A DNA stretch of 64,000 nt. Source: Sipunculus nudus. Its lineage: Eukaryota; Annelida; Sipuncula; Golfingiida; Sipunculidae. This document shows positions 1 through 64,000 of the stretch, piece by piece. The stretch spans positions 43,490,659-43,554,658 of the forward strand of contig CM049313.1 in NCBI GenBank assembly GCA_026874595.1, given 5' to 3'. Within the stretch, counting starts at the first letter, position 1. Every line of letters starts with the position of its first letter. The notes beneath the pieces were generated by a model. That model was given only the letters and a program-made list of their open reading frames with translations. It was not told the origin of the DNA and ran no database searches. Both the position numbers and the translations under genes were made by a program.

Positions 1-1920
1 TATGAAGAATATAATTAAGAATAGAACTGTGCTCAGTAGAGCGCACACCTCTGTCAAAGCAAAACAACCTAACTGAATTACCTTCACTTTATTAAGTTCC
101 TCATAAAATATTGTCTGACCCATGTCCAAATTGCCTACAGTTCCATAGATATCTTTAAAATGTTTACCTTTGAAAACAAACAAATGGACCAATAATCTAC
201 AAGCATGAGTGAAGACATTACCTCCTAGTCGAATGTTAATCTGGCATTTTGTGTAGGTTCTGTAGAATGATGAAATTCATTGTCCTAATACAAGTATGAT
301 AAAGATAAAACTGGATACATGCTCTCTTGTTCTATAAAGTCCCTTGGTGACATATAGTACCTTTCAACGTTCCAATTTTGCACATTCGGGTATACAGTAA
401 ACTTTATTAACATAGAAAGTTACATGAAAGCATTACCCTGTTGGAGGTTTTATTGTAGATTTATTTGGTGATGTAAAATGCACCAAAGGGACCAAAAAAT
501 CCAGTCATGCCAGCAGTGTCACTGTGGAAGAAGAGTCACCATCAGGAAGGTTTTAAATTTATCTGGTTTTAAATATCACTTGTTTTACAAATATATAGTA
601 AATTATTTTACTAAAACATACCAAAAATTACAATAAGCTTTACTCTTTCTTTCAATGTCTATGTTAAGGCTTATTTTATAGTCATATAACAGTTTAAAAA
701 TTTGGCGCAAATGTTCTTAAAATGTAATGAGAAAGCAGCACTGGGGCGTTTCAATGACACTTTCTTCAAGTATTATGAACGATGAATTGGCAAAGCAGTG
801 TTTGCTCCTGATAGCAGGACATGCAAGGGTTATTCTAATCGACCTGCCAACAAAGAGGACAATTCACAAAGTACACAGAGAGAAGTTTACATCTAAAAAT
901 AAGCTCCAACACAATTACAGGCATGAATCTCATTGCTAGTGCCAACAGGAGCACACAGGGCCCGGTTGTATGTTCAGTAAACATGCCACGGCCTCTTCGA
1001 CATGCATAACCTTGCCCTCAATGTTTGCAGTATAAATTGGCACTAGCACACACATGACTTTTTCATGTAAAGACACTGCAAACAGGGGCAGTATGCTTAG
1101 GGTTCTGTGCAAATGGCCAGCGAAAACTGCCCAAGTGTCGCAAATAGAACAACAAAGTTGGCCCCTCCGTGTTTGCGCAAGCAGTTAGGTGCTTTGGAGA
1201 GCATTCATATCAGTACAGGTGGTGACTTTCACTGTTCGTTCACCCTCCATGCCCCTCCTGTTTGCACTTCCATTGATTGCAACCACTGCGTAGACTTTGC
1301 CCTAATATTATCTCAAGTGTTTAATCTGCAGACCCCAGTGTAACAGCATCAGGCAAATAAACAGTGCCCACAGCTATTTACTGGGGCTTTTCCAAGCCAA
1401 TATTTGGGCAGGTCGTCCATGTCAAATATTAACACTGGGTCCCCCAAGTCAAGCAGATCCAAAGTGAGAGCTATATCATGTCAGAGTTGTTTGACAAGAA
1501 AACAGACAGAGCTCAGTGGAGACCATCACCTCCGGTCAATATCGCTGAGGGTGTCTAGGAGGACCGAGTCCCTAAAGCACTTCGGAAAGACAAACTTGTA
1601 AGCACTAGAAAATTCTCCACTGAGACTGTCTATGACACCGCAAGAGCAATCACATGACAATCAGGACCCATCTGCAGGCAATATTTGAACAAAATCCAAA
1701 CCAATCATAAAACTTCATGTCTCACATGGAAAACCCTGTCAGTGATTGGATTTAATAAGTAAAGGTTAACATAAACTGTGACTGCAATTATAGAATTTTA
1801 ACAGGTACACATGGGTTACTTTAAGACTTACCTGTAAGTGTTTCATATTAAATTTTGTTGAGGAAGTTATGTTTTTACTCTGGTCTATTTGTAAGTTTGT
1901 CTGTTTACAAGATTACACAA
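1..1920. other. Intronic stretch, no gene or repeat recognised
   Basis: AT-rich to about position 950, then more complex to about 1640. Short open frames on the plus strand (727-939, 1107-1343, 1404-1601) have no family resemblance and no plausible splice context. I see no repeat here that recurs elsewhere in the window. Confidence 0.5.
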
Positions 1921-3785
1921 AATAACTAGAGACCCATGGGTCTCGACGCTAGCTGCATTTGTCAATAAGGATATATGTTTATGAGGTTTTCCAAAATATT
2001 GGTCCTGTGATCAGTTTGAAGCCAACCTGTCTACCCAAACTGGAGTTATCATCCATAAACTAATTTGTGAATGTATGGGCCCTGTGACCTTAACCTTTGA
2101 CCTTGTGACGCAAAAATCAAAAGGAAACCTCCCCTATTGGCAGGTGCACCACAAGCTGATGATGGAAGGATTGAGATGATAAGTTTGGCTTAAAATGCAA
2201 CCACAATCTTTCTAGAGTAGTGGGTCATGTGACCTTGACCTTTGATCTCATGACCTAAGAATCAACAGTTCTTACTTATGTATATAAGTCAAGTTTGAAA
2301 CCAATAATTCTAACCAAACTGGTGTTATCATCTGGAAACTAATATGTGGATTGATGGCCCCCATGACCTTGACCTCTGACCTTGTGACCCCAAAATTGAT
2401 AAGTTACTTCCACTCTTGTCAGGTAACAACATCTGGAAGATGTTGGTGGGTTTTTGGTGGGTCATATATAAGTCAAAATAGAAACCAATGTCAATCCAAA
2501 ATGGAGTTATCATCAAGAAACAAAAATGTGAACAGATGGGCCCCTGTGACTGCGACCATGACCTTTGACCTTGTGACCCACAAATTTATCAGGTTCTTCT
2601 CATATTGGCAGCTCAGCTATATGAGCAAGATGGAAGGTTTGGGATGAAAAGTTTGACTTAAAATGCATCCGCAATCTGTCTAAATAAGTGGGTACTGTGA
2701 CCTTGACCTTTGACCTCATGACCACAAAAATGAACATAATCTTCCCCTATTGACAGGTAGCAATATCCTGAAGATGGAAGGTTAGGGATGAAAAGTTTGG
2801 CTTCAAATGCATATGCATTCTTTTAAAAGAAGTTGGTCCTGTGACCTTGACCTTTGGCCTTATGACCATACAATCAAAAGGGTTCTTACATTATTGGTGG
2901 GTCATATATAAGTCAAAACTGAAACCAATATGTCAATCCAAACTGGAGTTATCATCCAGAAACAAAAATGAGAACAGATGGGCCCCTTTGACTGTGACCA
3001 TGACCTTTGACCTTGTGACCCCCAAATCAATCATGTTCTTTCCCTATTGGCCACTCAGTTATATGTGCAAGATGGAAGTTTGGGATGAAAAGTATGAAAG
3101 TATGAAAAGATGGCTTAAAATGCATCCACAATCTGTCAGAATAAGTGGGTACTGTGACCTTGACCTCTGACCTCATGAACCCAAAACTGAACAGAATCTT
3201 CCCCATATTGGCAGGTTAGCAATATCTTGAAGATGGAAGGTTTTGGATGAAAAGTTTGGCTTCAAATGCATATGTATTCTTTTTAAAGAAATGAGTCCTG
3301 TGACCGTGACCTTTGACCGCTGGACCCAAAAATTGACACAGTTCTTACTTTAGTGGTGAGTCATATATAAGATAAGTTTGAAACCAATCCAAACTGGAGT
3401 TATCATCTGGAAACTAATTTGTGAACAGATGGCCCCTGTGACCTTGACCTTTGAACATGTGACCCCAAAGTCATTTATGCTCTACCCATAGTGGCAAGAC
3501 AGCTAAATGCGCAAAATGGAAGGTTTGGGATGAAAATCTTGGCTTAAAATGCAGCCATAATCTTTTTAAATGAGTCCTGTGACCTTGACCTTTGACCTTG
3601 TGACCCCAAAATCATTTAGGTTCTTGCTTTAGTGGTGGGCCATATATTGGTCAAGTTTGAAATCCATGTGTCAATACAACCTGGAGTTATGATCTGGAAA
3701 CATATTTGTGTAGATGGATTGATGGACAGACAGAGAGACAAACAGACAGACAGGGTGATAACTATATGGCATCCATTTGTGATAA
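1921..3785. repeat. Tandem-cored mobile element with about 11 TGACC-rich units
   Basis: The left end carries a perfect 16-bp palindrome, GAGACCCATGGGTCTC (1929-1944). The core is about 11 imperfect units of 135-180 bp. Each carries a version of 'TGTGACCTTGACCTTTGACC', near 2081, 2226, 2361, 2541, 2695, 2836, 2986, 3153, 3297, 3436 and 3576, along with phrases such as 'AACTGGAGTTATCATC' and 'GATGGAAGGTTTGGGATGAA'. The right end is a GACAGACAGA-type tract followed by 'ggtgataactatatggcatcc'. A hairpin-ended flank around a tandem core is the layout described for 'pearl'-type elements of bivalves; the family assignment is inference. Open frames inside (2351-2647, 2841-3170) are by-products of the repeat. 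Confidence 0.8.
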
Positions 3786-3902
3786 AAAATTACTCTAGGT
3801 TTTGGGACACTAGATGTAATTTCAGCTGAGAAACTAACATGATTGTTGTCATTTTATAGTTAAAAAACTGGAATATTCGTTAAAATAACAAAAAAAAAAA
3901 AA

Positions 3903-4235
3903 CAGGTGGCGCCACCACTTTTTGGGAACTGGCAAAACTAGTCATGGTCAATATTCAAGGCAAGATTCATGACAATCCATGCAATAAATATCAAGATATT
4001 GGTTTAATTTTGATTATTCTGGGAGGTACTTTGAAGCCCCATAGTTCAGAAGATATAGGTCACAGTGACCTAATTTCAGGTTTCCAAGGAGATTTTTTAT
4101 TGATCTCCTTGGATGTTCACTAAGAAGTTTCTAGGACCAGCAGTTACCATTTGTGCCCTGCTAAAGGACAGCCGGACAAGCGACGGACAAAGCGCCATTC
4201 CTTTACCTCAGTTGACTTACAGTCACCTGAGCTAA
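3903..4235 (+). mobile_element. Short hairpin-ended non-autonomous element
   Basis: It begins after an A tract with the perfect palindrome GGTGGCGCCACC (3905-3916). It ends with 'CGACGGACAAAGCGCCATTCC' type sequence followed by the hairpin CTCAGTTGACT-tac-AGTCACCTGAG and the terminal CTAA (4235). The same 3' hairpin plus CTAA closes the 1.9 kb elements at 20239 and 44210 and the fragment at 21298. It encodes nothing. The exact left boundary is uncertain by a few bases. Confidence 0.65.
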
Positions 4236-7200
4236 TGATAAAAAATGCCATAAACTTTGTGTAGAGGTAGGACTAGGTTTTGGTTCTCATTAAATGTTTC
4301 AGAGCATTAGTATGGTTTTGCAATTGCGGAGGTGTGCTCTCTATATGGTATGCTGTTCCAGTTAGGAGACAAGACAACTGTCCTGTCAATCAGACCTCAG
4401 CATCTGTTTCATAAATACAGATATTCAAGACAAGAGGGTACATCTACAGATAGATCAGTCTGCCTGTTAGATAAGGAGGTAGATAACAAGAGGATAAGAA
4501 TGATATGATATTACTTGGCCTTCTGGACCAAAGCTTTTCTATGCCTGGAGCTAGGAATACACCAAAAGTCACAAACTGTGGCTAAGACACAGTAAATCTA
4601 TGAATGCTACTCTGATTTCACCATTTTTCTCTTCAACTCTGGTCAAAATAGACCGAATCCTACTCTTTTAAACATTAACGATAGACTAACTATAATTAAA
4701 TATTTAGCATATAATTTTACTTCTGTTGATCAGATATAAAGATATCTTCTGCATATTCAGATAAACAAAACAAAGAGGTGCTTTACTATTTCTTATTTGT
4801 GAGAAAAGTTAGTTTCTTGTTGATTACTTTTAAAGATCTGAGCTACATACAAACTCAAAGATATAATTGGTACAAGGTATACAAGTTCTTCATATTCAGG
4901 AGATAACCTTGCTCCTGCTTATCTGGTCTGAAGATCTCTTTCATATGAATGAGTAACATGCTCTTATCAAGTGTCATGAGGAATTCAGAAGATGTCTGTG
5001 GACAATAAATTACTTTTTTCACATTAGGATCCTTTAAAGATACAAGAATCTATGTAAAAGAAGGAAGAATGCCAATGAGTGCCCTGTCTCTGGACAATAA
5101 AAACTGATCTTTTAGTAATTTAAAGCCTACACAGTTGACATTTTACCAACAGAAAATGTATTAATCTTTAGCCATAAAAAATGAAATCTTCAGTTTTTGA
5201 TGTGTCACCTGTATGTGGCTATATGGTGATCTTACTCTACTGCTGTATATGTATGTAGTACAAGTTCAGTGCAATTTTCACAAAATCCTTTTATCCTAAG
5301 ATTACAGTGCGTGTGTGTTACCACCATGAAGCAAGAATGGTAGGAATCAGTGGTAAAATCATATTCCATGATTGAAAGATAAAAAACGACCAATGATCAA
5401 TTCTTATTCAATCATTTTATGTAACATCTATATTACCGTGAAATATGCTACATATAATTTCACCTAAAATATTGACCGAGTAAATTCAGTCTCACTAGTA
5501 CATCATGCTAAAAGGTCAAGGTAATGGCCGGGTTGTAGACACTTATTTGTTGCACAAGGTGAAGTTTCAACGCTCTTTGTCATTACTCTGACTGAATAAG
5601 AGTATTTTATTGTGACAATATGTCATTATATATATAGTGTTCTTTTGATGTGCATACATATTTGTTTGTGATCAATTATACAAAAATGTGGTTGATTTAA
5701 TTGATTATAAATATGACAAATCATTAATAGATTCAATTTAACTGGCACATCACTACTTATATCCATGTAATGATGAGGTTGTGGGGTTTGTTTTCTTCAT
5801 GCCAGGGCCCTGGGACAAGGTCTTACACCAAGAGTTTTACCCTCTACAACCAGGAGTGGATGGGCACTAATCAGTGTGACACCTACATGCTGAATAAACT
5901 AACTCCAAGCTCTGATTGTGGTTTACAAGATTTGATGGTCCCCAGGGAGCTGAAAACATATACAGGAACAAACAGCCCCTATAGAACAGAAAGAAGATGT
6001 ACACAGTCAGAGACTCTCAGACTGTTCTTTGTTAAAAATATATATGTATAAATCTATGACCATTACGCGTTTACTGCTATGCTAAATTGTTTGTTTCTGA
6101 TAAAAGAAGACTCCATGAAATATTTGGCAACTGAATTCAAACTGGCAAGTTTCAGTTTTCCGAGCTGGACATGTCAGATCCTGTTTCTGTTCAATCACAA
6201 TCAGATTTTCTATCGAGGTAACGGGTGGTGTACAAGGAGCCACATTTTATACATAAAATTTTATTATACTTGGCATGTCGTCGCTAGCTGACAAATATCT
6301 GCTTCTCTGGCTAACGATCACATACTGTCACTTTTTCACATTGCTGCTAATGGCGTGTTAGTAACTGCTGGCAACTTAAATAATATTTAACTGCAAATGG
6401 GCATACGATCAGGTTTCAGAAAAGACATGTTCCTTTGTACATATAATGAGGTATCTTATTATTTTCACATACATGTCAGAACTGGGCCATTTTTCTGAAT
6501 AAACATTTATGTATACCATCAATCTATAAATATATTTCAGCAATAAGCCCATTCATCTTAAAGACAGGTTGGCTTTTATTTTCTATTTCTTATGAAAACT
6601 TTCTTAAATTACCTAAGTCTGTTCGTAATGCTTGAAAATGAATTTATTACTTAGAGGAGAAGAAGCACTTTAAGTCCTATCTCCATGCTGCACGCTTCTG
6701 GTACAAGAGCTGACTGAATTTAGGACTGAACCACCAAGACAAAAACAAAATGATTTTAATAAATGCATTCTACATGTCAAACACACAGCCAAAAGAGGAA
6801 TAATCTAAAACTGTCAGCCAAATGTAATTCAATACATTTACACAAGTTTTGTTCTACCCAAATACAATTAACTGTCATGAGGTAATCAAAAAACTAAATT
6901 GCCTGTATGAATCTGGCACAATGCACAAAGTAATCAGATTATATCTGGTAAATATGAGAATGATACCTAATAAAGTGCAATTACTGCAACAAGATTATTT
7001 TATCCACTTACATGAGGCCAGGATTCTTTACAGAAGAGCGCATTTTCCCACGCCGCTACATAGGTTTTAATGAAATTACTGATACAGGTTTTTAGAGTAT
7101 TTAATGTAAATTTGCTTACATGTGTACATTCCGCAGCATATCACACAACTCCAGCATGAGGTTTCTTCTGATGTTATTGTTGATCAAATCTGGGGCCACA

Positions 7201-9809
7201 CACAAAGCAGTGAGCCCAGATAAATGCCGCCTAATCATGTTAAATGTCCTCACGTTTTCTGTCTGTATATGTACTTAATGCCACCATGGCTGTTGTGTTC
7301 AGGTCCCTTTGTACCATACAGTGTGAGTGACCTTATATACATTAAATTCACTGTCCCTCTATGTAGGTGGCAACTAGGATGTTTTGCTTGCAACGTGTGT
7401 GTCTGTCCATTTACAATCTAGAATGCCAGTGATGTGATTTATCAACCTGAAGATGAGGTTCTACCTTCAATTTATGTATGTCCATCTGTATATCAGTATG
7501 TGTGTGTATGTTAGGGGTGAGGGGCAGCAACCTCAAAGTTAAAAACTATATCCAAGTATTCAAAATGGCATAAACACATATCATTTAGGGAAGTGCCTGT
7601 AAAGGGGCTGCCTGCCACTTTATTTACAAGAAGATAAAGTGAATGATGATAGGGATTATCTGGATTTAGCTTAATTGAACTTGGTTGTTTGTGTGAATTT
7701 GCTTTCCACCCAAACATCTGCAGAAAGCATGTGGTTGTGTCATACACAGGAAACAGAAACTTATAATTCTTATCACCTGATAGTTAAATGACATCAGAAA
7801 TGAAGAACAAAACAAAACTATATCAAGTAGTGGATATAAATTAAGTGTGGTGCCAGAACAACTGGTATATTTAAATATAGCTGAGGGTATTCCCCGTCTC
7901 ATTTATTTGGCCATTGCATAAATATTCACAGTCTCCACCTACATGGTGCCGGCAGGTCATCAAAGAGTTAATAATCAGCTAATGGCCACACAAGGAGTAT
8001 TTTTCACTCCTCTTTATATGAGCTCTGAATGACACACAGTCTGAGGAGCCAGGTCCAACCAACCAACACTTCACTTACAAATGCCCTATTATTGTTACAA
8101 CTGCTTGAATGACACTCATGTAAATGCCAATCAAACATGGTAATTTTTGTGGGCACAGGCTCCGCCCACATACCAGATACAATGAACAGGACAGGCAGCC
8201 CAGGGCAAGACTGACAAAGGATAACTGCCATTAGCTCTAATGCAAATAATGCATTGCCCCCCTGCAAACACCTCTGTGGCTGTCATGACCAAGTGCACAC
8301 AACTGCACACAATGAGCCGTGACAACCCACAAAAGTAACAATTTAGCAAGTGCTAGGTGGCGCCCCTTGCATTCAGCACCGAGCTACTTGAACAAATTCC
8401 CTTTCGAGGACACTCAAGCATGCCCAAACCCTATACAAAATCAATTTCACCACTGGCAGCCTTATACGAGACCGCTATCATTTTATTGTATCTTGTACTA
8501 CCCATAGTCAAACGCAGATGTTACTGGTATAAGATCACCTAACCACACCGCTTGCACGGAAGTAACATGAAACAAACTCAGCTGTGACGTAAAGCACATA
8601 AAAACTTATGTATACTATTTGTTGGCATGAGTAAGGGATATCAAATTTGAGGATATATTGTTTGCTGGTATGACTAAGAGATTAAATTTTGAGTGTGCAC
8701 GCATGCCGGTGAATTTTAATGGAGGCCCCTTATATGTGTGGTTAATTAATTGAATGGAATTAATTTAGGATACAAAGGCCTTTAAAAACACATTGAGAAT
8801 GACAGTCTAAAATTTGTTCGAAGGGATTGACTCATAGGTACCAATCCTCTGTAAAACCTACACTGCAACTGCTTGAATAGTTGTTGAGAGTATAGATGAT
8901 TACATACACTGAAAAGCCAATTACTATGAGAACCAAACTATGCAGCTAAATTAGAAGGCACTGATTAAAGCATATATGCTTCCACCAAGTCTATGTATAG
9001 TCAGGATTATGTCAAAGGAATGAAGTAAACAATCCACAGCACATCATCTATAACCAGAATTTGACCCATATGGCCCTAAAAAACAACACTCTTCGAAAAA
9101 AGCTTAACAGTTGTAGTTTCACCTAAATTATCAGATGATCAGCAGTCAGTGTTATACTTTCTATGTTCTTGTTATCACAGGCTGAATCAAACCAATACAC
9201 ACATAATGACTCCTTCAGAACGCTAAGAATATAAGCTCACATTTATGTATGTACAGTACAATTACAAGCTCTGCTTTTATAGTAAAGAGGTTCAATTTAT
9301 TGGTAAATCCCTTTTATATGTGTATGTGAATATGTATATTTGTATATGTATATAATAGAGGTGGTTACATGCACCAACAACAGGAAGTGTGATTTGTGTC
9401 ATGGTAAAGAGCTTGTCCTGGTTGTGGTTGCCTCTGTGGCTTACTCCTAGATGGAAGTGGTACGCCATGACGCCTGAAAATCTGTTTGTGTTACTAATGC
9501 TGCTCTGCCCATCAACCACATTGTACTAGCACAAACTAACCATCCCGTCTCAAGGTTTATGGCTTGGTCTGTGAACAATAGCCATGGAATGTTACAGGAC
9601 AATTATAAATAGGCCGACCGGGTTTGGTGTGAGATAAAAACAGCCCGTTTAAAAAAATAGCTTTAAATAGCAGTTACCTGAGGAATAAACGTGAGTCACC
9701 CATGTTCTTGTATAGAACAAGCTGGACGAAGAATCAATAAACGTCTGATGTAGTGGTGACAATGTGCGAGGTTGGATATATGGCCACAGCACAAAGTGAT
9801 GTCACTGAT
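4236..9809. other. Intronic stretch, mostly unique AT-rich sequence
   Basis: I recognise no gene or interspersed repeat. AT-rich low-complexity patches occur near 5610-5720 and 9300-9355 (tatgtatata-like). Short open frames at 5770-6051, 6849-7070, 7511-7902 and 8004-8349 look fortuitous. The subsegment 8080-8400 is more complex and motif-rich and is listed separately as a candidate regulatory region. Confidence 0.5.
8080..8400. promoter_or_regulatory. Candidate intronic regulatory segment with octamer motif
   Basis: This is non-repetitive and more GC-rich than its surroundings. It contains an exact octamer ATGCAAAT (8240-8247) directly followed by 'aatgcatt', the inverted pair GTGGGC...GCCCAC around 8150-8168, and CA-rich 'tgcacacaactgcacacaatg'. 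The composition resembles conserved noncoding elements in introns of developmental genes, but no conservation data are available, so this is only a candidate. Confidence 0.3.
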
Positions 9810-10205
9810 TCACCAGCAGTCTAAAATACTTAAAAGTCTCCAGCAGATATCTTATAGTGTCATGAAATTATTTTCTAGTCTCCAGCAGATATTTAAATCT
9901 CTAGATCTAATAGTCTCCTGCAGATCTCCCTAAGTCTAAAGAAGTTATCTCCAGCAGATACATTATAGTCTCCAGCAGATATCTCACAATCTCTGGCAGA
10001 CACATTATAGTCTCCAGCAGAAATCTTAGTCTCAAGAAAAAAATCCTATTTTCTAAAAAAAGATATATTCTCCAGCAGATATCTTTTAGTATAAAACAAA
10101 ATCTTTCAATCTCCAGCAGATATCTTGTGGTCTCCAGCAAATATTTTATGTTCTTTAGAAATATCTTAAAATTTGCAGTAGGTATCTTAGTCTCTGGTAG
10201 TATCT
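9810..10205. repeat. Degenerate 20-24 bp minisatellite (CTCCAGCAGATATCTTATAGT)
   Basis: About 16 diverged units related to 'AGTCTCCAGCAGATATCTTA' run head to tail, with indels and substitutions. Good copies are near 9837, 9879, 9950, 9970, 10010, 10068, 10110 and 10130. The minus-strand open frame 9907-10140 (repeated 'RYLLETIMYLLEI') is a product of this array, not a gene. Confidence 0.8.
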
Positions 10206-10560
10206 ATCCATAAATGATTTACAACCAATTATATGAACATGGGTATTCCAGTATATTAATGTTCAGTAAAGACAGTGTTATCATTATGTCAAAAGTAAAT
10301 TACATACTGGTGTTTAATCATTATTTGTTAATGACTATATCAATATAGTGAATTATATGTTGATTTAAAATTAACATTGAGTAATAACTACATCAATACA
10401 GTAAAATACATGTCACTGGTTAATTATTGTTGAGTAATAATTATATCAGTATAATAATTTATCACTGGCGCGATAATTATATCACAATGGTGAATGACAT
10501 GTTAGCATTTTGCAGTACTTGGTTATGATTATATTAGAATGATGTCCATCTTGCTGATAT
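10206..10560. repeat. AT-rich degenerate repeat (TAATTATATCANTATAGTGAAT)
   Basis: Loosely repeated phrases such as 'gagtaataactacatcaatacagt' and 'gagtaataattatatcagtataat' recur at roughly 60-70 bp spacing. They look like an old decayed tandem array continuing from the neighbouring minisatellite. Unit boundaries cannot be set with confidence. Confidence 0.45.
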
Positions 10561-12439
10561 TGAGTAACATTTATACTAATTAATTTCTTTTTCTTTCTCT
10601 TGAATTGAGAAATTAGTGCTGGTTGTTAATAATAACTATAATCAGAAAGCTCAATACTGGTTTCACTTTTTTTATCTATTTATATATTTTCATATTTTAT
10701 CTATTAAATGTTAAACTTCTCTAAACATTTCAAACACACATTTCTACAAAAAATTTTTCTATTCTTGAGATTTCATTTTTTCTGTTATTTATATATATGA
10801 AAAGTTAAAGCATATATAGCTAGTGACTACACATATGTTGCAAAGTGCCTGTATCAATAACTCATATGAGGAACTGCACAAGAAAAGCAAGTTACTCCAA
10901 TGCTCATGTTGAATCTTACATTACATGTGACCTGTATTTACAATATCTCAGTATGCTCACACATGTGATCCGATATTCTTTTGTTGCCAGCTGACTTCCC
11001 TTCCATCATAAACCTTACAGCAAATGTTCAATGCCAGCAGTCACTAAGTGATTTGGGCTTTGGGTGGTCAATAGTAGCCTTATCTCTCCCACAGACCTGT
11101 GCTCTCATTAACCATCATGTTGATCCTGTGGATTAGTCACATGATCAAATCTTATGCTCACATTAGCAGAGAAATTGTACCGACCACTGGGGCAAAGCCT
11201 GAATGCAAACATACGCTTGTTGATACATACGATTTCACCTGCTGAATAATTCAAAATATACAAAGCCTAAAGCAGTTAATGCCATAATTAGGAGGTAACG
11301 CACGGCAAAACAGCAAAGGGAATGTTTAAACAAGCCTCTACAATTTATATGGCCACTGGATCCGACACAGCAGGGAGTAAATATCTGCCTGTCTGCCAGA
11401 AGTATCTGTAAGAATGCGGGACTGGTGTTCAATTTTGGTAGCAAACCAATTTTACCTCTGCTGAGGAAGTGATGTTTTCACCTGTGTACTGAGTTTATTG
11501 TGTTTCTGGTTTGTTTGTTTATGATCATGAATACACTAAACTGTACACTCAATTCCATTAAATTTTGTGGTGAGGGCAGACATTGGGAGGGACAACCCCA
11601 TTAAAGTTCACTGCACATTCAGACAAAATAGAGGTACAGTATGCTTACAGGGAACAACGAAGACACGACAGCCTATATGCAGATCAGCTTTGCTGTGTGG
11701 ATGGTAGCTGAATAGTTGTTATTATATTTTGGAGTGTATCTGTATAGGACAGCATATGCTGATATTTTTAAAGTGTTTAGGCAGGTTCGTTCACCAGTTT
11801 GCCACCAGGGGGCCACAGTCTTGCTGACATCATCAAAGAGCCATCTATGAAGCACAAAGTGGGACATCATGTAAAATATTGACATCACATGCAGACCACT
11901 CTGTGGTGAACCTGTCTGGCACCTTGTGCAGGATATGTGATTCAAAATACATATGCTAAAATACATAATAAGTTCTACCTGTTTTTACACTCTTCACACA
12001 GCGGTTAGACTCTGTGGTTATTCTTCTCCTTCACTATAACCACTTTGGTTAGTGTCGGAATTCACCATCAGGGCTGGCACAAGGCAAAGGACTGGTTATT
12101 TTTTTTGGCATTGTCCATCCAAAGCCAAGTTTTTAACCAGGGACACCTTGTTTGCTTTGGTTTGGTGCATGATGGGATACCATGCTCCCTCATCAGTCTG
12201 ATAACAGTTCATGGCTCTGTGTAAGCACTGGTGTTGATTGGTTGAATGGAACCATGAAAACCTTGCTATAACTAGAATATCAGCAATAGCTGACTAAAGC
12301 TTTCAGCCAAAAGAACAGTCAGTAATGGGTGGTAACAGTAACAAGTATGAAATATTTGTTCTCACATATTTGTATATCTGAAAATATGTCTCTTGTTCAA
12401 GTTATCAATTTGAACTATAGAGGTATGTAGTGCCTTTGC
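10561..12439. other. Intronic stretch, nothing recognised
   Basis: Unique, AT-rich at the left and of mixed composition to the right. Minus-strand open frames at 11235-11444 and 11673-11966 have no recognisable features. I see no repeat shared with the rest of the window. Confidence 0.45.
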
Positions 12440-13065
12440 AAGTCAGGCACCCGAAACTCATGCGGCACCAGTTGCAAGAGATCCATAAGGCAAATGACCA
12501 TACCATGTTTAATAACAATTCATCCAGTAGTTCCTAAGAAATAAGCTCATAAGTTATATATATAACTTCCATTATAAGCTCTGTGACCTTGAAAAGTCAA
12601 AGTAACCCACCTTTGAACTTGACCAAGATTTTGTTGATATGCATCAGCACTGAAGAAATGAAGTTCCTGTGTTGAATACTTTTGGAGATATACTGCTCAC
12701 AAGGCCAACATTAAAAAAGCTGACAATAAATTTATTAAAGTAACTACAAGTTGTGCCCCCAAACTTGTGCAGCAGTTAAAGATTACCAGTGCCAATGATC
12801 ACAGCAAGTTTTATGATAACATTCCACCCAGTGGTTCCTGAGAAATAAGCTAAGTTTTTTTTTTATATAATTAGCTCTGAAATGTTATAAAAAATTATGT
12901 AAAGGTCATCCACCCTGGAACTTGACCAAGATTTTGTTAATATACACCTGCACCAAAGAAATAAAATTCCCATGCTGAATCCTTTAAGAGGTATCCTGCT
13001 AACAAGGTAAGAGTTAACAGATGCTGGACGGACGACTGGGGTGATGACAACAGCTCTTAAGTCTG
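12440..13065. mobile_element. Non-autonomous element with two about 300-bp units and a GGACGGACGA tail
   Basis: Two diverged direct units occur at about 12480-12725 and 12780-13015. They share 'cagtggttcctgagaaataagct', 'gaacttgaccaagattttgtt' and 'cctgctaacaagg'-like phrases. The element ends with 'gctggacggacgactggggtgatgacaacagctc'. The layout (tandem core plus GGAC-rich tail) matches the other elements of the window. No coding potential. Confidence 0.6.
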
Positions 13066-13479
13066 TAAGATTAAGGCTAAAAAGCAGCAGTTAAAGCAAA
13101 GGAGATCTGGAACAACTGCAGTGTATAACCACTGTGAAAGGAGTGCCCCTGTTTATTGCATTAGCTTAACACTTTCCAATCAGGGCAAATTTTAAGGGTT
13201 TTCAGAGTTAATTTCAGATTTTCTGCCTGAGATCATCTCAATATCCAGTTTTAGTTCCGAGTGAAAATGGAGAGCCTGCTTTCATTTAAAACTGAAGTGA
13301 AAATTTTCTTTAAGGTATTGAGTATCCCACACTGTCACTGATTCATATTCTTCAAGCATGTCTCTCTCTCTCCACCCCCTCCCTTATTTCCTGATCCCCA
13401 TCTTGTTAAATTACAGACTGAGCTGGCTTTTGTGCCACATTCTTGTCAGCTGTTAATGGCAACTGTTAATTACAACAAA

Positions 13480-13810
13480 TGCTTGGCCTGTGGTGCACAT
13501 AGGGACGGGAGATTGTTAATGAATTGTCTGGGAGGCTCATTAATTAACAATCCAGATTACAGATGATAGGTTCTGGCACTTCTTTGGGTCAACCAGTGCA
13601 CCTGCTCAAATTGTAATTTCCCACTGAAGCGGCGGCGCTTTCTCTTCACTGTGACCCGTGGCCATTAAGCTGTCTTTGTTTAATACTTTGCAATAGCTCC
13701 GATTTCATAGCCCAATTTTACATGAGCACAGACCATTCTACTTGATTAGACTCCGCGTACTCGACCGGCCAGCTTTATGTGGGATTGTGCTGCGTAAAAC
13801 ATCAGGTACG
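13480..13810. promoter_or_regulatory. Candidate intronic regulatory segment with homeodomain-type inverted repeat
   Basis: Complex, non-repetitive sequence rich in TTAAT/ATTAA cores. It includes a 14-bp inverted repeat with one mismatch (13511-13524 and 13539-13552). The GC content rises at 13620-13680 and 13740-13800. It resembles a conserved noncoding element, but this rests on composition only. Confidence 0.3.
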
Positions 13811-14184
13811 AGTGTCAGTTAAGCTCATTCCAGGCATGCAGCTGTTACAGTCAGAGTTAATAACCAATATGACTTGACTTAAATCAATTCTACTGCTCAA
13901 GTAAGCTGATACATAATAAATTATATGCACTCCTACTGATACATCATCCATTTTTCATATGTTGAAAAAAAAATACTGCCCCAAGTTTCTATCCATGTGT
14001 ATGCTCCTCACGCAGCATTTATACCCTGCAGTCCTCCCATGTGTCCTTTCTGTTTTAACCATTGCTTTCAATTGCTTTAGGTCAGAACACCACGGTGCAT
14101 GCACACAGAGCAAGGAAATGTAATCAGACCAATGAGAGCGTGGTATCGCATTGTGCATCCAGCTCCATAATTTTAAATATGCGT

Positions 14185-14783
14185 CACCCACTCTCATTGA
14201 CTTTACTACACCAGGACACCCACTCTCATTGACCTGATTACACCAGGACACCCACTCTCATTGACCTGATTACACCAAGACACCAACTCTCATTGACCTG
14301 ATTACACCAGGACACCCACTCTCTTTGACCTGATTACACCAGGACACCCACTCTCTTTGACCTGATTACACCAGGACACCCACTCTCTTTGACCTGATTA
14401 CACCAGGACACCCACTCTCTTTGACCTGATTACACCAGGATACCCACTCTCATTGACCTGATTACACCAGGACACCCACTCTCATTGACCTGATTACACC
14501 AGGACACCCACTCTCATTGACCTGATTACACCAAGACACCCACTCTCATTGACCTGATTACACCAGGACACCCACTCTCTTTGACTTGATTACACCAGGA
14601 CACCCACTCTCTTCGACCTGATTACACCAGGACACCCACTCTCTTTGACCTGATTACACCAGGACACCCACTCTCTTTGACCTGATTACACCAGGACACC
14701 CACTCTCATTGACCTGATTACACCAGGACACCCACTCTCATTGACCTGATTACACCAGGACACCCTCTCTTGTTGATCTGATT
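14185..14783. repeat. 32-bp minisatellite, 19 units, no indels, with 8-unit higher-order pattern
   Basis: Units of CACCCACTCTCATTGACCTG plus ATTACACCAGGA start every 32 bp from 14185 to 14761 with no length change. A single A/T variant (CTCATT versus CTCTTT) follows the order AAAA TTTT AAAA TTTT AA. A second variant, CCAAGA for CCAGGA, occurs at the ends of units 3 and 11, exactly eight units apart. This shows a 256-bp higher-order period. The minus-strand open frame starting in it (13955-14251) is partly repeat translation. Confidence 0.95.
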
Positions 14784-16010
14784 CTTTGCTATGTGCCAGA
14801 AATGGAGTAATCAGATCAATGTAACATGATCTCATCAGATTGTAATGTAAGAATGTAAAGTCACAGGTAAAGATTCTAAAGCCTTGGAATCTTTCTTAAT
14901 GGTGAAAGAAAGATTTGTGAATAGGGTACCTCAAAAGTCTTCATTATTACTGTGTTCATTTAGTGAAACACATAACATTTGAGTATGGCATTACAACTGA
15001 ATAATTCCTTTGTATATTTTTGTACATTTTTTAGTGGATTGCCAATCAGAATATAAAATGTTTCACTGCGTTGAGCCGAAATTAAATAAAGCTGATGTTT
15101 ACTCAAAAAGAAAGATAACTTCTTAATTATTCAGCATTTGAATACTAGATGGCGCTAAGAAGAAAATTATGTGGCAGTTACCATTAATAACAATAATAAT
15201 GTTCAAATGTACCCCATTGACCATGATGACAAAACCTTACTGTAAGAAAGTTTCAATCACGATCTCTGTGACCTTGACCCAAACCAAAGTGTAGGATGAC
15301 CTTGACCCCTTAACAAGTGTTTCTGGTACTCTGCATGTTTTGCAGGAATTTGCTGACACTGAACAATATGTGCTTGACTATAACTGCTATTTTGTAATAG
15401 TAAAACACCTGAAAGTAAACTTGCACAATATAATCTAATACATTAAATGACTGTTAAGTTCTACGTCCTCAGTCCTGAAATAACTCATTATCATGGCTGT
15501 CTTTGACTTTGTTCTTTTGGTCAGCGATTAGCATCCATATTTGCGCTACCTGATCTGACTGGCTAAATCTGACTTTAGTTTCCCTAACTATTTGCACCAG
15601 ACAGCATGTCCTACACAGGCCAGTGCATTATCAACCTCAGTTGCACTGAGTGCCCTCCTGTGGTCAATGGATTTCAACCACAACTTACGCCCCTTCCACA
15701 TGCAAAATAATTTCTGCAATACGTGCAAGTCAAATTGGTTCCAATATGTTCTGTGCATTCACATGGGCATAAGGCTTTTAAAGGTTTGTTGGTAGTACCT
15801 GGGATAATTCACCTAAGTAAAGTGCATACATTTTTTAATCAGCACCAAAGTCAAAATCAATCTTTGTTGTGCTTTCTTTTTAAGGATGCCAGCACTCTCC
15901 ATCAGTGTTAATGCAGGAAACTTAACAACTTTCTTTAAATAGAGACCAATTTAAATCACAACCTAAAAAGTTTTTTACAAGTGTTGGTTTCCCTAGTCAG
16001 GAACATTTTG
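14784..16010. other. Intronic stretch, mostly unique; small TGACCTTGACC fragment
   Basis: A fragment near 15265-15325 ('gtgaccttgaccc...gatgaccttgacccctt') is related to the TGACC-rich units at 1921-3785. The rest shows no gene or repeat. Open frames at 15592-15911 lack any protein signature. Confidence 0.45.
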
Positions 16011-16154
16011 AACTGCCATGGGTATACACAACAAAACCGCCATGGGTATACACAGCAAAACTGCCATGGGTATACACAGCAAAACTGCCATGGGTATACA
16101 CAGCAAAACCGTCATGGGTATACACAGCAAAACTGCCATGGGTATACACAACAA
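16011..16154. repeat. 24-bp minisatellite, six units (AACTGCCATGGGTATACACA)
   Basis: Six exact-length units of AACTGCCATGGGTATACACA plus RCAA, with few substitutions (CTGCC/CCGCC/CCGTC). The first and last units carry ACAACAA, the four inner ones ACAGCAA. Because 24 is a multiple of three the array stays open in one frame as repeated NCHGYTQQ (15981-16175), which is not evidence of a gene. Confidence 0.95.
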
Positions 16155-17431
16155 ATTTTAAACCAGTCTGCATGAAATCTGTATGAAACCGTAATTCTGC
16201 TTTTCACAAGTTTAGCACAATTACATTATCACTTTATCAGATTAAATACAGATTTAAATGCAGGAAGTCCTGTTTTCATTAGCATAAAAAAATGTGAATT
16301 GTTCCATAATTATATTCATTAACCTTTTTACTATTCATTAGGTGTACTATGCAGTCATCACAAAATAATGAGCATTAACAAGATCCTCAATAAGTGCATC
16401 TTTATCGGAACACTAGGCCTCCTTCTTACATCTTAAATTTGACACATCCATTAAAATTAATAATCTCATGAACTGCTTTTGAGAGTAAATAACAAACTTT
16501 CAGGTCAATGAAATTTTCTTGCTCAATAAAATTAAGTTGTTGTGAAATAAAAAAATTGGTCAAGAAACACAGGGCCGTGTTTCTATATAAACTTGAGGTT
16601 GATTGCACAAACAATTAAATGTTAAATAACAGAGGGAGACATCTGCCTCTTTGTTTTAATTTATTTCATAATGCTTAATATTATTTTCATTTGATATTAT
16701 TTTCATCAACAAAATATGTGTCATATGAAATTAGTACAAAGAAAGCACTGTACTTTTTCCATATTATGGTAACAACTATTTAAATCAATCCAGGAAACAA
16801 GGGATTAATGGGAGTGACCTCAACAAAGAATAGCAAAATATAAATTATTTCTAGGAAAACTGGAGATACTAAGTGAACACATCTTCCCACATAAACATTA
16901 TCTCTTTTTTTTCTGAAGATTAAGATCAAGGTTGTGAGTATTATGGGTTAAAGTTGAAAGATTTCCAAGAATTAACCATGATGGTTTTCTAGGAAATTAA
17001 ACACAGACAAAAAACTTTGTATGAACGATAGGATAAAAACTGAAATCATGATAAATACTAAATATCTTAACACTCAGACATATCAATTTTACACAGAAGT
17101 AGCAAATTTATTATCTGCCACAAGTTATACATCTGCACCACTGAGTTGACAGTTATGCTAAAACTTTACGAAGGCAGAAAAATAGGTCCTGGCAAAACTT
17201 AGCAAAATGATGGGTCAAATAAAAGATATGACAGCAGAAGATAGAGCCAATGAATGAATCCGGTATTAAACCATGTGATGTGTATTCTGTGCTATAGAGT
17301 GTGAGTCATGAGTGATCTGCTCACTTATCTTTCCAAACACACAATAGAAAAGACAAAACCAACAAATGGCTACCAGTCTCTCCTTAGTCAGGCGCTTCTT
17401 TCATTGGTTAAATAACTCTGACACATAGCCT
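16155..17431. other. Intronic stretch, nothing recognised
   Basis: AT-rich unique sequence. No exon, repeat or structured motif was recognised; the minus-strand open frame 16426-16614 looks fortuitous. Confidence 0.45.
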
Positions 17432-17663
17432 TGTGAAAATCAACAACCCTCTCCCGGTAAGAGAACCCGGGGTAAAAACCCCAGTGCAAAATGGACCACT
17501 ACTAAAGCAGAACAAGAGAAAAATGGGCAGCTAGGACGCGCTGACCCAGACAATTGGCTATACCGGCAGTTGATGGATGACGGTACCCGCGCAACAATGG
17601 CTCCGATAATTGGCAAGAAGAAGCCCACACGGTTGGTTGGGCATCCCAGCATTTTGTATGCTT
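17432..17663 (+). other. GC-rich island with unidentified open frame, possible transposon or exon relic
   Basis: In otherwise AT-rich intron this island is GC-rich. It is open on the plus strand for about 75 codons from just after a TAG near 17431 to the TGA near 17661. The reading (for example KWTTTKAEQEKNGQLGRADP, then DNWLYRQLMDDGTRATMAP, then GKKKPTRLVGHPSILYAF) has a balanced, protein-like composition. The opposite-strand frame (17440-17739) looks like its mirror: hydrophobic and cysteine/serine-rich. There is no ATG at the start and I do not recognise the family. It could be a decayed transposon coding fragment, a processed relic or an exon of a nested plus-strand gene. Confidence 0.35.
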
Positions 17664-18327
17664 TTACTGGTCTGTGATGGATACAGGTACTTGCAAAGGA
17701 TACAGGGAAAAAACTACCTCGGCTGATGTATGCAGCCACACAGCATCATGGTGGAGGAGCCGCTAACGTTGCCTTCCTACCGGGGGCCAAATTTCTGTCT
17801 AAAACGGAAGACGGGTAAAAAAAAAGAGCCCACTATGTCAATTACAGAGTGCTAGTGGTGGTGAATTTGTCACTTGGCCACGTCCTATTTGGTGGTAATA
17901 TTGACAAGGGTGACAACAAAACAATACCGCTCTGCCTTGGGCTTGCCTAGCTTTGAACACGCCAGACAGCAGCTGTCTCAGTAACCTTCATCTGAGAGAT
18001 GGCTGTATTTTGCTGGTAAATGTATCCCGTAGGAAAACACAAATTCAAATTCCTGGATTACACACCTTTCTGAGCTAGATTAGGTATGAATGGTGCCCAT
18101 TTGATGTTTGTTCTGTTCTATATATAATATGTTGAATCTGGACAAAATGTCCACAGACATAATGCCACAGGATATATCCATAAACAAAATTACACAGAAT
18201 ATATAATATCAATGGTAAAATTTCAAAGGAAATCACCTAACCGGAGAAATGCCATAGAATATAATGTTCATGGATAAAATGTCACAGGATATAACTTCCT
18301 CAGATGAAATGCTACACAACATTGTAA
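17664..18327. other. Flank of the GC-rich island, no gene recognised
   Basis: Composition stays mixed to about 18020, including 'cagacagcagctgtctcag' near 17966 and an A-rich run near 17820. It then gives way to AT-rich sequence with repeated 'aatgccacagaatataat' and 'aaaatgtcacaggatataa'-like phrases (18150-18310), which may be a short decayed tandem array of about 30-50 bp units. Confidence 0.4.
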
Positions 18328-19331
18328 ACAAGGGACCTATGGGTCACTGTGCTCAGCTGACGTTAACCTTGAAGGTAAAAATCTAAAATAATATCTAATG
18401 GAGATAAAGTATAAGAGGAACAGGTAATATAGGCCATGGTTGGTTTATATGATTGGTTTGTATTGATGAGCAAGAAATTGTTGCAAAAAATATTTTGTGA
18501 CCTGACCATGTGTTTCCTAATGTTGAAACTAAAGCATGTGAGCAGTTTGTGAACAAATGATCTGTACTATTACCATGATCATTAGTTGGTTTTTCGATTA
18601 ACTGTTGACATTTCAGTAGTTTACAAATTTGTTCAATTGGATCTATTTTTTTGTATAATATATATTATTAAATATATGTGTATTTTTTTATGAAATGTAT
18701 ACAGTTGAAATATAGCTAATTAACAACATAAAACAGGGCAAACAAAGCCTGATCTCAAATTCTGCTGAGGCAGGAAAATAATGAACAAATGTTTGTATTA
18801 AATCCTGATTTTTTTATCACATCAATTATTTTCTAATTTAAGTTTATATTTCTATACATTTCCAATTTAACATATATATCTGAATATAAAAGTTGATTCA
18901 TAATTCTCAATTGCATCATCATAAATCTCAATCTTGTCAGATAACACCACATCATGCATACAAATGTTTATTTATTTTTTACCACAAAAATATATCTTTT
19001 AAATCTGCAAAACAATAAATATCTAAAATAATACTTGATTTATATTTCACAATTTTTAATTGTGTCTTTATTTATCCATAATGTGCTTCATATTTTATAA
19101 TAATTTAAGCATACTGACGGGTTCATTTATATTTGTTAAAATCATTTAAAAGAAAATTTATTTCTTTAAAATGCTACATTACACAACATTGCATCTTCTG
19201 GATTACACCTTGAAGTTGAATTATTTTTTCAAGGAAAGTTTTTGCATATCGGAGTGGAAACAGCATTACAATTAAGGAGATACAGTGAAAACAATAACAA
19301 TTACTGCATAACACTTGGTGGGTTGTGTTTG

Positions 19332-19364
<33 letters not shown>

Positions 19365-20239
19365 TTGAGGTGGTGATATGAGAATAACTGTACACCTGTC
19401 ACAGCAGGGGATCTCCCCCAGTGACTGTAACAAATCAGAAACCCTGGCATAGCTGACTTCCAGTGACCTGGAGTGGGACCCTGCATCTGTAATCAAAGCA
19501 AGTGACTACAGAAAAAAAAATCAATAACTAGCTTAATTTTCAAGCTTTTATTTTCAAATTTCAGATTTAGACAAACTAAATATTTATGTTTACATGCTGT
19601 GAAAATTAAATCAATGGTGCTTACAGGAAAAAAACGTGCCATGGTCAAAGTTGGGCAAAATTTAAGGTACTGATTTTTTTTTATGCTAATAACTTAAAAA
19701 ATTTACAAAATTCAGATCTAATATTTGGTAAACAATTGAATCTTTATTAAACATAGTTATATACTTGAGAAAATAGACTCTAGTTTCAAAATTGTTCATG
19801 TTAAGTGAGTTATTATTTTTCCTGATTTTTTACAATGTCCATTATTTTTGGGCCCATAACTTAAAGAATTAATACTTTACAGACTTAATTTCTGGCATGT
19901 ATATAGGAAGTATATATAGGAATATTTATGGTAAATATGAGGAAAAACAGATGAGTGGTTTTGATATTAGGCAGTCCTGAAGTGTGAAAATAGGATTTTA
20001 ATAAAAAATTGAGGTTTTTCCTTAATTTCTCAAAGGAACGAAGTCGCAAAGACCCAGTTTTCGGCTTGGTAGGAGATCTTGGGGACATCTAACATTATGC
20101 TGAATTTTGGATTCCTAGGTCTTACGGTTTCAGAACGTGGCACATCTACGGACGGACGGACGGACGGACGGACAGACGGACGGACGACGGACAATGGACC
20201 ACGACTATAGCTCAGATGACTTATAGTCAGCTGAGCTAA
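18328..20239 (+). mobile_element. 1.9 kb non-autonomous hairpin-ended element, copy 1
   Basis: Nearly identical over its whole length to 42296-44210. It starts 'acaagggacctatgggtcac' (partial palindrome) and ends with a (GGAC)n tract at about 20149-20190, the hairpin TAGCTCAGATGACT-tat-AGTCAGCTGAGCTA and a terminal CTAA. It contains a 31-G run at 19333-19363. No transposase or other protein domain is seen. Proline-rich frames opposite the G run, the repeated VRPSVRPSV frame opposite the GGAC tract and the frame at 19885-20088 are artefacts. Ends and hairpin suggest a Helitron/Helentron-like rolling-circle derivative, but that is inference. Confidence 0.85.
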
Positions 20240-21224
20240 AAAAAGACAGACACAGAATTCAAATGACCAGGGCAAAATGTACACAAACATAAAATGGGTA
20301 ATTATTTACTGTAAATTGTTAATAATTTGACACAATTATATTTTTCTTTTTTTGAATTATCAAATGTTCTTGGTTTCTCTTGGTATATTTTTATATGATA
20401 GTTAAACCCTAGACTAAGATCCATTTATGAAAATCCACAACATAAAACTTCGAGGATGATGCATCTTTCTTTGTGATCATGTTAAGCATGTCTGGCCATC
20501 CTTAAATATTCATTTTGTGCCTGCCTGTGCACATGGTCTGACACTATCATGAAGTGCAATTGTCTTTGTATTTCATTAGCGGCCCTGACACAACATCTTG
20601 GCTGCCCTGAAAACCTCATAGGAAATAAGAAAGAAATTGTAGCAGTTCTAATTTGATGGCTCTGAATAATTTACAAGGTAATGGGCCAAACTTATCAGAG
20701 GGCAGCTGGAAGAGGATGCCCTTTATGACATTCTTTCTCAATTCATTGATTGGTTCCATTTTTGTTAAATGGCTCTTCGGCTTTCTAAGTCCTTTTAATA
20801 TTTCTCAGAAACCATACTGTGGAATGTACTTTGTCCATTGGATCAGTATTTAATAAAAATTTTTAAAATGCTATTGATAAAGGCTCAGCTTTCTTAAATG
20901 GATTATATATAGGTCAATAATATCACATGTATCTTGCATGATATATAACATAACATGACATAATACAGGATATCCAACATAATATTAAGAGAAGGGGCTG
21001 AGCACTTGAAAGCTAGTGAGAAAGATATCATCAAGCTATCAAAGTCTGAACAGATTATTCTTTAACACTTATTATTTTGATCTCACATACAACCAGGGCA
21101 TTTTAAACCTTATGATGTAAAACCATTTAGGTTTAATATATTATATACAATTATTTATTATATATTACATATTATTATATTTATTATATATGATTTAAAT
21201 ATTATTAAGTTTCCATTATCCCTA
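20240..21224. other. Intronic stretch; 20515-20800 is a complex non-repetitive segment
   Basis: The segment 20515-20800 (with 'tttcattagcggccctgacac' and 'aattcattgattggttcc') has balanced composition and homeodomain-like cores, so it is a weak candidate for a noncoding regulatory element. 21120-21200 is almost pure A+T. Confidence 0.35.
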
Positions 21225-21298
21225 GTCCAGACACCCAGACATACGACGGACAAAGCACCATTCCTATACCTCAGCTGACTTTCAGTCAGATGAGCTAA
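21225..21298 (+). mobile_element. 3' end fragment of the hairpin/CTAA element family
   Basis: The sequence 'acgacggacaaagcaccatt' followed by CTCAGCTGACT-ttc-AGTCAGATGAG and CTAA matches the 3' ends at 4235, 20239 and 44210. The upstream part is AT-rich and unalignable by eye, so this looks like a truncated copy. Confidence 0.7.
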
Positions 21299-22183
21299 AA
21301 AGACCAGCGTCCTTGAACAAAACCCCTTAGCCTACTCACTTACCACTGCTGACCTGCATAAAATAACTAGCTGTACACTGAAAATCATCTGTACAACTCA
21401 ACTAAAACACCTTTTGCATATTGACTAAAGCTATCTCTACTTAGAGTGAGGAAGAAGCGAATTTTGAAGTACAAGCCATGACCTACAGATGGCACTGGTG
21501 AAGGTAACATTATGATAATAAAGAATGATGTATTCATTTTTCAGAACACAGATACAACACTGTCGCAACACTGTCCTCAACTGCAACAGACTCTGGTCTT
21601 TTTGCATGTAAAGTGTCTGAATAGAATTCAGAATTCAGACCCAGCACTGTTCAGGCAATGGATTTTAGTAGTTCAAATCCTAACTCTTTGCAGACTTTCA
21701 GACAGCAGTTCAAACTGAATTGTTGTAGAGACCTAATTTCAAGCACTTAGGGGGCAGTGTTGCTCTCAGGGACACTTCCATACTGGAAGGTTAGGCTGCA
21801 TTTGCAGAAAATGATTTCTTTCACATAGAAAGCCATTTATAGTAGTCCATTCTATCACATGATCACATGTTGAATAAAAACAACAATATGTTGTATAGAA
21901 GACCTTGATTGAACAGAATATATAGTCTGTTATTTTCATCTAAGGACAAATAATAAAAAGACTGAAATATTTAGTGGAGAATGGTGTGTTCCAGCCACAA
22001 TTTTATGAAACACTTAAAGAAAGAAAGATGTTTTTCAACACAGGTACCATGCTTTCAGACTTAGCTCAGTTGTCAAGCTCTAACAGTAGATGACTGTTTG
22101 ACAGAATTAACACAAAAAAAAACAGGGACCAGGTGGTAGAACAGACAATGTAATGAGAAACGGAATGTAAACCGAGTACTCAC
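21299..22183. other. Intronic stretch next to the microexon, nothing recognised
   Basis: Unique sequence. The plus-strand open frame 21512-21718 has no family features. Confidence 0.4.
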
Positions 22184-22203
22184 ATGTCTTTCAGCTTCTG
22201 ATC
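22184..22203 (-). CDS. TLE/gro: Groucho/TLE co-repressor, 20-nt microexon (SEAERH)
   Basis: On the minus strand a strong acceptor ('tttcttctgtttttcag') is followed by 20 nt and a consensus donor ('gtgagtac'). Joined to the single G left by the previous exon it reads Gly-Ser-Glu-Ala-Glu-Arg-His, extending KEEK to KEEKGSEAERH. This resembles the vertebrate TLE continuation 'KHHDAEHHRDRE'. It enters in phase 1 and leaves in phase 0, so adding it keeps the frame. The fit of strand, position, phase, both splice sites and residues supports it, but seven residues are too few for proof from homology alone. The next exon was not found in the 22 kb to its left. Confidence 0.75.
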
Positions 22204-22274
22204 CTGAAAAACAGAAGAAACGGTGGTTAGCAAATATGTCTGTATGACAATGCTAGGTTACACATTGAATTTAC

Positions 22275-22665
22275 AGTGACACCTCAACTGACAACCACCC
22301 TGCCATCATGACCACCCCTCTGAGAGGACCACTTTTTTGTCTAGGACTAATGTAAGTCATTGTGAAAGCCTCCCACTAACATGACCACCAAACTAACATG
22401 ACCACCCCACTAACACGACCACCCCACTAACATGACCACCCCACTAACACGACCAACCCCTAAAACGACCATCCCTTAACACAACCACCCCACTAACACG
22501 ATCATCCCACTAACACAACCACTCCACTACACGGCCATCCCACTGGCATGACCATCCCACTGACACAACCACCCCACTAACACGGCCACCCAACATGACC
22601 ACTCGACTAACAGGACCACCCGACTAACAGGACCTCCCCAATATAAGGACCACCTCACTTACATG
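22275..22665. repeat. 17-bp minisatellite (ACCACCCCACTAACACG) in a GACCACC-type element
   Basis: About 20 units of ACCACCCCACTAACACG with frequent substitutions lie 70 bp upstream of the Groucho microexon in transcription order. The left flank 'acctcaactgacaaccaccctg' resembles 'acctcacctcacaaccacccc' at 45695, so both probably derive from the same element family. The strand is G-rich on the transcribed pre-mRNA. Confidence 0.85.
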
Positions 22666-23065
22666 TGTTATGAAACAAATGTACCTTTTCAGTTTCAGTC
22701 TTTATAACTGTGAAACATATTATTCTTTAGAAAGTTTTAAACCATTCTTTGTTGATTTTAAATGACTCATATTGGCACTTCAATCATCTGATGCTCATAT
22801 TTTGCCATAATTTCCATGGTCCGACCATGGCAAATAACGGTGGTATACAGTATATAACAGGTGAGCGGGAACTGTAATTACAAGAACCCTACATTCCTAA
22901 TGTTTCATGTTTATCTGGGGCTAATACCTGTAATGAAACTGAACATTCAATCCATGACAAAAAGGGAAGATCAGGGGAAAAACAGATGTCCTAAAGAAGA
23001 ATTCAAACTCTGACCTGTCCCCTGGAACAAACAGCTAACCACACATAATTAAGCAACAATAACGC

Positions 23066-23471
23066 AGGGCTCGACATTTACTTTTGAAAGGGCTTGCCCC
23101 ATTGGGCAAGTAACTTCTAGCTTTTACTTGCAGTACAAGAATTTTTACTTGTCCTACAAAATCAGTGATCATAGCCACAACAATAAAGTGTGGTACACAT
23201 GATTATTTTGCCACATTTAACATGTTCACATGTTTGTCTGTTAACAGTATTTCTCTGTAGTATTTGAAGAAACAGGTAATTTAAGATACAGGTATTTCAA
23301 TAAGATTTCATTTCTCCAAGAAAGAAACTGGATAACAGACCTTTGGTTAAAGGTTTATGTTGGATTCACTTGCCCAGTTGGGCAGTAGGAGCCTAATTTG
23401 GGTTGCCCTACCACCATTTTCTGGAACTTTTACTTGCCCTGGACAAGCAGTCAACTTATAATCTCAAGCCC
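23066..23471. mobile_element. hAT-like miniature element (AGGGCTCGA ends)
   Basis: The left end is AGGGCTCGACATTTAC and the right end, read on the other strand, is GGGCTTGAGATTATAA. Candidate 8-bp target-site duplications are AATAACGC (23058-23065) and AATAACCG (23472-23479), matching at six of eight positions. Inside are repeated 'cttgcccnnttgggcaagt' palindromic segments near 23090-23105 and 23370-23384. The length of 406 bp and absence of coding sequence fit a MITE. Short inverted ends with 8-bp duplications are typical of hAT. Confidence 0.6.
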
Positions 23472-24887
23472 AATAACCGATACAGAGAGCCTCTCTGAGG
23501 GGATGACCCTGGATCTGCACATACATCTGACAGGCTTTTTTTATTATCAATTTCCAGGAACCCTAACAATTCTGCTCAAAATCCCCAGCTTACAAACAAG
23601 CAAACAAGCAAACAGACTAAAATTATAAAACACCATTCTCCTTGGTGGAAGTAATAAACATTGAACAGGTTGTAAAAGTATATCAGTAACTTAAGTAATA
23701 CTATATCACAGCTCTTAACAGACATCTGCCAGCTGGGAAACAAGATTGTCATTTAAATATGGCCATCCTTAGTAAGAAAAACAAGTTTGGGAGCAGTCTA
23801 TACTAGCCTATATACAATATATATTCCAGGAACGGCACAGTGTAACCTTTCTCCTCTGACCTTTGACCAGGACATTTTTTGCACATGGATCAAATGAAGC
23901 TGCCACAGGCTGATGACTGTGTCCCTCCCCTATACAGCAGAGAGCAGGCAGACAAAAACATAACATCCTGCATTAAAACACCAAATGGACAGTTTATCAC
24001 TGGGAATGGCCCATATAAAATGACTAGATTCACTTATTATTGCGGTGAAATGGCCCTGGTTCTAAATGAAAGAGAAATATGCAGCAAGAGGTGTAATAAA
24101 CAAGGGGACAATATCGTGGGGCCTGTGTAGCTGGGACACACAGTAGAATGGCCGATCACAACATCACAAAGATCCCTGCCTCCCAGATGGGAGTTTAAGG
24201 CAGCTATTAAAATAAACTCTGAATGGTACATGGAACATATCAGTTTGGTATGGGCCATATATTATAAACCCTTGAGCAACAAACTTAAATCACGCATTCC
24301 AACATGGTGATATTCCAAGATAATAACAGGGCTTGATTTATTACAGCCTAGCAATTAATATTAATAACATCCATCAACTGTTGATAATTAAAAAACTCAT
24401 GTTTTATGACCCTCAGCTCTAGAGTACCTGTGCAATGTCTTAACACTTTAACCATGATTTATATGGCTGAGATACACTCCAGTAAAGTTCCATTCTTGAC
24501 TGACAAATAAAACTAGTTCAAATGAATAAATGTGATACCATTAACGTTTGACTCTGCCCCGCAGACCCTTCAATGTAGTACAAGCTCAAGCACATTACAT
24601 GTTGCCAAATACAAGGATCAAATGTACTGTCCTTGATATAATGAAAATTAATATGCACAGCTATGAAAACATTTATGACTAAGAGAATTAAACAAGAAAT
24701 TTGGTGTCCAATTCTGTGACACAACATACAGACTGCACAAAAAGATCAATGAATAAGACAATATGTCTTGAGCAGAAAAAAAAAGTAATAATGTTTGCTC
24801 ATTTAACTAATTGTGCAAAGCAGATCTGAGGTCTCATGTCATCATGGTATAGACAGATCATGTGACAGGAAGTCATGAGACACCTAC
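23472..24887. other. Intronic stretch; 23870-24290 complex and possibly conserved
   Basis: 23870-24290 has balanced composition and an 83-codon plus-strand frame (23879-24130) that matches no family I know; it has no splice context on the plus strand. It may be a noncoding regulatory segment. The rest is unremarkable. Confidence 0.35.
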
Positions 24888-25062
24888 CTTTTTCTTCCTT
24901 CACTGTATGAAGACTGGGTGCCAGGGCTCCCATCCCTGGGAACAAGAAGCCTGTTGTACTGGAAGGGGGCAGACCTGGGGGGTGGAGACCCCCGGGGTGG
25001 GGTGGCATTGGTATTGGAGGTGCCCCTGGGGTGTGTGGTGGTAGATGGGCCTGCATCTGGTG
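24888..25062 (-). CDS. TLE/gro: Groucho/TLE co-repressor, glycine/proline-rich (GP) exon
   Basis: This 175-nt minus-strand exon (58 codons plus one base) begins HQMQAHLPPHTPGAPP and contains MPPHPGGLHPPGLPP, the counterpart of the vertebrate TLE 'TPHPSGLQPPGIPP' block, then ends LHTVKEEK plus one G. The GP region links the Q domain to the CcN motif and helps recruit histone deacetylase in the family. The rest (SSTTGFLFPGMGALAPS) is diverged, as expected for a disordered linker, but matches the vertebrate order of a small hydrophobic/serine stretch followed by a charged KDDK/KEEK segment. The acceptor reads 'tggtttgtgttccag' and the donor 'gtaggtg'; the exon enters in phase 0 and leaves in phase 1. 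The region is unusually GC-rich for the window. The opposite strand is also open here but has no family signature. Confidence 0.93.
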
Positions 25063-26145
25063 CTGGAACACAAACCAAACTACATAAGAACATGACAAAG
25101 GCTCAAGCAGGAGAAAAGAATGAAGATCTAACTTACAGATCAATATACATCATCCTAAAACAAATATTTTTCTGAATGTGTTAATGTGTTATCTTAATGT
25201 TGTATTTGTTTTTAGGAAAGGACTGCCCACAGCCTTTAGGTGGCACTGTCTGCAGAATGACAATGCAAATCATCACATGAAAAGATTGATATGTTAACAT
25301 TTTGTCTTCTGATGAATATATGTATAGGAGATTACATGCAGACAACTCGTTACAGGTGTTAAGACATTATAGGGTGAACACGTGCTATAGCAGTCAGTCA
25401 TGAAATCAAACAGTGTGTCTAGCTGTTATGGTGAGGTGTTTGCCCACAAGGAGGAGGTCCGGCTCAGGCTTTTTCGTTTTGGTCAAATGTCCCAGATTCA
25501 GATGCTAGTTATATTCACATATACAAATCTTTATTTACCTGTATCCTTAGATTCTACTTGCATATTACAAGTTTTATTAGTTATATTAGAAGTGTTATTT
25601 TTCATTACAAGATCTAAGCTGACTGTGGTGACATATTTTTTTTCTTGATTGGCACAAGGCCTTTAACAATAATATTTAAATAGTATGTGTTAAAATCACT
25701 ATCATCAGAAAAATCATTAAATATTTATATACATACAGACTAGTAAGCCACCTTTTATCTGAACACCATTTATCTGAAAAATCATCCAAAATTCAAAACT
25801 GACAACCAATTTTCATTATTTATCCAAAATCCTAACAATAAAAAATACATGAACCTAGAATAAAAATGACTTATTTCAAGCACATGTAAAAAGATTAGCA
25901 GTGATGCATAATGAAGATTAATTAGTGCTAATGTTGGTTATGGGCCAACTTCATTCATTTGCATTAATTGATAATTGTTAGTAACCAATACTTGGTGGTC
26001 ATGGTGAATTCTGATGCAATTTCATGATAACTGTTTATCTGAATGGTCATATATCCGTATAAAAACCTTTTCCGCAACATATACATTTATATAACCCCTG
26101 CCCCCAGGTTTTGGCTGAATGACCCTCTATTGAATATACATATAC

Positions 26146-26190
<45 letters not shown>

Positions 26191-27270
26191 CTCAGAACCT
26201 ATCAACTTTCTCTCCATTCTGAAACGTTTCACATCTGGGTTTTACTACGTGTCAGACATTCAAAAACTCCTGTCAAACTGGAGTAGTTGTAACACACCCA
26301 TGCCTTTATTGACATTAAATGTAATAGATCTCAAGTGTTACTGATAAATGTTTGAGCAGGCAAACATAAAAGAACTAATCATATTTGACAGCTGGACTGG
26401 CACTGTGTATCAGGGAAACCCAAAGCCGTGACTCGCTTCACTGTAATAATAAACAAGTATCTAATAATTATCAGCACAGGCGCTACATTTTTTATGTTTA
26501 CTTTGGCATTTTCTAGTACTTATATGTCTGTACTAGGCCTGATTGTAACCAGAATACTGTACAAACACAGATAAGTTGATACAGATTTCACTACTTTTTA
26601 ACCTAGCTTGTGAACATTTAGCTAACTATTAAGATAATCATAATGGTATGAAATTATAAAATAAGCCCATGCCTGTATGCATGAATATACAGCATAATGA
26701 TCACTGAATTCACACATGCATGAGCCTACTTGTATAAGAAATGGGAATAAGAGTTTTCAAAAAGGCCTCATCTGAAAATACTAATTTAAAGATATTTTGA
26801 TTGGTTGAAAGTTATCTTGGTACATATGTTGAAAAAATATCTTGGTATATATACATTCTTACTGGTTGAAAGTTATCTAGGTATAATTTTTCAAGCAGAT
26901 ATAAAATGAACATATTTTTAAGGATATTTTTACTCACTCGCATATTTTTTTTTCAAATAAAATGCTGCTTACACAGGCAAGAATATGTTCATCATCCATG
27001 CATACAGCAATGTACATGGTCTTTTAACTGATCAAAAGTTTTGACATGCTGGAGGCAGCACTATTTATCATATTGATTTTGGTCACCTTTTTGTTCATGA
27101 TTATTTAAATATGTGATAACAATAAACAATCAAATTGATAATGGAGCACTAAAAAGTCTTCCCAATAAAAGACTAATTTACACAGTAGACCTAAGATTAC
27201 AGTGTACAAGATGGCAGCTGCACCTGGTATTATCACAACAGCTAAGAATCATCACATTAACCAAACTAGA
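25063..27270. other. Intronic stretch with a TA microsatellite
   Basis: Mostly unique AT-rich sequence. A (TACA)n/(TA)n microsatellite lies at about 26136-26188. 26380-26490 is more complex ('gccgtgactcgcttcactg', 'aataattatcagc'). Open frames at 25400-25648 and 26047-26232 are not supported as genes. Confidence 0.45.
26136..26188. repeat. TA-rich microsatellite
   Basis: 'atacatatacatatacatata' passes into a pure (TA) run of about 15 dinucleotides and then 'tgtatatata'. Confidence 0.9.
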
Positions 27271-28980
27271 TGTGTCGGAACGACACAAATGCCCCCCGCC
27301 TTGGGCAAATTAGAAACATTTGTAAAATTTGGAAAATTTTTTAAGTTCAGGAGGTGTCGTATGGTCAAAAGTAGGTCAACAAGGGCAAAATGCAAACTCG
27401 ATCTGTAACGGGTCATTATCAAGCAACAAACCAAAAATCATGCCAGTATATGCAGGCATTGTGAAAAAAAGTCCATACATGTGCATTTTCCATAAAAATT
27501 TCTGTCATTCATGAAATTTTCTATGTTTAGGAGCCGTAAAACAATGAAAAGTAGGTCAACCGGGATGAAACGCAAACTCGATCTGTAACTGTCATTATCT
27601 GCCCACACAAAAAAAATCAGGGTGGTATCTGCAGGCATTGAGGAAAAAAAGTCAGTACATATGCATTTGTTATGAAAATTTATATTTTTCATGAAACTTT
27701 CTATGTTCAGGAGCAGTCAAATGGTCAAAAGTAGGTCAACTGAGACAAAACAAGAACTCGATCTGTAACTGGTCATTATCTGCCCACACACCAAAAATCA
27801 GGCCTGTATCTGCAGGCACTGCGAAAAAAAGTCCATACATGTGCACCTTTTATGAAATTTTCTATGTTAGAGCACCGTCAAACGGTCAATTATAGGTCAA
27901 CTAGGACAAAACGTGAACCTGATCTGTAACTGGTCATTATCTGCCCACACACCAAAAATCAGGCCAATATCTGCAGGTATTGTGAAGAAAAGTCTGTACA
28001 AGTGTATTTGTCATGAAAATATATATATTTTACATGAAATTTTCTATGTTCAGGAGCCGTAAAACAGTCAAAAGTAGGTCAACTGGGACGAAATGCGAAC
28101 TCCATCTGTAACTGGTCAATATCTGCCTACACACCAAAAATCAGGCCAATATCTGCAGGCATTGCGAAAAAAAGTCCGTACATGTGTATTTGTCATGAAA
28201 TTTCATATTTTTCATGAAATTTTCTTTGTTCAGGAGCCGTAAAACGATCAAAAGTAGGTCAACCGGGACGAAAGCGAACTCAATCTGTAACTGGTCTATA
28301 TCTGCCAACACACCAAAAATTAGGCCAATATCTGCAGGCATTGCGAAAAAAAGTCTGTACATGAGTATCTGTCATGAATATTTTTATTTTTCATGAAAAC
28401 TTCTAAGTTTAGGAGCCGTAAAACGGTCAAAAGTAGGTCAACCGGGACGAAACGTGAACTCGATCTGTAACTGGTCTATAACTGTCCACACACCAAAAAT
28501 CAGGCCAATATCTGCAGGCACTGCGAAAAAAAGTCCGTACATGTGTATCTGTCATGAATATTTCTATTTTTCATGAAAATTTCTAAGTTTAGGAGCCGTA
28601 AAACGGTCAAAAGTAGGTCAACCGGGACAAAATGCGAACTCGATCTGTAACTGGTCTATATCTGTTCACACAAACTAAAAATCAGGCCAATATCTGCAGG
28701 CACTGTGAAAAAAAGTCCGTACATGTGTATTTGTCATGAAATTTCATATTTTTCATGAAATTTTCTATGTTCAGGAGCCGTAAAACGGTCAAAAGTAGGT
28801 CAACCGGGACGAAACGCGAACTTGATCTGTAACTGGTCTATATCTGCCCACACACCAAAAATCAGGCCAATATCTGCAGGCATCGCGAAAAAAAGTCCGT
28901 ACAACTGTTTGATTTCGGAATGACGGAAGGACGGAAGAACGGAATGATGGACATGGGTAAAACTATATGCCCCGGCCACT
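27271..28980. repeat. Tandem-cored mobile element with nine about 180-bp units
   Basis: The left end has the hairpin TGTGTCG-gaa-CGACACA (27271-27287) followed by 'aaatgccccccgcc'. Nine units follow, each with 'GTCAAAAGTAGGTCAACCGG', 'GAACTCGATCTGTAACTGGT', 'AATATCTGCAGGCATTGCG' and a 'TTTTCATGAAATTTTC' segment. They are marked by 'aggtcaac' near 27371, 27550, 27729, 27890, 28071, 28253, 28432, 28612 and 28794. The right end is 'gacggaaggacggaagaacgg' then 'actatatgccccggccact'. This has the same plan as the element at 1921-3785. Open frames inside (27252-27692, 28141-28396) are repeat by-products. Confidence 0.9.
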
Positions 28981-31226
28981 AAATCAGCAATAACCTATTT
29001 GTGAAAGGGAACTTTTTAAAGAAAATTAAACTTCAGGAATAAGACGCCTGATCTACAAAGTTCATTAATAATCTAGCCTCATTTTGATTTTATGTATATT
29101 GTCCAGGTGACCACAGTTGATCATTTAAACCTTCAGAGGTAAAAGACTTATATCATATATATATATATATTATTTTATTGTAATAAATAATATAAGATCT
29201 TTCATACTATCTGTTTACAGGGAGAGTGTTAATACAATCAGAGACCACAAATTCACCTCCACACACTTTCTGGATAATAAGATCTGGCATAATACTGGTA
29301 TCCTGATCAAACTTTGACGTGTGGTATACTGTGGTTGCCTTTTTATTAGCGATGATTTTGCGATTTTCGGGAATATGAAATTATTGCAAATATTAAATGC
29401 TTGGGAATAAAATGCCTCATCAACTAAGATGAACAAGAGTGGATTAGTTATCCCACCTCTGGAAACAACATAATCAGAAAGCTAATCAGTATTGAAACAT
29501 GCTGTAATCACATGAAATATATCAACTGTTACACAGGTCATAAGTGAATGACTGAACAAGAAATGAGTAAGAAATTGTAGGATTTGTTGTGAATTTAAAA
29601 TCAATACAAATACAATACATGTATACTGCTGTACTTAAGATGGTGTATGTTCTGGTACAATCGCAAAAATGGAACCCTCGGGAAAAGCTCAAAATGAAGA
29701 AATCGCAAAATTTCAGCCTTGCAAATATAAAGCCAACCATAGTATACACACAAAAACTCAAAGAATAGAAGCTGAGAGAAATGCGTCAAGGATCACCAAC
29801 TTCCTTGTTGCATCAAAGGTCAGACCTGCCTGCCAGTACTATGGCAGCAACAATACCATTGAATGGCAATATAGCCTAGCTGCTGGCTATAATAATCACA
29901 AACACCCCCACCCCCTTCTCCCAATAGTAAAGAATCCTTCAGGCAAAACATTTTGGTGATTCAGAATACCTACAAAGATTGTTCCATGGGTGTTAGCTCT
30001 AATTTTCCACAAGAATTCATTAAAATCAATTGGTAAGTTTTTTGTTTTAAGTTACTAACAAACCAACTAACCAATCTAGATGAAAACATAGAACCTCCAA
30101 GCAGAAGTAAAATAAAACACCCCATCAAAACAGGTGAGCACTCATATATATCATGAGAGCAGTAGTCCTCACGCCTGTGTTGACAGATGAGTTATTCATG
30201 AAACATGGTTCACTAATCTGCAACCTCTCTGTGCCAGTTATTAAGCCCTATCCAGGCAGCATGGATTAATTATCGTCCAATCATGAGTTTATTGTCAGGG
30301 TAGAGACTCTAATCATAACTGCAACTATGTAATGAGAACCAGATCAGGTTGTGTTCAAAATTTATGGACAAATATAAATTAATATAGCATATAGGTTTCC
30401 TGTAAGATCAGGAAAATGAAAGTGAAACACTAAATGTATTTGGAAACAATACTGAAAAAAATATTAATATCCATTATTGGTTATTGATTTTCAATAAATA
30501 AGAACTGCATGTGTATCAGGAGACACACTGATAGATTATTTGACCAGTTATTGATCAGATTATCAATGAGTTATCAATTTTTTCTGCATTTAAAACTGCG
30601 ACATAGCCATTGAGGCAATAGCAGGAGTGCAACGTTTTGATCAAGACAATACAACGGAAGAGTGTGTCGGCTTTTCTTAATTGCTCTGCAAAATTACCAC
30701 AGACTCTCATAATCCTTGTTGCAGTGTTTTAAGTGTGTAACATATTAAGAATACACTAAAATTTGTTTGCTTATATTTATTTTTTATGTTGGCCATCAAT
30801 AGTTTGACCTTTGTCAGAGCCATCAATAATCATGAATCTTATCAGAGTAATCATTAAGCAAACTGATTTTTGTCTGAGTAACTGATCATCATATCGGTCC
30901 ATTGCATCAACAAAATTATCAGTACTTCACACTGGCCCCAGTCAGAAGGATTTAAATGCATGTTAACAGATTTGGTGCAACTGGTTCTGATCCAGGACAC
31001 TGCATGAGTTTTAAGAAGCCAACATTATGCCAAAGTATTTAAAATCATATTTATAAATAGTAAATCATCAAAGGTCAATTCCTGGTAAACAGAAGCAATT
31101 CAAGACATTCTGAATTTTAGTCATTAGAGCACACAGGTCAGCAGTCACTGGTTATGAATATGCATGCGGATGGATTCAAGTTGTGGGTAATGGTCTTACC
31201 GGATCTTTTTTCCAGGGTATACTCAC
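28981..31226. other. Intronic stretch; 30170-30320 is a candidate regulatory segment
   Basis: A short TA run lies at 29153-29172. 30170-30320 is complex, with 'ggattaattatcgtccaatc' and 'tgagtttattgtcagg', i.e. several homeodomain-type cores in about 50 bp. Nothing else was recognised. Open frames at 29522-29959 overlap on both strands and look fortuitous. Confidence 0.4.
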
Positions 31227-31301
31227 CCCGATGATAGCATTCAGTTCTGTCATTGTAACCTGTTTTGCCCTCTCCACTGCTGCTGCTACCTGTTGTTGGT
31301 G
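31227..31301 (-). CDS. TLE/gro: Groucho/TLE co-repressor, end of Q domain ([14 protein letters not shown]...LNAIIG)
   Basis: This 75-nt minus-strand exon encodes 25 residues: [20 protein letters not shown] followed by NAIIG. It corresponds to about residues 101-125 of human TLE1 (HQQQVAQAVERAKQ...) and closes the glutamine-rich tetramerisation domain. Differences I can see against the vertebrate sequence are Ala for Gln after QVA, and Thr for Ala in VTMTEL. The acceptor reads 'gttattttccag', the donor 'gtgagt', and both boundaries are phase 0. Vertebrate genes carry extra glutamines after AIIG; here the next exon starts HQMQ instead. Leaving AIIG the chain passes into the flexible glycine/proline-rich region. 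Confidence 0.97.
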
Positions 31302-33590
31302 CTGGAAAATAACAATTATTATAAATATTAAATATTGTCAATATTAAAACTATTATATAATAAAGAACACAACAGTACTGTAAATCATAGGTCAAGATGG
31401 TCTCAGCTTCATAAATGTCTCTTTAAATGAAGAAGAGATTCAAAATCTAACTATGATCCCATGTGTCACCCTCCATGGTTGGATCACAGCCAGGTCAGTA
31501 CCAGAACAAAGGTGGCCCTACATATTTGTGAATGGCCACAGCCTTCAGCTGAGATAAAGATATTGTTTATCTCATTTTGGAGAAATACTCCTTGACATTT
31601 TTTACAATATTTATTATATTATGGTGAACCAGATAACCTGCAAATGTTACTGAGTGATTCTTGGGTGTTATTCAAACCCTCAACAAATTTCATCAAACTT
31701 CATTCACAACTTTTGCTTTTTGTTAAGTTGCGAATAGATCCATCAACCAACCAACTGAGGGGAATACTGAATACTGATGGAGGTATATTAACTTCTAAGC
31801 AGTCCATATGATCATGGATCAATGCTATGATCATGGATCGAATGTGACAAGATCCATCAATGAAGATATTAAGTATTCTTGGAGGAGTACAGTTGCTGAC
31901 GCCAGATGAACACTTTAAAAATCTTGCACCATTAGATATTATGTTAGAGACAGATAAACTGCATTAAATCAAATCCATAGGATTTAATACCTAAAGTTGT
32001 TAACAAAATGCTGTTGAACAAGACTGGAACAGTTTATTTAGGTCGATTATTGGAATATGATGATACAGTAGATTTTTAAAGTACCAACTTATTAATGAAT
32101 ATGCATGTGTCAGTGAAATATATCATTAAATAACCTTTCTTTAATATGAACAAAAATCTAAATGAATGTAACAGAGGAATGATATTAGGCTGTTTCTCAA
32201 GGCATGTGGTGTCAAATATGATCACATTTTTTAAGTTTCTGTCACACTAAAATTTGTCTGAAACACCAAGGTGCCAGAAAACAATAGTTGGTAATTTAAT
32301 TAAATATGCAACTGATGAAAAAAGGTTTAGCGAGATATAAAGCATGCTGCAAGTCTATCACACCATATAGCACAGAGATTAATATAGAGATCAGCACAGT
32401 AATCATTATACTATCCCCATTACCATGGGTTGAGAGATTACATGTTATCATCATGTTTGTGATCACTAATGAGGCTGCAAGAGAAATTATCTAAACAAAA
32501 TTAAGCATACACAATCAAACAGAATTACACTGACAAAATTTTCTGATGTAACCTGCACACCCTCTCGGCCAACCTATTAATAATCTGTGTACACAGGCTG
32601 GAAATGGGAACAGTTTTTTTTCACAAAGTTGAGCAGCTCTGTTGTTTCAAGACCGAATGAGTCAATATCCCGATTGACACCGTCAGTACCCTTTTCTGTG
32701 TGATGTTTGACCTGTTAAAATAGGTCTACAGAATGTAAAACATCTCTGTTTGTTCTACCAATACATCGCAATGTTGTCTCTGTGGATTGATCCAGCAATA
32801 GGTAAACATTCATGAATGTGATGTTAGGTTTAAACCAAATGAATACAGGACAGGGCTCACTTAAAGCTCCGACCCTGAAGTTATGGTTTTGGCTTACTAA
32901 GCTTAGATCATACACCCCTTGTTTCTAAGATAGTTTTCTGCTTGGTGAACTGTGTATTTTTCTTGGTGTGACACCTGCTTTCAAATTTCCTTATTAAGCT
33001 CTGCTTTTGTGTCAGAGACCGGCTTCTACTTACAAGACACTGACCACTTATTGACAGGCCACATCTGCTTGACAGCACCTTTCTCTTCCCCCCTCCCCCC
33101 CCCCCCTCCAAATGAGACTCCCTACATTCCTGGTTTCACCTGTCTTACACATATACCTAACTCTGACCTCTTCTACTGATTTCTGAGACAGGCCTTTACT
33201 TTCTAAATTTTTCCCCTTGTTTCTAGGTGAACTTGCGCTTATTTTATTTGTTTTTAAGACAGATTTGCTTTCTTCACTCTTCCCTAGGTTCCAAGAAACC
33301 TTTTTATAAGTTAAGAAAATGCTTAATAAGGTCTGACCTTCTTTCTGAGTCTTGCTAGTGCTGGTTTTTAATTATTTTTGGTGGAGGAAAGAGACTTAAT
33401 TTTTATGCTTTATGTTCATCTGGAGGATTCCATTTGAGATTTGGATTACATGACAGGAGAGCTGCAAAAAATGTCCTTCATTTTCGGACTGGTGTTAACA
33501 AGGCCCAATGACTACAGCACGTTTGGGTCCTGGATGGGGCGAACCCCTTTTTGCAGCCACCTCAACCTTTCTTCAAGGGTTTTAGACCAA
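31302..33590. other. Intronic stretch, mostly unique
   Basis: No exon or clear interspersed repeat. A C-rich tract lies at 33088-33108. Overlapping opposite frames at 32908-33179 result from this C/G tract and are not supported as genes. Confidence 0.45.
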
Positions 33591-33705
33591 TTTAGGCAGT
33601 CTGGACCCCCCCCTTTTTCCCACACCTGCAGACCTCTTCTTTAGGTTTTGTTGTTAGTACTCCTGGGCTGGACCCCTCCTTTCATAAATCCTGGATCTGC
33701 CCACT
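33591..33705. mobile_element. hAT-like element fragment (AAATCCTGGATCTGCCC end)
   Basis: The stretch 'cctgggctggacccctcctt' then 'aaatcctggatctgccca' matches 52255-52311. Read on the other strand the end is TGGGCAGATCCAGGATTT, resembling the CAGGGGCGGATCCAGGA ends common in hAT miniature elements of marine invertebrates. Left boundary not resolved. Confidence 0.45.
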
Positions 33706-36358
33706 GCGGATTCCTGCTCCTCTTTCAAATCCCATTCTGACATTTAATAAATCTGCCTCTGTTTATATATGTGTGTGTATATCTGATAGCCATATAAATA
33801 TACTGTGTTAAAACCTGTATGGACTACATTTTTTAAATGCAGAATTTGAGCTGTATATAAATTTATAGGGACACAAGATATGGTATAGGTATATATTGTG
33901 TAAATAACTGGTGAGTGAGATGGTGATATTAACTAAGGAAAAAGCTGAGCAGATGACTGTGGTATGGCTGCTTATCAGATTAACAGTCAGGTGGGGAAAA
34001 ACAAAGATGGCCTCTACAATTTATTAAAGAAAAGAAAACCTGAGGAGTCGATCTGTTACAATAGAGACAGCTTTTATAAATTAGTCAAACTGTACTTGAG
34101 GCACATGTTAAATCATGACTGAAAAACGTGATATTGCAACGGGTGTTATTTTCGGCTACTATCTTTGATTACATGCTTAACTCAAGCTGGTGCCAGCCTG
34201 GATAAAATTGTCCTCATCTACAAACATTTAATCTGCAGCTTAGTGTTGAGAGTACGCTGTACGTCTGTCTTGCAGTCAGTCTGAGTCAGTCGATACAGCA
34301 CGGCAGTGATTACTACAGGGGCTGTTGTAACCTGTATCCGCAGCCCTCCCTGATAACCTGTGTACTGTTCATTAGTGCTGTTACAGCTTGTCTGGAACAG
34401 AGGCTCCGCACACCTGGTTCCAACAGGTGCATTTATACCAACATGGGATGATGGTGCAGGATCAGCCTCACATATATTGATTCCTTCTCTACTATTGAAC
34501 CCAATTGTAATCTATAGGCTCTACTGCTGTAGGCCACCCCTTGGTATTCTGATTACTATCTGATCCTCAGATCACATGATCTCCCTCCGCCCCATTCATT
34601 TTGGCCCAATCAATAGCCACTTGAGGATTTGAATGCACTGGCACTCCAACCCTCTCCAGCATGAAATAGAAAGCCAGCCCTTGACAAGTAGAAGCTGAAT
34701 TGGCACTCCAAACACTGTCAAAAACAGCCTGCGCATGTGATGGCCTGGAAAGGCTGGAAACACACCATGGAGTATCTCCCCTCAGAGTATCTGTTCACAG
34801 TATGCCATAACATCACTCTCCACACAGTGTGATATAAGCTAGGATGTTGAAATGTCAATATCCTCCCTAGTGTAGTAAGTCTTGGCCTAGCAGGCAGCCA
34901 TTTTGGCGTAATGGTTCCCCCACTTGTGCAGTGTGTAACACCTCATCAATACCCATCGTTGGCTGGTTTTTATGCCGCACGAGTAGAGATGATATTACTT
35001 CTGCACCACACTGCCTCATTCATCAATGTATCAGCATTAAAACAACCCCTGGCTCCTGGCTACATCTGCTTTTTCCTGGCCTGTGTTTACAGTCTTCATT
35101 CCAAATCCATTTCAGGAAAAGTAAACACATCATTTTTTTACATACTTTTTTTTATTATTTTCCAGAATGTTGTCTGGCCTTCTTGTTTAATCAGCACTTG
35201 TTCACTCTTCCATCTGCCGTCTATTCTTTGTGCAGCACACAACACAGAAGTTAATTAAATTGCACTTTCTATAAGATTATATCCATAAAAACAAGCTTCT
35301 GAAATATGGCCTCTGACAAAGACTAATATACAAATGTGGAAAAAAATACCAATACAGAAATTCAACATTATTATCATGGAGAGTACAACAATAATAAATC
35401 AAGACACAGAGATTAAATCTATACTTGGCATGGTAGCCAAGCCAACTAAAATTTAATATAAGATACTGGCTATCATGTAATTTTTAAAGCAAAATGCCAT
35501 ATTTCACTGTGACTAAAGATAAGCTGAAAATTTGCATAATGTAAATTGGTTGGCCACACTGGGCTGTCAATCATCCCACACCTGTGGGCCAATCAGAATA
35601 GAGCACTATTTTCAACCTTCTGTGCATGTTTACAATGTGTGAAAAGCTATCAATATGTAGTTGGGCCCCATTTTGATAATTGGTTAATTACTCAATGACA
35701 AAGACTGCTTTGTAGCTTCATTATACATTTATTTTGGTGGCCTTACCACTGGAAATACAGAATTGTTCAGATTGCTTTTGCACAGGTCTGTGACCTGTAA
35801 GTGTTTCTCTTTATTGTGTAAAGATAACTAAAGGATAAAGCCATTAGGCCAAAACCTAAAACTAAACTGTTTAAAAAATTGGACAAAAATGAATGATCAG
35901 AGAGCATTTTTTAATTAATTTTCACTCAAGACAAAATTCTTGAAATAATTAATTTATTGCAAACTGGCACTGGGGGTAACAAATTCTGATGAAGTTCTGG
36001 AAATGGTGTTCATGAAAATTAACCCATTGTGGAACATGTATGAAAAAGCAGCATTTCCTTGCATAATGTTTTCTTTTGCAGGGATTGAGGCAAGAGTAAC
36101 AAGTGGCAACATTACTAATGACTTGATGCTAATTCACTTCACAAAAAAGATTCAATAAAAATTAGTACTAGAAGTGATTTCATAGCACTAAATTTTTTGT
36201 GTGTGGCCTTATAGACCCTGGATTCAGCAGAAGACTTCATAAAATGCACCCTATAATGTAAAGGTTGTTTTAATTTGTTAAAGTTATTTTGTCTCCATTA
36301 CAATTTTCAAAGAAAGTACCTTTTGTATATTAAGAACAGAGAAAATATCTCAACTGAC
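33706..36358. other. Intronic stretch, mixed composition, candidate regulatory parts
   Basis: 34130-34800 is more GC-rich and non-repetitive but shows no protein family in any frame. The 115-codon plus-strand frame at 34911-35258 has an equally long overlapping frame and is not supported. 35500-35640 is listed separately. Confidence 0.4.
35500..35640. promoter_or_regulatory. Candidate enhancer with PBX-MEIS composite and octamer sites
   Basis: CTGTCAATCA at 35564-35573 is the exact reverse complement of TGATTGACAG, the classic PBX-MEIS/PREP composite site. An exact octamer ATTTGCAT lies at 35530-35537, a CCCACACCTGTGGG palindrome follows at about 35576-35589, and then a CCAAT box. Clustering supports a regulatory call but there is no functional or comparative evidence here. 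Confidence 0.35.
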
Positions 36359-36421
36359 CTCTTGGGAAAGGAATGGAATGACTTGTGCAATAATGGCATT
36401 CAACCGCTTGGCTATCTCTGT
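36359..36421 (-). CDS. TLE/gro: Groucho/TLE co-repressor, Q-domain exon (TEIAKRLN...IPFLSQE)
   Basis: This 63-nt minus-strand exon encodes 21 residues, beginning TEIAKRLNAIIAQ and ending VIPFLSQE. It is nearly identical to the TLE/Groucho Q-domain segment at about residues 80-100 of human TLE1; the visible change is Ala-Ile where vertebrates have Thr-Ile-Cys. The acceptor reads 'tatttttcatttcag' and the donor 'gtcagttg', both phase 0, so it joins the preceding EMHKQ exon without disturbing the frame. The leucines and isoleucines (RLNAII, VIPFL) supply hydrophobic heptad positions of the coiled coil through which Groucho tetramerises. A 27.2 kb intron separates it from the exon at 63628, so this is where the gene is most stretched inside the window. 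The run of 21 family-specific residues leaves little room for another identity. Confidence 0.97.
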
Positions 36422-37955
36422 CTGAAATGAAAAATATAGTCATAAATATACAGATCTGTAATGATTTACACCATGCAGTCTTCATGTTTCAACCAGAAAT
36501 GTTGACCTGATCCTTCTTTACATGCTGCAACAATAATTGTTAACACTCTGAACTTGCTAGTATGTCTAAAGAGTAAGGCTGGATTCAAATGAATTATCTT
36601 TGTATAGATGAAGGTGTTGATGAAAGGAAGAACTTTTTAGACTTTGAATTTATACTACAAGGTCTGGGTCCTAATGCATAACCATTATGTGTGTGTACAT
36701 TTAATCCCACCAGTACGGAATGGACACGTGTTGACATCTGGAAGATGAATTTGGTACTGTTAGAATGGTGATTCTTGGGTTAAGGAATAAATAACTTATT
36801 ACACTACTAATATTGAAATGGAGCATGTATATGAGAATAATCACAATTATGAGGATGAGCTCTTTAAAGACCTATGTGCTCTCTGAGTGATGTTAATTAT
36901 TTATTCATCAACATCCATCTCCAGAAGGAGCTGACAGCTTATATTTACAGAGGCAGCTTGTCTACGCTTGTTCTGTATCACTTCAGCTTTTCGTTCATTA
37001 ACAGCTACAGTTTCCTTTCCTCTGTAGGCTCTGCCAGCCCATTTGTTGGCAGCTGATGACTTTTTTACCTCCTTGACAGAAAATTCAGCTGCCCTGTGAC
37101 AGGGAAATTAGGGAACACATTATGCAGTCAACTCCTTTGGACGCATATTTAAATATTAAACTGTATACCACTCCAAGCAATACAGAAACTGCTGAATAGA
37201 ATGTCTTGCACACAGACTAACAGTTAAGTGCAGTTTATCAGGATTTTTTCCCGAAGGCTTTTTGTTTCAGTCATGTAACCATTTTGTAAACATAATTACA
37301 TCTTATAAAGGAGGGGTATATGTATAGAAAGATAAGGGCTGTATATTGATTAAATATAGTTGTGTACCTCATCTCACATGCTAATATAACATGATTCTGA
37401 ATACAGCCCTTAAGTTTGTAAATATGTTATGAAGTGGCTGTTCTCTCAACCAGAGAGACTGGCCCAGACTTCTTGCTGTTGAATAAAGACTTTTTATCAT
37501 CAAACTGGTCTTGGAACTTTGTCGGTCACACGCAACCATAACAGCCTGTGAGAAAATTTGGGACCTCCCTATCCCACCTCATATCAAGTATATGATCTTC
37601 CTATAGTAGAAAAAATAAATAAGGCTAACACACTTTTACTCCATATGTTTAAGTATCACAATATTTTATATCCAAATATTTCCTTATTTGGGAACAAATG
37701 TTAAATAACAGAACAGTAAACAAGGGTATAATACAAGCACTGGTAGACCAAATCATCAGTTGCTAGATCCCCAGACCTGTGAGGGCTAAACACTTATCTA
37801 TACTGTTATTAGGTCACAGGGTCATATAAATATTCATGAGAAAGGTCATCAAGCCATGAAACAGGAGTCTGGCTAGTTCTTGTCACCAGCTGTGAGCTCA
37901 TAAATTAGTTTAAATTTCAAAGTCCTATGTTATTAGGTATCTATTTGTTAAGCAC
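36422..37955. other. Intronic stretch, nothing recognised
   Basis: Unique sequence of mixed composition. The plus-strand frame 36874-37056 shows no signature. No repeat shared with the rest of the window. Confidence 0.4.
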
Positions 37956-38198
37956 AGGGGGGGGGGGGGGGGGGCATGGGGGCATTTCTCCCAGAGGGCC
38001 ACACAACACATCAGAAAGTTAACTGGTTGGCAACATTCATTAAGTTTACTAAATATGAAGATATTATCATAGAATTTACAATTATTATTCAGACAACTTT
38101 ATAATTTTGTGCATATCAAATCCAAAATACATGTTAATATATATTTAAGATACTTCAATTGCTGTGGCAAGATGTGGGCTGTAGTTTGCCCATCCCTA
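37956..38198. mobile_element. hAT-Charlie-like miniature element
   Basis: The right end read on the minus strand is TAGGGATGGGCAAACTACAG followed by CCC, matching the CAGGGGTGGGCAAACT end typical of hAT-Charlie elements. The left end is CAGGGG extended into an 18-G run (37957-37974), then 'catgggggcatttctcccag' and 'gagggccacacaac', also usual for this family. The flanking 8-mers (gttaagca, gctgaaca) match at five of eight positions, so the duplication is decayed. No coding capacity. Confidence 0.6.
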
Positions 38199-38885
38199 GC
38201 TGAACATAGTATTTTGAGAACTGGCCAGTGTTGGTAAGATATTGTAGAATGAATCTTTGTTGAATACAAGATTTAGTGTTTAACAGCTTGAATTAAAGTA
38301 TTTTGAGAGGTAATTGACCTTGGCTTTATTTCATTCTGGTTAAAACTATGTAAAAGGGATGCACACAGACCCTGATTTCTTGCTCTTGGTACCCTGAAGG
38401 AAAAAAATTGAACACATTTAATAGACGTTTAATATGGGGTGTGTCCATCAGGCATGATTTAATCAGTCAAATATGCATACTCAATAAATGGACTATGAAC
38501 ATGTACATAGCCATATTTATATGAAAGAAACGAACTGTGCCATGCCCTAATCATCGATAATGGTTTCATTTTGTTCCAGCATAACTAACAATACTAATAC
38601 GAAATAGTTCTGGCTTCCAGTCTAAACTGGCCATGACATACTTGGAATAATCTCTAGGCCACTGCATGATTGAATCATTTATGCTGATTCATTAATGATT
38701 TAATCATGTCATGTGTTGATAGATGGAATGTCATGCATCTGTTATGGGGAGAACAGTGGTTTACCTTGTCCAACATTACGTCTGCTGACTTTCAGTGGAA
38801 ACATGCAAAGGCATACAGTTAATGAGTACTCTAAATAAAATGCAGTGTCATCTCAAGTAGGACCTCAAGGAACTCACAAGTCCAA
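38199..38885. other. Intronic stretch with paired palindromes at 38666-38707
   Basis: Unique sequence. The notable part is two 13-bp perfect palindromes listed separately. The rest is AT-rich and without recognised features. Confidence 0.4.
38666..38707. promoter_or_regulatory. Two perfect palindromes ATGATTnAATCAT, 29 bp apart
   Basis: ATGATTGAATCAT (38666-38678) and ATGATTTAATCAT (38695-38707) are each perfect 6-1-6 palindromes; 'attcattaatgatt' lies between and into the second. They could bind homodimers of a homeodomain-type factor recognising TGATT. Regulatory role is inference. Confidence 0.35.
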
Positions 38886-39008
38886 AAACTCCATGATTGG
38901 GAGCAACTCATAGGTGCACAATCTCCATGATTCAGAGCAACTCAGAAGTGCACTAACTCCATGAATAAGAGCAACTCTGAAGTGCACTAACTCCATGATT
39001 AAGAGCAT
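38886..39008. repeat. 34-bp minisatellite, nearly four units
   Basis: Units of WAACTCCATGATTNAGAGCA plus ACTCAGAAGTGCAC start at 38886, 38920, 38954 and 38988, all exactly 34 bp apart. The fourth unit is cut after 'aagagca'. Further 'gatctagagca' phrases to about 39095 may be decayed units. Confidence 0.85.
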
Positions 39009-40019
39009 ATGATCATTTTAGGTGATTAAGAGAACCATTTGAATGATCTAGAGCAAATGCAGATAGGCACAATCCTGATGATCTCTAGAGCAAGCCAGGT
39101 TCGCATAGCAAAAACCTGAAAGACAATAAAACTTGAAAGCTGCACAGATTCACATCTGAAAGTTTACGACCCTTCATGTGTTTAACCAGTGATGACATTA
39201 ACATCTGACTGAACAGAATTCCAGACACATAAATCCGCAGAGTTAGCATACATTATATATATACTCCTCTTGGAAAACACATTATTCTCGAAAGAAACAT
39301 CAGTGTGTTTAAACAGACCATGTTAGTCCATGTGTTTCTGCTTTTACCTCTGAACACCAGGTGGCTTCAGCTACTGATAGTGTTGGTCAAAAGAAAAATT
39401 TAGCCAGCAAGTAATGATAGAAAAATTTAGCCATTTAGTAACATCAGAAAAATATATCTGGCAAGTATTATTAGAAAACAGGTTTAAGGGGATTTATTTT
39501 GATCAGAAAGGGCTATAACCTGAAGGTGGCCTAAACTACTGACTGCTGATATAGTTAACCATGGGATAAGAGCAATATGTAGACATTAAGCTGTATTTTC
39601 TTCATTGTTTTTTCTTAAACAATAATTGTTGAACGAGTTAAAAAGTGTCAATCAATAATTAGCACTGATTGCTAACAGTGCTATGGTTCTTTAATATTTC
39701 ATCATTTTGCCTCATGATCCTTGGCATTTTCCTTCACTGATGACACCTTAACCTGCATACCCTTTTCAAGGAGGATATGTTCTTACCCAGGTCTGTTTGA
39801 TGTCAGCTTAGTTTGTTAGCTTGTTGGATTGTTTGGTTGTCAGTGGTAAGAAAGATATTTTGAAAATTTCCACATGGCTGAGATTCAGGCGTATGAAGGC
39901 CACATCAAATTTTTGTCAAGATCAGAATGTTGCAGAATAGTTGGGAATAGTTGACCTTGTTGGAGGTATGCATTCTGCTGTATTCTCTGATTAACGATTA
40001 TTAAAGGACAATTTTCTGG
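39009..40019. other. Intronic stretch, minor repeats
   Basis: 39395-39480 repeats 'agaaaaatttagccagcaagtaat'-like phrases at 30-40 bp spacing (three diverged copies). Otherwise nothing recognised. Confidence 0.4.
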
Positions 40020-40250
40020 CACACCACACGTATGGTTATGCATATTCATTAATATTACCAGAAATACACTCTTTTAAGACATTTCCCATATACCATAGAC
40101 AGTAAAGGATTAACACATTGCAAGAAAAATCATGGAGGCAAACCACAAGTATCTTCATGAATATTCATGAATCTCATTACCAGAAATATGCTCCTAAAAT
40201 AATTGCTATAAGTCACTCAGTATGGAACAGTTTAACTGATAAACATTGTT
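40020..40250. repeat. Diverged tandem duplication, about 124-bp unit
   Basis: The segment starting 'caccacacgtatggttatgc' (about 40021) and the one starting 'aaccacaagtatcttcatga' (about 40141) share 'atattcatnaat', 'attaccagaaata' and matching downstream spacing to 'ggattaacac'/'cagtttaact'. Identity is moderate. Confidence 0.5.
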
Positions 40251-42295
40251 TTTATGGAACCTCCAAGTTAAACGAATTCTGGTGACAAAGCACACGTTCA
40301 TGTACAGTAATATTAAACGTACTATAATGTATCCTTTATGACAAGTGTAATATATTCCTTTCTTCTGTTAATCAAGATAAAGAAAGAAATATGTACAAAT
40401 TTATCATGCTTTCTGTGAATCTAAATTAAAAAAATGATTAATTGAATTAATTAAAATTTATCATGGGTTTCAAAACTTTTAATCTTTAATTATTTGTTAT
40501 TATTTAGTTTTTGTGATACATTTATCTTCCAATCGATCTCCATTTATATTTGTATTTCAGCGTGATCTGAAATCAGGATGAATGTAAGTTATTCTTTCAA
40601 TTACTTTTCATCACCACATTAACAACATGGACTTTCTTTTTGCAGTCCAGACTGCATTAAAATAATCAGACTCCCCCTCATTTATAACGGAGCTAAATCT
40701 GCCTTAGTTAATTCCATTTAATATTACCACCTGTGACACACTGATCACTCACGCCAGGCCACACTGACGACACATCAAGACTAAGTGAACATGAAAATGC
40801 CTTTAATCAAGCAATGTTTAAACTGGACCAAACTTCTTTCTGCGTGTTTAACTATGAGCTTGAGTCTTTTTCTGACGGGGATTAATACCTTCCAACAAAT
40901 GTGATATACTGCAGCCAAATTAAGAACAATGGTATGGATCGGAAACACTATTTGTGATATTACCTTTTTTTTTATGTCTCTGTGTAAATGGAGCCTCTGA
41001 TTTTGTAAATGTGTCCGCGCTTTTTGTCTATTATCTGTGTCTGTTATTTGCAAAAGATCGATATATTGTTGCTCCCAGTTTGAAAGAGCACCGTATCTCG
41101 CTTCATCAAAATGCTGAACATCGGCTATTGGCTCTGACTTTTGTCAGCCAGGTTTGTTCAATGATGTATAAGCCATTACAGACAGGCCTGCACTTTTGGA
41201 ATACACGTCAAGCCTGTAATGCATGTTTCTTTCGCACATGAAATGTGCGCCCACTGGGAAATAACCTGGGCTAACATATGGCATTAAATCCTACACCCAG
41301 GGCAATAATAAGTGGCTCTGATTGCATCAGGCAATAATAAGAACATAACATGCAAGTCGGCAGTCAGGCAGAGTTCCAGCTGTAGTAAGCTTCAAATGGG
41401 ATCTAACTCAATAAGCCCACTAGGGCAAAAGCTCCACTCTTAGGGCTGTGTGGTCTAATCCCTGTTTTGCATGTATGATGGGCCATCAGCCCTGATTGAT
41501 ATGGCCAGCAGAGACCCCCATGCCACCTACGGGGACTCTCAGATTAGACGCAAATGGTGGCAGAATAACTCCCCAAAATCTCCTACCTCAACTGCCAGGA
41601 AGGGCAAAGTAGGGCGCACCCTGCGCAAGGGCCTATGAATGAGAATGAGACCTGCCCCGGAAATGTGCTGTCATTAACTGCACAAGGCACCGGATTGGTC
41701 CTGTAAAGATCTTTGGAAAAGACCGGCTGCCGTAGAACAGATCCAGAGGAAGAAGGAGATAGGAGAGTCTGGGTGGAGGCAATGCCTTTCTGACAGATGC
41801 TCTAAGCAAGTTTTCAACTTCTCTGGGTCCTGCTTAATTAACTCTTTCAAAACCTTGAACAGCCCAGAATACTTTGGAATACATTCATGATTATAGTAAA
41901 AGCTGTTAAATAACAAAGATTAAAATGGAATATATGAAATATTTTACCACATGAATAAAGGAGATTTATAAAATCTAGTAACCCAAGGGATACCTATACA
42001 GATGCTCATTTGAATTCCAAAGGACTTTTATGAAAAATAATTGAAATTTTAATTAAAACAATTTTCATATCCAGGAAAAAAATGGAATATGTGATAAATA
42101 CAGCCATCTGAATCAAAAGTACATCCTGAAGAAGTAACATAAGAATGATTAATATTGCCACAAAACTAAAGGGGATATACCATGAAACAGATGATGACTT
42201 GAATGTTCTGAATGAACCAAATGTCCCGTGGAATACATGATAAATTTTACACTTTTCAGTATAAAACATATCAGCCGTTCATATTATATAAAAAA
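40251..42295. other. Intronic stretch; 40860-41920 is GC-richer and non-repetitive
   Basis: 40860-41920 stands out as complex sequence with balanced composition, including the twelve-base word GGCAATAATAAG twice (41301-41312 and 41330-41341) and 'tttcgcacatgaaatgtgcgcc' near 41231. Open frames here (40781-41053 minus, 40954-41241 plus, 41674-41916 minus) overlap or lack splice context and match nothing I know. 41930-42290 is AT-rich. A possible plus-strand 23-nt exon-like unit at 40561-40583 is discussed in the findings. Confidence 0.4.
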
Positions 42296-44210
42296 ACAAG
42301 GGACCTATGGGTCACTATGCTCAGCTGAAGTTGACCTTGAAGGTAAAAATCTAAAATAATATCAAATGGAGATGCTGTGTAAGAGGAAGAGGTAATAAAG
42401 GCCATGATTGGTTTATATGATTGGTTTGTATTGATGAGCAAGAAATTGTTGCAAATAATATTTTGTGACCTAACCATGTGTTTCCTAATGTTGAAATTGA
42501 AGCATGTGAGCAGTTTGTGAACAAATGATCTGTAATATTACCACGATCATTAGTTGGCTTTTTGATTAACTGTTGACATTTCAGTAGTTTACACATTTGT
42601 TCAACTGAATCTATTTTTTGTATAATATATATTATTAAATATAAATGTATTTTTTTTAATGAAATTTATACAGTTGAAATATAACTAATTAACATCATAA
42701 AACAGGGCAAACAAAGCCTGATCTCAAATTCTGCTGAGGCAGGAAAATAATGAACAAATGTTTGTATTAAATCCTCATTTTTTTATTACATCAATTTTTT
42801 TTATTATAAGTTTATATTTCTATACATTTCCAATATAACATATATATCTGAATATAAAAGTTGATTCATAATTCTTAATTGCATCATCATAAATCTCAAT
42901 CTTGTCAGATAACACCACATCATGCATACAAATGTTTATTTATTTTTTACCACAAAAATATATCTTTTAAATCTGCAAAACAATAAATATCTTGAAATAA
43001 TACTTGATTTAGTTTTCACAATTTTTAAATGTGTCTTTATTTATCCATTATGTGCTTCATATTTTAAAAAATTTAAGCATACTGATCGGTTCAATTATAT
43101 TTGTTAAAATCATTTAAAAGAAAATTGATTTCTTTAAAAATGCCACATTACACAACATTGCATCTTCTGGATTACACCTTGAATTACCTTTTCAAGGAAA
43201 GTTTTTGCATATCGGAGTGGAAACAGCATTACAATGAAGGAGATACAGTGAAAACAATAACAATTACTGCATAACACTTGGTGGGTTGGGTTTGTGGGGG
43301 GGGGGGGGGGGTGATTGGGATGGTGATATGAGAATAACTGTACACCTGTCACAGCAGGGGATCTCCCCCAGTGACTGTAACAAATCAGAAACCCTGGCAT
43401 AGCTGACTTCCATTGACCTGGAGTGGGACCCTGCATCTGTAATCTGTAATCACAGCAAATGACTACAACAGAGCCTCAAGAAAAAATCAAGAACTAGCCT
43501 AATTTTCAAGCTTTTATTTTCAACTTTCAGATTTAAACAAATTAAATATTTATGTTTACATGCTGTGAAAATTAAATCAATGGTACTAACAGAAAAAAAA
43601 CGTGCCATGGTCAAAGTTGGGCAAAATTTAAGGTACTGATTTTATTTTTATGCGATTAACTTAAAAAATTTACAAAATTCAGATCTAATTTTGGGTAAAA
43701 AATTGAATCTTAATTAAACATAGTAATATACTTGGGAAAATAGACTCTAGTTTCAAAATTTTTCATGTTAAGTGAGTAAATATTTTTCCTGATTTTTTAC
43801 AAAGTCCATTATGTTTGGGCCCATAACTTAAAGAATTTATACTTAACAGACTTAATTTCTGGCATGTACATAGAAACTATATAGAGGAATATTTATGGTA
43901 AATATGAGGAAAAACATATGAGTGGTTTTGATATTAGGCAGTCCTGAAGTGTGAAAATAGGTTTTTAATAAAAAATTGAGGTTTTTCCTTAATTTCTCAA
44001 AGGAACGAAGTCGCAAAGACCCAGTTTTCGGCTTGGTAGGAGATCTTGGGGACATCTAACATTATGCTGAATTTTGGATTCCTAGGTCTTATGGTTTCAA
44101 AACGTGCCACATCTACGGACGGACGGACGGACGGACGGACGGACAGACGGACGGACGACGGACAATGGACCACGACTATAGCTCAGATGACTTATAGTCA
44201 GCTGAGCTAA
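42296..44210 (+). mobile_element. 1.9 kb non-autonomous hairpin-ended element, copy 2
   Basis: Direct-orientation near-duplicate of 18328-20239, differing by scattered substitutions and small indels. It ends with a longer pure (GGAC)n run (about 44115-44145), the same hairpin and CTAA at 44210. The homopolymer G run is 16 nt here (43296-43311) against 31 in copy 1. Flanking sequences differ on both sides, so this is an independent insertion rather than part of a larger duplication. No coding sequence; frames at 43134-43436 and 43852-44055 are artefacts shared with copy 1. Confidence 0.85.
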
Positions 44211-45689
44211 TAATAGTGAAAACACCTATATATTTTTTAGTATACTTGTTTTATAATGCAATGTCATGTCCCATGCATATCAACTTTCTAGACATGGCAC
44301 TGCTAAGGGATCACTCCTGGGTAGCAGATTAAATTAATGTTTTTCCCTAAAACTAAAGAAAGAATTAAAACATATGTAATTACCAATTAAATGCCACATG
44401 TATAGAAAGACAGCTCAGCAATGATTGTTGCTGTGAACTAAGTACAGTGGGGGGAGTGCAGGCAGGTCAGAAATCCTCTCAGTTTCATGCAAATCCCACA
44501 AAGCAGGACAACTCAGCCTCGTATAATTAATAGACTGGCCCCCAAGATCCAACTAATCACAGGGGCTGAAATCATTCACCAATTTTACATGCCAGTAGGG
44601 TCTTCATATAACATGTGTCATAATTGCAACTGGTAAACTGCAAACACACACTTTTCCAAGATAATAGCCCTTTTTTGAGGAAAGGTACCCATTCCCCTGA
44701 TGCTTAAATCTTTACTGATTTATAGTCCAAAGAGGACTGAGCAAGAACTTTTTCTTGTCTGTTTTGAGACTTAACTGGTTTCATTTTTTTGGTCTATCAG
44801 GTCCATAACCACCCAGTTTTCAAACCCTTACCTGAAATTACATGAATGGGCTTCTGAGTTTTTGGCAATTTCAGCCCCTGACAAATACCAGTGGACACTG
44901 ATAGATGAGGGGGACAAGGAAGGAAAACAACAGAGATCAAAGAATCACACTGGTGTGAATGATAATGCAGTGAATGATGATGCAAGGTTTGAAATTCCAA
45001 GTGATCCACATGCTCAATGCTTATCTTTCCATGTCCTGGCCTGATAATTTTGACAATTTAATCCCTTGACTGTTCTGTCAAATATTAGATTTTGGAAAAA
45101 TGTCGGACTCTCTTAATAATGACATTTCAGCTGGTACCTCAGTCAGTTTTCAATGGATATTTACCAAATTTCAATGGTGATTACAAAGTTTGACCTTTAG
45201 ATTTGAATTATAAATACGAAGATGTATGACTTAAAAAATTCTGAGTAGAGTATAAAGTTCTTGATGTCAACATCAAGTGATCCTCGGCAGCCCTCCTGAC
45301 ACTGAAGTGTTCAGCAGTTGTAACAATGGGTTTAAAAAATATATGCCCCTATTCTGGTCTGGTGTACACTGGGATATTGTATAATTTGTCATTTACTAAG
45401 TCAGCCGAGTCACTGAAAGATATATTAACAAACACATCCTTCTTCTTCAGTTTTACGTTTAAAAGCATTGTTATCTTGAACAAAATTTCTCTAATGATTC
45501 TGATGATATACTTCAAAGACAGCTCTAAGGTGAGTGGCGTTTGAACCAAAGCAGAGGAGTACAAACTTCTGAAAATATCTGTAAAAGTATGTGTTTTATG
45601 TAAATATGTCAGAAGTTGAACATTCTCTTAGACCAGTAACCTATTATAAAGTGAATGGTAACTTAAGGTTAACCGTAATCAAGGTACCG
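44211..45689. other. Intronic stretch, nothing recognised
   Basis: Unique sequence. Overlapping frames on opposite strands at 44797-45044 and 45326-45564 are not supported as genes. Confidence 0.4.
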
Positions 45690-45855
45690 TAAAACCTCAC
45701 CTCACAACCACCCCATATTAGCGACTACCTCAAAATAACGACCATTATTACACAGTCCCAATTCTTATTGCTCTTTATAAAGAACCTCGCTTAGATTACC
45801 ACCTTGAAAATGCAACCATTTTTCTTGATGTCTGTACTTTAGAGAATTCACTGTA
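45690..45855. mobile_element. GACCACC-type element fragment
   Basis: 'gtaaaacctcacctcacaac' followed by 'caccccatattagcgactac' and 'aaaataacgaccattattac' resembles the flank and units of the array at 22275-22665. The period of about 17-24 bp is visible but decayed. Similar 'tataacgaccacc' repeats are widespread in invertebrate genomes. Confidence 0.45.
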
Positions 45856-47599
45856 CTTCCAAATGTCCCCTTCTGACAGAGAATGACCAAATTTTTTAAA
45901 TGAACACAACATTTTTATTGGAGCCTAACTTGTTGAAATCAATTTGAGACTGACTGTATTACTGAGAAAAATAATATTCCTATGTGAACCATTGTTGTGA
46001 GAGCAGAAGAAAAACATAAAGGCACTGGATAAATCTGTGCAGTAATAAGAGCATATACACATGCTTTATCCTGCATGAGTGTTTACTAAGACAAAAGTCA
46101 ATATTTGAAGAGGTACTACAAGCATACCAGATCCGATGAGAAAAACAGGAAACACTTACAAAATGTAGCTTATCATGGTCAATTAAACCCCCAGCCTGGC
46201 ACTGTGTTTGTTAAACCAATCCCTCAATAGGAAATCGGGTCGGATTAGTCACTGCAGGATCTCACAGACTTTGAACATTGTCAATATATCACATGTAGTA
46301 TAGGTGACAAAACAATACAATTATACATGCTATGTACCTCTTTATAAAAAGTTATCAGTACATATCCCATTTAAATGTCAATTCTACACAGCTACTGTGA
46401 TAACTTTCACACCAGTGTGGGTGATTATACTGTCTACTGTAAAATTCCTAATAGAAGTTGCGACTAGTCATAGGAAACCTAATTATAAACACCATAATTT
46501 TTCACAAAGTCTGGTTGCAACTTGTATTATGCTGTCATTCCCTGATTCTCAGACTCCCATCATCTTTAAATGGACAAATACATTTCCAAAACTCAAACTT
46601 AAATGAAAATACAGTCAAAGTAAACAAAAAGTTAACCAAGGAGGCCTGTGAATTTTGGGGTCTTTTGCAATTGATTCAATTACTGATTCTTTTCCTTCAA
46701 TATAATTGGCAATTTAATTCCTACCTTGAAAGTAAAGACTTATGTGACTTTTTTACCATTTTACCAGAAAAGATGTTAGCAAATTTCAGCAAATAAAAGA
46801 AAAATGTAGCTCTCAATCTATTGTCACCCCCAAATGTGTTTCTATGCAAGTGGAGGTGTCCAACAGTGAATGTTTAAAGTACCAGTAGATTTAGGGCACC
46901 TACACGATAAAGAACTTTGACATCAAAAATGGCTCCGTCATATTTCTAAAGCTCAGAGGGGGTGGGGGCGGTACATGCAAAAAAATAAACGTAATTAATT
47001 GAATCAGAGGTTAATAATAAATTCTTATTTAATTGAGGGCTTGTATTCAAATGCATTGATACTGCAATGCATTGTCACACCCCTATAAATAAGGTAAATA
47101 GCTTTCAATACAGATAACAAACAAATGCTAGCACCACTAGCTAATACATATGACATACTGTGAAGTATCACATATTCTTTGAATTACAGTTGTTGCCTCT
47201 ATGTCTTAATCTATGTAAATAACTGCACATTATGTCTTCAAAACATTTATCAGTCTTTATATACCCTGTTACCTGCTAGTGAAAACCCCCCCTCTTAAAT
47301 TGCCCATGTGTTGCATGAAATTTAGTGAATGTTCAGTACCAATATATGATCTGAAGATCTGAAACATGCTTTACAAAGTTCCAAACCTTTCTCATTTTAA
47401 AATTATGCTAGAAATATTTATTTTTCTAATTGTTAATATAACACCTATGATTCTAACATATTAAAATACAGAGAGCATTAGGAGAATGACAGGGGGGATT
47501 GAATTTGGAGGAAATATGTAAATTTAGGATGAATGCATGTGTGATATGGCACAGCGAGCCTGAAGTAATGAAGATTCACACTATTCAAGTCCTTTTATT
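45856..47599. other. Intronic stretch, nothing recognised
   Basis: Unique, mostly AT-rich. Plus-strand frames at 46304-46606 and 46458-46796 overlap each other and show no family features. Confidence 0.4.
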
Positions 47600-48140
47600 A
47601 CAAATTTTTACTATCATACTTTTTCATTAATTTGATGAATTTTTTTCTTTTCTCTTTATCCCACACTAATTTGTTATGCACCTGCCTGCTTTTAATTTAA
47701 AATTTAAAGGAATCAAAATGTCAAGAATTCAAATTAAAGTTACAGGTGTTCAGTGTACAGGTTCATCACTAAGGTAAAACCAAATAAGCATGATTTAAAC
47801 CATTTTGTTGACACCATGTTTCTGGAAGTGAAAGACTTATATACAAAAAAAATATTAATCATCTTTATTATTATTACTATTTATATATATTGTTAAATTT
47901 TTTGTTAATTTCAATGATTTCAATGAGATTTTCCTTTTTCTGTTTAATCCATTATTATCTGTTATCACCTGCTTACTTATCATGTACATGATTAGAACTT
48001 TGGAGAATTCAAATTAAAGTTACAGGTGTTACGTGCACAGATTCTCCAATCAAGTAAAACTAAATAAGCATGACTTAAATACCATCTCATTATTGCCATT
48101 TTTCAGGAGGCAGATGACCACAGTACAACAAAAATAAGAT
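47600..48140. repeat. Diverged tandem duplication, about 290-bp unit
   Basis: Two direct copies share 'aattcaaattaaagttacag' followed by 'gtgtt' (47728 and 48007), 'taaaaccaaataagcatgat' and upstream 'tttaatccattattatctgttat'-like text. The match is moderate, so the duplication is old. Confidence 0.6.
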
Positions 48141-51029
48141 TGTTCTTTTTATTCATACTGGTTCATAGAAAAAGGCTCAAAATGCAACATGAAAACCGAG
48201 AAATTTGCAATCACCCAGGAGCAATGTTTTTGGCTATAAAATATGAACTAATAGAATTGAGCTTCATGAGGAATAGTTTTATTTGAACAGGAATAAACCA
48301 AAACACTTCAATGTTTTTCAATCCAATCAAGTATCTATATTTTGTACCAGTGACTTAACATGGGCAATGATATCAAGTTTTTTTAATTAACAATTAAAAT
48401 CACACTCCACCTTCTCCATATGCAGGACCATGGATGACTTACCCTAAACTGATACCAATCAGAATGGTACATTCAGTATAAAAACCACCAAAATTTTCTG
48501 CAGTAAATAACTAACATAAGAAATTAATTAACTTCTGCTCAGGATAATGGAACATTTAAAGTGTGATGATATTCTTTTGGATATTCTTTGGTTAATGAAA
48601 AATACATCTTCATATATTAACATTTTAGACTCAATCCTCATGTAATCTCCATACAGATGACACCAAAGATTATTTATTTTTAGTTTTATTAAAAACCACC
48701 AGCAAAAAAAGATATAATTATTTTCTTTCTACAGATATTAAAAACTGAAAGGTTCAGAAAGGATTCAATCATTCTGGAAATGATGGAAACTGAATTCAAG
48801 TGAAAATGTCTATGGTTCATCATTAAATTTTTTTTTCATTTTAACCAAAGCAATTTATCTTCAAACCAACACATGGGGTAAATTATTTTTTTTTGTCCCG
48901 TGTGATGTTTGGAGTGATATGACCGTAGTCACTCACAGTACCTTGGATGTTCTAAGTCAAACCACGCTGATTCATATCCTCAATATACTACAGCACTATG
49001 AATAAACGAAGAAGTGAAAAACACTATATTACTAGGGTTTATATACAGCAGATATAGGTTAAAACATGTAATCCAGCAAGGCATAGAGACGCTGTGACGG
49101 TTTAAGTGCTCTTTTAAATATGTATATACTGATTTCCCATGTGGCCATGACGTGCTGATACCACACACTCTAATCACAGATAAAATGCTTTCTTACAAAA
49201 TTTTATTACATTTAAAAGCAAAACCAGCCACGACTTTCCAAGTCAAATGAGATTGATCAGAGGACCTAAGCTTGGCTGTGACTTAGATATTCTGGCCTAA
49301 AACATGGAACACAACTAAAATCTTGGTGAAGTTCCACCAGAGTACCCCTGTGAAAAAATTTGGATCCAGACAGATGTTTTTGTAATAAATATTTAAGGAC
49401 CAAGCAGGTCTCTTTTTTTATTTTTAAACAAGGCCACACACACACATAGTTTCACACCAAAACCAAACACTTTTTTTTTTACAAAATACGTCATTAAAAG
49501 TCAACAGCGTGAGACATTGTAAGAAGACAAAATTTATATATAATCTAATATATATGAATATCCCACTTGCCACTAGATAATTAATTAAAGATGGCAGGAA
49601 AGTGATCTTTACTATGTGGAAATTAGGAAATGCAGTAAATTAATATTTATTTTTCCAGACAGTAGATTATAACATTTGAAAATGCAAAAAATAAGCCATG
49701 TTCAAACTTATCAGTCCTTCTGCAGTTATCACTGGAAACATCTAGACAATATGATCCAATTTTCATAATAAAATGTTGAATACACAGTATTCAAAACAAC
49801 TATGCCTGGAAAAACAAAGACAGGTTGACGAAATGTAGAAATAAAAATATATAACAGTATATGGGTTCAAAGAAGAACAAGCTCTTTTGTGAAAAGGTTA
49901 GGAAAGCAACTGAATGCGAGTTCCATCTATGAACAACCCCATTACTAAGTTTATGAAAAAAATATAACTGCTTTCTAGGAGTGACCTAATGCAAATGAGC
50001 AGCATAGAGGTAAAATGACTGAATTCCTTCTGCAGGTCTGAGGTTAGGGTTTGAGGCTATTTTTGACTCATAATGTCTGGTGGTACTTACATTTATAACT
50101 TTTCCACATAGAAACACCTTTCACCATATGTTAGTACTCTGTTACAACAGTGAGTAACTTCTGCACTTAATGACCTCCATAATCCCTTTAAGTTGTTTGG
50201 ATTGAGATTAATAAGCTTAATCCTTGTGAAGTATCTCAAAGTTCAAAGATTAGAGGGATACCAGCTACCAGCTCATGTATCCATGACCATTATGACCTTT
50301 CCCTTTGAAATTTTGTTCAGAAAATTATACAGTTTAAATTCTTGGCTTTTGTTTACCATGTGACCTTGGCCACTCATGTTGCCAATTCAGAGAGATAAAG
50401 ACATCAGTTTATGAGATTACACTATACAGCTGTGGAATGACAGTATATAACTGAAAGACAAATCAGATTAAGGAGGATTTAAAACACCCAGACCCTGGCT
50501 AAAGTGGGACAACTCACAGAATGCTATACTTAATACTCAGCCATTTATGGAAGTCATCTCTTAAAATATTTGCATCTCAATAAAGTTGGTAACAGATGTA
50601 ACAATTAAAATTTCTGTTTACACCTGATTCTCCTTGGCCATGCACATGGTGTACTTATACATGTACTAATCTTTTAATATTCAGAAACTTTATGATAACC
50701 TGCATACATTATTTTTTTCTATGCAGGACCTTAACAAATAGTAACAATAACTAATATACAACTTATACACTCTTAACACATGAAAGCTTACCAGTACTAT
50801 TAATAATTTACCCTCTGGCACGTGAATCCAATCAACCTTATGTATGATTAATATGATAATGATATAGATCCACACAAAAGATGACAAACAAAGCCCACCC
50901 TGGTGAAACACATCAAGATAAAAATCCCATTGGATAAAAAAAGCCCATTGGACCTTGACTTAAATCATTGTTATCATTATGATTAATGGAATCAAAAATA
51001 CTTTTTTATACATATTTATACGTTTTTGA
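48141..51029. other. Intronic stretch, nothing recognised
   Basis: AT-rich unique sequence with a short CA run near 49435-49446. No exon or shared repeat seen; frames at 48980-49177 and 50690-50911 look fortuitous. Confidence 0.4.
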
Positions 51030-51760
51030 TAGCATACTGGTGAAAGCGTTACCAAGCTTTTACAAACAAAAGGGTTAACATTGGATAATGCATCTTTTTA
51101 CATACAAAAAGGTTAACTTTAGTCACTGTCTAAAAGGTTTATATTAAAATAGATTATAGTATCTTTTTACATGCAAAAGGGTTGACATTGCTTACTGTCC
51201 TTTTTTCAACCTAAACACTGGTCATTGCATCTTTGTTCATACAAAATGGTTAACACTGATAACCTTTTCATAGGGCAAATGCAAATGGTTCCAAACCATT
51301 TTAAATGCATATTGAGCTTTTTTGCAGCGATCCAATTAAGTTTTCAATCCATTTTTATCAAAAAGAGTTAGAATCCAGCTCATGAGGTGGTTTCAAACTG
51401 TTTCAATGCAAATTGAATTAGTCGCTCCACTAAATTAAGTGCCGTGTGGGCACTCCATTTGCATCACTGACAGTTTCGACCTAGTTTTGAAGCAGCATTT
51501 GTGTAACAGCCCAAGCACAAATGCTTATTGCAGCATATTGTTCCACATATGAAATTTTACACCTAATGCATTGGTATCACCCCTGCTCTGCCCAAAATAT
51601 TTTAAATCCATTCGGGTGTGAAAGGAGTATAAATGCATTTTTTTTTACCTGCCAAAAGGGTTAACACTGGTCATTATCTAAAAGGGTTTACATCAGTCAA
51701 AATATCTTTTTACAGACAGAAAGGGTTAACACTGGTTATTTGTACGTTTTTACACCAGAA
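51030..51760. repeat. Degenerate array of AAAGGGTTAACA...CATCTTTTTACA units with internal unique block
   Basis: Diverged units of about 55-70 bp containing 'catctttttacatacaaaaaggttaac' and 'ggtcattgtctaaaagggttta' occupy 51030-51265 and resume at 51640-51760. Between them lies a 370-bp non-repetitive block (about 51270-51640) with octamer motifs, listed separately. Confidence 0.6.
51270..51640. promoter_or_regulatory. Candidate enhancer with three exact octamer motifs
   Basis: ATGCAAAT at 51279-51286 and 51406-51413, and its reverse complement ATTTGCAT at 51457-51464, are exact matches to the POU-domain octamer. Related ATGCATAT and TAATGCATT words are also present. The block interrupts a tandem array on both sides and is not itself repetitive. 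Confidence 0.4.
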
Positions 51761-52130
51761 GTTAGCCACAGCTGGCATCTTGTGAAAGCCAGGAGAGTAT
51801 GGGTGGGCAAGTACAATAAACAGAAGGCCCTGGGTAGTCCTGCTGATGGCCTATTGAGCTGGCAGAGCTGACAGCAGTGCAGATAAACCAGCCGGCTGGC
51901 CATGCAGCCCTCTGGCCTGATGAGGCTTCACTCACCACCTCTGGGTAACAGAACACTGGCCTATCTAGCTCTTTGATGGATAACTGGGTAGGTGAGAGGC
52001 ACTGGCCTGTCTCAGTGAGAGGGGATGGTACAAGCAATGTTTGTTATTAGGGTTTGGTCTGGGAGGCAGATATGTTAACCAGGTGTTTGGCTTTACTTGG
52101 TTTGTTTGGGTGAATCTCTAACACTGACAA
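51761..52130. other. Intronic stretch, GC-richer, nothing recognised
   Basis: Mixed composition with 'gagctggcagagctgacagc'. The minus-strand frame 51762-52037 has no recognisable features. Confidence 0.35.
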
Positions 52131-52311
52131 ACAGTGGGGGGGGGGGGGGGGGTGCAGTCTGGATCTCCTGCTTTTGAACTTCAAAACAATTTTTTTCAGG
52201 GTTTTTTAAGCAAATTTTCCCTCTCTGGATCAGGGGACTTTTTTTTAGGTTTTCTTTAGAGTTCCTGGGTTGGACCCTCCACTTTCCAAAATCCTGGATG
52301 CCCCCTGAACT
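52131..52311. mobile_element. hAT-like miniature element with expanded G run
   Basis: It begins CAGT plus a G run (52135-52152) then 'tgcagtctggatctcctgc'. It ends 'aaaatcctggatgccccctg', which on the other strand reads CAGGGGGCATCCAGGATTTT. The inverted ends resemble the CAGGGG...GGATCCAGGA termini of hAT miniature elements, and the right part matches 33640-33705. No clear target-site duplication was found. Confidence 0.55.
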
Positions 52312-53995
52312 AACTGTTATCCAATACAGTTTCTGGCTGATTAAACCGTTTTTCATACCATCTTAGAAAATAAAGCTTCACTACTTGCTGGACAACTGAT
52401 GCAAGAAATTTAGGGAAGAAAAAAGTTATTTGGAATAAAGGGAGTCTAAAAAAATACTTTTTTAATTGTTGTGTCGTAAAATAAGCAAATTTATACTGTT
52501 AATTATGATCTTGTTATCTTGTTCATCTATTTTTATTTTTATTAAGGTCAAACAAACTATCCATGCTTGTTTAAGGCTGATATAACAAATATTAGATATC
52601 AATATAATTAAATTGTAGATGTTAACACAATAACCTTATACTGAATGATTTTTATTATAATAAATTCTAATACAGCTTGTTCTTTCAAAGTAACATAAAA
52701 GAAAAACAGGGGAAGAGCTTGTGTAAGAAGATCTTAGTGCTGTAAGCCACAGTCAGCATCCTGCTGATTCTGCAGTGCTGATTAAATTACAAAAAAGCAC
52801 ACTACAACATGTATATAAACATGAAGCATCACACATTTGTAGCAGCAAAAAAAAAAAACAATGACCGTTGATAAATGGTGCTGACACACAAGATCCTCGA
52901 TTGGTACAGCATAAATTAAGACAACGACTTCAGCTTAATGCATCCCATTTGTGTTTCTTTTGTGCATACACAGGAAATCAATAGATATCAACACCTAAAT
53001 TAACAAATTAGGATAAAAAGCGGTTGATTTACAAAGAGTGCCTTTTTCTCTTTGTCAGTGACCATAAGACATCCTAATTAATGTTTTTATATCTGAGTAA
53101 ATTAGATGTGGAATATTATATGCAAAAACTTAACTGAAGAATATGTTTGCATGTTGCCTGGCAATAGATATCTCACAAGGTGGGAGGTAGGACAAGAAAA
53201 GTACAGCAAAGACTAATAAAAAATTCTTGTCTTAAATATCAGCTGCTTGATAAATATAAAGGAAATGACTACAACTGCATGTATTATGAATAAAACAAGT
53301 CGACCTGCGCACCTTGGCCCCAACATTCCTGGACCATATGGAAAAATATACTACTGGCAATAAACATTGCAGCAACATGTGTTGGTCACATGACTCTGTG
53401 GTACAAACCAGCTGCGATGTGATGTGCCCTTTTTTACATGTGGTGTATGATGGCATACACAGGGCAAGATGTAACTTCGATGTACAGAGCGACATGTCAC
53501 ACATCAATCGCTATGTAAATGCTACCTTCCGTCCTTTGATCTCGGGGTTTTTTATAACAATTTGTATAAGAAATTGCTCCTCCACAGTCGTCACAAGTAT
53601 CTACAAGTCCCTCAGTCAACAACCAGTTTTTTCAGGTCCGGTTGTGGTTACACCATCTTGATTGTGAGAACTTGTGTGATAGCATGACAGGGCATGCGTG
53701 TGCAATTCTTCATATTTGTGCTTGTTAACACAGTCTGTCACATGACCAGAGCTTTCCTGAGATGACTTACATTTTGTGAGAAGGAAAAACTTGACACAGA
53801 TTCTTCTTGCAATGCAAACAAAACTCAATGACAAGAGAGCATTATGTTCAAATTGATGGGGCTCTAGCTATGCAAGCTGAATACAATGGGATGGAGGTAC
53901 ATTAAAATGAGCCAAAATCAAACCAGAACAGTAATCAATACAGGGCCACAGCTTACTACATCTGTCACTTTATTTGGACCCGCAGCAGGGATCTT
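52312..53995. other. Intronic stretch, nothing recognised
   Basis: AT-rich then mixed. 53240-53830 contains overlapping frames on both strands, including a 115-codon plus frame at 53314-53661, none with family features or convincing splice sites. Confidence 0.4.
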
Positions 53996-54180
53996 TTCTT
54001 CCCAATATCCCGAAAGTTTCACTGAGATGGTTCAGTAGTTTTTGAGTAATCCTGACCCCCTATTAACTTTTCTAGCCTATATCTAGAAATTTTCACTGAA
54101 ACAGTTCAGTAGTTTTTGTGTAATGCTGATGACAGACAGAAAAATAAACAAATGCACAAACAGACAGAAAAATACAAGCA
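53996..54180. mobile_element. Decayed repeat fragment with GTTCAGTAGTTTTTG units and GACAGACAGA tail
   Basis: Two copies of 'tttcactgnnanngttcagtagttttt' about 80 bp apart are followed by 'gctgatgacagacagaaaaat' and a second 'aacagacagaaaaat'. The plan (short tandem core plus GACAGACAG tail) matches other elements in the window. Confidence 0.5.
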
Positions 54181-57100
54181 ATAACAATTAAAACATTATC
54201 CTCTGATTAACAGCAACTTTTATAAGCATGATGACAACAGAAGCATTGATATAAAAATGCACGAAAATCAAAGTATCATAAACATGAAGACAGTGGAATA
54301 GAATGAAAACAAAATCAGCAAAAATTCTTAAGTTCACACTTGATGCAACTGGAGGTAAATCTATGAATCTTGGCTATCTAATTTACAGTTCATATCTATG
54401 GATTTATATTTCTGTTTTCAATTAATCTCAGGAAGTTTTGCTGCTATGATTAAAATGGCAGCTGTGAAGGATATCAACGATGATAAAAAGTCCAGGTTTT
54501 TATACATCCATGAAAAGTTCAAAAGTAGAAGCCATTCTGGTGTCTGATTGCAGAACAGATGATTGTAATACCCTTTTGGATGAAGACACAGATGTAAAAT
54601 AACTTCTAAAGCAAAAGACACTGGCTGAAAGTTAAACAATTTGCTTTTCTTAATGATAACTTCTATGTCTCTTATAGTTGGCTTTTAATAAAAATAAGGT
54701 CCTTCAGTATCATTGGTTGAATGGTATTTGATGAAATTGATACCAGAGAAATAACCTTATTGATTTTATTTCATATGAATCATTATACACAGGAGAAAAG
54801 TACATGGTATGCACTTTGTCTTTATATTAAAGTGGCCTTTTCCAATATTTGATGTCTCTTAAATAAAGATTATCCCTTGAACCTTTCATAAAAGTAGATC
54901 ATAAAAAGGAGATCCCATCGCACATAGGCTATTTATCTTGTTTAAAGGACATCTGGTGGCAAGTCAGGAGAACCAGAGTTTTGCAAAGGGCGTATTGCAA
55001 CTATTGACCTTCCAACTTCCGCACATGTGCACCCACACCTTAGGTTATTTGGGCTATCCATTTGTCGACAAAGGTAAACAAGCTCTAACTTCTGTCCAAC
55101 ACAGAGCCATTATAAAAACTTTCAGACAAGGAATTACCTAAAGTTCACTTCTATGTACACAAGGTAAGCCAGAAATCACATCAAGTCTATTAACGGTTGG
55201 TGAATTGATGGCTTTAAATGTATGTAAAGTTTGTGATGGTGTTGATTAATTCATTTATTTACTTGTTTTCCAGGGAGATTGCACTAATGCATTATCAGCG
55301 GATGTACATAACGAGGGTATCAAAAAGAACTCATTTCGTTTTCATGCATTTGGACCTTGAAGCAGATCCAGGACAATTTCGCTTCAGATCACCCCTCCCT
55401 ATCCCAAATGTTCACTTCATCACAAACTGGATCAAGGCTTCCCTATTAAGCTGGCTGGTCAAGTGGCCTATGCAGTTGTCCATAAAGACATTAACTGGTA
55501 TTTGAATCCAAGAACAGGAGCCTCCAAAGGAAATTTCTTTATCACTTTTTCTGAAACAAGACTGAATGTTTGGTCTAGGTCTGGGTAAATGCTTTCTAAC
55601 AAGTGCTCTTTTCTTTGTCATAGTATCAAAACAATTAAAATTCTTATATCGCACATGAATATACCCTATTAAGTCAAAATTAAAGGGATCCAAAACAACA
55701 TGTTGCCTCTGAGGTTCTAAATGTGCTAGCTTTACTGGGTTATATGGATTAACTTTAAACTGAAATTTTCTGCACATGATCATATCACATGATCCTATCA
55801 GTGAACCAAAATCAGCTGACGTGAGCAACATGTATTTCTTGGATGAGAAGCATAGAAACAAATTAGTTTCTTCTGAATGTCAATACAGCTGTTAGACATT
55901 CCAATTAAAATCCCATTTACACATACCATAAAATTAATTACTGGCAAAGAGGTGACAGTTTACGACAATACAAAATGAAAATTTCAATTCCATCTCCACA
56001 ATTCAGAGACTGCTGGGTGATCCACGAGGTTGTCCATTCATGGGTGTATTTGGGTTGCATGGCATTAATTAACAAAATAAATCATTAAGGAAATATACAG
56101 AATCTGACCAGCTTGTAAGACACCCAGCAAGCTGCACACTGCATTAGAATATATAAACACCATATCTGTTTGGAAGGGGTAAGGATACATCAATTGAAAA
56201 CATTGTCTGTAAACATTTGTATTTGCTGTGGCGACACAGTGCAAACAGGGGCCCCCCATTGTCAATATTATCTAAGTCAACAACTAAGGCCAGGGAGTTC
56301 TCTTCCCTGGGCTTAATGGCCACACAAAGGACTGAACACACTCTGTATTGATCAGAATAACTAGCACTTGATGTAGCAGAAATATTAGACCCTGCCAGCA
56401 CTGATGCGCTGTATGAATTATGGCCAAGGATTCCATGATAACCGTAATAACACTTGATCGATTGTGCCGTATGGGTGCAATTCTGCGCACTCTCTTTGAA
56501 AATGACATTTCCTGCCGATATTTCCTCAGCTATCGTGCAAATGGATCACACCAGGAGGAATATTAAAGTAAAAACTGGCAAACCAACCCACACAGATAAG
56601 AAGAAATTTAGAGTTTTTCGCAGGAAAAATGCTGACCTGCTGAACCTCATATCGACCAGCTTTCTGTCATGCCACCTAACACCCCTCAGGCCAAGTGGGC
56701 ATGACCTGTGCTGTCTATCATTTTCCTTTAGCCCCGCCTCCTCACACCCACTGGGCCAATGAGGGCAGACCTGCTGTCTAGGACCTGGAGGCCTAACAGA
56801 CAATGAGCTAGAGTCTGTGATGGAAGCACACATGCATATCCTATTATGCCTGCGTGGAATTTCAAACAATGTCAAACACACGGGCTGGTAGCCAGGGGTC
56901 CAGAAAATTGATTGGTTTCAGTTTAGTAGTGAAGCATGGAAATCACCAAAAGCCTTATTCCTGCAGCCGGTATGGGAAGTTCATTATTTGCAGCCGGGTA
57001 CTTGGTGTATATTTCACTTTCCTAGCTCCCAACAGATGTTACTAATACCTGGCACCAACCTCGCTCAGCCAGTTTACTTTGCAAATTGAGGCAATGGGAG

Positions 57101-58433
57101 AAATCTGATTTGGACCGGTGATAAAAGAGCTCTTTTACAGGTTCAGGGTGGTCACTGAACAACCAGTCCTTGGGCAGGTTCTTTACATGATCCCCCTTCA
57201 CAAGGGCTGTATCTGATATCACCTCTACTCCCTCCTACCAACTTCCCCTACAAGCTGGTTTCCTGTAATCCAAAATCTGTACCATGTACTGGTACAAACA
57301 TCAATACTACAAAGGGAGACCTTGCTATAAGGATTTTCCTTGTATGCCACAGGAAGCCTTTCTCTTTAACACAGGGGCAAAGGTCAATGCCATGGTTACC
57401 ATTATGATGTCATAATAGGTTAATGATGTCATTGTGATGTCACAGTTAAATTACATCAGAGCCTCAATCACACCATATGTTACCGAAATATAGAAAGAAA
57501 TGTAACCTAAACTGTCACTGTGGCATATCTACATATAAAACACAGACCCCATGACATCATTTGGTAAATAATATAAAACACAGACCCAATGACATAAACT
57601 GGTAAGGTAAATACTGAATAAAGCTCCTTGTACCTTTGATTCCTGCCAAAATGTCAGGTCTGCACATTTGATTTCAAATTTATAAGAAATCTGAGTCTGA
57701 AATAGTAAAGGCAGAATTTCAAGTACCAATGTCTGTATGTGCTCCACATACTGGTGGAGGTATGGGCTTTCTAGGGTGCTCTCTATTATCATTATAAACT
57801 CCTGGAGCTATTTAGATTGATGTGGTATATTTTTTATATTGCTTGCCCGAAAGGTAAAAAAAAAATTTCATGGAACTGATCAGTTGGATGGGCCCCTGAG
57901 GAATGTACAAATATAACAGATAAAATTAGATAGACAGATACAACATGTATGACCTTAAAGAAAGGTGAACTCCACACACTGAATAACTGGGGGATGTAAA
58001 AGGTCAAAAGCGTGATGCCATGCCTGCAGCATGTTACCATCAATCGTCTGTCTGATCGCTATCAGAATTCGCGCTGAAGAGAAGCACCCAGTTCATACAG
58101 ACCTGCTCTCATCTACTCAGCGCTTATAACCACCAGTTGCTATCTTTAGAATATCTAATACTACTGACGAGTCTATCCAAAATTCATAAGATGAGGCTGC
58201 CCCCCCCCCTCCTGTTTTCACTATCCCCCTAAATATTCTTACATGAAACCTGGCCTGAAGGGGCAAGTTGTCAAAATATGAAGCCCTCCATTTGTAGCCA
58301 ATGTCCTAATATGACCAGACAAGACATGTTGTAGCTCAAGTTAAATAGAAGGTGACACCAGAAGGGTTTATTTGTGCATCATAAGCGATTAATGATAGCA
58401 GAATATCAATGGTAAAACACTGTTGTGCAGTGC
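54181..58433. other. Intronic stretch, unique; CRE-like cluster near 57405
   Basis: No exon recognised. The longest open frame of the window, 149 codons on the minus strand (55412-55861), has no domain, signal or splice-site support. 54930-55140 and 56440-57060 are more complex than average. A small 43-bp direct duplication ('aaaacacagaccc'...) lies at about 57536-57615. A C run lies at 58200-58210. Confidence 0.4.
57405..57559. promoter_or_regulatory. Cluster of four TGATGTCA (CRE/ATF-like) sites
   Basis: TGATGTCA occurs at 57405-57412, 57424-57431 and 57435-57442, and inverted (TGACATCA) at 57552-57559. The word is one base from the canonical TGACGTCA. Function is inference. Confidence 0.3.
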
Positions 58434-58678
58434 AGATTTAGAGGGGGTGTGGTGGGCATGCAACCCATCTTATTCTACCTATAAAATCAGGGTAAAAATA
58501 TGATTAATAGTGAAAACAACACCAGGTATTGTGTCTTTCACCATTTTCTCCCGTACATGTGAGAGTTGCGTATAAAGTTGGCTGGCACTCCCAGCATACT
58601 TGTTAACCTTTCAAGGATACTTGTTAACCCCCCCCCCCCCCCTTGTTTCTTTTTCCTTTTCTAAAATCCTGTGTCTGT
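58434..58678. mobile_element. Probable hAT-like miniature element (GGATTTAGAGGGGG-type)
   Basis: It starts 'gtgcagatttagagggggtg' and ends with a 16-C run (58629-58642 region) followed by 'ttgtttctttttccttttct' and 'aaaatcctgtgtctg'. This is the usual architecture of CAG-GGATTTAGGGGGG...CCCCC-AAATCC-CTG elements. Target-site duplication not resolved. Confidence 0.4.
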
Positions 58679-60038
58679 CTCTGTGTGTGAAAGTTTAACA
58701 AACCATCAGGAAACCTTTGGCAATAGTGTAATGAGTGACTAATAGTGAAAGAGGAACCTCTTCCAGAGGAACCTCTTCTGAGGAAAATCTAAAATGCACA
58801 GGTTAAATCTGGGTGATATGTATCAGTTTACTTTTTGCTCCCTCTAAAACCTGGAGTAAATGAATACCATTTGATGACTGGCAGAATGAAAATAATTCTT
58901 CAATGCCTTCAGCACAGATTGAGATAGAGTGACAAGGAAAGCTCTTGTAAGTTTTCCAAGAAGACCAAAGTTGTATGTTGACTTGAGTGCTGGTAAAAAC
59001 AAAATTAATATGGATCTTAGCAAGTGAATTCTTAAAAAAATTCCTGGCATAAAGAGTTTACTTGTACATCCTGGCATTGGCTGGATCAGTTAAGTAGGCA
59101 GAGTTTGATATGGTAATGACATCTCATTTGCACATGATTTAACATGACAGCTATATCTGTTGGTGACAGACGTTACTGTGTTTTAGAAAAGTGGTTATGT
59201 AATACTTGCTTTTCACACTGGCTTCAGGAACAACATGTGGGTCCCCACAATTCAAAATTCATACTGATAAACTGTTTTGGTTAAATGTTATCTTTTGCAC
59301 CCATCTAAAAACCCTGATTCTATTTTCTTCCTACCAAGCTATCAGATCTTGCACATTCACCATCAGGGCGGACAACAGTGTCTACTTACATATAGTGGTT
59401 ATTTAACCAGATAAACATCAGAGATGCTACTGAATTCAATCAAACTCCGGGTTCAGATCCACTTTTAATATTTGTATCTATCTGCGATCACTTCCCTGAG
59501 GCCTCGATGATAACAAATGTAATCAGTATTTATGTAACAGGATGCTGCTAATTCACTGGCACTTGATTTGAGGTTATTCCAAGAACAGAACATAATTCAA
59601 CATTTTGTTTTATTTGATAGGCAGCTGCTTCATTGTATCTTCATGATTTCTATCAGTCTAGATTAGCATCTGGGAAATATGTATCCTTAATGTCATTTTC
59701 TGCAAAATTACCAGTAATTAACATTCACAATCCTTAAACACCATGCCCATGTCCATACATGAAAAAACATTCTGTTTAGTACATACACAGTGCTGAAACC
59801 TGTGTTTTTTGTATATGCACGAAACGTTAAAGAATAATGTGTAAGTTATCTAAAGAACCATATGCTTAAAAATGGACAAACCTATTTGAAGCACATGTAT
59901 TCAGACAGACCAGCATGACACTTAAGGGTTTTTAGCATGACGTAGCATGTGCCTCTGTATACCCCTTTTTCTGGGTTGTGACATAACACTGTGGGTGTCA
60001 GGAGCATAAGACAATGGATTTAAGCAGAACACTATAGA
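58679..60038. other. Intronic stretch, nothing certain
   Basis: Unique. 59400-59720 is of balanced composition with several TAAT/GATTA cores and could be a noncoding regulatory segment; evidence is weak. Frames at 58844-59077 and 59206-59406 are not supported. Confidence 0.35.
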
Positions 60039-60390
60039 TTTTAGCAAAGGGTTGTTAAGTTTTTCCCAGTGTGGTATTTACCAGCTGATAAATACCGATA
60101 TTTACCGCCTTTGGAAAAACCTCTCAAAGTGGGAAAATGGGAAAAACCTCTAATAATCTTTTAAAAGGAGAGACCAGCAGATATCTGACTGAATTATCTC
60201 ACACACATACACATCCACACATAAATATATATATATATATATACCGGTAACCCCCAAGATTAACTCGGCCTTGATTAGGTTAACATGCTTGATTACTTTT
60301 GTCAGCTCACCTACTAAAGTTTATGTTGCAATTAATTGGTAATTAAGTAATGCACTAGTATGAGTTGTATAAATATTGCACACACACACC

Positions 60391-60436
<46 letters not shown>

Positions 60437-60680
60437 TCACATGTATATCACATATATATATATACACACACACACATAATATAATTTCAACATGCAACAT
60501 TAAACAGAATTAATTAACTATACATCATTATACTCTCTCAAAAATTTTGATCAGACATTTTCCCCAGTAATTCCCAGTACTGACCAGTTTTCCCCAGTTA
60601 TTCCCAATTAATCCTGGGTTTTTCCCACTGTCCGGGAAAACCTAATTTTTCCCGGGAAAAATAACAACCCTGTTTTAGCA
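60039..60680. mobile_element. Complete hAT-type miniature element with perfect 8-bp TSD
   Basis: TTTTAGCA flanks the element exactly on both sides (60039-60046 and 60673-60680). The element (60047-60672, 626 bp) begins AAGGGTTGTTAAGTTTTTCC and its other end reads CAGGGTTGTTATTTTTCCC on the minus strand, so the terminal inverted repeats match over most of 18 bp. Subterminal 'cccgggaaaa' and 'gtttttcccactg' motifs recur near both ends. It contains two TA/CA microsatellites (about 60220-60242 and 60380-60475) and no coding sequence. An 8-bp duplication and CAGGG ends are hAT hallmarks. Confidence 0.85.
60380..60476. repeat. CA/TA compound microsatellite
   Basis: 'cacacacacccacacacaca' runs into (TA)n of about 15 dinucleotides, then a second TA run and 'cacacacacacat'. 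It lies inside the hAT-like element. Confidence 0.9.
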
Positions 60681-61094
60681 TTACAGTTAATTTTTTTCAG
60701 CAGTCAAACACCCATGTGTTTCAGTTATTCACCATGAATCTAACAAATCACTTTGAAGTGTTGCGTAACAATTTACTGTTTTTGGTATAAACTATAATGA
60801 TCTTAGTGTACTTTTTCGTTTTAACATAACAGTGGATAATTTAAGCATACCACTGACAGGCTTCAGTGCAACTCTGCACTAGGCTAGCACTTATTGGTTT
60901 TAGCAAGACAATGTAAACTAGGATTTAACATTACAATTATACTGTTTAGCCGTATCAGTTTTGCAGCACACTTAATGAACTTAAGAATAAACAGAGATAT
61001 GTGCACATTCATATAGATACAGACATGTAGACAGGGTTAGGCAATATACTGCATGATACAAAGAAATACAGATCATATAAAGGAAAAAACTCTC

Positions 61095-61605
61095 ATAACA
61101 AGAGCACTACAAATGGTGCATATAAAGCCTGTCACATATCTTGTGACCTCTGACTTCATTAAATATACGAGAATTTTTCTGAGAATGTAATTTAGGTGAG
61201 AAACTACTGGTTAATATTCATAATGAGTTTCATGAAAATCCATCAGAATTTTGGTAGATCATCACAGTGCTGCCAAAGTCTTGTGAACTCTGACCTCATT
61301 AAATTTGCATGGGTTCTGCAGGAAATCAAACTTAGGCGAGATATTATAATGATTAATATTTCTGATGAGTTTTATCAAATCCATCATATTCATGGTACAT
61401 TATTGAGGCAAAGAAGCCTGGTGACCTCTGACCTATGCTTGGACTTTGCTAATAATGGAACTTGTATGAGATAATATAATGTTAAGTAGTAATGGTGAGC
61501 TTCGTGACAATCCATTGGTAAGTTATTGGGCAGATAGTAGATTGACAAACAAACAGGCGGAAGGTGGGTATACCATAATACATCCCGTCATAGAGGGGCA
61601 TATAA
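61095..61605. mobile_element. Tandem-cored non-autonomous element, three about 140-bp units
   Basis: It begins 'acaagagcactacaaatggt' and contains three diverged units, each with 'cttgtgacctctgacttcatt' and 'aatattnatnatgagtttcat'-like text (near 61137, 61281, 61420). It ends 'aaacaggcggaaggtgggta' then 'ccataatacatcccgtcata'. The plus-strand frames 61196-61661 are read through this repeat and are not genes. Confidence 0.65.
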
Positions 61606-63627
61606 AAAACAGATTTCCAAGATGCCAGCACAGAGCTCTGATTTACACAGTGCATCGTTGACAGCAGACAATTCTGCCTTTTTCCCTACTTAAGCTAATG
61701 ATCAGGGTTTTGCCCATTCACAAACTAGTACAGCACAAAAGAACATTTATTTAGGGTCATTTTTTCAGCCTAACTAAGGGAGTGTGAAAACTAAGGCTCG
61801 TACATATTATGAACATGGTGTGAACAGGTTTTGGGGCATAGTACACATGTAGCACTTGGGGTCCCTGATACAATGGTATCGTTTTTTCTTCCTCCATCTA
61901 GTGAAGTAGTTGCTGGTGTTGTTTGGCTGGTGCTGGCCTCCTGCAGCATCATTGTAGGCCCCCCCTTGGTCTGTTCTGGGGCTATGAACCCAGTAAACCA
62001 GGAGGGCTGGTGAAAAAACAGTTCAGCATTCCTTGGTAGATAATGAACAGACTGCCCAAACATACAGCCAGCTTTGATTGAACATTTGCTACTGGTGATA
62101 TACAGAAGATATTACTGAAAAACCCAGCGTGATCAGCCCTGCGCCAGTTACTAGCATAACACCCCTCCAGGTCAGCCACAATATGACAGCTGACTGAGGC
62201 AGGCCTCAGGAACAGAGCACTGATCAGAGATCAGCTAGGAAACAGGAACCATTACATGCACACCAGATTCCCTGTTTAAATGACCAGGTTCACCTGCAAA
62301 CATTTGTTTACAAACACATCTACAGATAGCATTATGAGAAGACAGTCCCTCACTTAGCGTAAGGCTACACTACAATTTACAATCACTGCGGCCCCTTTTT
62401 TAATTCCCCTCTGGGACTACGATGCCAGACTTGTTCTGCTCACGAGCAGGAGCTAAAAACACTGTCTGCTGCCGATTCCGTCCTCCAAAATGTTGCTGCT
62501 TGCGGTGAAATGCTGAGGAAGCTGTGTTATTTAAGACCCAATTTCCGTTAATCCCTCTTGACAGCCAACCATTAAATATATGGCTAGTGGCATGTTTACA
62601 TTTTCAACACCAAAGCCCCCTCAAAACAGGCTGTAACAATTTGGTATATGAGATGAATCCTCTGACCATTAATAACCACATTAGTTTTCTCCAATCAGTG
62701 CCAAACTACTATAATGTGTTGAGGAAACATACTCATGTTTCAGATCGGATGCAGGTGCCCACAAAGTGCTTGGCTATTTTTTTTTCCCCATGACACCTGA
62801 TAAGGAGCACTTGTTACAGAGAGACCAACATGGCTGCCCTAACATACAGATCCAATTAGGTATAATTAGATGAGAGTCCCCTGTACAGCTGTCGACACTT
62901 GATCTGATGGTTGCACAGCATTAATGTATTTGTACTGTTGTGTTATGTCTAGTAAAACATGGCCACCCTACAAGTGCTCTAAGTTACTCAATGTACAGTT
63001 GTATTCATTTTATTGAATAGCACCGTTTTGGCTTGCTTTGTGAACAGCAAAAAGGTGGCATATAGTAGATTCAAAACTATTAACACTGTGTGACATAAGA
63101 GTTATTGTTTTATGGTCATTTCTGTGTGTGTTCGTAAGATATATAAAAAGAACAAATTCATAGCATTTAGTGAAATGTGACATGCAGGTTGATCATGTGA
63201 TCTTCCAAAGTGATGACAAGGATTGTGTTTTTGGTCACATGTTTGCTGACAGGTAATATATGCATACATGTTTATCAGTCTTTTTACCTCTGGTTTTAAT
63301 AAATGGTTGGACTCATTTGAAACAAGAATGTTTGTTGAGAGTGTGTACAGAATGAAGATCGCAAATAAAGCTCTTTCATATTCCCATGGTGTTAAGTTTT
63401 GTATGAAACTTTTCCATACGTGAGTATGGTCACATGACCTTCAGAACGACCAAATCACATTACCCACAAAAATATTCTTATTGGCTTATAAGATCACATT
63501 AAGAATATCATTTCTTCAAATTACTCTCTTATGGGCCTAACAACATTCTTCCCGCCTTGTCCTACAGGTAATGCTGAAACCATTAGTTGGCTAAATCTGG
63601 ATCTTGATGATAACTTTAAGCACTTAC
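61606..63627. other. Intronic stretch between the tandem element and the EMHKQ exon
   Basis: 62330-62600 is complex, GC-richer sequence ('gcggccccttttttaattcc', 'tgctcacgagcaggagc') and could hold a regulatory element. The remainder is unique with no recognised feature. Confidence 0.4.
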
Positions 63628-63672
63628 CTGTTTATGCATCTCTACATTTAGGCCATAGGACATCTCATAGTA
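63628..63672 (-). CDS. TLE/gro: Groucho/TLE co-repressor, Q-domain exon (YYEMSYGLNVEMHKQ)
   Basis: Groucho/TLE is a nuclear co-repressor that has no DNA-binding activity of its own and is recruited by Hes, Runx, TCF/LEF, Engrailed and similar factors. This 45-nt exon reads YYEMSYGLNVEMHKQ on the minus strand. It matches the Q-domain segment at about residues 65-79 of human TLE1 (numbering from memory), with Val in place of Ile as the only change I can recall. The acceptor side reads 'tttttcattgcag' and the donor 'gtaagtg'. Both boundaries are phase 0, as in vertebrate TLE genes. The Q domain forms the coiled-coil tetramer needed for repression. This is the most upstream exon in the window; earlier exons, including the start codon, are not found between here and the right edge. 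Identification is close to certain because the frame continues into two further diagnostic exons. Confidence 0.96.
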
Positions 63673-64000
63673 CTGCAATGAAAAACATATTCCATGATAA
63701 TGATTATGTCTGAAACAAACTTCCTGTATCAAAACATTCATAAGCGACTAACTAAAGTGAAATCTTTAATTTTAGGGAATGGTAGATTGAGTTTTCTATT
63801 TATTCTTTCACAACTGATATAAAATGAAGCTTGAACAATTTTGACATTAGGTCACATTATGTTTACATGGGAAAACCAAGAATGGAAATACATAAACTTA
63901 GATATGATTAGGACATCTATACAGATTATTCACTGGTCTTTCTATTAATATTTGGAGCATATATATCCATATACATATGGATGGGCCAAAACTGTTGCCA
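63673..64000 (-). other. Intron upstream of the EMHKQ exon, open at the right edge
   Basis: I looked for the preceding Q-domain exon ([21 protein letters not shown] in vertebrates begins and ends with these words) on the minus strand and found no trace in these 328 bases. Confidence 0.7.

Follow-up and report, generated by a model that had tools for sequence, protein, structure and literature searches.

The window, i.e., the whole 64,000-nt stretch of DNA analyzed, contains the central part of a gene for a Groucho/TLE co-repressor (gene B), and a second gene of this family (gene A) is located outside the window on the same contig. Five exons of gene B fall within the window:

63628..63672, minus strand: exon 4, Q domain; AG/GT borders, 15 codons in phase, identical 15 residues in gene A
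36359..36421, minus strand: exon 5, Q domain; AG/GT borders and phase, the joined exons matching TLE_N
31227..31301, minus strand: exon 6, Q domain; AG/GT borders and phase, with a separate TLE_N match
24888..25062, minus strand: exon 7, end of the Q domain and GP region; AG/GT borders and phase, resembling the gene A exon
22184..22203, minus strand: exon 8, 20 nt, GP region; AG/GT borders, the frame being preserved between exons 7 and 9

All five exons are directly preceded by AG and directly followed by GT, and together they form 378 nt with 126 open codons in one frame and several stops in the other two. The joined protein matches the Pfam profile TLE_N (7.8e-35) at profile positions 47-115 of 118, as well as the solved human TLE1 chains 4om3 (6.3e-40) and 4om2 (6.9e-40). 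The initial annotation had proposed five minus-strand exons in this order and phase, encoding the second half of the tetramerisation domain of a Groucho/TLE protein, and the exon coordinates, the covered part of the domain, and the family assignment were all confirmed. Its term “gene fragment” applies only in that the window edges cut gene B, which itself continues on both sides. A search for WD40 exons inside the window found none. The window gene is an ordinary and apparently intact Groucho/TLE co-repressor gene.

Gene B extends over at least 130 kb, its frame remaining open across the Groucho regions until a stop that follows the WD40 domain. The model comprises exons 2-22 on the minus strand (130 kb, 701 codons), from the Q domain to the end of the WD40 domain and the stop codon, with AG/GT at the internal borders; the end of exon 13 was shifted by one codon in the final model. 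Exon 3 (C8:43562850-43562787) falls outside the window by 8.1 kb on the right, and exon 9 (C8:43489076-43488972) by 1.6 kb on the left. A search of the stretch read for exon 1, which would carry the start codon, did not recover it. The whole gene matches TLE_N at 1.8e-65 (219.1 bits, cut-off 32), and the protein contains Pfam WD40 in six stretches. Compared with a TLE sequence, exons 7-14 show, in order, a partial likeness across the GP, CcN, and SP regions, and the WD40 exon matches are 69-92% identical. In the Groucho/TLE family, the Q domain forms tetramers and binds TCF, and the WD40 propeller binds eh1 and WRPW motifs. The WD40 domain of Groucho is unusually conserved across animals. Gene B would be expected to act as the family does, its Q domain assembling tetramers and contacting TCF, and its WD40 propeller docking DNA-bound repressors by their eh1 and WRPW motifs.

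The reading of everything else in the window as intron held as far as it was tested, with no Rfam match in the window at gathering thresholds and none to Pfam (E 0.01) among 10 scanned ORFs, which were chosen from the 71 stop-to-stop ORFs (≥80 residues) in the window. Two stretches of intron 4-5 resemble the corresponding intron of gene A:

56831..56916, minus strand: conserved noncoding element of 86 nt in intron 4-5, common to genes A and B, 79% to C8:43376198-43376284
56220..56337, minus strand: weak candidate for another conserved stretch of intron 4-5, 66% to intron 4-5 of gene A, E 1.6e-6, in the same order

The 86-nt element lies in the same intron in both genes, and a genome-wide search returned only these two places, which lends support to the earlier suggestion that these introns may hold regulatory candidates. 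Its interpretation as a hidden exon was rejected because the frame open in gene B is interrupted by stops in gene A. For the stretch at 56220-56337, no second copy was found in the genome search, and equally strong matches, due to chance or repeats, arose between unrelated introns. A scan for bacterial promoters and terminators near the elements found 3 against a shuffle mean of 2.1, and 2 against 0.8, which is irrelevant in an animal.

Gene B has an intact paralogue, gene A, in convergent, tail-to-tail orientation. This second full-length Groucho gene runs in the opposite direction on the same contig, the last exons of the two genes being 23 kb apart, and it spans 49 kb compared to 130 kb for gene B, the introns of which are far longer. 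In its exon-17a form, gene A aligns with the WD40 domain of human TLE1 (1gxr) over 301/301 residues (E 3.3e-195); exon 8 of this gene is one of 12 pattern candidates. The two proteins share 603 of 693 aligned residues. A third Groucho gene was rejected, as all genome-wide matches to TLE_N (7) and to the window protein (6) fall within gene A or B. There were 23 WD40 matches, of which 17 are in gene A or B; the other six (five on other contigs and one at C8:10.08 Mb) have 21-30% identity and were taken for generic WD40 proteins. A short AES-like gene was likewise rejected, since WD40 exons are present in both genes.

Gene A, and not gene B, has two tandem copies of exon 17. Exons 17a and 17b are each 102 nt in length, phase 0-0, and open, with intact borders, and they code alternative versions of one WD repeat, sharing 17 of 34 residues over the same segment (pN 0.32 and pS 0.65, pN being about half of pS). 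Both exons retain Y532, R534, E550, and W557-D558, and the position equivalent to R534 of TLE1, an arginine that is needed for WRPW/eh1 binding according to a preprint (PMC13308096), is aligned to arginine in exon 17 of gene B and in both exons of gene A. Over these 34 residues, exon 17 of gene B has 28 in common with human TLE1, and the two exons of gene A have 23 and 20. The scan behind this doubling considered only candidates bordered by AG/GT and differing in length by no more than 6 nt, and it was not exhaustive: it missed even the true gene B partners of gene A exons 11 and 13, left out exon 8 as too short, and could not match the last exon, which lacks a donor, to itself. Being tandem, homologous, and of equal phase, 17a and 17b are arranged as mutually exclusive exons would be. 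In the literature covered, which included few subscription papers, no report was found of Groucho WD-repeat exons that are tandem or mutually exclusive, nor of a molluscan Groucho pair. A molluscan origin of the DNA itself gained no support: two families typical of molluscs, haemocyanin and egg lysin, gave no match, which is no proof of their absence.

Divergence between the two genes is uneven. Synonymous differences per site are at least 0.71 in 11 of the 21 exons and at most 0.34 in six, which form the neighboring pairs 12-13, 18-19, and 21-22. The distribution is not cleanly two-peaked, with four exons at intermediate values (0.44-0.55) and two of the “low” six reaching 0.33-0.34. Moreover, the six low exons were chosen after viewing the data; the permutation test alone is free of that choice, and here the heterogeneity at fourfold sites across all 21 exons was equaled in 0 of 20000 permutations. 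In the Q-domain exons and most WD40 exons, protein changes occur much less often than synonymous ones. Most introns have nothing in common, and the patches of likeness, which exceed that of neighboring exons, extend in some cases into introns: the flanks of exon 18 are alignable over 135 and 231 nt (73%), and 28 nt are alike ahead of exon 13, with no likeness above threshold at exons 19, 21, and 22 except on the side of exon 18. In an 80-nt flank test, several unconverted exons (e.g., 6, 8, and 10) also exceeded the 99th percentile of random pairs, so the flank test is not specific to conversion. Gene conversion, the best-fitting account of the uneven synonymous divergence, has probably homogenised short stretches of the pair, with the remainder diverging.

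The identical exon layout, the inverted arrangement on one contig, and the closeness of six exons at synonymous sites could also suggest a single gene represented twice, either as two haplotypes or through duplication in the assembly. However, the synonymous differences in 11 exons, the 90 residues that differ, and the introns that mostly share nothing leave this explanation with almost no probability. It is only slightly less improbable that gene B is a decaying copy and gene A the working Groucho. The far longer introns of gene B and the missing start exon would fit such decay, whereas the open frame of 701 codons with intact borders, the rarity of protein changes relative to synonymous ones, and the closer match of its exon 17 to human TLE1 speak against it.

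A more serious alternative to gene conversion, although an unlikely one, is that the low-divergence exons are held by constraint at the nucleotide level, such as splicing signals or hidden regulatory sequence. Conserved noncoding stretches are present at the locus, and sequence of this kind could also explain the likeness flanking exon 18. However, exons 4, 5, 16, and 20 encode protein about as invariant as the low exons, yet 0.73-0.93 of their synonymous sites differ, and the occurrence of the low exons as neighboring pairs likewise speaks against constraint. As for the doubled exon, it is quite conceivable, albeit short of an even chance, that 17a or 17b is dead or rarely used, or that both are included together, as each is a multiple of three, so that the frame permits both, and each is farther from TLE1 than exon 17 of gene B. 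On the other hand, two open exons of exactly the same length and phase with intact borders, a pN about half of pS, and the shared retention of the five residues argue against this.

Taken together, the window is best explained as the middle of a Groucho/TLE gene with an intact convergent paralogue, short stretches of the pair having probably been homogenised by conversion and gene A probably having a WD-repeat splicing choice; we assign this reading a probability of roughly 0.93. The basis for this probable splicing choice is the anatomy of gene A, which would let a transcript carry one or the other version of a single WD repeat. Going further, and only tentatively, gene A may give rise to two Groucho proteins that are identical except for a single exchanged WD repeat next to the motif-binding pore (TLE1 residues 528-561); splicing would retune the repressors served, and conversion with the convergent gene B would keep the neighboring propeller exons uniform while leaving exon 17 to diverge freely. 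Should the findings around the window gene be borne out, an exchangeable WD repeat by the repressor-motif site would be a natural experiment on partner choice by one co-repressor. The convergent pair, homogenised in part, would then illustrate how an old copy of a developmental hub gene can stay alike in some exons yet vary freely in others.

Among known systems, human TLE1 resembles the present genes in the Q domain (4om2/4om3), with which the Q-domain half of the window protein aligns over 93 residues, and in the WD40 domain (1gxr, 2ce8, 2ce9, and 5mwj), with which gene A aligns in full. In contrast to TLE1, the GP, CcN, and SP regions are much diverged here (as compared with the TLE sequence used above), and two copies are convergent on one chromosome. 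AES/TLE5/GRG5 is described as a short family member with Q and GP only (PMC2997355), the regions seen in the window, whereas both genes here continue to a full WD40 domain. Nematostella has two Groucho loci with similar proteins and differing silent sites and introns (PMC2655272); those loci are on two scaffolds and differ by one residue, whereas the present genes are tail to tail on one contig with 603/693 identical residues and uneven synonymous divergence. The annelid Capitella teleta has an inverted, tail-to-tail pair of developmental Dlx genes in which mosaic gene conversion extends into an intron (PMC3199776), a similar arrangement in another gene family; here, 6 of 21 exons are affected and the rest are far diverged. 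An alternative exon is also reported in human TLE4-T, where a testis cassette exon adds 13 residues to the Q domain and alters repression (PMC2762042), while in gene A a whole WD repeat of the partner-binding propeller is duplicated. Finally, the paralogous fission yeast co-repressors Tup11 and Tup12 owe their functional difference to WD40 divergence (PMC2882346); in that case the difference lies between two genes, whereas here it would arise from a putative exon choice within one gene.

The five minus-strand exons that the initial annotation had assigned to a Groucho/TLE gene fragment lie where it had placed them, each preceded by AG and followed by GT in compatible phases, and joining them gives 126 open codons, with several stops in each of the other two frames. 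The Groucho reading was right, as the joined protein matches both the Pfam family TLE_N (E 7.8e-35, profile positions 47-115 of 118) and the solved N-terminal tetramerisation (Q) domain of human TLE1 (E 6.3e-40). In the window, a TLE sequence used as the probe found no exon of the C-terminal WD40 propeller, no match passed an Rfam gathering threshold, and none of the 10 ORFs scanned among 71 of at least 80 residues had a Pfam match (E 0.01). The finding is confirmed and ordinary in itself, and its interest is raised somewhat by its surroundings, a convergent and apparently partly homogenised gene pair with a candidate swappable WD repeat.

The flanks of the window were added to model the whole gene (gene B), with splice borders placed by hand and by script. 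The window (C8:43490659-43554658) carries exons 4-8, exon 9 starts 1.6 kb outside its left edge, and exon 1 was not found in the stretch read. All internal borders are AG/GT after a one-codon shift of the exon 13 end. Gene B scores 219 bits against TLE_N (cut-off 32), and six stretches matched Pfam WD40. A TLE_N search of the 1.43-Gb assembly gave seven matches, all on the same contig (C8): the four minus-strand matches are gene B, and the three on the plus strand, approximately 130-200 kb away, belong to a second copy (gene A).

Gene models (exons 2-22)
C8:43571559 down to 43441226, minus strand: gene B, 130 kb, 701 codons, then a stop
C8:43368903 to 43418143, plus strand: gene A, 49 kb, 703 codons, exon 8 being one of 12 pattern candidates

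The two genes are arranged tail to tail, with 23 kb between their last exons, and have an identical exon layout. Both are long-form Groucho, with 603 of 693 aligned residues identical, and the WD40 domain of gene A aligns with TLE1 (1gxr) over 301/301 residues (E 3.3e-195). A WD40 genome search placed 17 of 23 matches within A or B, the remaining six having 21-30% identity. The same exons span 130 kb in B versus 49 kb in A, and intron 9-10 measures 18,961 nt in B versus 536 nt in A (trimmed lengths). The window also carries a dispersed repeat, roughly 1.9 kb long, in two copies (18326-20245 and 42294-44216; segments 89-98% alike), and further introns of both genes hold related pieces. The window further contains a minisatellite at 14185-14783 (32-nt unit, 18.7 copies, 95% matches) and an array at 27334-28903 (180-nt unit, 8.8 copies, 80% matches).

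Divergence between A and B is uneven. Eleven exons have 0.71-1.12 synonymous differences per site, four (6, 8, 14, and 17) have 0.44-0.55, and six have fewer.

Synonymous differences per site in the low-divergence exons
Exon 12: 0.34
Exon 13: 0.11
Exon 18: 0.17
Exon 19: 0.16
Exon 21: 0.13
Exon 22: 0.33

Fourfold sites differ at 16/96 in these six exons versus 81/116 in the other fifteen (Fisher 2.7e-15, for six exons picked after the fact), and a choice-free permutation over all 21 exons attained the observed unevenness in 0 of 20,000 trials. Protein constraint does not explain the pattern because the protein sequence of exons 4, 5, 16, and 20 varies about as little as that of the low exons, and yet their synonymous differences are 0.73-0.93. 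Among 20 intron pairs compared, five had same-intron matches; 21 more matches linked non-corresponding introns, many being the dispersed repeat of intron 8-9.

Same-intron matches between A and B
Intron 4-5: an element conserved in A and B
Intron 8-9: copies of a dispersed repeat
Before exon 13: 28 nt
Both flanks of exon 18: 135 + 231 nt, 73%

Around exon 18 (A, C8:43413980-43414125; B, C8:43448442-43448297), intron sequence on either side is common to both genes, unlike most introns. At exons 12, 13, 18, and 21, a coarser test on 80-nt flanks gave values beyond the 99th percentile of random pairs, but it is not specific for conversion, since exons 6, 8, 10, and others also exceed that level. 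On the sequences compared, we read the uneven divergence as several gene-conversion events of different ages between the inverted copies, with the exon 18 surroundings as a candidate tract; the main rival is constraint acting on the nucleotides themselves.

The noncoding intron 4-5 element (window 56831-56916, 86-87 nt, 79% alike) has no open frame shared with its gene A counterpart and, at the sensitivity of the search tool, occurs at only these two genome locations. It is a candidate regulator, whether of transcription or of splicing. A second stretch in the same order in both genes (window 56220-56337, 66% alike, E 1.6e-6) is weak because equally strong matches link other intron pairs and a genome search returned the query alone.

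Exon 17 is duplicated in tandem in gene A.

Exon 17 versions in gene A
C8:43411520-43411621, plus strand: exon 17a, 102 nt, phase 0-0, open, AG/GT borders
C8:43412140-43412241, plus strand: exon 17b, 102 nt, phase 0-0, open, AG/GT borders

They code for two alternatives of a single WD repeat, which the 1gxr alignment places at TLE1 residues 528-561, with residue 770 taken as the last of the chain. They share 17/34 residues (pN 0.32, pS 0.65). The single exon 17 of gene B (B17) is matched at 23/34 by 17a and 20/34 by 17b, and human TLE1 at 28/34 by B17, 23/34 by 17a, and 20/34 by 17b. All three keep Y532, R534, E550, and W557-D558, of which we take Y532 and E550 to have roles in TLE1. Single-repeat Pfam WD40 scores of the three are 18.5, 15.6, and 18.6 bits, all below the cut-off of 27. 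In a preprint, TLE1 mutated at R534 is reported to recognise none of the WRPW and eh1 motifs tested (PMC13308096). A look-alike scan of each exon in both genes (AG/GT borders, length within 6 nt) returned exon 17 of A as the sole clear duplicate and none in gene B. The likeliest use of 17a and 17b would be an either-or splicing choice, although the frame does not force it.

A literature search, with most subscription papers outside its reach, found no Groucho with a tandem WD-repeat exon pair. TLE4 is reported to have a testis cassette exon located in the Q domain (PMC2762042), and yeast Tup11 and Tup12 are reported to differ in function through WD40 divergence (PMC2882346). Two Groucho loci with similar proteins and different silent sites are described in Nematostella (PMC2655272). 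For the Capitella Dlx pair, likewise tail to tail, mosaic conversion is reported (PMC3199776).
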